Position numbers and translations under genes: made by a program. From the NCBI RefSeq assembly GCF_032854445.1, contig NC_088302.1, positions 53,536,046-53,600,045 of the forward strand: DNA of 64,000 nt, written 5' to 3'. The notes under the pieces were generated by a model. It was not told the DNA's origin. It did not search any database and saw nothing but the letters and a program-made list of their open reading frames with translations. How positions within the stretch are numbered: the stretch's first letter is position 1; each line of letters opens with the position of its first letter. Positions 1 to 64,000 of this stretch are shown here, piece after piece. This DNA comes from Liolophura sinensis (taxonomy: Eukaryota; Mollusca; Polyplacophora; Chitonida; Chitonidae).

Positions 1-51
1 TTTGGTGTTCATGGTGATTGATAGGTATGACAGATTGTATGCATGTCAGTA

Positions 52-190
52 TGTTTATTTATTTGATTGGTGTTTTATGCCCTACTTAAGAATATTTCAC
101 TTATATGACATCGGCCAGCATTGTGGTGGGAAGAAACCTGGTAGAGCTCAGGGGAAACCCACGAACCTCTGTAGGTTGCTGGCAGATTGC
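52..190 (-). mobile_element. Family-1 tRNA-derived SINE, 5'-truncated
   Basis: Reverse-oriented copy: TTTATTTATTTGATTGGTGT tail complement, then the conserved AAGAATATTTCACTTATA block and GGGGAAACCCACGA. The tRNA-like head is missing. It lies in the MCTP intron before the first exon seen. Confidence 0.8.
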
Positions 191-266
191 TATCAGTATA
201 AGTGTGTAATCTATTGCTATACTGACAAATGTGGAAGTGGGACGTATGCTGCTCAGCTGTAAGGTG

Positions 267-290
267 TGTGACTCATGATCATGAGTCACA
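267..290. repeat. Perfect 24-bp palindrome with two AP-1-like sites
   Basis: TGTGACTCATGA is followed at once by its exact reverse complement. Each arm holds a TGACTCA/TGAGTCA heptamer. A GGTTCAATCCC box-B-like word lies just after (299-309), so this may be the remains of a tRNA-like SINE head. Confidence 0.7.
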
Positions 291-650
291 TAAGGCGCAG
301 GTTCAATCCCAACCTTGGGCAGGGAATTTTGACATATTGTGTTTTTATGTTGTTATGGAAACACTTTCTTCAGAGCTTTCAAGCATATGGTGCGAATATA
401 CCCACGGTTGGCCCAGAAGCCTACTTAAAATGGATCCCAACAGCTGTTTTTTGTGATGTATTGCATTTCTATGGCTTTAATTCTATATCTACAGAACTGT
501 TTCCCTTACAGCTTTTAAACTTGAGGTGCTGATATACTGTACTTTTGTGCACTACTGCCCAAGAAGCCTATTGAAAATGTATCCCAGCCAGCATTTCTTG
601 AGACCATTAAATCTTAGTTTACTGTTTGCATTGATTGTTTATATTGTCAG

Positions 651-3600
651 TTCAACAAGAAGGGTTCAAAGTTGGGAGAGGCTGGGAAGAAGTCAAAGTC
701 CCAGATGTGGAACAGTGTTGTGACAGTGGTTCTGGTTGAAGGAAAGAACCTACTGCCCATGGATGACAATGGTCTCAGCGATCCCTATGTCAAGTTTCGT
801 CTAGGCAACGAGAAGTACAAAAGCAAGGTATGCCTTTTTCTGTATTAGAGGAATAATCATGTGGGTCAAGTTCAAGACATGGTACGGGATCCAAGAAAAA
901 GTTTGATTTGCGTTTGAGAAATATACTGTTTTGTGCCTTCTTGGATCATATGTTACTTTTAGGTTTTATATTTTGAGGTATGTCCAAGCTGGCTTTGTAG
1001 AATCTGCCACAGATTCATGTATCTCCACCTTAAGCCATTACAACAGTGAAAGTATGAGTCACTTTGTCATATGTGTTCAAATCCCCACTGTTACCCAGAG
1101 TATTACCAGGTTTTTGTGGGTTTTTCAGCATAAGAGTAAGACGTTGAATCCCCGGTGGCTGGAGCAGTTTGACCTGCGTCTGTTTGACGGTCAGACAAGC
1201 CATCTGGAAATCTCTGTGTGGGACCATGATGTAACAGGCAAGGATGACCCCATGGGCAGGTAAGATAGGTGCCTTAACAAAGATATCAAACTTCAGTTAT
1301 CTGCAAGAGCCTAGTGCTAATTACCAAAGGGGATGTTTGAAGTTCCTCAAATGAAACGAACTGGAGTTAGTCCCTGTCACAGATGGACATATGATTACAC
1401 CTATTACTGGAGTACAGCTTGAGTTGAGTTCCACCGTCGTTTCACATATGCAAGTGTTTAGGACCCAACACAACAGCCGAGTAAAGTCAAGTGGGGCCTT
1501 AAGCTCTCGTGTGTGTCAAGCCCTACATGTACTACATGCCTGGTTTTCCAAATGTCCACATGAAAACAGCTCATCAGGGTGAAACTACTTGACTTCATTT
1601 TTAATACCAAGGTGGAAAACTTATTGAAGCAGCCAAGTGCTAATACTGTTTGATCTTCATCTACACAAGCTTACTGGAGCGATGATGACTTGTAGAAACT
1701 TTTCATTAAGTGTTAAAGTGTCTCTATTGATTTTCCTATGTTCTCCCAAGTGGGCCATTTGGCTCTTGCCGGGGTTAAATCAGCTAAAAAGGTTGCTGGG
1801 TTGAATCTAGTTTTTTCTGGCAGCATGTTCAGGTTATTGGATTTGATATCTCCAGTACAAGAGGGCCAAGATTGGTTTCAGTCTATATTATAAGAACTGG
1901 TCAAGACTTTTGGTGTAATTTGTGTATATTTTTTGCATTGCATTCCCTGTGTTTACTGTATCATATGCAGGCCTGGAAATAATTTTAAGTTGGTGCAGGT
2001 GTAATGGCATATCTTCTGGCTTCTCACATTACTAAAAGCAGTTTTGTCCTGTACCAAACAAGCAGCCCCTGACAAAATACTGTTTGGTAGAGGGTACTGT
2101 CCTTGTCCTGCTCTTTATTCCAGACTCAACATCCTTTGTTTATTTATTTATTTGATTGGTTGTTTACACTGTACTGAAGAATATTTCACTTATACGACCG
2201 CGGTCTGGAGTTTGGGGGAAACTGAGCACAGCCTGGGAGAAACCCCAGACCATCTGCAGGTTGCTGTCAGACCTTCCCATGTACGTCCGCAGAGGAAGCC
2301 AGCATGAGCTGGACTTGTACTCAGAGCGACCACATGGATGGAAGGTTCCTGGGTCATTGCGCCATGCTGGCACTCTCGCTCACTTGCCTACAGAGGGCTC
2401 CGCTCGACATATTGAATACAACATGAGTGTTTTGTAGTCTTATTTACAAACTAGGATAGGTGTCCTAATCAGATTGATGATTCAGAAAGTGGTTTAAAAT
2501 AACACTATTGTTGTTATTAGGGATTAAATTTTCTATTCCGGTACAAGAAGCACAGATTCTAGTGCTTGGATCTGACATGTTCTGCTCCTGTATGTCAGGC
2601 TAGCTGTTTATTAAGAGTCCAGTTGTTATCCTGTTGCCAGTGTGTATCGTAGCTTTCTGTGAATTCCACTTAACCTTGAGCCCCTTGTTGGATTCTGCCT
2701 CACATCTTAGAAACACAACTCTGCCTTAAGCATTTCTGTGGGATTTATTCCCCTCTGTAGTCATGAATATGTCAACATTGGCCGTGTAATTAATTGCCTT
2801 GTTACACATTCATGTATTGATTATGTGTCCTTATAAATATGCAGAGTCATCGTGTTTGTAACTTATAGCTGTAGAGTTCAGTAGATTTCTGGCAAATGTG
2901 AGAAGACTGATGACACATATAGATGACGGTTTATGGCATCAGCAGGTTCCGAATCAAAGGAAGACTTTGACGTGATGTGTCCTAACATGATTTACTCAAG
3001 GAAAACAGATCACTGACGTAATTCTATAACAGTGTGGTGACAAAAGGTATCCCTGAAACACCCCAGTATTACTTTCCTTGCAAGAATCAATCTTTCCAGC
3101 TGTTTGAACTACATAACCAATTTCATTGTATTCTGTCACAAAGTAAGTTAAATCAAATTGACATATGCTTTAGCTTTACTGCTTGTGCAGTTTACAGTGA
3201 TAGATGTACTTATAGTGAAACAAGTAGAACCAAACACAATAACTTCTTGTTTTGCCATTTCCATTTGATTTCAATGTAGAAGACGATTGTTTGAATGGCT
3301 TGGAAGCTCCAGGGTACAGAGATAATTGTTTGTGTTTCCATGATGAACAGATTGTTGAGAAATTCAGTCCTCATTTGCTGCAGATCAGAAAGATTTTTTC
3401 GGTATGAGGTGCACAGTAAGGTGCTTCAGGTGCACATTGGCATCCCCTAGAGTCTCTTGATCTGTTGTCAAACACAACTAATAGGTGCTTCAGGTGCACA
3501 TTGGCATCCTCTGGAGTCTCTGGATCTGTTGTCAAACACAACTAATAGGTGCTTCAGGTGCACAATGACATCCTCTGGATCTGTTGTCAAACACAACTAA

Positions 3601-6600
3601 TAGGTGCTTCAGGTGCACAGTGGCATCCTCTGGAGTCTCTGGATCTGTTGTCAAACACAATTAGTAGGTGCTTCAGTTGCACAGTGGCATCCTCTGGAGT
3701 CTCTTGATTTGTTGTCAAACACAGCTAATAGGTGCTTCAGGTGCACAATGACATCCTCTGGAGTCTCTGGGTGTTGTGACAAACACAACTAATAGGTGCA
3801 CAGTGGCATCCCCTGGAGTCTCTTGATCTATTGTCAAACACAACTAATAGGTGCTTCAGGTGCACAATGACATCCTCTGGAGTCTCTGGGTGTTGTGACA
3901 AACACAACTAATAGGTGCTTCAGGTGCACAATGACATCCTCTGGAGTCTCTGGATCTGTTGTCAGACACAATTAGTAGGTGCTTCAGGTGCACAATGACA
4001 TCCTCTGGGGTCTCTGGGTGTTTGTCAAACACAACTAATAGGTGCTTCAGATGCACAGTGGCATCTGTTGTAGTGACTGTGGCCACCATCACATGTAACC
4101 AAGAGGTGCTAGAGGTGCACAGGTGACATCTCTGTGGTCGCCATATCTTCCATCATACACCACTGAGATGCGCGTGTGAAGTGTTCTAAGCATACATGTA
4201 CTTGTAACTTTATACAAATCTGTTTTCCAGAGCTACGATAGACTTGCAGAATCTGGAGAAGGAAGTGACGCACACCCTGGAGGTGGAGCTGGAAGATGGT
4301 GCCGGGATTGTGAAGCTACTGGTGACGATAAGCGGAACGACAGACTCTGAGACATCATCTGATCTGGCCAACTTCACACCTAACCCCAAGGAGAGATTAG
4401 ACATTGTCCGGAAATATGTAAGTGTGCCTGTAATCATGACCATAGTTAGTCTGGTTTACATTTTGTTCAATGGGAGTGTTGACTGAAAGTAGGTTGGATG
4501 AAGTTAGAAAATTTAAGTTCATCTGATTGTTCGAGTTTCGAACCAGATTATCGAGCTTAGGTAGTTGTCCTAGCACAGTTTCATGAGCTATCCTCAGGCT
4601 TTTTCTAACTGATTTCATTTTGTCAGCAGTCTTCACATAGTTTGTCTGCAGTCTACAGACTACACATATTTTGACTGCAGTCTACACATAGGTTGTCTGC
4701 AGTCTACACATATTTTGTGTTCAGTCTACACATATTTTGTGTTCAGTCTACACATATTTTGTCTGCAGTAATCATATATTTTGTCTGCAGTCTACATGTA
4801 TTTTTTCTGCCTTCTACACATATTTTGTCTGCAATCTGCTCATATTTTGTCTGCAGGCTGCACATACTTTGTCTACAGGCTGCACAATTTTTGTCTACAT
4901 TCTACACATATCAACACATATTTTGTCTGCAGTATACACATATTTTGTCTTCAGTCTGCACATGTTTTGTCTAGTCTACAGATATTTTGTCTTCATCTTT
5001 AGTCTACACATATTTTGTTTGCAGTTCACACATATTTTGTCTGCAGTCTGCACATATTTTGATGATAATCCAGGTTTCAGTTCTCTTCAGTTTACATGTA
5101 CCTGTTTTTGATGATGGCTATGTTGGATATTCTCCAACAGAGTTTTGAGTGTTTGTAACATGTGTATATAGAAAACTGTAATAAAATAGAGTTGTCATAC
5201 TTTTGATTGTCTAAAGCAAAACTTTTGTTAACGTCTACAGGGATTGGCCAATTCCTTTAAACAAGTAAAAGACGTGGGCTGGCTCCAGGTCAAAGGTGAG
5301 TTTAGTTATCTTCTGAAATTCCTCAGTATTCTTCAGGCTGCATGAGGGCTAGTTTGCCTCTCACATATTAACTACCCTCCTTGCTGAACCCCATACAATG
5401 TTCACATTATTTGATTTTGGCAGAGTGCCAAACCGTTATTATGTCAAACTAACCTCTAACCCCCGCCGGTTGTCTTCGCCTCAACATGACAACCAGGTTC
5501 CTCATCTCAAATATATATTTTGTTTATGTATATTAGTACATTGTATGACAAAGAAATATGCCATATCCTGATAAGACTGCAGTTATGTGTAAATCTAAGT
5601 GACATGTATCAGCGTTGCTGTGGAGTACCGGTAGATTCAAGGTCTGTACAAGAACTGGTCATACGGCAGGGCTTGGATGTGGAGTATTTGCCCAGGACTG
5701 ATCAGTCAATGGTTATATCACAACTCTCTGTAACTGAATTACTTAACTTGTTTTGTCATTATTTGTTTACATTATCTTATTGTATTTTTCCCATTTGGCT
5801 TTAGTCATATTTGCACTTTTTAGACTTCTTTTATAAACTTTTTTTGCCCGATTTTTTAATTTTTTGAAACCTGAAATTTAATTTTTTATGGTTGTTGTTG
5901 TTGTATATACATATATGTTTCCCTCCATGTTTGTAGTGTTTAAGGCATGTGGCCTGGCTTCAGCGGACATCGGGGGAAAGAGTGATCCCTTCTGTGTGGT
6001 AGAGTTAGTGAATGCCCGTCTCCAGACTCAAACAGAGTATAAAACCCTCAACCCAGAGTGGGCCAAAATCTTCACATTGTAAGTCTTGTCCAGTGGTCAG
6101 TTCTTTATATTTCACACTACATGTAGGTCTTCTGTACCCATTTTAGCTTGATATCAGGATGTTTTACAGTGTTCATCTCTGTCGTTGTCGACCTTGGTAA
6201 CAAGAAGCAGTTGATCACACTTTTGATCAGTCGATCGGTCTGTTTGTGCAGTTTTACCTTCCTTGACAACCAATAATCTTGCCTCCAATATGGCGTTCAC
6301 ATATGTAGGTCACAAATGGGAAATCTCATGTGGTTGTTGCACTACAGTTTTCTCCACTTTTGAAACTGATGACCTTGATATTATTAAATAGTATGCAACA
6401 TTAAATGAATGAATAAATACATAAATAAATGGAATCTTGTGTACATTGTGAAACACCTTGTCAGGATTCTCTTGTAATATGCAAGAAAACCCCTAAGACA
6501 AGTTTAAGAGATGAAAGAATTTATCAGATTTACTGGTCTTCAGTTTTCATGAACCGAAAATACTGTAAATGATAATGGTTTATTATAATGCTTTGAGTAA

Positions 6601-9600
6601 GCTGTTATTACTCTGATATGGGATAGTTATTAGAAAGCATCTTTGAATGTTTTTTTGATCATGTCTGTTTAACTTCAGTAATGTGAAGGACATTCATTCT
6701 GTGCTGGAAATTTCGGTCTATGATGAAGATCGAGACAAGAAATGTGAATTCCTGGGAAAAATTGCCATTCCATTGCTCAACGTAAGTGTATTTAATCTTT
6801 GTTCAACTTTCGTAGTGGAAATTCAAGGGTTCTTATATAGCTAAAGGGGCCTCACTAACTAAGAAGTTTTGCCGAGTGGAGCTTTAGCTTCTTCATGGTA
6901 CAGATTTGTTTATTTATTTTGATTGGGACGTTAAATCTGAAATAAGAAATTTTTTACTCCTATGAGGACAGTTAGGATAAGCAGTAGTGGAAACTGGACA
7001 GAAGACCAATCCTCCTGATTTAAAGCCATGGTTGAACTTGTGGGATTTGAACTGGCAACCCCATGGGTCAAATCCTAGGCAGTTCTCATCATTGATCATT
7101 AACCCTAGTGAGGGCCTAATTCACATGTTTATTTGATATTATTCATATATTTGCATAATAATGTTCATTCTGACCATAATGGTTGCCTTGCAGATTAAAA
7201 ATGGGGAGAGGCGGTGGTACGCTCTCAAAGACAAGAAGTTACTACGCAAGGTCAAGGGGGCCATTCAACTGGAGATGGACTTTGTATATAACCATGTAAG
7301 TTTTGGACGGGCGGGGGAAACTTAAATGAAAGAAAATAGTTGCGGGTCAGCGAAGAAAACTTAATCAGTAATCAGACGATGGTACATGTGGGAAGATCTA
7401 GAAGAAATTGGGATAAAGCATGAACAGACAAGGCCTGAGAGCATTAACTTTTCGATGAAATTTAACAGTATCTACCATACCAATTTTGGAATACTGTATC
7501 GGTAAAGTGAAATGATTAATAGAGAGGTTTCCAGTCGTCATTTCTTGGCTTACTGATACAGTGATTTCGTCATATTATCCAGTCAGTGTGACCCACAACC
7601 ATTGTGCACAGACTTTTCCAATGGTGTGGGTATTCATGCCAACTGCCATACATACCTGTACAGATGCCAATATCTTGTGACGTCATTACAATTTATTTCT
7701 CATTCCACTGATGTGGTTAGTGAAATTGAATAAAAATTTCTCGTTGAAAAGTGTATGAAAACCAATATTTACTAAAGAGAAAAACTGGTGCCCCCAGCCT
7801 AATCCTCAACATATTACCATGGAAACCACTGTGGTGGTAAGGAAATGAATAGTCACAATCAGGGGGGATAACTTTTGCTTTTTGTGAAATATTGAAGGGC
7901 TAAACAGCATTAGTTTTCTGATATTCAATGCCTTGGATTTAGAAGAAATCTAGAAATAAGAAGTGAAAAGATATCCAAGAAATTTAGCATGACTAACACT
8001 TGTGCATTTCTGATCTGTAGCTGAAGGCAGCCATCAGAACAGTGAATCCAAGAGAGGAAAAATTTATGCAACCTGAACCAAAGTTTAAAATATCGGTGAG
8101 TACACACAAATTTTATCTTGCATTTCATGTGAAACAGTCTGTGCTAAATATGTGATCTCAATGAAGCTAAATGTGTTCTCGAGTGTTTTCACCAAGTTGT
8201 TGGTGAAGTTTTTTTTTTTTTTTGGTAGATCATGAAACGAAACATTGACCGAGTGTCCAAGATTGCAGAATCTTTTGTGGAAGGAGGAAAATTTCTCCAA
8301 AGCTGTTTCGACTGGGAATCTAAAGCTCGGAGCATATCTGCCTTCACAGTAAGTTAATGCACGTTAAATCTAAATTTTGTTCACTTTTAACAGAAAAGAG
8401 TGATATTTGCCTGTCAGTATAACTTCCATTAGAAGCAGCAAGTTTGTACAGCTGGCAAGTAGAAATACTAGGACAGGAATAGTGGTCTGTGCAGATGTGT
8501 TTGTAGTCGCTTTGTTTCTGCAGGAATCGCACTATACTTGATGTCAGTTGATTTCTGTACTTGAAGGTTTAGAACTCAAGAACTTTGTAAGCATTAGCTT
8601 TCTTTTGTCTTACTCCATTCTTTCAGTAAACTCATTACACATGCCTTTTGTGTTAGAGTTTACTGTGATTTAAACTGTTCTCTGAATTGTTTTTAGTCAG
8701 ATTTACCTGATCATCATATCCTGATTTTTAACACAAACTTTACTCAGATTTGAATTGTTTTCTGAATTGTCCTTTGACAGGTTTTCCTGGTCATTGTCAC
8801 CTTAACACAAACTTTACTCAGATCTGAGTTGTTTTCTGAATTGTCCTTTGACAGGTTTTCCTGGTCATTGTCACCTTAACATAAACTTTACTCAGATTTG
8901 AATTGTTTTCTAACTTATTCTTCAACAGGTTTTCCTGATCATCGTCTCCTGTTTCGAACTCTACATGATTCCAGTGACATTGCTCATTGTCTTTCTGCAA
9001 AAGCTCATCGTTGTTACTGTTGTTGGAGCTTTTGCTGGTGAGCCCTCAACTGATGTAAGTGTATATTAGAATGGATATATGTATTTATGTATAAACCAGG
9101 GTGGGTACATGTATTTAAGCATAGGGCCTATGAGAGATGCACGTTCTCAGGAGGTATGGGGGGGGGGGGGGTCGCTCGCACAAATAGCGGAAGCTGAGGT
9201 TAGAACCCTGGTGGTACACGGTCTTCTGGGGTTAGAACCCTGGCGGTACACGGTCTTCTGGGGTTAGAACATAAATGTGTTGGGCAAATGGAGCAATTCA
9301 AAAAAATCTACACTCTGTCTTTGCTTATGATTTATTTGTTTTGTTTTTTTTGTGTGATATCCATACATGTGATCTATACAAGTTTATATAGATCACACTA
9401 AGCATTAGTCCATCTACAATTCTGACATTCATCATAACACTGAGTCCGTCTCCGCCTCTCAGACAAATCACGACACGTCTGCGCACTCCAACTCGATGGG
9501 AGCGATTTCACTACAGTCCACGCTGACCGCACCCAAACTTACCTGCACTAAAAACACAAGTTGTTTTTTATACCTTTTTGGATTGAATTAAGATGGTTGA

Positions 9601-12600
9601 AGTAGTTCTTGCTGATGGTATGAAACTTTTCTCAAGGATTTCAGTGCCAAAACTCAGTTGCATTTCACACCCAGAAGTAGGTCACTTGACGCCTCAAAAT
9701 GGCTGTCGACGGCAAGGCACTTAGTACCGCCGAAACTCTTGCTACTGCTGAAGCTCTTGCTGTCAATGTGACCACCACACAGCAAGTAAATTAGTTTCCC
9801 AGGTGAGGGTAGTAAATTAAGAGGATAGTATTGGAGATTCCACAGTAAAATTGCATATAAATGAGTACATGTGTCACAGTGAGAGGTTACTGCGTGTAGG
9901 TCTAAAACAGGCTACACGGTAACGCACATGGGCATAGGGCCAAACATGTAATCTAAGCCCAATTTGAGGTATATGCACGAGCTGCCCAAGTGGAACGCCC
10001 AAGAATGTGCATCTCTCATAAATCAGCATAGGTACATGAATTTATGTGTTAAAGGTTTGTACAGTTGTAAGCTTTATAACATTTCAAATTTTTTAACATT
10101 ATTATTATGTTATTATGAGAAATGTTGATCATACTCACTCATACATTCCTGCATTAACGAAAGTGTAGATGACATGAAATATACATGTGCCTAAGAAACA
10201 TTAGTCATTGGTCATTGATCGATAGACGCAAAGACATGTTACATATTCTTCAGTACATTATTAATTACCAATTATTCAAACAAGTAAATGAATAAATTGA
10301 CAGGGGGAGATCACTATTTATAATAACAGTTTGAGATATTTGATTACAAATAATTTGAGTGGAATTCCAAGCATGACATTGGGTGTTGGTTTTAGGATTA
10401 TGCAGATGATGAAGACGACGATGACGATGATGAAAAAGAAAAGGTAATAATTAATCACTTGTTATTTTATTGGATTTGTGAATCTTAACATTTCCAGACT
10501 TCCTTCATTTTTGTACTTGCATGTAAAAATGAGGATTGTTCAGCTGTGACACATTTTAAACCTGGAAATGTATATCTTGGCAAGTTTGAACTGATTGGAT
10601 GGGCTCTATCCAGACATTTTTGAAAGTTATAATGTGAATGGTGCAAAGAACATATTTTGCTACCAAAATATTTGAAAAATATACTGTATGATTTGTTCAG
10701 TTTTACAGCATGTAATCCGTTCCGGTTGTTATCTGTTGATATGGCATTAATAATGAGGAATGGAAGGTTGTTGTTTGTGTTGTGATTCATACATGCATGC
10801 TCATTTGGCTACAACAGTTTTCAAGTTTGAAAATTAACCAACTTTGAAAAGTGCTTATCAAAGATGTGAAGTACTAAAATTCATAGTGGTTTTTTTTGAT
10901 TATTGTTTTATTTCATTTTTAAAGTGATTCAATAATTTGTTCAATACCTGTTATTGTATGTTGTATTTTATCAATCAATCAGCCAAAGAAGGTAAACTCT
11001 TCATTGTATCTACCTTGGGATTTTGGGTTTAAGATTTTAAATTTTGACATACAGAGTTTTTATCTTCAACTTACAAATTTTTGTTTTACATGCTGGGTTT
11101 TAGTTAACACTAAATGTATATTTATGTTACTCGTGGTCCGGAATTCTCTTACATGCTCTTTCCTTACAGTTTGTCATCTATTCATTCTGCCTCAGTCCTG
11201 CTTCTTTCATTGCTAGAAATGTCACTGAAGTACAAAATTATATATTCGGATAGAAGCCATTGATATTGACCTGGTTCTGCTGGTTTACATTAGGTCATTA
11301 CTTTTCATTTATAGCCCGTTAAAAAGAAGACCTTCTGATGTAGAATAAAGTGTGCATCCTTCGTCATTCAGCAGCATTGTATTTCATTTCATCAGTACTT
11401 TAATACTTAAATCTTCAACCTTTTCGACCCCTAAAGCACCTTTTTTTTAAATTTATGCACACATTAATAATGAAAAAAACACCAAAAACGATTTGTTGTG
11501 TCACTAAAGATGAAAGCTTCATACAGCTTATTTCTCTATAGCCCATAGCCTTGAATGTTTTAAAATATTAGTCACTAATAGTCAAGGGTTCCTTGGCGTG
11601 CGTTAGTATATCGCGTGGGCATAAAAAATGTTAATGCTCCACCGTATATATATATATTTTTTTTTTGGAGATTTTCTTTAGTAGAACTTTAATGTTTTTA
11701 TTTTGACTCTTGACTTAAATTTTATCTTTCGCTACTGATTAGAAACAAGAAAATAATTCTCTTCATCTTTAACTTACATATCTTCTCATATATATCAGTG
11801 TCATGATTTCTTTTGCTGTATTCCAGGTTTCTCTTTAAATTTTTTGATTTCTTTCAATCATAGCTTTGATTTTGTTTAATTTTATTTGTTAGAGACGACA
11901 AAGTGTACAGAAACCTGTGGTAAAGGTGCAGATGTTTTACTAACATGAGTTTTGTAGAGCTTGATCATCCTTGCTTGTTTGTTTTGTAATCAGTCGACAC
12001 AGTATATATTACTGACATCCTTGTCTCGTGTGTTTGTTTGTGCATGTTTTGTGTTTCTAAGTTTGAAATCTGGCTCCTTGTGTTAAACAACACTCGTGTC
12101 AATACAGCTCTTTATTTAAAAGTGTGCTTTGCTGTAGAATCTAACAAGCTTATATTCACAAGTTTGTTTCCTTATCTTGGGTTCCCTGCTGTCTTGAATA
12201 TATTGTACGAGCTGTTACAGATTTAACACAAAAAAAGTGTTGTCAACATGTTGACACATACTTGTTACGTATACGTGTATCAGTTTGAAGTATTCATAGT
12301 TTTTTCTGCTGTAAAGAATGCTGCGATCATCTAACCCATAAAGTAAGCTTTATGTAACTGTTTCTGACTGTTTCCTGAAGTCCTAATTTACTTCTGGCTG
12401 AGCTAAACAGGGGTTGTATCTGAATTAGTACTTGATCCTGTCCTCAATCAAGGTGTCCCCATAGTTGGCGGGAGGACAGATTAATGTGGCTTAGTAAATG
12501 AGGTGGTGGCCTTCCAACCGTATAGGTTGGGCTAGTGTGAATTAGAACTTTGTTACAGCTAAAACTGATGTAATGTTTCTACTGTAACGATGTGCTACCT

Positions 12601-15600
12601 TCAATGTAATGTCAATGTGCTGCTGTCGGCACATGTGTAGGTACCTATTGCAGTCATCTTGAAAGGGTGGTATGTTGACAGATGAATGATATTTTGATTT
12701 AATACAAAACTTAATCACCATCACTCCTGATGACATGTATCCTCCAACATCCATCTAAATTTTTGCCTGCCAGCCTGATATTTGAAATACTTCTTATTTT
12801 TTGTTGAATGTGAATTTTGGCAAGTAAGGGCATTTGGAATCGCATTTTTTTGTAATGAGTTTTTTAACAAGTTTTTTTTGTGTGACTCCAAAAATATATG
12901 AGAAATATTTCCTTGTTGTAACAATTCTGAAATTGTCAGTGGCACCAGCAAGCGATGCCAGAGTCTACAAGTAGGTTTGAACCAGGACTTTGAACTTCAG
13001 TCATCAGGTGGTTAAGTTGATGCATGCTTTAATGTCTAAGGTCTACCTGTATGTACATGTAGATATACATCAATGTGGTCAAGGTGGTAATAAATGACAA
13101 GTAGAAACTTGTTTGCAGGTTTGGACTTTGACAAGTACATTCTGATAATGATACAACAGGTGTATTTGTGTCATGTGGTATATAAATCCAGAATTTCTTT
13201 TCTGCAGCTTGCTGATATCAGCATTTGTAGTCCGTGCTGTTTTCTCTCACTGAGTTCAACACAAAATGTTCATTCTTCTATGGAAAAACCAGACTTATAT
13301 TCAAATTACATCGTTGACTGAAAGACACAGCGATAAGAATCAGTTGTCTTGTGTAATATCATCCATTCTGACCTCTTTTGGAATTTTTTGTATTCAGGAA
13401 TGAGCCTGATAAACTGAACTGTCAGAGAGAGGAAGCCACTATACTGGGATACACAATATAAAGAGGTTTAATGCCCTGTGTAGTTGTATTATGAAGAGAC
13501 TCCAAAATGGAAATGGTGACAAGCCAAAATATTCACTAATAGCCAAATTTTTCTGCCTATTTCTCCTTAGGGTGAACATAAGGTTGGTTTATATATATAT
13601 ACCTGGTTTTTGTATGGGTTACAACTGGACTTGCACAACACTTGTATTCACACCAGAAATTCACTAGCCATGAACAGTTGTGTAGTGGACTTGTGATATC
13701 ACCGCTGGAGTTTAGGAAGCACATTTGTATCATGTATATTGTATAAAATGGTACATGGTATGTTGAGGGACTTTCTTGGTTGGTATAGCTGGTACATTCT
13801 ACAATCCTGTGTGTATATAAGTACTTAAATGAAAATATTTCAAGTTTTGACAAATCACTGTCAGTCACTGTTAAATACCAGCAAAATATGATTTATAGGC
13901 CTACAGTACACTCTTACATTGTTGTACATTTTATTTCATTGTTAGAAAAAAGATTTAAAAAAAAATACTAATATACTTGTAGACAAAGATATTGAAATTA
14001 TAGGCTACTTTGGAAGCCATCTCATTTTCAAAGTGTCAAAAATTTCCAAGAACAGAATTGTAATGTTTCTTTGATCAAGTCTTTCAGTGAGGAATTCAGG
14101 TGTGTGTAATTGTTCAGGTGAAGGATACATCACCTGATGTACACAGCGGGTTTGTTTTTACTTTAAATGCACAGCCAAATATATGGGTTAAATATAGATG
14201 CACCAGCTTGACTTTATAAACCAGAGGATTTCATACCCTAATGTTTCTAACAATTGCCCATGAAGTGGGTAAATGACATAAACATGCCAGAAAAATGTGC
14301 TCCATAGTTCCTTTCACAGAATTTCATAATTAAAGTGTTTTAATATGGTTTTTAAAATAGTTTTAATACATGTAGAACTAATTGCTTTGTTAGAATTTTT
14401 AGCTATTGTAGGTGCTGTGCAAAGGAAATTGCTCAAAAAGCTTTGCTCTTAACAACTATATTGAAGTGTGAAATGCTAAGATGTGAAATTTGTCCACTGT
14501 CTTTTGCCTTCATCACTAATCAAAAGATACCTTGCCGAGTTTGTCAAAAGAATGTTTTTAAAAGGTGATAATTACTTTCACTGGAAATGAATGTTGGTAA
14601 TCATGTTTTCTCTCCGGTGTATGAACCTTACAATTAAAGAGTTTAATTTAATTGAGAATTTCCTCTCTTAACTTTGAGCACGATGAACATGAACAGCCAT
14701 TGTTTCCTTGGTGGTTGGTTAGTGCGGAGGAGGGAAAGTTCAAAATGAAGAATTCTGGAATTCTATGATCCACATAATGTTTCTTAAATCTGTAATTTTT
14801 TAATGTGTTTGGAAGTGCTGAAGTAAATTACATTTTTTTTTTTCATTTTTTGTTCTGTCCTAAAATAACTTTCATTAGCCAATTAGCTGAATTGTCAGCC
14901 AATTCAATCATCACAGCTGGTTTCCCAATGAATCTTCAATTTAACATAGAGTTATTTCAGTCCTTAAGAACTGTCAACCCAGGTACATGTACTTAAGCAA
15001 ATCAAATAATTAAGTAAAATTTCACTCATTTTGTACATGAAAAACAGGAGTTGCCCTTTTCAAAATAGTAGTCTACCATGATTTAAAGTTTTAAGTTTTC
15101 TATATAAGTGGTGCAGAGTTCTGTTTTACCAAGTAACTTCAAAGTGATAGTTATCTCAGTATGAAATTTTGCGACAAGATGTGGTCATGTTTGTATGATG
15201 CTTAAAAACCATACTGCTAACTAGTTATGCTCATAATCCAGGTAGGTATTGTCAGTGCAATTTCTCCAACTTTCTGAACCATTGTATGGATACAGGAAGT
15301 TGGGTCTCCCAAAATAATTCTGCCTTGACTAAACTTCATTTTGTTCTGTGATATCCCAAAGCACAGGAAGATGTTAATGTGGTGTTGGTGTTCTTATTTG
15401 CCTCCAGGAAGAAAAGAAATCCTTCAAAGAGAAGTTACAGGCCATCCAAGAGGTGTGTTTGCAAGTACAACAAGGAATGGACATGGTGGCTTCCATGGGA
15501 GAGAGGGTCAAAAAGTCAGTACTTATGCCTACTTACTGAGATACCACAATTCCTAAGTTATTTACACAGGCTATTCCTAAACAAAGTGAAAAGAGTAATA

Positions 15601-18357
15601 TGTATGAAAAAGTGCTGGTAAATGATAAAAACAAACTGCCAAAAAAAAAAACAAATTGTTGTATTATTTAGATGTGTAATTGTATGAGATTGCCAGTGAT
15701 CAACTGGAAGTTTAATTTTAGCTTAGAAGGAACCAGACCAGATACTGACTGTAAAATGGAATGAATGAATGATTATGGCACAGTGCCATTTAGGCGATAT
15801 TTCAGCCATATTGCAACAAAAATATTGAGTATGTTAAAATGACCTTTCTTGTTACAGCACGTTTAACTGGACGGTGCCGTGGCTGTCCATGCTGGCTGTA
15901 ATCGCCTTGTCGGCTGGCACTTTGGTCCTCTACTTCATTCCACTGAGATACCTCATCATGGCCTTTGGTAAGCTTTTCTCTCTCTATATTCAGAGTGTAA
16001 CCAGACTATGGTGTCCTCATCCAACCACTGTGATTTAACCAGAGTTTGGTTTCCTTGTCCACCCACTGCGATGTAACCAAAGTTTTAGTGTCCATATCTA
16101 TACAGTACAGAGTTATCACACTTTGTCTTAAATATAAACACTCTACAGTGTTGCATGGTTTGGTCGATACATTGACACATTAAGTGTAACCATGCTTTGT
16201 TTTCCATATTTAATCTGCCATAACAAGCATACAAAATGCTATCACCAGCTTTATCATTCATTTTCTTTTCAGTTATCGTAGTACATTAGTGAGTAAACTT
16301 GGGCTATAGGATGAAAAATTGAAAAGAAACCTGTTCATGGATATGCATGTGCTGTCGTTCATGTATTAAAAGTTTCTTGTTTTGTATAAATGTATATAAA
16401 AACATTACTAGTGTCTTCCATCTGTTTTGTGTGTTCCAGGTATTAACAAGTTTACAAAGAAGTTACGTGCTCCTAATGCTATTCCCAATAATGAACTGAT
16501 GGACTTCCTGTCACGTGTTCCGTCTGACAGTGAATTGGTAAGGTTACAGTGCTGTCTAATACAGACAAGAGACATGGTGGCCAAATATGGACGTAAAACC
16601 CTACAATGGCGAGCCTCCAGATTATTGTGGATTATGGCCCTGGCCCTGGCCCCAATGGCGAGCCTCTGGGCTCTTGTGGATTATGGCCCTGGCCCCAATG
16701 GCGAGCCTCCAGATTATTGTGGATTATGGCCCTGGCCCCAATGGCGAGCCTCCGGATTATTGTGGATTATGGCCCTGGCCCCGGGATCACGATGCAAGCT
16801 TAGTCTTACCCTAATCCTTCGACCTTTTCATATATTTGCAAGGTGTTTATTAAAGCCTATTCTGAAGGCATTATTCTGTGTAGGCTGATAAAATCAAATC
16901 CAACTAATTCAGTTTTGTCTCCAAAATTATGTGTATAAACTGCACTGAAAGTTGCTATTTCATACGTGAAAAGGTTGAGGAATATTCGGGTAAGCCAAAA
17001 TTTCAGTCCTTTAATTTGGTATGTTCCCTTCCATTATTTTAGCTGAAATTTGGTGTACAATAATTTACCTAGAATTTACATTGTGACTATTTTGTCCTTG
17101 TTGCATAAGAAATAACAGTCTTAAGGTGATTTGAGATGGCTTGTGATCCCAGGGCCTAATATGATTGTGATATTCACTCTCTATCGGTGCCATGGAAGCT
17201 TCCCATGATCAAAACTTCAAATGATGGTACCACAACCAAGACTTTTAACTTTCATCTTTCTTTTTTGGGGCAGTTAGTGCCCTTACAAATTCCATTTAAT
17301 GAGCCATCGTTGACATGGCACTTAATGTTGTGAAACACACATGTGCAAGAGCACTCTTTCTGGTTGTGATTCTTGGTCATTCAACACAGCTGGGCGCTGG
17401 AGGTGTGAGCAGTGTGTTCACAGGATTGTACATACCCGTGACAAGACCAATTAACACACTCACGCTTCACTTAACATGCAACTGTTAGCTCTAGTAGAAT
17501 GGCGACACAGCTCCTGCTTAAATGCACATCTCACACATGGTGTGCTTAGTGAGTCCTGTCAAAACGTTTCGGTGAGCAACAAAATGTTAGCACTAGTACC
17601 ATCTCTGCATTTTTCTAGCAGAATGCAGGCAAGAGTATGTCTTCCCAAAACAGGCAGATTAAGGTTAGACGGTGGACCACCAACAAATAGGCCAACATGG
17701 ATAAGCATGTACGTCTTTCAAAACATCACCAAGTGATGAATAGGTGTCTAGGCTAAAGTAAATAAATACCCATATGTGTTTTAGAAGCTAATTTACAAAT
17801 ATAGATACAGCACTTCACTGCTCCGACTTACTGTTAGGTCAGTCTGTTGAGAGACGTCACTGGGTTAAACTATTTTAGAAATGCCAGAGGAACTATATGT
17901 GATAATTTCCTCCCTGCCCGTATGTGGGAAGGTCTGCCATCAAGCTGCATCAGGGTTCTGCCCAGTTTGCTACCACCATAATGCTGGATGCAGCCATTCA
18001 GGTGAAATATTCTGGAGTATGGCATAAAACACCAATCAAATAAATCAGATATATGGGATAAATAATTGATCGCACTCAGCATAAAATTATTGTGGCTGTT
18101 GGTATGTGGGGAGAAAATATGAATTCATATGAACCTCATTTCAAATGATATCTGAGGAAATTAAAAGGGAAAATCCATGTATAGTTCCTCTCATTGTTTT
18201 GGCTAAATTTGAAAAATGTGTAACTCTCTTGAAGGCACTCCCGTTATGGCAGTATTTCTTGAAAGCTAATGTCTCTCTGTTCTTGTTTCAGGTTCAGTTC
18301 AGAGAGTTGCGCCCTGACATGGCCCTCATCTCAGGAAAGACGAAAAAGAAAATCTGA
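651..18357 (+). CDS. MCTP: MCTP: multiple C2 and transmembrane domain protein (5' part missing)
   Basis: Coding exons read from GT/AG junctions and a continuous frame: 651-827, 1129-1259, 4231-4417, 5241-5295, 5937-6078, 6679-6781, 7194-7295, 8021-8095, 8229-8348, 8929-9054, 10396-10443, 15408-15514, 15858-15967, 16440-16537, 18292-18357 (TGA stop). Without optional microexons this gives 548 residues. Domains, counted from the first residue seen: a C2 domain about 19-150 ([15 protein letters not shown], then [13 protein letters not shown]), a further C2 about 170-300 ([11 protein letters not shown], then [14 protein letters not shown]), an acidic linker, and two membrane segments at about 360-400 and 461-492 ([16 protein letters not shown]). 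The Asp residues of the Ca2+ loops are present. The tail after the last membrane segment, [18 protein letters not shown], is typical of MCTPs. In the family these are Ca2+-sensing proteins of ER, endosomal or synaptic vesicle membranes. Full-length proteins carry three C2 domains, so the first and the start codon lie before the window. Family call is firm; paralogue is not decided. Confidence 0.95.
2138..2405 (-). mobile_element. Family-1 SINE, diverged, near full length
   Basis: Tail complement TTTATTTATTTATTTGATTG, AAGAATATTTCACTTATACG, then GAGGAAGCCAGCATGAGCTG and CTGGGTCATTGCGCCATGCT near the head. Diverged and without obvious target-site duplication, so probably old. Confidence 0.75.
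3418..4080 (+). repeat. Minisatellite, about 60-bp unit, about 11 copies
   Basis: Units begin AGGTGCTTCAGGTGCACA and contain TCCTCTGGAGTCTCTGG and TTGTCAAACACAACTAAT. Units vary in length by loss of inner blocks. It lies in the MCTP intron before the exon at 4231. Confidence 0.9.
4645..5065 (+). repeat. Minisatellite, about 22-bp unit, about 18 copies
   Basis: Unit TACACATATTTTGTCTGCAG plus TC, with variants such as CTTTGTCTACAGGCTGCACA. Each TTTTGTCTGCAG block looks like a splice acceptor. The array ends 175 bp before the true acceptor TTAACGTCTACAG of the exon at 5241. Confidence 0.9.
6908..7112 (-). mobile_element. tRNA-derived SINE-like fragment of another family
   Basis: Begins TTTATTTATTTTGATTGGGA and, read on the minus strand, contains GGTTGCCAGTTCAAATCCCA, a good box-B-like element. 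Different from family 1 in its body. Lies in an MCTP intron. Confidence 0.5.
8690..8928 (+). repeat. 74-bp tandem repeat that duplicates the acceptor and start of MCTP exon 10
   Basis: Three extra copies of the acceptor plus first exon bases (AG ends at 8700, 8780 and 8854) precede the true acceptor, whose AG ends at 8928. Spacing of the last three is exactly 74. Copies read CAGGTTTTCCTGGTCATTGT against the true CAGGTTTTCCTGATCATCGT. Confidence 0.9.
9129..10020. mobile_element. Candidate non-autonomous DNA element, 892 bp, with 23-bp terminal inverted repeats
   Basis: The left end TATGAGAGATGCAC is matched by GTGCATCTCTCATA at the right end, and the match extends with mismatches to about 23 bp. 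The inside has no transposase. It carries a short direct repeat with GGTTAGAACCCTGG (about 9200-9270) and an 11-bp hairpin at 9368-9397. No clear target-site duplication seen. Confidence 0.55.
10396..10443 (+). other. MCTP: MCTP acidic 48-nt exon
   Basis: A 16-codon exon between a TTTTAG acceptor and a GTAATA donor, phase 0 on both sides. It reads [16 protein letters not shown], an acidic stretch like the one that lies between the two membrane segments of other MCTPs. Because it is symmetric it can be skipped without changing frame. It sits alone in a 6.3-kb gap between the exons ending at 9054 and starting at 15408. Confidence 0.75.
10983..10991 (+). other. MCTP: Candidate 9-nt microexon of MCTP (PKK)
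   Basis: The nine bases CCAAAGAAG are bounded by AG (10981-10982) and GTAAAC, and keep frame (Pro-Lys-Lys) between the acidic exon and later exons. The upstream tract has weak pyrimidine content. The call rests on splice-site fit and on reading frame only, so it is tentative. Confidence 0.35.
11315..11338 (+). other. MCTP: Candidate alternative terminal exon of MCTP (PVKKKTF-stop)
   Basis: After a pyrimidine-rich TTTTCATTTATAG acceptor the frame continues as PVKKKTF and ends at TGA (11336-11338). An AATAAA polyadenylation hexamer follows within six bases, at 11344-11349. If used, it would give an MCTP that stops after the first membrane segment and acidic linker. An equally possible explanation is chance, since A/T-rich introns often contain AATAAA. 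Confidence 0.25.
11893..11919 (+). other. MCTP: Candidate 27-nt microexon of MCTP (RRQSVQKPV)
   Basis: Nine codons between TTTGTTAG and GTAAAG, phase 0 on both sides, reading [10 protein letters not shown] pyrimidine-rich tract precedes it. The RRQS motif has the form of a basophilic kinase (PKA-type) site. It would extend the acidic linker between the two membrane segments. Symmetric phase makes it a good cassette exon, but only cDNA can confirm it. Confidence 0.45.
16602..16784 (+). repeat. Tandem repeat, about 43-bp unit, four copies
   Basis: Units CAATGGCGAGCCTCCAGATT followed by ATTGTGGATTATGGCCCTGG. Lies in the last MCTP intron. Because 43 is not a multiple of three, overlapping frames stay open across it; these are not genes. 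Confidence 0.9.
17910..18050 (+). mobile_element. Family-1 SINE, 5'-truncated
   Basis: GTGGGAAGGTCTG, ACCACCATAATGCTGG, GTGAAATATTCTGGAGTATG and AAAACACCAATCAAATAAAT. Lies in the last MCTP intron, about 240 bp before the terminal exon. Confidence 0.8.
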
Positions 18358-18618
18358 AGCCCTTTGTGTAAGGAGACATGACCATGGGATGAGCAATTCA
18401 GAGGTCCTCCGGAGACTTGACTGACTAAACATCTTCTTGCTAACTATGCTCAGTTTTGTGTGATACGTCATGATGGATGCTCAACTTGTCACTTTGACTG
18501 ATGCCTGATTGTGGCTGCTATGTGAATAGGACATGAAACTAATCCAAGTGCTCATTAGCAGTCTTTTAGAAACTTGTTATGATTTTGAAAGAGAGAATGT
18601 TGAACAGCACCATTTTGG

Positions 18619-18624
18619 AATAAA
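18619..18624 (+). other. Polyadenylation signal AATAAA, MCTP
   Basis: First canonical hexamer after the MCTP stop codon at 18357. Alternative sites further downstream are possible, since the region is A/T-rich. Confidence 0.5.
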
Positions 18625-21447
18625 GGATGGTTTGATGATGAAAGCTAATCTTTGAGTGTGTGAAAAATGTCAGGCTTGAAGGGTTTTTTTCTGGAATCTT
18701 GTTCTTCTCAGAATAGATTTACATAATTGTTTTATTATCAAATCAGCTATATGTACATGTTTTTGGAATCTCCATGGCAGCTGGTCTGAGTAATTTACAT
18801 TCTATAGGCATATTGTATACATACTTTTTATCATAATGAATTATCCAACTTTGTAATTACTGTATTTATTTTGTTCTGGTATATCACAGTTCAGATATTT
18901 GAGTTTTGTGCAACCTTTAAGTTAATAGGGTAGCTGGGATCACAGTTGACGACCTGATAGTAAAGATTTTTTAAAACATGTAAATACATGTTTTTATTGC
19001 TTATTTACCTTGACTTCCAGTAATCTAACACTCGGTTCCTATTCCTATTTTGGTAAACAAAGACATTTTTAATCATATTTCTGGTCTCAGATGAGAGATT
19101 TTATAGAGAAGTGTAGTGGTATGTCCTCAGTCCTATAGTACCGGCATTCGGTCTTCTGACATACCGTCAGGGTGCGATGCAAACTTTAAACCAGGTGCCT
19201 TACATGCTATTCACGTCTCAAATTTGAAGGTTTCATCAGATGCTGGGCATAATTTATTCTTTTTTTGTCAGTGATTTTACCGTAGATCACTATATGATCG
19301 TGTGTTTCACTGACCTAGTGACAAGCGTGCAATATATTAATAATTTTTGTCATTCCAATTCACCATTCAGAGTGTTTGTTTTTGTCATAGAGTGTCCTCA
19401 TTATTATTAAGGGTAAAAAGGTGTGTGAGAAAAGATTTGGTGCTGGTTTCTGTGTAATGCATTTTTGTGAAAATGTTATGACTTTGATTTCTAATTAAAT
19501 TTTAAATTTGTAATTATGAATTTTGTTACTGCCATATCTCACTGAACTGGTTTCTATGTGGTTGTTTATTACAAAGAAAGCAGAACACATGCCTGTACAT
19601 GCACTGACTACTGTTCACAGAACTAACTGGCAATTTTTTTTTCAAGTGAACTGATCATTTTCAAAATTAATTCTAAAAATGCAATTTTTTACTTTAAGGT
19701 GGTCGCAGCTCTATTTTGTAGTCTTTTATGTTGTTAAGAATTTAGAAGTGAAATAATTGTAAAATTCAATGATCATGACCAGTTTTAGTTCAAACAATTT
19801 TTAAAACTTAAATTCATGTACTTTTCCTGTTGAATGAATTGTAATATGTAGAATTACTAAATGTCATTCTAAGAACAGTCATTCTTTTCTGTGTCTGTTT
19901 CATTGTAAAAGTCATAAAGCCCAGTTTGGCTTTAACCATAATCCTCAGCTGTTCTTCCTTTATCCACAATGACCAATAGTCATTCCATATTTTGTACAGT
20001 TTACGGAAAAAAAGTTTTAACGAAAAATCATTGGTATGGATCCTGATTTTCTTTTAGAAAGGTATTACTTTCTTAGAAGCTCAGTACAAAATACTGGGTT
20101 TGAATGAGAGTAAACATTTCGCATTTATTTTAACTTTGTCTCCTATCCACCATAAAACCATAGAACTTTCGCGCTTGTGTGTTGTATTTGAACCAAGAAA
20201 TAACTATGCATATCATTCTGTGATTCCTTTGTTTGAACAAAGCCAGCTTTGGTAAATCCCTAGTGAACGAATGTACACCGCTTATGTGTATTGATACTGA
20301 GGAATTGGAATATTAACCGTGTACATATGATAGCAACTGTCCAGTTACCTGTAACAATTCTCGTCAACCTTTTTCTCACTGAGATCATTACTACTGACAT
20401 AACAGATAGAACTTGTGTAATTCCAAGCTTTCACCTGATATAATAGCTTTCACACACCTCTCCAAACGGAGCTGCAAAGCTTTTAAAGGCATCTTTTACA
20501 ACAGGTGGTGTAGCTTCAAATATTATTGTAGCTGTGGTTAGGTAAAAATCCATTGCTCAGAAGTTTGGGTTCATTATTACAGGTATCTGGTTCTTGTCAG
20601 ACTACGTTCAAAATAATCTAATTTTCTACCATTTTCCCAATGAAATTTTTATAAAAAGTTTATGAAATCGATGCACAAATGGGATTAAAAGGTGATTATT
20701 CAACAAAGAGATTTGATCTTTTGTTGTGTTATTTTGTTCTGTTATTTTCAGTGTATATAGGCTGTTAGTTCGAATGATTGATCATTCAGATAGAGTGTGA
20801 TTCAGGTGTCTTGTATGGCCTCGGATTGTTATTGATGATGCCATTTACCAGATCTAGATCAAAGCAGCTAATCATGCATGGTCACAGTAATTTGCTTACC
20901 AGTGTGCTTGTGCAGAGGATTTCAGTGTACATCTGATAGGCAGTGGACTAACCGTGGAAGTGCAAATTTGTGTATAGATAGTTTACATGATCTATAGTGT
21001 CAGGTAGTGCCCAAGTCTGAATAGCACCTGGCAGAAGTGCCACCAATCTAGACGGAACCAAGTACATGTCAATGCAGATGAAATGGAGTGCCTATGTCTG
21101 ACGTGCCTCCAATCTAGAAAACTATCAAAAAAGCCCTGAAAGTAAACAACAGCCAGTCCTAAGGGACGCTAGTTTATTTTGTACACAGTAGCCAGTTTGA
21201 CGTTCCGCCATGCAATCCAGAAAACAGGAAGTTCAAAGTACCGTTAATCCAGAGAATAGCCGGTCCCAATAGTATCTCTTGAATCAGCCACGGCTAAGGG
21301 GTAGTTAATCAAAAGGGTTGCATGCCAATCTAAGAGCCGCTAAGCTAGATTTTAACCAACCTGATGGGCCGCCAATACCGAAGACTGCCCCCGAAGAGCT
21401 ACCAATATAAAGGACAGATACATAGTATAGATTCTTCCACCTTGCAA

Positions 21448-21634
21448 GCCCGATAAGGCCATCATACTGTCGTACTGCTGTTCCGGCGATGGCACGACCA
21501 TGCGAAACGATGGCTTGATGACACGAGGAGATGGCACGATACTATCGTTTGCCGCATCGTTCCATCGCATCGTGTCATCGCTTCACATCATCGTACCATC
21601 CCTTCGTGCCATCGCCCCATAGCCTTATCGGGGC
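21448..21634. mobile_element. Foldback element with CGATG-rich arms
   Basis: GCCCGATAAGGCCAT at the left is matched by the inverted ATAGCCTTATCGGGGC at the right. Between them are many words such as CGATGGCACGA and their complements (TCGTGCCATCG), so the two halves can pair over much of their length. A family-1 SINE-like tail follows at about 21670-21710. A similar patch is at 50696-50815. Confidence 0.6.
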
Positions 21635-22521
21635 TCTATGCTCCACCCATATATCTGACAATACTATTATATTAAAGTGAAATATTCTTTAGTGCGGTTT
21701 AAAACACCAATTAGTAGTTTAGACACTCGTTCAAATGATCGTGCTATGAGTTCACGTTTCATGCAGTCAGATTTTATTGCATGGTCTTAAGTGCCATCCG
21801 GTACCATGAATACCGTGTAGTACTGTTACGATGTAAATGAAGACTATCTGCAATATGGATATCACAGAGTTGTCTTTCGCACTTGAACTGAGTGGAAATG
21901 CACAAACCGTAATGGAAACAGTCCCTTTGTGTGATGGGATGTAAGGAGTGGGTCGTTGACAAGTGGTGCAGAAAGGACTTGTCTTTAACTGCTAAGAGGC
22001 GGGGATTTATTTCCGGCCTTGGACTGATAATTTGTAGATTCTCTCGTTTTCAGCAAACTAGTGACTAGAAAACTACAACTCTTGCGTGACCGTCTACACA
22101 GCCTGACCGTCAACGTCCTTCTATCCATAAAAATAGCCGTCCTCGTATATAAATGAAAAATTCTTGTTTGTGGCGTTAAACAACAATCATGGAACCAGGC
22201 ATGTAGATAATGAATCTGGTGCAATAACCATTATATCTAGGTTGACTCTGACAACAATGACAAACGACCTTGAACCGTAACCGATGACCATGTGTAACGT
22301 CAGATGAAGATACTGATGATATATAATAACAGACAACCTTGGATGTTTTAACAGATATTTCAGGACAAATAGAGATTGCATTGAATAGTAACAATTGACT
22401 TGGGGCAATAACAGATGACTATTTCAAACGACCTTGGGCAGTAAAAGGTGACTATTATAGGGGACAATTGCAGATGACGTTGGATAGTAACAGATGGCTC
22501 GTCGCAACAATAGATGACTGG

Positions 22522-22856
22522 ATAGTGAGTGAGTGAGTGCTTGGGGTTTAACGTCGTACTTAACAATTTTTCAGTCATATGACGATGAAGGAGGACTTAG
22601 AGTGCATGTCCTATTGTCACAGGACGGATTTCAACCGCTATTTTATCCAGTGCTGCTTTACAAAGATGACTTACCGAAGGCAAATAAGCTGACCCGCCCG
22701 AGCCATTGTACTGATACGGGTCAACCAGTCGTTGCACTATCCCCTTAGTGCTGAACGTCAAGCGAGGAAGTTACAACTTCCTCTCTTAAGGTCTTAGGTG
22801 TGGATTGACCCTGGATCTGTCGACCTCGAAGAAGCTCTACCAAGTGAGCTATTGGA
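22522..22856 (-). mobile_element. Family-2 tRNA-derived SINE, near full length
   Basis: Reverse orientation: GTGAGTGAGTGAGTGCTTGG tail, TTTAACGTCGTACTTAACAA, TTTTTCAGTCATATGACGAT, GATACGGGTCAACCAGTCGT, then a head that on the minus strand reads TAGCTCACTTGGTAGAGC (box A) and GGGTCAATCC (box B). Confidence 0.85.
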
Positions 22857-23868
22857 TAATAACAGATGACGGCGCAATAACCATGAGGAGTCATGTAAAA
22901 CACATATATGTTGGTATTGTAGTTATGATAAACTTGACACCATTAAATCTGCATCTCCTTCATCACATAAATGAAGCACCATTGAGAATGGCGTTAAAGA
23001 CTAATCAATCAATCAATTACACATTCAAATATTGACAGACATTGCAGCAAGTGGTGGTCACTTTAATTACAACATTTGAAAATTTGATATATGTACCGAA
23101 CTTACGGCCTTAAAGGGAATTGTAGGTGTATAGTTTGTCCTCAGGCTATGACGGCTTAACCAACAATCTTGGAACCAACAGCTGGTAGGGCCTTATACAC
23201 AGGACGCAAGTTAATCAACAAGGGGGAGGGGGGGGGGGGGAGAGGGGGTGTTGCCAACTTGATAACAGATGAACTACCGGAACATATAGATGTATATATG
23301 TATAGGAATGATTCTTATTAATATACAACTTCACCTGACTAAATACACGGCTTTGGCTGCCAAACATTTTAGAGAGAGATTCTCTTCGGTTTTATAAATA
23401 ACGCGAAGTAAGAAAGTACTAAAAATTACGTTAAGAAGTTTGAAATTCCTTATTTTTTCGAGATCAGATACGGCTGAGTAATGACGGCTTTGAAAGGGAC
23501 AGTGAAAATACTTTGCTAAAGACGCTCTCCAAAGCCTCAGCTTTTAAACTCGGAGCTAGAGTGTTAAAATTGGCATCATAACTACTAAGTTCGGGCCACT
23601 GACTTTTAATGTTTTACATTTTTGGTCAGTTTTACGGCTCCGCACTCTTTTAGACCGCACGTCTAAAGGCGCCAAATAAGTTTGAATGGCTCAAAACTCC
23701 TCTCGGAGATGCCTTCCGATTAGCGTCGATTAGAGTTATCCCCCTTTATCGTAAATCTTCTGATGTAAAGGACATTTTATACGAAGTCGTCTAGCGTACG
23801 ACGATGGTTTTTGAAGTTGAAATAGTGTGGAATAGAATGGAATAGTCTGTTTAAACTCCGTACAAATC

Positions 23869-26800
23869 ATGGAAAAGTTCCCAAAGCATTCGTACAGATC
23901 AAGATCCAGGTCAAGGGAGAGAAATGTCACAAAGAGCAAACGAAGACGACGGTGAATATCTCGTAGTTCTCTTCAATTTAAACTGTATCTCGACGTATTT
24001 GGGATCATAAGTCGCCCATTTTTCGTAGTTTCGAAGAACATTGTATTGTTAATATATCTTCAATTATGAGGGGATATTGTAAGCTCAGACTGCTGTCACG
24101 TGCTAGAGTGACGTCATTTCATTGAGGAACCAGCTTTTCCACTGCCATTATGAGTGGTTCGGAACTGACTAACAATGAATTTTTGGTGCTCACCACAGTG
24201 TAAAGATGTAGATTATATCTGAGCTCCTGTGGCCATAACAGTCAAAAAATCAAGTATTCATCATTCTCAGTCATAAGTTGTTCGCATTTAGGGGTGTATT
24301 ACACAGGTAAATCAGAGATCTACCCACTCTGCAACTAACCTTATAAATATCTTGCTTTGAAGACAATTAATATTGCTGTGAAATCACCACATCTTCAAAA
24401 CAGAAATAATACAAAAGCTTGACATCGTTGAGCGTATATCCATTGATTTATCTGTATATGTCAGGAGCCTGTGCAAATGGTTTATTTATAAATAAATGCT
24501 TAGGAATGCAGGTAAACCTCTTTCATCAATTTCATTTCACTGCTATCACTTTAGATATCATTTGATAGTCTTCACTTTATGAATGAAAAACTCATGTGTA
24601 GACTTACATGTAGCTCTGTATTGCATTGATTACCAATACTATGACAGTCTTGTCTTGTTCCATAAGCTTACCATGAGGACCTCTGCACTTCCCATGTTGT
24701 CCTCAATATACTAACATTGTCCACCAAATAATATGTTTGTCCGTAATCAGGGTGCATTTCTGCATAGTGTAAATGTATTTTTATTGACCCCTTTTGTTTT
24801 CCTTTGAGTGGCACTGAAGTTGAGCGATTCTAAAAGGGCAGAAGATAACTGAACGTGATCCGAAAAATGGAGATACCTAGAAGCAGTGAGGTTATGCCAA
24901 AAATCTGATCTCTCATTTAAATCAGGTTTGTGGTTGTGAAGAACTGAAAGACAAACTTCATATTTTCAGGTCCGGGTCACTTTCTGGAGGGTCGTCCTCT
25001 TCATCTAATAACTCCCATTCTGAGACAGACTCGTCAAGGTCAAGATCGCCCGTCAGGAAACACAAAAAACGTTCTGAAAGGTCAAGATCAAGAGAGAAGA
25101 AAAAGAAAAAGAAAGAAAAGCACAAGAAGAGGTCAAGGTCAAGGTCCAGAGAAAGAGCTAAACGAAAGAAGTCTGATAGAAGAAAAGATACAGTGGAAAA
25201 ACCCAGTGTCGACACAAAGTATGGCATTGTTCAAAATATGTTTTGCCTTTTGAGTCTACATGTAATTGTTTCATCATGTGTAATTGATAATGGCATGTTG
25301 TGACAATGTAGACATTGTTGATGATGATAAACAACAACCATCATTTATGAATAATATCTATTTACATGTTTTGTTTTATGCAACCTACTCAAAAGAAAGT
25401 AATTTTATGACAGTCAGATTTACGGATAGGGAAAGTATTAAAATTAATAGAAAAATTTCTATGTTTACATGTTATGGCACATATTTGAATGTGATGTTCA
25501 TCTCTTGGTGGACCTGCCCGGATAGCACAGTTGGTAGAGCGTCCGCTTCGGGACCGGTAGATCCAGGATCAATCCTTGGTCGAGTCACACCTAAGACTTT
25601 AAAAGAGGAAGTTGTAACTTCCTCGTTTGGCGTTCAGCATGAAGGGGATAGTGCAACGACTGGTTGACCCGTATCAGTATAATGGCTCGGGCGGGACGGC
25701 TTACTTGCCTTCGGTAAGTCGTCTCAGTGATGCAGCACTAAATAAAAGAGCGGTGGAAATCCGTCCTGCAACAAGGAGGCACATTACATGTGCATGCACC
25801 CTAATGATTCCTTCGTCGTCATATGACTGAAAAATTGTTGAGTACGACGTTAAAACCCCAAGCACTCAAGCACTCCATCTCTTGGTGGAGAGAGTGTTGT
25901 GTAGGAATGCTTGTTTTTTAATCATTGGACATACAAGATGATGGTTCAATTCCAGCCTATGACAATATTGCCCTTCCTCCAAAATTTTCAGGGCCATGGT
26001 AATAATAATCAGCTAACTGAACTCACGAGAGTTTGAAAGACCTTACACAAGGGTTGTTGGAGATGACCTTTTTTCACGGGAGGCAGAATTGCCTACAAAG
26101 TGAACTAACTGTATTCCAGAACATTTGTATTTCATGTTGGAAGTGACCAACATCTGGTGGTTAAGTCAAGCTCTTGCACTCATGCATTCCACAATCCATA
26201 TTTCCTGTCAAGGGCCTATGGGGTTACACGTCACGTTCTCTGTCAGTCAGATCTATTCAGCTCCAGTCAAAATAGATAAATCTGCAAAATGTGTTTTGTA
26301 GAACTGAAAAGGAACTTTTGAAGGCTTTGGAGACCCCAGAGGAGAAGAGGGCACGCCGAATGGCAAAGAAGGTAAATGTTTACCAGTATGCAGTCCTGAG
26401 TCATAGTGTTAGCAGCGTGAGAGAGTTGCTGAAGTGTAAAGAGAGGGCTTTATTCATGAAGCTGACTCTGAAATTTGGATACATTCAGAAAGCATTGATT
26501 GGTATTTGTGAATATGAAGCTATCTAATCAGTGTTCAATCTAATTGCTATCTGTTTTATTGTCACATGATAAAATGTAGGCTTGAATGTAAATTGTGTGC
26601 ATTCACGCAGATCCCGTTTCCTAAACCAGTTTGATCCAAGTTGTAAAAGTCGTAAGAGTGGTGGAAATGTTAATACGTGTACATGTGAGATACATGCATT
26701 CAGTTTCTAAGATCTGCTTAATACTGATCAACATACATGTACAACTCTGATTGTCATTTGTAATGTGAATTGTTTAATTCACAGGAAGCGAAGGAAAGAA

Positions 26801-29603
26801 AGAGGAAAGAACAGATGGGGTGGGACCAGGAATACATGGTAAGAAGAGTTATGTACCCTTGTGTTCATCAAAATTATACATGTACACTACAAAATCAACT
26901 ACAAGTCCATTGTTCAGAACTAATCATGAAACATGTGTACTGTATTATTGTAATATTATAATGCATTAAATGACTGTTTACTGTGGGTTTGCAAGGTTGT
27001 TTTAATAGGTACACTTACATTACCGATCGCTTGCCTTACACAAATGTGGCTTACACATTTAGTTTGCTCTGCGGGTAAAAATGCCTTTGTTACATTTGGA
27101 AAGGCTTGTCATTTACTTGCCACAAACGGGTGTATTCTGGGCACTCCAGTTTGTCTATGAGTGAAACTGATCATCACAGTTTAAGTGCTTTTTCTTTAGT
27201 ACAGCTAATAATACTGATCAATCACATTCTTTTGGCTGTTTTGGGAATTTCTAATAATGCTATTAAATGCAACGTTTCCAGTAATTTCCTAGACCTAATT
27301 TATGTCTATTCTGAGACAAGGCTGATTTTGTTGAGAATATCCTAAATCAAAAAATAAATAAAATACATGGCATAGTTTGTCTATTCTGGTAAATAATCCA
27401 TATAAAAGTATTTTGTATATTTTTGTTTATATATTAGGGTTACTCAAATGCTGACAACCCTTTTGGAGATGAACATTTGTTGGAAACTTTTGTTTGGACC
27501 AAGAAAATGTCAAAGGAAGGGAAGAAAAATGTTACAGTGGAGGAGATTCAACAGCTTCAGCGCCGCAAGATGGAGGAAAATAGGGTGAGAAAGGAAGAGC
27601 ATTAATGCTTAACAGAACACAATATTAATGCAGAAAATGGAGTAAGATAAACAGAGGAGGAGAATAGGGTGAGAAAAGAAGAGTATTAATGCTTAATAGA
27701 ACAGAATATTAATACAGAAAATGGAGTAAGATAAACAGAAGATGGAGGAAAGGAGGGTGAGAAAGGAAATATTAATGCTTAATGCAACAGAATATTACAG
27801 GCAATTAAGTAAAATAAATGGAAAATGGAGGAAAATAAGGTGAGAAGAGTGAATGCTTGAAAACTGCAACAGAATATTGCAGATAGTGGAGTAATATAAA
27901 CAGAAGATGGAGGAAAATAAGGTGAAAAAGGAAGAGTGTTAAGATACAATGTATCTTCAAAATGAAACTTTGTTACGCACTCAGGAGTTTCTTCCCCACC
28001 AGTATTGTAGCTTTAGTGTAGCAGATGTGATAAACATGAAATATATGCTTACAGAGGTATTGAACTTGTGAAAAGGGGATGTGTAAAAGGTGGTAATTCA
28101 AAACCACTGATTTCTTAAGGTAAAATTTGTTATTTTGATTGTTGATAGTTAACTGTTTTATTTTCTTCTCTTTCAATAGAGGGAGCTTGAAAAAGTGAAG
28201 AAGCGCAGACAAGAAAGAGAGAGAGAAATGGAAGAGAGGGAGAAGGAAAGGGTACAAAAATGTTATATTATTTATTTATTTCATTGAAGTTTTCCTGGAA
28301 ACCCATAACAATCTGCATTTTGCTGGTGGAGCTTCCCACCAGAGAGGAAGCCATTGTGAGCTGGACTTGAACTCACAGAGACTCCATTGGTGAGAGGCTC
28401 CTGGGTGCAATGTTTTATTATGATGTCACATTTGTTTTCAGTAAATTGTTAATTTTGGCTGGAGGCCTCAGTTGGTTAGCACGCTAGCACAGTGTAATGA
28501 CCCAGGATCCATCAATGTGGTGGCTGTGAGTTTAAGCCCATCTGATGCTGGCTTCCTTTTCGGTCATAGGTGGTAAGGTCTGCAAGCAACCTGCAGATGG
28601 TTTAGGGTTTCCCCCGGGCTCTGCCCGGTTTCCTCCCTCCATAATGCTGACCGCTGTTGTATAAGTGAAATATTCTTGAGTACGGCGTGAAACACCAATC
28701 AAATAAATAAATAATTAATTTTGGCTGTAATAACCAGCTCAGTATAAAGTCACTTTGCCTTTGTCTGTAACTCAGCAGGTCAAATAATTGTCTTTTAACA
28801 TGAGTGATTAACATAACGAGAGGCCTGTGTGCAGCATGTCACAAAACTCTGTGTGTTCGACTTTTTACAGGATGCCATAGCTATTCTGAATTTGAGCTTG
28901 TGAAGATACCTTGTATGTCTGTGTGTAAAAGTATAACCGATAAAAATTGTTCATGATTTGAGTTACTCTGACAGAAATAGTATCGGCAGCAATAAACATT
29001 GCATTCAGTGACTGACTGGCATTTCCTTATAAAACATTGTATTCATTACCCTCTGTAATTTTGCCTAACACACTGTGGATTTCTGCCATGAATTACCTGT
29101 ACTTCAAAGCTGCATTAGGTACATGTACTGTTTCCCTTGATCATGTTGATTGACTGATTGATGAACTGATACAGGATCGGTCAGTTTTAAGGTTACGTTG
29201 ACTAGGCAGGTAGTTGCATCTTGTAAGTGCCTTACATAGCATTGTTTGTCTACAGCTCAGAAATACATGGATCTGTAAGATAACAATTGATTGTTGTTGT
29301 TTTGCAGGAGAAAATGCAACGTGAAAAGGAGGCAGAATATTTCAGGGAATGGGAGAAACAGGAAGACACTGTAAGTTTTACCTTTACCTTTAAATTGGAA
29401 GAATTTTATGAGGTATAATGTTGAGATATTTTGTATAAATTACAATTTAAAGCTTGTGTCTAGGCTTGGCTGATGCTACAAGTTTACAAGCTACTTGATC
29501 TGACTGTAATTTTATTATACAGTAGCTGTTCTGTTACATGTACATATGTTCAAGTATCATAGTCATTTTCTATAAAAATCTTATTTCTTTCCTCATACAT
29601 TTA

Positions 29604-29638
<35 letters not shown>

Positions 29639-32600
29639 AGTTTCATCTTCAACAAGCCATGTTGAGATCAGAGATCCGAATTCAAGATGGTAGAGGTAGG
29701 AGGCTCATACCATGATGCATTTGTCCAGATGAATAATTGAGTTTAATCAAGCACACATGGTTGGGAAGTGTTCAGAACAATGTGTTTCTGTCCATATCCT
29801 GAAGGAAGTTATTTTCAAGTTACATGTTCTGTGATTGTCATTTAAACATTCTGCTGACTATTTTGAAGCAACTTCCTCATTACTTCACATTCCTTTTTGA
29901 AGATCGCACCCATGAGAGAATTTCATGATCAGTACATTCAACTTGTGACTTTCATGATATTTATTTTCATACAGAATAAGTCAGTCATTCTTACATGTAG
30001 TCGTAAAAATAAATCAGACACTCACAATGGGCAAAAATAAAACGTGGTAGTAAATCTGTTAAACTAAACATAACTTTCATCTTGTAGAGAATAGGGATGT
30101 GTATGATTAGATTTAAAAGGAAAGGAGTTTTCAGAATTGCCATTGCGTATTAAGACCACTAGCCTTTGACAGATAATGTCCCACATTTTAGTATGTACAA
30201 AATGTAATCTCTGCCATGTTATTTTCCTGTGTGTTATTACATACATATGCTTATATAAAAGGTAACTACAGATACTACACTGTATTTGTCATGTATTAAA
30301 AGTTGTGAAAAAATACCTAGACGTGCAAGTCGGAAGCTTCCATATATTAGTTGTATGTAATAGGGGTGGGGGGTATTCCCCACCCCCAAACTATATGTTC
30401 AACTGCAGTAACCTGATTCAATTTTGCCCACAGCTAAACCTATAGATTTGCTGGCCAAGTACATCAGTGCAGAAGATGATGAGTTAGCCATTGAGATGCA
30501 CGAGCCCTACACATACCTGCACGTAAATATCTCTGTTTATGTTTATTAGTCACACTTCGTTGGTTTGCATATTTGGTACATAATGTTTCCTGTGACCTTG
30601 GATTTCAATAACAACAACAACAGTTGATGTGTACCCTTATTCTTCTCATTTTTGGGACATCTGATCAGCTGTTTTTAGCTAATACTCTTGAAATTGTAAG
30701 AGGAATACAGTTTCTCTTCTGTTTTTAGCTTTCATCTCTGCTGTTATCTCCCCAATGTAAGGAGAATTATAGTATTCAGGTGTATCTAAGTTGTATTGTT
30801 CCTGTGGGTTCCTCTAGTTCTCACCAAGGTATGACAATGACTGCTCACAGGTATGACAGTGACTGCTCACAGGTATGACAATGACTGCTCACAGGTATGA
30901 CAGTGACTGCTCACAGGTATGACAATGACTGCTCACAGGTATGACAGTGACTGCTCACAGGTATGACAATGACTGCTCACAGGTATGACAATGACTGCCC
31001 ACAGGTATGACAATGACTGCCCACAGGTATGACAATGACTGCTCACAGGTATGACAATGAATGCTCACAGGTATGACAATGACTGCTCGCAGGTATGACA
31101 GTGACTGCTCACAGGTATGACAATGACTGCTCACAGGTATGACAATGACTGCTCACAGGTATGACAGTGACTGCTCACAGGTATGACAATGACTGCCCAC
31201 AGCTATGACAATGACTGCTCACAGGTATGACAATGACTGCTCACAGGTATGACAATGACTGCTCACAGGTATGACAATGACTGCTCACAGGTATGACAGT
31301 GACTGCTCACAGGTATGACAATGACTGCTCACAGGTATGACAGTGACTGCTCACAGGTATGACAATGACTGCTCACAGGTATGACAATGACTGCTCACAG
31401 GTATGACAATGACTGCCCACAGGTATGACAATGACTGCCCACAGGTATGACAATGACTGCTCACAGGTATGACAGTGACTGCTCACAGGTATGACAGTGA
31501 CTGCTCACAGGTATGACAATGACTGCTCACAGGTATGACAATGACTGCTCACAGGTATGACAATGACTGCTCACAGGTATGACAATGACTGCTCACAGGT
31601 ATGACAATGACTTCTCACAGGTATGACAATGACTGCTCACAGGTATGACAATGACTGCTCACAGGTATGACAATGACTGCTCACAGGTATGACAATGATT
31701 GCTCCCAGGTATGACAATGACTGCTCCCAGGTATGACAATGACTGCTCACAGGTATGACAATGACTGCTCACAGGTATGACAATGACTGCCCACAGGTAT
31801 GACGATGACTGCTCACAGGTATGACAATGACTGCTCACAGGTATGACAATGACTGCTCACAGGTATGACAATGACTGCTCACAGGTATGACAATGACTGC
31901 TCACAGGTATGACAATGATTGCTCCCAGGTATGACAATGACTGCTCACAGGTATGACAATGACTGCTCACAGGTATGACAATGACTGCTCACAGGTATGA
32001 CAATGACTGCCCACAGGTATGACGATGACTGCTCACAGGTATGACAATGACTGCCCACAGGTATGACGATGACTGCTCACAGGTATGACAATGACTGCTC
32101 ACAGGTATGACAGTGACTGCCCACAGGTATGACAATGACTGCTCACAGGTATGACAATGACTGCCCACAGGTATGACAATGACTGCTCACAGGTATGACA
32201 ATGACTGCTCACAGGTATGACAATGACTGCCCACAGGTATGACAATGACTGCCCACAGGTATGACAATGACTGCTCACAGGTATGACAATGACTGCTCAC
32301 AGGTATGACAATGACTGCTCACAGGTATGACAATGACTGCTCACAGGTATGACAATGACTGCTCACAGGTATGACAATGACTGCCCACAGGTATGACAAT
32401 GACTGCCCACAGGTATGACAATGACTGCTCACAGGTATGACAATGACTGCCCACAGGTATGACAATGACTGCTCACAGGTATGACAATGACTGCTCACAG
32501 GTATGACAATGACTGCTCACAGGTATGACAATGACTGCCCACAGCTATGACAATGACTGCTCACAGGTATGACAATGACTGCCCACAGGTATGACAATGA

Positions 32601-35600
32601 CTGCCCACAGGTATGACAATGACTGCTCACAGGTATGACAATGACTGCCCACAGGTATGACAATGACTGCTCACAGGTATGACAATGACTGCTCACAGGT
32701 ATGACAATGACTGCTCACAGGTATGACAATGACTGCCCACAGCTATGACAATGACTGCTCACAGGTATGACAATGACTGCCCACAGGTATGACAATGACT
32801 GCCCACAGGTATGACAATGACTGCCCACAGGTATGACAGTGACTGCTCACAGGTATGACAATGACTGTTCACAGGTATGACAATGACTGCTCACAGGTGT
32901 GACAATGACTGCTCACAGGTATGCAAATGGAAATTCAGAACTTTATTATCATTTTATATACATTTGGAGGAGACAGCTATTGGCAGCGGTGTAATTTCTC
33001 TCTGGTTGGACACAGGGTATGACCATCACAGACCTAGAGGATCTGTTAGAAGACATTAAGGTGTACCTGGAGTTGGAGGAGGGGAAGAATGTGGACTTTT
33101 GGAGGGATATCATCATCGTGACTGAGGATGAACTGAAAAAACTTCGCAAACTTGATCCCAGTATACGAGGTGAGGATTACAACACACTGGTTTTCTGAAT
33201 CATTATCTGAGTAAAGGCATATTTGGTTGGAAGTGGCTAGATGTAGTCATGGGTGATTAATATAATTTCTGATCAGGTCAACACAGGTATGAAATTCACT
33301 TGAAAATGACCGTTTATTCTGGAAAACTGTCTTGTCGAGAGATGAAGATTGGTGTCTGATTTCACTGTCATCAGTGGTATATTGTTATGTCTCAAAAGTG
33401 AAACTGTTGAATTAGATATCATTTATTTTCATCAGTCAGTAGTTTGTCTACATATATATTAGTTTGTGGTGATATTTTCAGTACAGTTTGATACGTAAGT
33501 TTGTTGGAGGAAATGTGTCCATGTTTTTCCACAATAAGCTCAAGGACTAATGGAGTAATTTTCACCAAATTGTTCTTGGAGCTTTATGTCATGGATATTT
33601 CAACTTGAAAAACTTTTTGGGTATGACCATTCTCTTGCTGCATGTTGCAAGGAAGAATCTTGTCCTCTTGGTGTCTTCAAAATGAAAGGTCTTATTTGGT
33701 TTGAAGCTTTGAACAAGGGCCTCTTGCACTTATTGAGATGACAAGTATTTCTATCTGAACGTCTGTCTCTATGCTGACATTGTTGCAACGAATAACCTTC
33801 CTTGTAATTTTCCTACAGATCATGTAGGGGATCGCAGGGAAGGCATTAACCAGGCTGTGACCAGTGAGGTGTCTAACGTGTTCAAAGGGAAGACGACCAA
33901 TCAGCTTCTGTTGTTGGAGGAGCAGATCCACAAGAAGCTGCGTGGTGGAGAGGGTGTGGACATTGGGTATTGGGAATCTCTTCTTCAGCAGCTTAAAGCC
34001 CACATGGCCAAGACTAGGCTACGAGAAAGACACCAGGAAGTCCTCAGGCAGAAGCTCTTCAAACTTAAGCAGGAGGTGAACTCTCCAGAAACCATAACCT
34101 ACTTTAACATTATTTGGATTTTCTTAGATTAACCCAGCATTTGTTTTAGCTATTTTAAGCACAATTTAATCAACACATTTATACTGGTGTATTTTTAATA
34201 TTTTGAAGATGAGTTCTGAGTAAAATAATACATTTGTAATGCCTTTATTCTGCCCTCTGTAGTCTTGTGTACAATATTAAGACACAATCAGCTGATTAAT
34301 TTAGTAGTAACAAATATACATGTAGGTGTATGGACTAACACTTACACTGCAGTAGCCATGGCCTTACCGGGCTCATTATCTGGAAGATAGGTTGACTGAC
34401 ATGTACAGGCAGATAATCTCTGAATCTAGTCATTGATATATTTATTTATAAGTAAAAACTGCTAAAAAGAAAATGAATCAGTTTATTATGTTTTAGAACA
34501 GATGTCAAAATGTCATGCTAATGTACACCTAGAAGTGATGACATGTGCATTCGTTTATGTATGATGGTTTTTCCATTAGCACTTTGCATATATCTGCATT
34601 ACCCTTATGGATACTTGCAGCAAGGCATTGAGTCAAACCCGCTGTTCCCTATTGTGCAAGAGGGTAGTGTATCTGAAAGGTCCCAGTCCCCAGGGGGGAT
34701 TCAGAAACAGGCACCTGCCAAAGAGGCAGACCTCAGACCTGGAGGAAGCAGCCAGAGCCCTGAGGCCGAACCAGGAAACAGTAACGATGCCTCAGACCCC
34801 GAACCTGGCAACAGCAAAGAGAACCCCACACAAGAGTAAGCAGTCTTTCTTACCATAACTTACATGAATCTTTGTGTGTGTAAAAATCCTTCCTAAAAGC
34901 ACTCGCTCTTAGAAGAAAGTTTTAACAAGCGCATACAGTGTTTGCACGTAAACAGAGCTAAGGCCAGAGGCCACTTGTTGGCTTTGAAAAGATGATCAAC
35001 TTCATCTTTTTTTTCTGTTTGATACTGATATCTTTAATAGCGGAAGAGGTCAGGACTGGTCAGTCTGATGCCAGTATAGCATAACTGTCGACTGTTAAAT
35101 GTCACAAAAGATAGCTATAGATGTTAGCGTATGGAAGGCCAATTTCTGGTTCTGGCATATTCTCTGTACAGTGCAGCTAAAATACTGGCAGTATAGTGAT
35201 AAACCCTAACCATTCATTGTCTTGTCTAGGGTGGAGAGTGTACTGACGGAGGAGGACCTGCTAGATCAGAGTGTGGATGAGTACGAGGCTGGCAAGTACT
35301 CCCCTAAGCTGATCCGCCCAGAGGACTTGGACTATGACACAGTCATCTATGAGACAGAAGATGACCTGAAGAAGCTGGCATTTGCCAGAGAACAAGTCCA
35401 GACCACTGGACGAGTGAAGGTAGGTTAGTCCCCATAAGTTGGAGTAGGTTAGGAGAGGTCTGCGACAAGTCGGGGTAGGTTAGGCGGGTCAGTCTGTTGG
35501 ACATTCCGGGTTGGTTAGGAGGGGTCAGTCCATGTGACAAGTCAGGGTAGGCTAGGAGTCAGTCCATGTGACAAGTTGGGGTAGGTTAGGATAGGTCAGT

Positions 35601-38600
35601 CCATGTGACAAGTTTGGGTAGGTTAGGAGGGGTCAGTCCATGTGACAAGCCGGGGTAGGTTAGGAGGGGTCAGTCCAAGTGACAAGTGAATGAATGTAAT
35701 ACAGATGAGATGTGAAGATGACAAAGGAATGGACATTTTGTTACTCATCATGTAATGAGCACTTCACAAGACCCAAAGACTTTCATTTTGGTAATCTTCT
35801 CTTTCTTCCCATCATAATGCAGGCTGCCATTGTATAAGTGAAATATTCTTGAATACAGCGTAAAACACTGATCAAATAAATAAATAAATCTATGTATTTG
35901 TTGTAAATTTTTTCAGATTTATGTCTGGATTATAATGCTTGTAATACGACTTGTGAAAATAAATTTGAAAGCTAATTTATTGAGTTGTGTGAATGTGGCA
36001 TTTGTCTGGCAATACCATTTGTGCACATGTTTAACCTTGCATCTCCTGTATTTATCGCTTATCATTTGTACAAATTCTTTTTCCAGTTTGATCATCTTTC
36101 ACAGTATGTAATACTATATTGCATTTGTAGTACAGCATGTAACACATGGAGAATAAAGCGGGAATGTTTTGTTTGTCTATAGATGGACCAGGAGAGTGAG
36201 TTCATCAAGAAAGCCAGAGAAGGTATGAATGATGAGGAAGCCCAGTTCAGTGTGGAGGTGCCAATAGAGCAGCAGGCCTTCCTCTGGTCTGACAAATACA
36301 GGCCCAGAAAACCTCGATTCTTCAACAGGGTTCACACTGTAAGTACAGACAAAAATCGAACATTTAGGTGTAGTGCACGTTGTGGCGTAGTGCACGTTGT
36401 TGAGGACTTGTTGCAGAACAAGTCCTCACATTTAGGCTTTGCTCACACTGCATGTACAAAAACAAAATCTTCATGTAACAATTTGACTTCCTCCACGTTA
36501 TACATGTATATGCATATATATATAAATCTACATATATTTATATATATATACATGTATAAGAAAAAACAAAGGAAACCTACTCAAATTACTACATCTGTGA
36601 TTTCAAACTGCAGTTGGAATACATCCCTGACGAGAACGAAAGTTCAAATCTGCAGTTGGAATACAACTGTAGAAGTTGGAGGTTTCCTTACACCCATTCC
36701 CCACATCAGAACAGTCAACTTCTTTCTCATGTACATGTATGTACAGAAAAAACCCCGAACATTTAGGCTTAGTCTTCACTGTAAGTACAGAGAACACTAA
36801 CATTTAGGCTTAGTGGTCACTCTAAGTACAGAAAACCCTACCATTTAGACCATTTAAGCCGTCATTGTAAATACAGAGAACCCTACCATTTAGGCTTAGT
36901 CCTCATGGTAAGTACAGATAACCCTACCATTTGGGCTTAGTCATCACTGAAAGTACAGAGAACACTAACATTTAGGTTTAGTCCTCTCTCTACAGAAAAC
37001 CCTACTATTTAGGCTAAGTCGTCACTAAGTACAGAGAACCCTAACATTTGGGCTTAGTCCTCACTGTAAGTAGAGAAAACCCTAACATTTAGGGTTAGTG
37101 GTCACTCTAAGTACAGAGAACCCTAACATTTAGGCTTAGTCATCACTGAAAGTACAGAGAACACTAACATTTAGGCTTAGTCCTCACTGTAAGTACAGAG
37201 AACACTAACATTTAGGCTTAGTCCTCACTGTATGTACAGAGAACACTAACATTTAGGCTTAGTGGTCACTCTAAGTACAGAGAACCCTAACATTTAGGCT
37301 TAGTCATCACTGAAAGTACAGAGAACACTAACATTTAGGCTTAGTCCTCACTGTAGGTACAGAGAACACTAACATTTAGGCTTAGTCCTCACTCTAAGTA
37401 CAGAGAACCCTACCATTTAGGCTTAGTCCTCACTGTAAGTACAGAGAACACTAACATTTAGGCTTAGTCCTCACTGTAAGTACAGAGAACACTAACATTT
37501 AGGCTTAGTCATCACTGAGAGTACAGAGAACACTAACATTTAGGCTTAGTCCTCACTGTATGTACAGAGAACACTAACATTTAGGCTTAGTCATCACTGA
37601 AAGTACAGAGAACACTAACATTTAGGCTTAGTCCTCACTGTAGGTACAGAGAACACTAACATTTAGGCTTAGTGGTCACTCTAAGTACAGAGAACCCTAC
37701 CATTTAGGCTTAGTCCTCACTGTAAGTACAGAGAACACTAACATTTAGGCTTAGTCATCACTGAGAGTACAGAGAACACTAACATTTAGGCTTAGTCTTC
37801 ACTGTATGTACAGAGAACACTAACATTTAGGCTTAGTCATCACTGAAAGTACAGAGATCACTAACATTTAGGCTTAGTCCTCACTGTAAGTACAGAGAAC
37901 ACTAACATTTAGGCTTAGTCCTCACTGTAGGTACAGAGAACACTAACATTTAGGCTTAGTCCTCACTGTAGGTACAGAGAACATTAACATTTAGGCTTAG
38001 TGGTCACTCTAAGTACAGAGAACCCTACCATTTAGACCATTTAAGTCGTCATTGTAAATACAGAGAACCCTACCGTTTAGGGTTAGTCCTCACTGTAAGT
38101 AGAGAAAACCCTACCATTTAGGCTAAGTCGTCACTAAGTACAGAGAGCCCTAACATTTGGGCTTAGTCCTCACTGTAGGTACAGAGAACACTAACATTTA
38201 GGCTTAGTGGTCACTCTAAGTACAGAGAACCCTACCATTTAGGCTTAGTCCTCACTGTAAGTACAGAGAACACTAACATTTAGGCTTAGTCCTCACTGTA
38301 AGTACAGAGAACCCTAACATTTAGGGTTAGTCCTCACTGTAAGTACAGAGAACACTAACATTTAGGCTTAGTGGTCACTCTAAGTACATAAAACCCTACC
38401 ATTTAGGCTAAGTCCTCACTAAGTACAGAGAGCCCTAACATTTAGGCTTAGTCCTCACTGTAGGTGCAGAGAACACTAACATTTATGTTTAGTCCTCACT
38501 GTAAGTACAGAAAACCCTACCATTTAGACCATTTAAGCCGTCATTGTAAATACAGAGAACCCTACCATTTAGGGTTAGTCCTCACTGTAAGTACAGAAAA

Positions 38601-41600
38601 TCCTAACATTTAGGCTTAGTCATCACTGTAGGTACAGAGAACACTAACATTTAGGCTTAGTGGTCACTCTAAGTACAGAAAACCCTACCATTTGGGCTTA
38701 GTCATCACTGAAAGTACAGAGAACACTAACATTTATGTTTAGTCCTCACTGTAAGTACAGAAAACCCTACCATTTAGGCTTAGTCATCACTGAAAGTACA
38801 GAGAACACTAACATTTAGGTTTAGTCCTCACTGTAAGTACAGAAAACCCTACCATTTAGACCATCATTGTAAATACAGAGAACCCTAACATTTAGACTGC
38901 GTCCTCACTGTAAATACAGAGAACCCTAACATATAGACTGAGTCCTCACTGTAAGTACAGAAAATCCTAACAGTGTTAGACCACGCTGTAAGTGTTTAAG
39001 ATAGGCCTGACATTTACACTTCAATAGTTTACACTTTGAGTGCAGAAGAAAGAAATCCTAACATTTAGACTTAATCAAGTGTAAGTACAGCAGAAAAATC
39101 CTTAACAGTTAAGCTTAGTCCACACAAAGTACAGAAGAGAAACCTTTTATAAACGTTTAGACTTAGTCCACACTGTAAAGTACTGAATAGAAAACCCTGA
39201 TGTTTAAACTTCCACACTGCAAGTAAAAAAAACTCAGACATTGAGACTTTAACCACACCGTAAAGTACAAGAGGGAAAAACCTGACCTTTTAGGCTTGGC
39301 GCACAATGTAAGTACAAATCATATAAACCCTGTTGTGCTGTCTTCAGTATTTATCCTAGAACACTTGTAACACTACATATTTATATTTAAAATTATTGAG
39401 TCATATTCATGCATAGAATCTCTTTCACAATTACATTGTCATCAGTCCTCTGACCTTTGACCTACTTTCTTAAGTCTGAGTTTATATTTTGCCGAATGAC
39501 ATTATATTCCATATTTCCATATTTCAGTGAAGTATCGTATATGGATTCACTGCAGCTGCTTTCTCCAGACTACCATAAATGACCTTTAACCTGCATGTAC
39601 ATTATTAGATCATGGTTCATATTTGAAGGGTTTTGTTTAGTGTGGTTTCATGATTTATAACAGAATTAGCTAAGTGCAATCCCTTCAAATATTTGAATTT
39701 TAGTTTTTGTGAGAATAGTCCTCTTCCTGACTTGTCTATATGTACATGCAAATGTAGACATGTATGGTGCTCATGTCATAAGAAGTAGCCTCTCGTCTGA
39801 TATTCTTTGTGTTAAACAACAATCAAGCAAATAAATAAAACATTGTTTGTTCTTTTATTTCAGGGTTTTGAGTGGAATAAGTACAATCAGACTCACTACG
39901 ACATTGATAATCCCCCCCCTAAAATAGTCCAGGGCTACAAGTTCAATGTGAGTATGGGATGGGAGAATCAATGTTAAAGTAAATGCTAGGGGAAGTATCT
40001 CAAAAGGTACTGCCTCTATTGGGCCCAGGTCACACATACATGTAAAGGACAGTAACACCTATGGGATGTTCCACTTTGATGGCTGTGTGCATTTTAACTA
40101 CCGTAGCGACTTTAGCATATTACAATCATTTGTTCAAGTAAAAGAAAGCTAAAATATGAAGTAAGGCTCTCCATACAGGCAACTGAAAACTGTGCATAAA
40201 AATACTTTCATTTAGTTTTTCAGATTTTTGTAAAGAGTGTTGAAAGGCATTCAAATATTTGAATACTGTGGTGGGCTATAAGCGCCATGCTGATGGTATC
40301 TAGGAACTCTGACGTCACATCACCTTTTTTTCCTGATGATCACCAGAAGGAAGGAATTTTTGAGAACATTATTTCATTAAGCTTTTACCCATGGGTAAAA
40401 TGAGTCATTCCAACATTCAGAATTGTGATTAGAGTTGGGAAAACTTCATGTGACATAAAAGTTCCTAACCACTGATAGTATGGTCCATAAAGCCCACCTT
40501 AGCTTTCAATGTTTGAGTGCCTTTTTTTCAAAAATGTAAAAAATATGGAAAGCATATTGATGTATAGTTTTAAGTGGTCTGTTTAGTGATGCCTTCTTCG
40601 ATTTTTACAGGTCTTTGCCTTTAAGGTAAATGTTAGGGGTGGTATCTCAAAAAGTGTGGCATGTATTGAGCTGTATCTTTGTAGTCTTGTAAGGAGACCA
40701 GTCTTGCTACCAATTCAGTTTTTTTTCTTTTTTTTTTTGGTGCTGTATAAAAATTCAATGTTACCAATACTCATTAATGATCAAAACTAAGAGCACACAA
40801 TAATTACATCCGTGTACTAGGTTCAGCCCGGAATTGTTTTCAATAGAACAGTTGTTTCTAATTTAGACTTTGAAAGTTGTTGAATAATTCAGTGAGATGT
40901 GGGTGCACATGTACCTCTGAACATGTGCACATATGTATATCTAGTATACATCTTTGAAGATGTGTGTTGTGACATATGTAATAATGTACTGGCCGAGGCA
41001 TCGATTTTCTCTCAATGTTCTGTATGTCTTTTGTTTCACAGAATGCAAACATGTCATGAAGAGCTTAATTTAGAAATTGAGCATGAATTATTTTGTCTTG
41101 CAGATATTTTATCCTGACTTGATAGACAAGCATAAGACACCAAGCTACACACTGGTAAGTTTCAGCTCACATGGTCTCAGCATGTTGATCAGGATACCTG
41201 GACTGTTGATCAGGGTACTGGGACTGTAGGAATAAATCCTGGTGGAATGTCAGAACATCTTTGATGAAAAAAATTGGTTGAAAAAAAATATATAATATTT
41301 CAAAAATTTTGTTCGTGCGATTTTCGTATTCTCACTAACAAAAGCCCAAGGAGAAGACCTTGTTGAGACATGTGTAAAAGTGTTGTCATGTGTATAAAAG
41401 GGCTTCAAGGTGTAGGAAAGGGTTGCGAGATGTAGGAAAGGTTTGAGACTTAAAATAGTAGAGGTGTACTTGTATATGGACAGATTGAGATTTGCATGAA
41501 ATGGTGGAGATTTGTATAAGATGATCGAGATAGAAGACGCCTCGGAGACCTGGTGTCACTGGATCATTCATGTACCCTGACACTAAATTAGGTTAATCTC

Positions 41601-42661
41601 ATCTGTCTAGCTCTTTATCTCTGTTCTCAGACACCCATGGAAGACAACAAGGATTTTTCAACTCTTCTGTTCAGTGCTGGTCCACCATATGAGGTAAATT
41701 GAATATAATGCTGTACTTTTATGAGTCATTACTGCATTGTTCAGAAGTGTTTTAGATTACGGTACATGTAGGCTACCTGTCTCATCTAAATACAAGAAAG
41801 TGAAGCTTAAGTTGTACATGTACTAGGCTTAAGTCTCAGCACACTTTTGAAAAACAGACCACAAATAAATCAGAATTGTAAAGTCAGTTCAGGTGTACAT
41901 GATCTTGCCAGCATTTGTTCAGCCTTTTTATGTAAATGTACACATGTGTTATGAAGAATTTTCGAGTGTATTCTGGTGCTGTTGACAAATTCTTCAAGCG
42001 CCTCAAACTTCAGCGTGTCACTTTACTTCAGAGTGTAATCTTCTGTAATCTACCTTTTTGGCATGGGAAGTCATCAGAATTATGTGTGTTTGTCCTTTGA
42101 CTTGCAACCTTTTCCCTGATCAACTATAACACTTCTGCAACCATTTATATGATCAACTTAAACACATCTGCAACCAGTTATATCATCACGTTAAACATTT
42201 TTGCAACTGTTTGCATGATCAACTTTAACACTTCTGCAGCCATTTATATTGTCAACTTTAATACTTCTGAAGCCGTTTATATGGTCAACTTTAACACTCC
42301 TGCAACCATTAAGGTGATCAACTTTAACACTTCTGCAACTGTTTATATGGTGGACTTCAACACTTCTTCAACCATTTATATCATTAACTTTAACATTTCT
42401 GCAACCATTTATAACCATTATAGCCATTTAACCATTACTTCTGCCACCATTTATCTGATCGACTTCAATATTTGCTGCTTGGTTTGCTGAAGAATACATG
42501 CACAGTCAGCTGGATTTTTTACTTTTTACTTTCAGGACATTGCTTTCAAAATCGTCAACAGAGAATGGGAGTATTCATACAAGCGAGGATTTCGCTGCCA
42601 GTTCCAGAACAACATATTTCAACTTTGGTTCCACTTCAAACGATATCGTTACAGGAGATGA
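23869..42661 (+). CDS. CACTIN: Cactin, spliceosome-associated NF-kB pathway regulator (complete)
   Basis: Eighteen coding exons with consistent phases: 23869-23951, 24970-25218, 26302-26371, 26785-26838, 27438-27584, 28180-28251, 29308-29370, 29641-29695, 30434-30522, 33016-33169, 33819-34075, 34621-34835, 35230-35419, 36183-36338, 39864-39947, 41104-41154, 41631-41693, 42536-42661. Total 2178 nt, 725 residues, close to the usual length of about 750. Residues 1-110 are Arg/Ser and Lys rich. ETPEEKRARRMAKK and MGWDQEYM...NPFGD are Cactin signatures. A charged coiled coil follows (about 195-246), then the conserved middle region (about 250-431; VDFWRDIIIVTEDEL), an unconserved Ser/Pro/Glu linker (432-503), and the C-terminal domain (about 600-725) ending GFRCQFQNNIFQLWFHFKRY and YRR-stop. 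Cactin was found as a partner of the IkB protein Cactus and also acts in pre-mRNA splicing in the nucleus. The start ATG has G at +4; it is the first in frame with the RS region. Several introns hold splice-junction-like tandem arrays. Confidence 0.96.
25513..25875 (+). mobile_element. Family-2 SINE, full length with 14-bp target-site duplication
   Basis: Head GATAGCACAGTTGGTAGAGC (box A) and GATCAATCC (box B), body GGGATAGTGCAACGACTGGT, tail CATATGACTGAAAAATTGTT and AAGCACTCAAGCACTC. CATCTCTTGGTGGA occurs on both sides (25499-25512 and 25876-25889), which fixes the ends. Inserted in Cactin intron 2. Confidence 0.95.
27570..27935 (+). repeat. Tandem repeat of the Cactin exon 5 end and donor, about 84-bp unit
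   Basis: The true donor GT is at 27585. Four further donor-like GT sites at 27669, 27757, 27840 and 27922 follow copies of GATGGAGGAAAATAG. Spacings are 84, 88, 83 and 82. Intervening sequence contains ATTAATGCTTAA and AACAGAATATTA. Confidence 0.9.
28266..28410 (-). mobile_element. Family-1 SINE, strongly diverged
   Basis: GAGAGGAAGCCATTGTGAGC, TGGACTTGAACTCACAGAGA and TTGGTGAGAGGCTCCTGGGT match the head half of the family on the minus strand. Tail half badly decayed. Confidence 0.6.
28462..28714 (+). mobile_element. Family-1 SINE, full length with 13-bp target-site duplication
   Basis: Head GCCTCAGTTGGTTAGCACGC (box A) and TGTGAGTTTAAGCCC (box B region), body GGTTTCCCCCGGGCTCTGCC, tail TGAAATATTCTTGAGTACGG. 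TTAATTTTGGCTG flanks it at 28449-28461 and 28715-28727. In Cactin intron 6. Confidence 0.95.
30826..32922 (+). repeat. 22-bp minisatellite, about 95 copies, in Cactin intron 9
   Basis: Unit CACAGGTATGACAATGACTG plus CT, with A/G and T/C variants. Every unit has CACAG|GTATGAC, which closely matches the true acceptor of exon 10, CACAG|GGTATGACCATCACAG at 33011-33026. The array ends 93 bp before that acceptor. Confidence 0.97.
35420..35690 (+). repeat. Tandem repeat of the Cactin exon 13 donor, about 37-bp unit
   Basis: The true donor is AAG|GTAGGTTAG at 35420. About seven units follow, each with GGGTAGGTTAGGAGGGGTCA-like sequence and CAGTCCATGTGACAAGT. The donor core GTAGGTTAG is preserved in most. 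Confidence 0.9.
35808..35890 (+). mobile_element. Family-1 SINE, 3' fragment
   Basis: CCCATCATAATGCAGGCTGC, TGTATAAGTGAAATATTCTT and AAATAAATAAATAAAT. Only the last 83 bp remain. Confidence 0.8.
36330..39000 (+). repeat. 41-bp minisatellite, about 65 copies, seeded at the Cactin exon 14 donor
   Basis: The exon ends CACACT|GTAAGTACAG. The following array repeats CACTGTAAGTACAGAGAACA then CTAACATTTAGGCTTAGTC. Most units keep a donor-like GTAAGTACAG or near variant. Some carry AACCCTAACATTTAGGGTT, a telomere-like inverted repeat. Degraded units continue to about 39300. Confidence 0.96.
40127..40620. mobile_element. 500-bp foldback/MITE-like element, copy 1
   Basis: The halves are imperfect inverted copies: AGGCATTCAAATATTTGAAT...GGTGGGCTATAAG on one side, complement of AAGCCCACCTTAGC...GAGTGCC on the other. 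The same sequence is at 53828-54322. It lies in Cactin intron 15. Flanked by an imperfect direct repeat of about 50 bp with TCTCAAAA (39973-40024 and 40619-40672). Confidence 0.75.
42115..42480 (+). repeat. Degenerate minisatellite, about 33-36-bp unit
   Basis: Repeats of ATCAACTTTAACACTTCTGC and AACCATTTATAT, about ten units. In the last Cactin intron, ending about 55 bp before exon 18. Confidence 0.85.
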
Positions 42662-43515
42662 GACCCCTGTTGTGGTGCATTGACTGTAACAAGAACATTA
42701 AACTTTACAGACTGGTGTACCAGTAGCATGATTACTCAGTAAGGGCACATGTCTCTCTGGTGTATGGTGTACATGTTGCATGGTTGTCCAGTCAATCTGC
42801 ACTTCTCTGCAGTGTATCAACTCTTCTGGTTCCATGGCCTGTAAACAGTTTGCCTTTTCATAGGTAACCGTTCAAATCTCAGAGGTACTTGTTTTTTTGC
42901 TTCTCAGTGTCAGACCATGCAACTTCATGCAATCTGGCCATCATGATCTGGTATCAAGGATCCATGCTGGCAGTGTGATCTGAAATGTTTCACTGAATAT
43001 CATAAGCGTAACAGTGATCTCAAGCTTTATAGTAGTCCCCTAGAGGTGGCCACAGTACTGACCTTCACAACATATGGTACATTGTACACCTGTGCTCAGG
43101 TTAGTAATACCGGTACTTTTGTCAAAAATAAGCTTAGTTTTTTGAGGGTGAGTTATCTTTACCCATAAGCATGTTTAGTGGATGTATCTCTCATTAACAC
43201 TAAATATTATTGAGAGTGAATAGATTTTGTTAATTGAGTTCAGTTAAACTCTCCCATGGATGAGCATAGGTGAAGGCTTGAGCATGGAGTGCAGTTTACT
43301 GTGAGATACAAGATCAAATCAATACACCCTAACAAGTATAGAGAGCATTGTACAGAACAATCGCTTGAAGGTTTGACGTGTATATTACATATATTAAATG
43401 TTCACTACTGAAGTACATGTAGGGCTGGAGACAAACCGGTCTGTGGTGTGGTGCAAATGTCTGACTTAGTTTGTAATGACTTTAAGAGTAACAGATTTTT
43501 TTTACAGTACAATGG

Positions 43516-43782
43516 TGGGGGCCTCCAGGGCTCAGTCGGTTAGCGCTCTAGCGCAGCGTAATGACCCAGGAGCCTCTCACCAATGTGGTCGCTGTGAGTT
43601 CAAGACCAGCTGGCTTCCTCTCTGGTCGTAAGTAGGAAGGTCTGTCAGCAACCTGTGGATGGTTGTGGTTTTCCCCCGGGCTGTGCTCGGTTTCCTCCCA
43701 CCATAATGCTGCCCGCCGTCGTATAAGTGAAATATTCTTGAGTACGGCGTAACACACCAATCAAATAAATAAATAAATACAA
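43516..43782 (+). mobile_element. Family-1 SINE, full length with 8-bp target-site duplication
   Basis: Head GGCTCAGTCGGTTAGCGCTC (box A) and GTGAGTTCAAGACC (box B), body, and tail GAAATATTCTTGAGTACGGC. TACAATGG flanks it at 43508-43515 and 43783-43790. Confidence 0.93.
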
Positions 43783-44018
43783 TACAATGGCAAACTATTG
43801 ATGAATGAAGTTACTGTCATGTTTTAACCTTATAATTAAATGATCTAAGCCTCTTTTGTGACAGTATTGTTATAAATGATTTTCTAGTGTACAGAACCTT
43901 ATGATTTAATACAGAAGCAGATCTCAACAAGGTCATTAACATCAGTAAAAAGACCACATCAGTCTGGTTATTTGAAATGGCTTGTGTGAAAAACAATTGT
44001 ATAAACTGTGTGTAACCC

Positions 44019-44024
44019 AATAAA
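44019..44024 (+). other. Polyadenylation signal AATAAA, candidate for Cactin
   Basis: Canonical hexamer about 1.36 kb after the Cactin stop; another lies near 44274. A family-1 SINE (43516-43782) lies between stop and signal, so it would be in the 3' UTR if this site is used. Which signal is used cannot be told from sequence. Confidence 0.3.
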
Positions 44025-46246
44025 ATGTAAATTTGTATACATTTCAGCTGGTGTTATGCTTTGCAAAGTAAGCTGTGCTGCTGTCGTGGCAGTACTTCTG
44101 GTTATACATGTGTTTGGAGAAGAGTTTGTAATGCTGGGCCCAGTTTCACGAAGTTCTTTTCATGTTACAAGCTCGCAACTACCACGACGACGTAATGGCT
44201 ACAGTACTTGTTGAGGTGGTACTTAAGAGAACGCAACGTTAAGGGTGCTTCGTGAAATCGGGCCCTGATATGAAATAAAGAGTGTTTGCACCTTAATTCA
44301 TCAGCATAGAGAATTACACGTACGAATAACAGCAGGGATTTAGCGGCTCAAGGTCAGCGCCTGACACCAGCGTTTTCATCTTTATGAGACGTGGATTGGC
44401 TTGTACATGTATAACTCTACTGCTACAAGTGCATGTATAATAAGATATAATAATTTGCTTGCAAGAAAGACATTCTCTGTTGCAAGTATTCTGGCTTATT
44501 TTTTCTTTGATTGACAACTGAAATATTTATCTTGAGTGGATTGGGTTTGGTCAAGAGCCTAATACGGAGTATGGTTGCTGTGCGAGAGAGGTGGGCTTAT
44601 TGCCTGAGCGGATCTACACGCTTTCGCTCTGACCATTTATCCCTAATATCAGCTGTCCAGGTTGAGGTAATAAACCAAAATGAAGGCTAAAACTAATGTA
44701 TAGATGACGACAAGATTCCATAACCAGGGAGCCTTTGGTGATAGATGAGAACAGGGCTTATTGTAGGGTTAACAGAAGACATGTTTGTTGTAACAGTTTG
44801 TTTGGTTTGGCGTATAACAGAAGACATGTTTGTTGTAACAGTTTGGCGTATAACAATAATAACATTTCACTTGTACGACAGCTGTCAGGTTTGTCAGTGA
44901 GGGAAAGCAGGCATTGTCAGGAGAAATCCCCGCCTTCTGCTAGGAGCTTGGCAAACCCAACTGACTTCAAGGTGCAGCCAAACTAACAAGATGGATAGTC
45001 ATGCGGCCTCATTTGTGAACGGGGGATTTATCCCGCATGTGATGTGAAGAGGGGAATGCTGCAACTGTTGCAGCTGGTGGTTACATACAATGCCAACACC
45101 CCTTCACTAAAACATCTGCCACTCTGATGATAAAGACAGTTAGGTTTGAAAGCTTCCTGTACAAAATGTACAAAATAATTGCCGTCCATGTCTTTAATAA
45201 TCTTGTTAATCCGTCCCATTCGGGAATTTATTTCTACAGCAATACCTAGTTTATAAATGATTTATTACACATGAATGGTAAAGTGACGGTAGTTCTTCAG
45301 TCATTTAGGATTCAGCAACATATCATAGCAATAATAATGTGTATAAATAATTTGACACTTGTACAGCTTTGGTCTTTTCGTCCATATGTCATAACAGTTT
45401 CACATAAAGCGGAAAAGAAATGGATTGTCTTTATTCTCATTACTTAATGTGGACATCATTCTACCTTGTAGAGAAATGAGTGAGGTAGTCTCCCCCAGTC
45501 ACCATCCCCCTAAACTCATCTCTTTTCGTACATGTTCCAAACCCTATTGTGACGAATTCTAAACTCTAGCTGCTCCTACATTTTATTTTCCACCATCGAT
45601 TCATTCGTCTCACAAAATAGTAGATCAAAGAAATTAGGAAAAGCAATATTGTCACTGTGGAACCTCTTTGGTTGGCCAGGATGGCACGGAACATGTTCAG
45701 GCGTTTCCTAAACCACATAGACACATACACTGTAGCATGAACAGAGATGGTTGTTGAAGGCGACTTTGCAGATATCTGCAGCCATTTCGAACGCGACACA
45801 GGGATGGGTCTGTGTGAGGCATTCATTCGTCTAAATTCAGTTGAAACGTGTATGTACAGGCTGTTCCAGTCAGGGAAAGCAAACGTCTTGGCTTAGAAAA
45901 AGGCTCACGCGTGAGTTTTTACGTTCAGTGGGCGCACTTATCACCAGTTAAATCCAGAATTTGACAACAGAAGGCGTCTGCCTATTCTGTACAACCTAGG
46001 GGGCAAAACTGGAGGTTGGACTCGTGGTGGAAAAGTCGGCGTCTATTCAAGGCGTCAACGCCGTCGGAACGTTGTAAGAGAGGTAACAAAACTGGACAGG
46101 CATTACAGATTGTTTTCAGACGGTGTCGCAGTTGGCACAAACTTTGGAAGTCGTCCACATCTGCAGACAGTTTCTGATCTGGAAGACACTGTGGAATCGC
46201 CTTGGAACTGTAATTCAAGCGACCGAGGCTGTAGAAGCTATACATC

Positions 46247-46363
46247 CAAGGCCACCCTAGGCCGTCTTCAGACAATGACAATTGACAAAGGCCGTGGAGG
46301 CCATCCTAGGCCGTCTTCAGACTATAACAAGTGACAAAGGCCGTGGAAGCCACCCTAGGTTCT
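46247..46363 (+). repeat. Short tandem duplication, about 48-bp unit, 2.5 copies
   Basis: Units contain CAAAGGCCGTGGAGGCCATC and CTAGGCCGTCTTCAGAC. Confidence 0.75.
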
Positions 46364-47112
46364 TTAGTTCTTTTTTGACCAACCACCTCTGGCAGAAGAA
46401 TCAGCCAGTGGTACCACAGCACACGCCTTCAGTTCATCTTACACAATGCTTGAATCCTGCACCTTTTCCTAACCTCACATCCGGGCTCTGGTTTGCAAGT
46501 ATTGTTGGAAACATCTTTAATTGTACGAATGTACTTCTCGTGCATCCACCTATAGCAGAGCCAAAACCAAAAGAATGTGAAATAAACATTACATTCAAAT
46601 AATTTAACAGTCATAGAAACATTAATGTTCAAAGTCTGTATTAATCCAGAGATCAAACAACATCGAAGTCAGTGAGTCTAGTTTCCGGAGAGCAGGGTAT
46701 TGTTGTTTGGTGTTTGGTCGAGAGTTTTAAGTCCGCTTGTGGCTTGATGGTTCACATGTACTTAGCACTGTAAGAGTAAATTAGTCTTCAGTTATTAGGT
46801 TGTGTCAGTGCTGAGTGTTTGGCTCCTGTTTAAATAAGAACTGGTATAATCATATCTTTATTTGTGGATGGTAGCGCGGTCAATTTACAATGCAACTGCT
46901 CTTCCCTTCACAGAGAAAACAATTTATAGTTCAGTTCAATCAAAAAATACATCTATATATATATAACAAGATAAAGCATCATGTAGTTTGAAAAGTGAAG
47001 CTACATACATTCATACATACAAAAAGCAACAACACAAACACTAGTGCTGTCCCTGTAACTGACCCAACCAGCAGAAGAAATAGGGTACGGTAGTGGGACG
47101 GCGTCTAACGCA

Positions 47113-47262
47113 CTTTTTACCTTATTCTGCATAAACCGTTGTGCTAGGCGCATGTCCATTGCTACTTTGACCTTATTCCCCATAAACCATTGTCCTAGGG
47201 GCATGTCCGTTGCTATTTTGACCTTATTCCCTATAAATCATTGTCCTAGGGCCATGTCCCTA
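47113..47262 (+). repeat. Short tandem repeat, about 55-bp unit, three copies
   Basis: Units share GACCTTATTCCCCATAAACC and CATTGTCCTAGGGGCATGTC. Confidence 0.8.
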
Positions 47263-48205
47263 AGCAATTATACGGATAGTTAGAATAAAATTGTATAAAT
47301 GAGATAAACTGACAACAAGCCGGATTCCATCGGTTGTGTGTGACCATTTACCAACTATCACACTTGCTGTTTAGATCCACACTCAGTGCTCTTGTCGTGT
47401 GTATTGTATACCTGCATGGACCAGGATTCTGCTTATGGGCCAATAGTCCCTGAGACTTGGTCTTTTCTCTTGTTTATGTAACTGTTCATTAAATGTGATG
47501 GCAATGATGCATGTTCAGTCATTCTATGCACTGGCGTCTAATAAATTACATTTAAAATCTCTGCATTTTGGTACCTAATTCTGCTAAGGTCATCGTGCTT
47601 GAGGGGATTTAAGATACTACTGTTTAGGCATTAATTATGGCCTCCATTATATATAGAAGAAAACCAGTTTTCTTTAGCAACCAGTTTCTCTGTTTTTATG
47701 TCAAACATATGCATGTAAATATTGTTATGTAGCGACTCACCTGTTACGAAGCCAGCACCTGGTCACCTGGGTACCTGGAGGGCATTTAGCCAATGGGTTC
47801 CCGTTATAACCATCAACCGGTGAACTCACCACTTGATAGCGTTCATCTTCTTCACACACCGCCCTGGCCTGAACGGGTGGCAGAATGCAAGAATACCATT
47901 TAAGATTTCATACATTCATAATTAGTATTTTAATTTACCGGGGGTATGTTTATTTCAACTTCAGTAACCACGGCATCAAATGGTCTTCAAGCCCTGGAGA
48001 AGATAATCGGACAACAACAAAGTATCAAAATAGGTCGTAAACTAATAAATATTTCTGCGCATGTGCTTCATGAATATTGACATTTTGTAGAATAACTTTT
48101 CACGAAAAGAATAAATGCTATAGCTGTGAAATGCGTTGAGACGCCTTGTCCCCTATTAATCCTGTTCCCGATATTTCTCAGCCATCTGTAGAAAGGTTCA
48201 AGTGA

Positions 48206-48446
48206 GTGAGTGATTGAGTGAGTGAGTGCCTGAGGTTTAACGTCGTGCTCAATTATTTTTCAGTCTTATGACGATGAAGGAATCCTTAGGGTTTATGTAA
48301 AGTACCTCCCTGTTGCAGGACGGATTTCCACCGCTCTTTTATCTAGTGCTGCTTCACTGAGACAACTTACCGAAGGCGAGTAAGTCGCCCCGCCCGAGCC
48401 ATTATACTGATACGGGTCAACCAGTCGTTGCACTATCCCCTTCCCC
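48206..48446 (-). mobile_element. Family-2 SINE, head truncated
   Basis: GTGAGTGAGTGCCTGAGGTT, TTTTTCAGTCTTATGACGAT and GATACGGGTCAACCAGTCGT; ends at CACTATCCCCTT without the tRNA-like head. Confidence 0.85.
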
Positions 48447-48780
48447 TTCAATGACAATTACTCATGCATATAGGTGCAGTCCTCTTTAGATGTGAATAAC
48501 TCATAAGCTCTGCCCTTATGGAAGATACATAGGAAAGTTTCTCTATGATGTCTCATCTGTGTTTCACCTCTGAGATTTACGGCCATGTTGTTAGGGTATT
48601 CTGTAAGTTGCTCCACATCTCCAAAAACTAAGTCAAATGAATAGAATTTATAGCTAGACATTCACACGTGCATGGATACATGTTTATATTGCATGGACAT
48701 TAAAGTTATCCCAAGATATTTTAACATCTACACGCTGAATATTGCCTTGCAATATTCTTCGTCGCGAATAGACTACATTT

Positions 48781-48932
48781 ATTTATTTATTTATTTGATT
48801 GGTGTTTTACGCCGTACTCAAGAATATTTCACTTATACGACGGCGGCCAGCATTATGGTAGGAGGAAACCAAGCAAATCCCGGGGAAACCCACGAACATC
48901 CGCAGGTTGCTGACAGACCTTCCCACTTACTG
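48781..48932 (-). mobile_element. Family-1 SINE, head truncated, 7-bp target-site duplication
   Basis: ATTTATTTATTTGATTGGTG, GCCGTACTCAAGAATATTTC and GGGGAAACCCACGAACATCC. TACATTT occurs at both sides (48774-48780 and 48933-48939), so truncation probably happened at insertion. Confidence 0.85.
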
Positions 48933-49299
48933 TACATTTTTTTAATAAAAGAATTTCCTAACATTCAACACTAAAATACAGCAGTGATACCATTATAGAC
49001 CACAACAGATAGAAAAAGATTCATTTAATGAGGTTATATTACACTAAAACATGCAACCAATTTCAAAGATTACAATAAAGTTGACAGTCAAAACATGCTG
49101 AACTCCGCCCAATATCCTGCATGCCGTTGGTTTCAAGTTTTAGCAATTATGACGTCGCAATGAGTTTTGTACGAGTTCAAACTGCGCAGTTCCTCGCAGC
49201 AGGCGCTCCGTATTGTCAGAGATCTCCGTATCACGCAGTAGGCCTTATAAGGTCACATAGCTACCGTGCAGAGATAAGAACCATACTACTTAACAATGT

Positions 49300-49770
49300 C
49301 ATCTGAGTGATCCAAAGGGGACAGGCATTGATGTGGAGTGCAGTCACCAGCTTTGCCGCAATGAACAGTCGGTACCTTTTGAAGTAGTATACAGTCACCA
49401 GCTTTGCCGCAGTGAACAGTCGGTACCTTTTGAAGTAGTATACAGTCACCAGCTTTGAAGTAGTGTGCAGCTACCAGCTTTGTCGTAATGAACAGTAGGT
49501 AGCCTTTCAAGTAGTGTGCAGTCCCGAATATTGTCGTAATGAACAGTCGATATCCTTTGAAGTAACGTGAGGTCACCAGCTGTGTAGTAATGAACAGTCT
49601 GTACCATCAAAGTAGTGTGCAGTCACGAATTTTGCCTTAATGAACAGTCGGTAACCATTGAAGTAGAATGGTGCACGAGCTTTGTCGTAATGAACAGTCG
49701 CCATTGAAGTAGTGTGCAGTCACGAATGTTGACTGTCGGTAACCGCTGAAGTAGAGTGGAGTCACTAGCT
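49300..49770. repeat. Degenerate tandem repeat, about 55-60-bp unit
   Basis: Units contain GTAGTGTGCAGTCACCAGCT, TTTGTCGTAATGAACAGTCG and GGTACCTTTTGAA. Lies just downstream of the minus-strand secreted-protein gene. Confidence 0.8.
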
Positions 49771-49846
49771 TTGTGTCCTTGTTCTCTGTTTATTACGACA
49801 AACTATCACATTGCATGGTACCTGATGCACACTTAATGTAACTTAT

Positions 49847-51773
49847 TTATTTGACATTTACCCATATTTCAGAAGGGCCAGGCCGATAGCCACTTTTCGC
49901 AGCATAACAGCTCCGTCCGTCAACTTCGACACCGTCACATGTTTCCGATTCATGGCTACACGTACATTCCACCACAGTTCCCGGTGAACAGTCAGCACGG
50001 GAAACAGTGTCGTCTGTATTCACACGACCTCCACGGACGTACCAACCTGCAAAGAAGTACTTAACTGAAAATGTCAGCCCTGAATATTGCTTCACGTCTT
50101 TAAAATGTGAAACTTGTAAATCAAGACTGTTTCAGACACGTCCTTACATCTTTTTTCAAACTTATCCATCAACACTCATCCGACCACACCGTCGTCCGCA
50201 CGCATCCGTGAATTACCACCTATCCGCCTACGCCCATCCGTTCACTTACGTCCGTCCAAACTTTCTCCGTTGACACCCGCCCGTCCAAACGCATGTTTCA
50301 ACACTGGTTCCTCCACACCATCGTGTACACCCGTCCGAACGGTTCACCATGCTGTCAACAACTCTGATACGTGATTATTTCATAAACTTCTCATTGCGAG
50401 TTTCAGTTTGCCTGTCCGAAAATGTATGCGAATGTATTCTTCTCAAGAATCATTTACCGTTGAAATTGAGCATTTGACTTCACTGCCCTTCAAAATGTAG
50501 GCCTGTAGCAAAGGAACAAAAGAAAACCTTAAAGGACTCTCTACATTGACTTTCCGTAACATGCAGGACATGTAGCAAAAGATCAAGAGAGAACCGAAGA
50601 GCAATTGCCTACATTCACTTTTCATGAAATCGAAGACTTGTAGCTAGAGTACAGGAGAAAACCAAAGAGGGATTGGTGACAACCATTTGTCGTTTCGCGG
50701 TATCGTGTCATAGCTTTGTTCGTTCGTTTATCTTGCTGTCACTTCGTTCCATAGTCGGGCGATGGAACGATAGAACGATGATGTGATGATGGCTTGAACC
50801 GGCTTCCGTAGAAGTGAGAGCTGTACACTCATGAACTGTGCGGTTCTTGACAGCAGCCAGTCGGAATTGTAAAAACAAATACGATGTCGACAACACGCAG
50901 TGAGTAGTCACCGTGTTTTTCTATACCGCAACACTGTAGTGTTTGAAGGTCTACCAACAACCTGGTGTAGGCCGTGTGTTTCCCCCAGGCTCTCTCCGGT
51001 TTTCTCTCTCCATAATACTGGCCACCGTTGTATTAGTGAACTATTCTTGAGAACGATAGCGTTTGGTGTGTGGAAGACAGTTGTGTTTTAAATTGCCTGC
51101 GGTGTTCCAATAATACTTTGTAACGACATTTTTGTAGTGAGAAACATTATTAACCAATCGCCATTTTGTAGACTTAAACGAGAGATTGTCCTGGCTAATG
51201 CGTCATGTAAGCTGATATGCATATTTACACGTTTAATCAGCATGAGCTTTAATACTTACGAGTTTGTTCCCTATGTTCAATCTCCTTTATACGTTCAGTG
51301 CAATTTTCAGCTATATATTGGGTGAATTCAACCATTTCTTCCAGTTGAGTCACCGCCTGAAGAAGATCTTCGGTGGATTCCACAGCTTGGACCAGCGTTC
51401 CAAGGCGATCTTTGAAGTTTTCCAGTGCCTCGTCTGCTTGAGAAGACCTCCACTTCTCCACGAGGAGTCCAGCCTCTAAATTTTCTAGCTGGGTTTTGCA
51501 CAATGCACAGACGCCGCCGGCCATTTTCGGATTTCCCCCATTCCCCATTTTCAAACGCCGTACTTCTGCTTCCAGGAAATCAACCTTAGCTTTACTGTCG
51601 TTAAATTTTCGTTCCATTTGACGAAAGTGGAAGTTCATGACAACAAGTTCCCCATGAAGTTTGAGTAAGAAGTAATCGTTGGCGTTGGCCGGTAATTGAG
51701 AAACTGTTGGGACAACTCCAACAATCCATAGAACAGCTACGAAAATCGACTCCATCATTGTACAGGCGTGCAT
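49847..51773 (-). CDS. Predicted secreted coiled-coil, cysteine-rich protein, two exons
   Basis: Exon 1 is 51773-51260 (ends ACTC before GTAAGT on the minus strand) and exon 2 is 50046-49847 (after TTTGCAG, stop TAA at 49849-49847). Joined in frame they give about 237 residues. The second or third Met (51758-51756 or 51755-51753) better fits the signal peptide MESIFVAVLWIVGVVPTVSQ, with a TATAA at 51805-51801 that would put transcription start close by. After the signal there is a long charged helical region, likely coiled coil, with a CALC motif in its middle. Exon 2 encodes a compact tail with five Cys and WYVRGGRV, VVECTCSHESETCDG and RSCYAAKSGYRPG. I do not recognise the family. The whole reads as an oligomerising extracellular protein with a small C-terminal disulfide module. 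An AATAAA lies 53 bases past the stop (minus, 49794-49789). Confidence 0.7.
50047..51259 (-). other. Intron of the secreted-protein gene
   Basis: Single 1.2-kb intron with GTAAGT and TTTGCAG ends. It carries a diverged family-1 SINE fragment (+ strand, about 50945-51052) and a stretch at about 50696-50815 with CGATGGAACGATAGAACGATG-like words resembling the foldback element at 21448-21634. No other exon seen. Confidence 0.5.
50945..51052 (+). mobile_element. Family-1 SINE, diverged 3' half
   Basis: GTGTTTCCCCCAGGCTCTCT, TCCATAATACTGGCCACCGT and GTGAACTATTCTTGAGAACG. In the intron of the secreted-protein gene. Confidence 0.7.
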
Positions 51774-53449
51774 GTCATATATGCAAGGCTGCAGTTTGTC
51801 TTATATTTTCTATTTCTACGTACATGTTCCCTTACTCCCGAAGCACAGAACATCCTGGTTACTTGATATGGATATCCTGTTTTTACATTTGGCCTACTTC
51901 TTCAACCAGCTTGGTGTGAAACACTTTTGTGTGTCATGTGCTATATATTAAGTGGTTTTTGTCGTAACTCTTTCATACAGTCATCTGAAACTTGGTCTAA
52001 CGATGAAATTCCACACATGGATTCATGAAGAAATAATTGCGTACGAATGTTCAATTAAAAAAACACATTTTAACAGTTTTTGCGATCTTAATGTTCAGTG
52101 TAGTATGATTTATCGTAGATACCCATAAGAATCTCTGACGTCATCAGAAAACGCCAACAGGTAGAAGACGAACTAGAGACGATACCCAAATGTTCAGCTG
52201 TTCAGGGAACTTCTCCTACAAATGAATGAATAAAAACGTCTTCTGCAGGGTATCCATTGATGAGCTAAGTAATACATTCACTATGAGGCTGACGTCGTCA
52301 GATTTAAAGCTTTCAATATCAGGCTCAAGAATAGAGTCTGTTGACAAATGTGGCGGACGTAGGCAAAACTTCATTCTCAGAAACGTAAGTGCCCCTTATT
52401 TCTCTTCTAGTACATAAAGTATGTTTACTTGTACTTATTTAAAACATAGGTCAGAACCATCAGACAAACTACAATGCCCTGATATTGTGCCAGAAATACC
52501 GAGGCCTGTATCCGTGCTCTCTTTTTTTAATATCTTATCTTAAATGGAATTAAATCCATTATAAAATATTTCATTTCTTACATGTAGGTGGGCTTTATGA
52601 AATAATGACTGGTCCCTTTTGCATTGTGAAATGTAAACTGTGAACCAACCTGAAAACTATTTCTGTAATGTTATCTTCCTGTATCAAAGCTGGAGACAAA
52701 CCAGCAAGATAAAACTGTCTTATACAGTTGAAGATGTATTCTAGCACACATGGCAATATTAACCCCTAGATTTGGTCAGTATCGAAACCAATCACAAAAG
52801 AAAACAGTATCTATCACAAGCACCTTTCCACCACGATTGAGAGCCAAGCTGCGGCTGTGAGGTTACTATTCTTGCGGTGGTTAAATAATTTACCTACAAC
52901 CATGACACCAACTGACATCGTTTAAGCGAAATATTCTTTTGAACACCGTTAAACATAAAAAAATCATGCTCAGAACCAGCAATCACCAATTTTTTATTAA
53001 TGACTTCTAAAATAGAATTCTCGGCAGATCACTTTTCAATGCTCTCTTATACCTTTAATTTCTCACCTCCACTCTGTCAAAAGTAATAAAACAATAACAT
53101 TTTTCATTGCAAGGTCTTTAATGGTACTACATTTTCTTCTCAGAATCCATTTGGACACAAAAATCGTTCATGGTAACCTTTTCAAAAGGCCAAGTCAATG
53201 TATAAAGATACCACTGAGACAGTTCAAAGTAATCGACATTATTCACCAATTCAGTTTTGTGACACAGTAACCAGAACAATGATTGTATGGTAGCGTTAAC
53301 GAACATTATATTTAGTTGCACTAGCACCGTTCTGTACACAGAAAACACCCAACATAACATGAAAATAAATGGCATGAAGTTTAAGATATGTTCTTTGATT
53401 TTCATTTTTTACCCGTTTGATTGCTTTTTAGTTCGCACTTTATATGTAT

Positions 53450-53540
53450 TTACGCATTTATTTGATCAGTGTTTTACGCCCTACTCAAGCATATTTCACG
53501 TATGCGATGGCGGTCAGCATTATGGTGGGAGGAAACCTTG
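53450..53540 (-). mobile_element. Family-1 SINE, 3' fragment
   Basis: GCATTTATTTGATCAGTGTT, CCCTACTCAAGCATATTTCA and GGTCAGCATTATGGTGGGAG. Confidence 0.8.
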
Positions 53541-53827
53541 AGTTTACACTTTTTAATATTTCACTTATGTGACATTGCAACGTGCGGAAGGTCGTGGGCC
53601 TTCATTACAGTGTTATAATGTTTACTATGAACCAGTGCAAACCACGAGGATAACGTTATTTCCCTACCCTTCTCTCCTGAGCATGCATACAATTAAAATG
53701 AGATTCCTCTCTGGGTAATTTTGTGCTTTGCACCATTAAAATATTGTATAATACAAACAATTAATAAAGAATTGTTTAAAAAGAATTTAACACACACAAT
53801 CAACTATGAATCACTGTGCTTCAGCTC

Positions 53828-54322
53828 AAAGTAAAAGAAAGCTAAAATATGAAGTAAGGTCCATCATACAGAAACTTGGAAACTATGTGTAAAAATACAT
53901 GCATTTATCTTTTCAGATTTTGTGAGAGTACTGACAGGCATTTACATATTTGAAAACTATGGTAGGCTTTATGGGCCATAGATCCGATATCTTGGAACTC
54001 TGACATGAGGACACCCTGTTTTGCTGATATTCACCACAAGGAACAATTTTTTGGGAAATTTCTGTATTCTTTTACCCATAGGTAAAAAGAGTTATTCCAA
54101 CATGCAGTGTCGGGAATAGAGTTGGAAAAAATTCTTGTGACGTCAGAGTTCCTAGACTCTAATAGTATGGTCGGTAAAGCCCAAATTAGAATTCTAATAT
54201 TTGAACGCTTTTAACTCTTTTCACAAAAATCTAAAAAACATAAGTGGAAGCATATTCATGCATAGTTTTAAGTGGTCTATTTAGTGATGCCTACTTCGAT
54301 TTTAGAGGTCTTTTCTTTTAAT
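53828..54322. mobile_element. 500-bp foldback/MITE-like element, copy 2
   Basis: Begins AAAGAAAGCTAAAATATGAA as copy 1 does and ends ATTTTAGAGGTCTTTTCTTT. The two ends are inverted copies of each other (GAAGTA, ATCA and ACTTgAAACTATG in the same order). Body matches copy 1 along its length with scattered changes. Confidence 0.75.
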
Positions 54323-54887
54323 GGAGCTGGCATAGTAATACATAACATTTCACTAGGCATGTACTCTGGATGCATCACATATGCGGCTGCATGTGCAGAA
54401 GGAAGAATACTAAGGCATGCACGTTGACCAATAATCATTTCGAATAACAGCATTTCAAGGATTCTTCACATGAACTCATTTACTGAATGTTAGCCATCCT
54501 ACAGTAATTTGATTATCACATAAACAGAAATGTACAGACAAATGGGCGTACAGCCAGATAGATGTCCACTGGATACAAATGCCACATGCTCAGCAAACCA
54601 AATGACTGCACCCTTCACATGCACCTGTAGGCTACCCGATAATGGGGCACAACTAGTCTAAGTTGTAGACTGAGAGAGCTGGGTTTGAGCAAATCCCCCT
54701 GATAATCAGTGCATCCATATGTGACACACCTGAGGTAAATTTGTTTGTCTACTTACCAAGGGTCTTGACACTAGCGCATTAGTTTCTAGATGCTCATGGC
54801 TTTTAATACATACCTTTACACAAGACTGCAGATGGACCAAGAAACCCTAACATGTAACAGGGCATATATTTAAGCATGATGGCAATT

Positions 54888-55365
54888 GACAAACAAGTCA
54901 TACATGTAAGGGGACAGAAACAAGCCATACATGTAAGGGATAGAAACAAGCCATACATGTAAGGGGACAGGAACAAGCCACATATGTAAGGGGCAGAAAC
55001 AAACCATACATGTAAGGGAACAGAAACAAGCCATACATGTAAGGGGACAAAAACAAGCCATACATGTAAGGGGACAGAAACAAGTCACATATGTAAGGGG
55101 CAGAAACAAGCCATACATGTAAGGGGACAGAATCAAGCCATACATGTAAGGGGACAGAAACAAGCCATACATGTAAGGGGACAGAAACAATTCATATATG
55201 TAAGGGGATATTTATTTGATTGGTGCCTTATGGTGGAAGGAAATCAGGCAGAGCCCGGGGGAAACCCACGACCATCAGCAGGTTGCTGACAGACCTGCAA
55301 GGGGATAGAAACAAACCATATATGTAAGGGGACAGAAACAAGCCATACACGTAAGGAGAGAAAAA
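54888..55365. repeat. 27-bp minisatellite, about 14 copies, split by a SINE
   Basis: Unit GGGGACAGAAACAAGCCATA plus CATGTAA, with CATATGTAA variants. Interrupted at 55207-55300. Confidence 0.93.
55207..55300 (-). mobile_element. Family-1 SINE fragment inside the 27-bp minisatellite
   Basis: TATTTATTTGATTGGTGCCT, GGAAATCAGGCAGAGCCCGG and CAGGTTGCTGACAGACCT. The array resumes on the far side. Confidence 0.85.
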
Positions 55366-56009
55366 TAACCTTGAGGGTGCAGGACACCTTGGTGGAGAAA
55401 ATGGATTGGGGGGTGGGGTGTTGAGGGGATGACCATATGTCCCACTTTTATGCTACTCTATGAATAAGGACTTTGATATTTCATAATGATAAACTCAATT
55501 TCCTCTGATGAATTATCAGGAAACATATTTTTCAAGTGTATCTCTGGCAGGATTGTGATAGCAACATGAGCTTTACATGTAACTGTAAAAAATGATGTGA
55601 TAATGTTTTCCTCTAAATTAAAAATTATATAAAATGAAGCTTACATTCAATTTTATCCCCAATAAAATAATAACTTGTATAAATGAGGTGTAATTTTGTC
55701 ATGAAATTAATATATTCACTGAACCTACAGAAGTTGAAAATGGTTCCAGTGAAATTTGCTATACATGTAAATGCGTGCATGTCCTGAAGATATCTGGAAT
55801 GTCTAATAAGGTGTGCGGACATGGCCTTAAAGGACAGGAGCCCTTAGGACAAATAGTTTTCTGTCAAAAATTGGTCCAGTAAAATCATAGAAATGTCAAC
55901 ACCACAGAGTGAAACTGAAGGAAAATTTGTCTGTCACTCGACGATATATCTCAATGAAATTGGGTGTTGAACTTTTTAAAGAAATGAAGATGTAAAAGGC
56001 ACACGTAAA

Positions 56010-56530
56010 TACGGTGTCTGACTTATACATGTTAAAGTGTGAACTACAAGTAGGGTGTCTTAATTCTCCTTGTCATTTGTCAACTAAAAATGTACATGTA
56101 GGGTTTGTTATTTCTCAATTGTACGTGTTCCCTACACTGGATGTCAAAAGTCCAATGTTACTGGTAGGTGTCCCCAAAATAGGGTGTGTGATTTCCCCAT
56201 GATAAGTGTCAACTAAGTGCATGTAGGGTGCTAAAATTCTCTGTATTTTGTGCCAATAAGGACAGTATCAAATTTCTCCATGTTAAGAAAACAAAGAAGT
56301 CTCACTTCCCCAAGGTATGTGTCAACTAAGGAGGGTGACAAACATTCCATGTTAAATGTCAGGAAGTGTCAAATATCCCCTTGTTACGTGTACACTGAGG
56401 ACAGTGTCAAATATCCCCACATTATGTGTGAACTATTAAGATGGTGTCAAATATCTCCATGTTAAATGTCAGGAAGTGTCCAATATCCCCATGTGAAGTG
56501 TCAAGCACATGTGTCAACTAAGTAGGGGGT
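56010..56530. repeat. Degenerate short repeats
   Basis: Recurring GTGTCAACTAAG, TAGGGTGT, AAATATCCCCATGT and CATGTTAAATGTC at irregular spacing of about 35-55 bp. Confidence 0.6.
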
Positions 56531-57266
56531 GTGTTTTCTCCTTACTGTTATTTACATGGGGGTACATGTAGGCTGTCTGATTTCCAAATGTTACCAAAGT
56601 TGACTAAAATGTGTCTCATGTGTCTCACAATATGAGTGAGATTCAGTGTCAACAATGAACTAAGCGTGATACTGTCATCCTTCATGTTTAAAAACCTCAG
56701 CCAAGATGTCTCGGAAACGAACTGAACCACTTGCTATTATGCAGAAGGCAGCTTTATACACCGATGCCTATTTTAGAACTGGCACATTCACCTTGATTCT
56801 CACTGTTTTATACACCCTAAAAGGCCATTTTGTGAAGTTTGATTAATTTGAAATCAGAATAACAATCACCACAAGTATCATGTTTCAACATTCATGTGCT
56901 TCTGCAAGTGCCATCTACCAAACTTTAGGTGATATACAGTCTGTTCTTTGATGTTGTGGCAAACAATGCAAGTTTATCTATAAATATATCATCAGTTACA
57001 TTCACTATGTATATCACTACGTATCATGTTATCAAATGTACACATCAGAATTTAGAAAAATAGTGTTAGCTCTCACTTATTTAGGTATATGAAACGATGA
57101 GTCATGGTGACAATAAAATATTGTCTAAAATTCACAATTCACTGGTATACTACTGTCTATATCACAGAGGAGAATTACACGGAAACATCTACAGCATTCT
57201 AAAACAAGTTAGAAGAAAGATAATAATCATGTCTAAAAATGAAAATATGAAGAAAAAAAGCAAGTA

Positions 57267-60200
57267 TCAAAATGTGGCTGCAATCTCCTTTATAGTTACA
57301 AAAGTGCCTGTCACAAAACCTAAGAAACCAAATACACATATTAATACGTCTTTGATTATACATCCAATGCTGATGGACTCATTTTCTCCAGTGTATGTAA
57401 CAATCTCTATGATTGGTGGAAAAATGAGTGCTAGGCAACTGCTGGCAAAGGCTCCAACCAATGAGATGAGCAGATCCAAATGAGGTACCAACACTGCAAT
57501 ACACACTGAAAATAAAAATGAATATATTTATTTATTTATTTATTTGATTGGTGTTTTATGCCTTACTCAAGAATATTTCACTTATATGACGGCAGCCAGC
57601 ATTATGATTGGAAGAAACCAGGCAGAGCCCGGGGGGAAACCCACAACCATCTGAAGGTTGCTGACAGACCTTCCCACTTAGGAAAGGAAGCCAGCCTAAG
57701 CTGGACTTGAACTCATAGCGACCGCATTGGTAAGAGGCTCCTGGGTCATTACGCTGCACTAGCGCGCTAACCAACTGAGCCATAGAGGCCCCTAAAATGA
57801 ATACAAAAAGTTACATAAACAACATAAAATAAATAGCAAGCCTAGTGTAAAGGTAGGAGAAATATTGACTCGGACATACTATTTTATTATGGTACAACAG
57901 CCAGAGGAATGCAGCATCAACAGGCAGAGGAATGCAGTATCAACAGCCAGAGGAATGCAGCATCAACATGCAGAGGAACGCAGTATCAACAGACAGAGGA
58001 ATGCAGTATCAACAGCCAGAGAAATGCAGTATCAACAGGCAGAGGAATGCAGTATCAAGAGCCAGAGGAATGTAGTATCAACAGGCAGAGAATGCAGTAT
58101 CAACAGCCAGAGGAATGCAGTATTCGCCCGGACAGGAATGCAGTATCAACAGGCAGAGGAATGCAGCATCAACAGACAGAAGAATGCAGCATCAGCAGGC
58201 AGAGGAACACAGCATCAACAGCCAGAGGAATGCAGCATCAGCAGGCAGAGGAATGCAGTATCAACAGCCAGAGGAATGCAGTATCCGCCAGGAAAGGAAT
58301 GTAGCATCAAACAGGCAGAAGAATGCAGTATCAACAGCCAGAGGAGTGCAGCATCAACAGGCAGAGGAATGCAGCATCAAACAGGCAGAGGAATGCAGTA
58401 TCAACAGGCAGAGGAATGCAGTATCAACAGGCAGAGGAATGCAGCATCAACAGCCAGAGGAAGGCAGTATCAACAGGCAGAGAAATGCAGCATCAACAGC
58501 CAGAGGAATGCAGCATCAGCAGGCAGATGAACGCAGTATCAACAGGCAGAGGAATGCAGTATCCGACAGGAAAGGAATGTAGCATCAAACAGGCAGAAGA
58601 ATGCAGTATCAACAGCCAGAGGAATGCAACATCAAACAGGCAGAGGAATGCAGTATCAGCCAGGAAATGAATGCAGCATGAGCAGGCAGAGGAATGCAGT
58701 ATCAACAGACAGAAGGATGCAGCATCAACAGGCAGAGGAATGTAGTATCAACATGCAGAAAATGCAGTATCAACAGCCAGAGAAATGCAGTATCAACAGG
58801 CAGAGGAATGCAGTATCAAGGGCCAGGGGAATGTAGTATCAACAGGCAGAGAATGCAGTATCAACAGCCAGAGGAATGCAGTACCAACAGCCAGAGGAAT
58901 GCAGTATTCGCCAGGAAAGGAATGCAGTATCAACAGGCAGAGGAATGCAGCATCAACAGACAGAAGAATGCAGCATCAGCAGGCAGAGGAACACAGCATC
59001 AACAGCCAGAGGAATGCAGCATCAGCAGGCAGAGGAATGCAGTATCAACAGCCAGAGGAATGCAGTATCCGCCAGGAAAGGAATGTAGCATCAAACAGGC
59101 AGAAGAATGCAGTATCAACAGCCAGAGGAGTGCAGCATCAGCAGGCAGAGGAATGCAGTATCAACAGCCAGAGGAATGCAGCATCAAACAGGCAGAGGAA
59201 TGCAGTATCAACAGGCAGAGGAATGCAGCATCAACAGACAGAGGAAGGCAGTATCAACAGGCAGAGGAATGCAGCATCAACAGCCAGAGGAATGCAGCAT
59301 CAGCAGGCAGATGAACGCAGTATCAACAGGCAGAGGAATGCAGTATCTGTCAGGAAAGGAATACAGCATCAAACAGGCAGAAGAATGCAGTATCAACAGC
59401 CAGAGGAATGCAGCATCAGCAGGCAGAGGAACGCAGCATCAACAGGCAGAAGAATGCAGTATCAACAGCCAGAGGAATGCAGTATCCGCCAGGAAAGGAA
59501 TGTAGCATCAAACAGGCAGAAGAATGCAGTATCAACAGCCAGAGGAGTGCAGCATCAACAGGCAGAGGAACGCAGCATCAACAGGCAGAAGAATGCAGTA
59601 TCAACAGCCAGAGGAACGCAGTATCCGACAGGAAAGGAATGTAGCATCAAACAGGCAGAAGAATGCAGTATCAACAGCCAGAGGAATGCAACATCAAACA
59701 GGCAGAGGAATGCAGTATCAGCCAGGAAATGAATGCAGCATGAGCAGGCAGAGAAATGCAGTATCAACAGACAGAAGGATGCAGCATCAACAGGCAGAGG
59801 AATGTAGTATCAACAAGCATTCTGCAAGTGTTGCTTTTGCCAAAGATACAAATCCATTAATTACCAGTTTAAGTCCACAGAATATAGCTGTTTTCAAAGA
59901 CTTCATCAGAGCATGAATGGTCATTATTGTGTTGAAAATGGACAAAACGGACCACAACTCAAAGCTGTTCTGTAATTTGTCAATTTAGTATAATAAACTG
60001 GTCCAGAAAACTAGCATAGACAAAACAGCTGTAAATTTGCTGAAAATCTGGATCTGTAATTGACCAAGATGAAGACACATAGCACATCTCAATTCAATAT
60101 GATAAATACTTTTGAAAAAACAAAAGATGTCTGGAAAACCGATTTGTGATGGACTCCGAAATGAGAGTACCCTCTGATACAGGTGCGGGACTAATAAAAC

Positions 60201-61976
60201 GAGATAATACAGCCGCTACTCACATGTTAACAGGACCAGGACTGCTCTGAAGATATACTGTCCGTAGAATTTGAGACGCTGGTTCCTGATGCGCTCCTCT
60301 ATCAGTGGCCAGTAAATGTTCACAGGGACATAAAACTGTAATGCATAAGTGATGAACACTGCCACCGAAAACATCACCTTCACCAAAACGTATAACCTAC
60401 AACAAAGGAATGTCGCACAACTCAGGGACTGAAGAACCACCCTGTTGCCAAGGAAATTGTACTTTCAGCAGCCTATGTGAATTAATGATGGAAGTATGTC
60501 CAACAGAAGCAATTGCCGACAGATGACACACCACAGATGACAAAATCTTGTAGTCACTCTAGCTGAGGGATTATTTATTTATTTATTTATTTGATTGGTG
60601 TTCTACGCCATAATCAAGAATATTTCACTTATACGACAGCGGCCAGCATTATGGTGGGTGGAAACTGGGCAGAGCCCGGGGGAAATCCACGACCATCCAC
60701 AGGTTGCTGGCAGACCTTCCCACTGACGCCCGGAGAGGAAGCCAGCAAGAGCTGGACTTGAACTCACAGCGACAGCATTGGTGAGAGGCTCCTGGGTCAT
60801 TACGCTGCGCTAGTGCGCTAACCAACTGAGCCACGGAGGCCCCCGAGGGATTAAGCATGATTGATAAGGCGTAGTATCTAGGGAAATGAAGGTAGAAAAG
60901 GTCTGTTTTTCTTTTGCAATGACACGTAATATTTTCACATTCAGAGCCACAGAAAGTGATCAGTCACACCTACAATTTCTTATGGCAATGATATGCCCTT
61001 TTATAAAGCAAATGTCAATCAAAGATTTATAAAAACTAACTATATAACTAATTAGACTCTGAAAAATACAAAGAGATCTACGTTTAAATCTTTCCATACT
61101 CTCATATTGAATGATTTGGAAATTTTGCAGCCAGACTGAACCATTTGTATCTGCTGGAGAGAAAATGTAAATCTCTTTATACATACCTGTATAAGCCCTT
61201 ATGTTCTAACTACCCCTCAAACACCCCCCCATCTCACCCACAATCCGCATTGCAAACTCCACAAATACCATTTAAATTCTGTCATCAGGTTCTATCCATG
61301 TTGATGGTATCAAACACCCATGGAGGAATCTCCTAATTTCTGCATCCACATGGCCAGCATGTAACTTATTGGTTCCCTTCTCAGAGGAAGCTACATACAT
61401 TTAAATAAGTTTCAAATTAAGAATGAATGCTTGGGCTTTTACGCTGTTCTTAACCATTTTGAAGTCACATGACAACGAGCAGGTGTATGTTCATATAAAG
61501 TGTCTTCTCATATTGCTGCAACCAATGAAGTATCATGCCAAAGACACCAGACACCAGGCCTTCCAGTCCTGTTTCCTTGCTCTACCCTCTCAGTGCTGAG
61601 CACAAAGCGAGGTAGCAACAAGTACCATTTTTGAAGTTTTTGGTATGACCTGACCCGGGTTTGATCTCTGATCTCTTGACTTTGTTTCAGACTTTGAGCT
61701 AAAATATATAAAAGTGAAAATGAATGCTCTTGTGATCAAATGACCACAGACCTTTTGTGGAAGTCATTACAGGAGTCATGACTATCTGGAAACTCACCAC
61801 TCTTTTACAGGTAGGTTTAATGTAATGCTTCCTTTGACTGCGTCTCCAAACCTCAGGTTGCCATAGAAACCCACAGCTGTGTAGAGAACAGTGGTGATGA
61901 CCATGCCCAGGTTAAGCACACCTGTCCAGCCCCCGAAATCCTCTGGGTGAATCATCTTATTCTCTATAGGTAAAAC
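57267..61976 (-). CDS. SLC36: SLC36-type proton-coupled amino acid transporter, last three exons
   Basis: Minus-strand exons 61976-61798, 60396-60224 and 57505-57267 (TGA at 57269-57267) join in frame (phases 2 then 1) to give the last 196 residues. Exon A begins VLPIENKMIHPEDFGGWTG, the signature that follows the substrate-site region in SLC36/PAT transporters, then a membrane segment and GSITLNLP. Exon B has a membrane segment ending ITYALQFYVPVNIYWPLIEE. Exon C has LVPHLDLLISLVGAFASSCL, ALIFPPIIE and a final membrane segment, with a short cytoplasmic end. About five membrane segments of the usual eleven are present. These carriers move small amino acids with H+ across plasma or lysosomal membranes. 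Upstream exons were not found between 61977 and 64000 and must lie beyond the window. Intron 2 contains the 23-bp satellite, and the last intron ends in a SINE. Confidence 0.93.
57525..57793 (-). mobile_element. Family-1 SINE, full length with 10-bp target-site duplication, beside an SLC36 acceptor
   Basis: Full family structure in reverse, ending with head sequence CTAACCAACTGAGCCATAGA. AAAATGAATA flanks it at 57515-57524 and 57794-57803. The SINE 3' end lies 19 bp upstream of the exon that starts at 57505. Confidence 0.95.
57900..59830. repeat. 23-bp minisatellite, about 83 copies, in the last SLC36 intron
   Basis: Unit GGAATGCAGTATCAACAGGC plus AGA, with AT/GC variants (GCAGCATCAACAGCCAGA) and small insertions (TCCGCCAGGAAA). 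The + strand lacks stop codons in all three frames over long stretches, giving overlapping open frames up to 315 codons. There is no gene evidence for them. Confidence 0.96.
60574..60844 (-). mobile_element. Family-1 SINE, full length with 9-bp target-site duplication
   Basis: Complete reverse-oriented copy ending in AACTGAGCCACGGAGGCCCC. GAGGGATTA occurs on both sides at 60565-60573 and 60845-60853. In the SLC36 intron between the exons at 61976-61798 and 60396-60224. Confidence 0.95.
61423..61690 (-). mobile_element. Diverged family-2-like SINE
   Basis: ATGCTTGGGCTTTTACGCTG, GAAGTCACATGACAACGAGC and CGAGGTAGCAACAAGTACCA follow the family-2 order. On the minus strand GATCAAACCCGGGTCAGGTC is a box-B-like region. 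Confidence 0.55.
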
Positions 61977-64000
61977 CTGCACAGGTAGGAAAAACACACC
62001 TGTTTATACTTTCATATTATTATACATTTTAATACACTACATTATGAATAATTTCATGTACAACACCTGCTATCAAGGTTACATGTAGAAAAAAAAGTAG
62101 GCCAACTGGGAATCATGACAGCTTGTGCCAAAATCCTCATGATTTTATTTCTCTATCTGATTGGCGTTTTATGCACCGCATTTGCAATCATGGTATCGAC
62201 AAAAGCTAACGTAAGAACTAAAAACCTGCACGACTCGAGAAAAAAGGCTGAGGGTAATTTATTTCATTTGGCTCAATAGCTTTGAAGATATAATGGTGAA
62301 CAACAAAATTTGAACTTGGTCCTGAGAAAGTAGGTCAATGCTCATCTGCTCAGAGCTCAATCTAAATGACTGGCCTTGCGGCCCTACATGTACCCCATCT
62401 CATCCACAATCAGCATTTTTAACTCCACAAATAGCATTATCATGAAATTCTATATCATCAGGTTCTCTCTATGTGCTGGTATCAAACAACCATGAAGGAA
62501 TGAACAACTGGCCTAGTGGCCCTACATGTTATCCATCTCATCCACAATCAGCATTTTTAACTCCACAAATAGCATTAACATACAATTCTATATCATCAGG
62601 TTGTTTCTATGTGCTGGTATCAAACAACCATGAAGGAATAAATGACTGGCCCAACGGCCCTACATGTACCCCATCTCATCCACAATCAGCATTTTTAACT
62701 CCACAAATAGCATTATCATGAAATTCTATATCATCAGGTTCTCTCTATGTGCTTGTATTAAACAACCATGAAGGAATAAACAACTGGCCTAACGGCCCTA
62801 CATGTACCCCATCTCATCCACAATCAGCATTTTTAACTCCACAAATAGTATTAATATAAAATTCTATATCATCAGGTTCTCTCTATGTGCTGGTATCAAA
62901 CAACCATGAAGGAATAAACAACTGGCCTAACAGCCCTACATGTTATCCATCTCATCCACAATCAGCATTTTTAACTCCACAAATAGTATTAACATAAAAT
63001 TCTATATCAGCGGGTTCTTTCTATGTGCTGGTATCAAACAACTATGAAGGAATAAATGACTGGCCTAGCGGATCTACATTTCAATGAACCTGGCTCATTA
63101 ATTTTTGAGACAAAGTTTCCAAGCAAATTGTGATCTCTGATCTGAGAAAAAAGTTTTAAAGTGCATCACGATGACCAAAATGTAAGCCTGTCTACTGAGC
63201 TACTGGTGAATCTGCTATAAAGATTCAATGAATTTGGCTCAGAAGCTTTGGAGATAAAATGCTACTAAACAAGCTATGAAGTATGTCAAGGCTCAATAAA
63301 ACTTTAATAACACATTCATTTACAACAGTCTTCCTTCTGGAGCCGAAATAAATAATGTCAATACAGTTATTCCTGCTGACTGGTGTCTGATAGCTGACAC
63401 TGCCTTTGTTCATACTGATCACTGTTGTAAGATAAAACTAAAAAAGGTCAGCACTTTTAAATGTATTCTTTCTTGTAACACTTCAAATAAAAGACAACTC
63501 AAGGATTTTGTATAAGTATCATTGAAAAAGAACATGCTGTTAGCTAAAAAAAAAAGGGTCTTCTTGTGACCAGTAATAAAGCCAAAATCTGTTTCTGAAA
63601 TAAATCAATGTATGGAATTAAGAGATACATGGCTGTCTACATGTTGAGTTGATGTTTTGTTTTGGCCAATCATATTGCTCCATTTTCAATTTTCTGCCCA
63701 ATAATATGAATTGGCTATTTCTTGTTCAAAACATTTGGGGCTAACCCGTTTGTCTCGAGCATTACAGAGCTCAGGCCTGTGACTCATTGCCCACTGACAA
63801 TTTCTGCTCCCACAACTTTGCAAGACATAGAATTTGACAGGGATTTATCTTGCTTGTGATATTCTTTTTTAATCTATTGTACACATAATTGTATGCGTTT
63901 GATTCAAGAAATGTTGTTACCAAAGTTTTCTTTTCTTTAAATATGAAAAACAATATTTTGAAACCACTGCATTTTGCTCGAAACAGTTTCTGTTCATGGA
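61977..64000 (-). other. Intron upstream of the SLC36 exons
   Basis: No SLC36 exon was found here on the minus strand. The region contains a tandem repeat of about 140 bp (62390-63070) and otherwise A/T-rich sequence. Since the exon starting at 61976 begins at a splice acceptor, this is read as intron of the transporter gene. Confidence 0.55.
62390..63070. repeat. Tandem repeat, about 140-bp unit, five copies
   Basis: Units contain CATCTCATCCACAATCAGCA, TTTTTAACTCCACAAATAGC, TCTATATCATCAGGTT and AACAACCATGAAGGAAT. A diverged single copy is at about 61205-61335, on the other side of the SLC36 exon. Confidence 0.92.

Follow-up and report, generated by a model that had tools for sequence, protein, structure and literature searches.

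The window, by which we mean the whole stretch of 64,000 nucleotides analysed here (C8:53536046-53600045, in a chiton genome assembly of 609,464,459 bases and 632 contigs), contains two genes on the plus strand with tandem arrays in their introns, and a third gene on the minus strand (Table 1). The first gene is one that we take to be MCTP, the domain evidence itself being C2 domains: one open frame runs over 11 joined exons and includes two such domains, and four C-terminal exons were read separately. An intron of this gene (10443-15408) may contain a number of very small exons, one of them perhaps near 10984. The second gene encodes Cactin, a splicing factor, and its frame matches the domains Cactin_mid and CactinC_cactus. 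The third gene is represented by one exon that matches Aa_trans (PF01490), and a further open frame of 183 aa lies on the minus strand at 51249-51800.

Table 1. Genes, exon and tandem arrays of the window (plain positions) and arrays of the sampled gene regions (positions with L numbers)
Feature	Position	Strand	Basis or remark
MCTP gene, partial, 15 exons modelled	651..18357	+	exon joining, C2 domains
22-bp array (TRF also 44 bp), 179 nt before MCTP acceptor 5241	4651..5061	+	unsupported
74-bp array, 3.0 copies	8728..8950	+	TRF; own-intron test
MCTP exon with copied acceptor	8929..9054	+	open frame over 11 exons; C2 domains
Cactin gene, 18 coding exons, 725 aa	23869..42661	+	open frame; Pfam domains
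84-bp array, 2.7 copies	27572..27797	+	TRF; own-intron test
22-bp array, 95 copies, 92 nt before Cactin acceptor 33016	30827..32923	+	suggestive
37-bp array, 44 nt past Cactin donor 35419/35420	35464..35687	+	marginal
41-bp array (54 copies, TRF 36758-38972) and apparently decayed copies toward donor	36339..38972	+	TRF, alignment
my5 acceptor array, 42.9 copies, 32-bp unit	L006:1546-2906		
my16 donor array, 12.7 copies, 82-bp unit, 53 exon bases	L019	-	
my17 donor array, 18 copies, 31 bp	L020	-	
Donor array, 21.8 copies, 38 bp	L030:6669-7498		outside modelled part, excluded from counts

An earlier note on this DNA had described five arrays whose units contain the core of the splice site that they adjoin, and a sixth that resembles its neighbouring acceptor. 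Each junction, taken as 40 nt (15 exon and 25 intron), was compared by alignment with the intron it belongs to and, as controls, with 200 fragments of other introns. By this test, the copying is firm at three junctions. The array before MCTP acceptor 8929 ends 22 nt within the exon, and its copies contain both the acceptor and the start of the exon (own score 43, best control 24, 0/200 controls as high). The array at Cactin exon 27438-27584 begins 13 nt before the end of the exon, with the donor inside the copies (61 versus 23, 0/200). The third is the Cactin donor after 36338. Its main array begins 419 nt farther downstream, and by eye the copies adjoining the exon seem decayed; the 41-bp unit contains CACTGTAAGTACAGA of this donor, with an alignment that extends over the junction (31 versus 25, 0/200). 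Two further cases are suggestive. The array past Cactin donor 35419 shares with it only the 10-mer GGTAGGTTAG, one exon base included, and scores marginally (20 versus 21, 4/200; unit rank 0.011). For Cactin acceptor 33016 the unit rank is 0.000, none of the other sampled acceptors reaching its score, and the alignment spans the junction, but the own-intron test is not significant (20 versus 24, 36/200). Where two units of this last array meet, the 22-bp consensus reads CACAG/GTATGA, so that an acceptor-like site is directly followed by a donor-like one. The resemblance to MCTP acceptor 5241 is unsupported (18 versus 30, 45/200; unit rank 0.205). The observation as a whole is partly confirmed, being half right in its details.

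The window introns hold 15 arrays, and the intervals given by TRF cross a junction in two of them, 8728-8950 and 27572-27797, against 1.84 expected from random placement; three or more crossings would arise by chance with probability 0.27, four or more with 0.09 and five or more with 0.02. At these counts the window alone is uninformative about a hotspot at junctions, and that inference was dropped. In a check on copy number between haplotypes, searches with the flanks of two window loci returned no second full-length copy in the assembly; one of them gave pieces of 36 and 45 bases elsewhere.

The analysis was extended to 35 gene regions chosen regardless of repeats, comprising 17 myosins (from 81 matches to PF00063) and 18 neurotransmitter-type transporters (from 109 matches to PF00209), for which places rich in exon matches were taken. 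Gene models were built by spliced alignment to family profiles and came out free of stops, with donors limited to GT or GC and acceptors to AG; the GT-AG ends of all 185 of 185 introns in the window and the first myosin models have to be read with this restriction of the aligner in mind. In cleaning, 14 intron pairs were merged around exons shorter than 18 nt, which may have removed true micro-exons, and 17 terminal introns were dropped where the end exons were shorter than 15 nt. The 281 sample introns were thereby reduced to 250, which together with the 31 window introns make up a set of 281 introns (median length 580 nt) with 562 junctions in 37 genes. Before cleaning there were 121 arrays, with 20 ends that cross against 14.7 expected. 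The dropped introns include locally duplicated junctions, namely my12 at 81 (31), sn14 at 2402 (29) and sn10 at 6589; in the last of these the model is wrong, yet a real donor array is present. Doubtful spots remain in the models at a phenylalanine-rich stretch of sn15 and an insert in my2.

Within the 281 cleaned introns TRF reports 115 arrays, and 16 of these cross a splice site with at least three exon bases. The crossing arrays lie at 10 donors and six acceptors, in 16 of the 281 introns (about 6%) and 15 of the 37 genes. They include 5-72 nt of exon, their edges do not fall at the splice motif, and their median match is 90%. By alignment, the own-intron score reaches at least 40 at 17 of the 562 junctions, and at least 28 with 0/200 controls as high at 24 junctions. 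A further donor array (L030:6669-7498) starts within a transporter exon beyond the profile, and its consensus holds a strong donor. No clear wholly exonic array was found in 45.8 kb: of the five that were flagged, four occur in end exons from which the last intron had been dropped and one in a doubtful stretch of a model.

The likeness between units and junctions is specific. Measured against other junctions, the nearest junction is matched within the best 1% by the units of 22 of the 115 arrays, whereas the far junction of the same intron is matched so well by 2 of 115. The 22 include every one of the 16 crossing arrays. The other six do not cross by TRF; in the alignment the match crosses the junction in two of them, both in Cactin (30827 and 36758). 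When these six and the array at 35464 were aligned, three crossed, again all in Cactin (30827, 36758 and, by one exon base, 35464), and four matched intron only. According to the earlier note, a likeness no higher than for shuffled junctions would speak against the pattern; in this sample no such equality was seen. Since units resemble their nearest junction far more than they do other junctions, the pattern is genuine outside the window too, and junction-straddling arrays are a real feature of this chiton genome, present on many contigs.

The earlier note had further argued that chance placement would not match junctions so often, and this is mostly wrong. If an array may start anywhere from one unit into the upstream exon to one unit into the downstream exon, placement that is blind to borders predicts 10.52 crossings where 16 are observed (P 0.051), so that some 10.5 of the 16 are accounted for and the excess, 1.5-fold, is borderline. 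Random placement predicts most of the crossings because the introns are short (median as above) and the arrays dense. Before a mechanism is read from repeats that match a junction, their placement should be controlled for.

The excess could nevertheless mean that splice junctions are true hotspots of duplication, through paused transcription, R-loops or splice-like microhomology. Several results point this way: when TRF score and exon overlap are varied in nine settings, observed crossings exceed the expected ones by a ratio of 1.52-1.81 (P 0.015-0.051), units of at least 20 bp give 16 crossings against 9.06 expected (P 0.012), and the edge rate per unit length climbs toward the junction (0.038, 0.041, 0.048, 0.052, 0.080). 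A bootstrap over genes places the ratio between 1.06 and 2.03, and in the sample without the window 14 of 100 arrays cross against 8.68 expected (P 0.043). Just inside the exon (-40 to -3) array edges are about as dense, at 0.63 per kb, as they are in the intron (0.48-0.77 per kb in five bins from 10 to 640 nt), which favours blind placement; at -3 to 10 nt the density is low, 0.14 per kb (one edge). Taken together, the excess over blind placement, the rise in edge rate and the uneven edge density suggest that placement may not be fully blind, and a mild border preference beyond chance is possible though unproven. Against hotspots, the array edges are spread over 5 to 72 nt of exon and are not stacked at the motif, donors and acceptors are both affected, and the significance is borderline after several looks at the data. 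Random intronic windows are, moreover, locally duplicated more often than junction windows: in the uncleaned models 401 of 5,146 such windows score at least 40, which would give 73.7 junctions where 18 were seen, although this contrast weights long arrays by their length and was for that reason replaced by the test on array counts. A check of young two-copy arrays for microhomology (11 cases) revealed no pattern. We regard true hotspots as unlikely, and as slightly less so a combined reading in which borders are mild to moderate hotspots (about 1.5-2-fold), splicing or transcription itself shapes where duplications begin, and a few percent of introns carry intact decoys that are ignored. The interpretation offered by the earlier note is partly supported: of the proposal that arrays start by local duplication over exon-intron borders, the duplication itself fits the anatomy of the 16 arrays, with their 5-72 nt of exon, but the borders are at most mild hotspots.

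What the crossing arrays copy can be read from their units. Only copies that agree with the real site in 17 or more of 25 bases were counted, a design that omits decayed copies. GT or AG is kept in 115 of 119 aligned copies. By a simple splice matrix made for the analysis, 81 of the 119 equal or exceed the real site, 38 of these 81 being in one array. In one myosin intron the acceptor (my5, L006:1546-2906) is preceded by a series of 42 near-identical aligned copies, one about every 32 nt; AG is kept in 40 of them, 38 score at least as high as the real site, and the copy indicated by the reading frame is the last. Use of any of the other copies (n = 115) would shift the frame in 76 cases and bring in an in-frame stop in 38, and in one case the frame stays open. 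Since 114 of the 115 would break the frame, the site used is presumably the outermost one, that is, the first donor or the last acceptor. Under exon definition the site nearest the other end of the exon wins; under another rule, the first AG downstream of the branch point serves as acceptor. The used donor would also be the first one met, but the used acceptor would be the last, and this fits exon definition better than the first-AG rule. The main value of the finding lies here, in that the arrays form a ready set of natural experiments on the choice of splice sites. RNA-seq data for this chiton species are reported as deposited (PMC11068029).

The array anatomy, rates, copied sites and frame consequences established on the sample are brought together by a reading that we consider probable, namely that these are ordinary minisatellites whose placement is almost blind to exon borders and which survive across borders through the outermost site. 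Minisatellites would arise by local tandem duplication, with a birth of the slippage type, and would grow by slippage or unequal exchange, at places chosen almost without regard to exon borders. Arrays born wholly within exons would be removed by selection. Those that cross a border could survive: the original splice site and the reading frame would be preserved by a single outermost copy, the remainder of the array becoming intron. Splicing would then have to pick the outermost among many near-identical sites, as exon definition should do.

Splice-like units might instead have been kept to regulate splicing, perhaps in the role of decoys or back-up sites, as the many intact copies (the 81 of 119, 38 of them in one array) could suggest. 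The high match within arrays, however, marks them as young or homogenised, and intact copies are then expected without selection; at my17, position 3184, the real donor is stronger than 16 of the 17 copies. No sign of units being retained for an effect on splicing was found in the sequence, and we regard this reading as improbable.

We give even less credence to the possibility that the arrays are by-products of intron birth, in which an exon segment bearing AGGT is duplicated in tandem, as in the Rogers model. The copies do hold exon and splice-site sequence, the model has been proposed for comparable arrays in amphioxus (in the part of PMC3087553 considered here), and four of 14 affected positions are not common to any sampled paralog. 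None of the 281 cleaned introns, on the other hand, has both ends in one array; an apparent instance, my17 3184-3709, proved to be a zero-length exon artefact of the spliced alignment and was rejected. The remaining 10 of the 14 affected positions are common to paralogs, close to the proportion for introns overall (176 of 250, in two families), so the arrays sit mostly in old introns. Intron gain by tandem duplication carrying splice signals is described for ATP2A1 and potato RdRp (PMC4974935, from the part considered here). The chiton arrays are alike in that a local duplication carries splice signals; in those two cases the duplicate becomes a new intron, whereas the chiton introns merely lengthen.

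The closest counterparts of the border-crossing minisatellites that we favour are the 'mirage' minisatellites of amphioxus, which straddle exon-intron borders in Adh3, the globins BflGb6 and BflGb9, troponin C and PGBD5 (PMC3087553, PMC3902484, as far as the passages considered go). As in those, the chiton units span 5' or 3' borders in unrelated genes, with AG or GT signals in the copies. The amphioxus authors report or suggest, in the same passages, that regular splicing is undisturbed (PMC3087553, PMC3902484; Canestro 2002 via these), whereas the chiton arrays are known from the genome sequence and the reading frame alone. Our case also differs in concerning a mollusc and in that a gene sample blind to repeats provides a rate together with a placement control. 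Among the open-licence literature matches listed, none by its title concerned mirage-type arrays in molluscs, which is weak evidence of absence. The chiton arrays are accordingly of a known kind, mirages, in an animal group for which we found no earlier report, and what was a curiosity of a few lancelet genes is extended to a mollusc and given a rate among sampled introns.

Two other kinds of repeat were noticed in the window. A SINE-like element, recognised by eye from a stretch like TTTGATTGGTGTTTTACGCCGTACTCAAGAATATTTCACTTATACGAC, recurs at about 2139-2400, 28266-28716, 43518-43780, 48779-48930, 57525-57795 and 60571-60845. At 57895-59819, near the amino-acid transporter gene of the minus strand, lies an array of 83 copies of 23 bp with long open frames on the plus strand, the unit of which is, by eye, unlike the neighbouring junctions.
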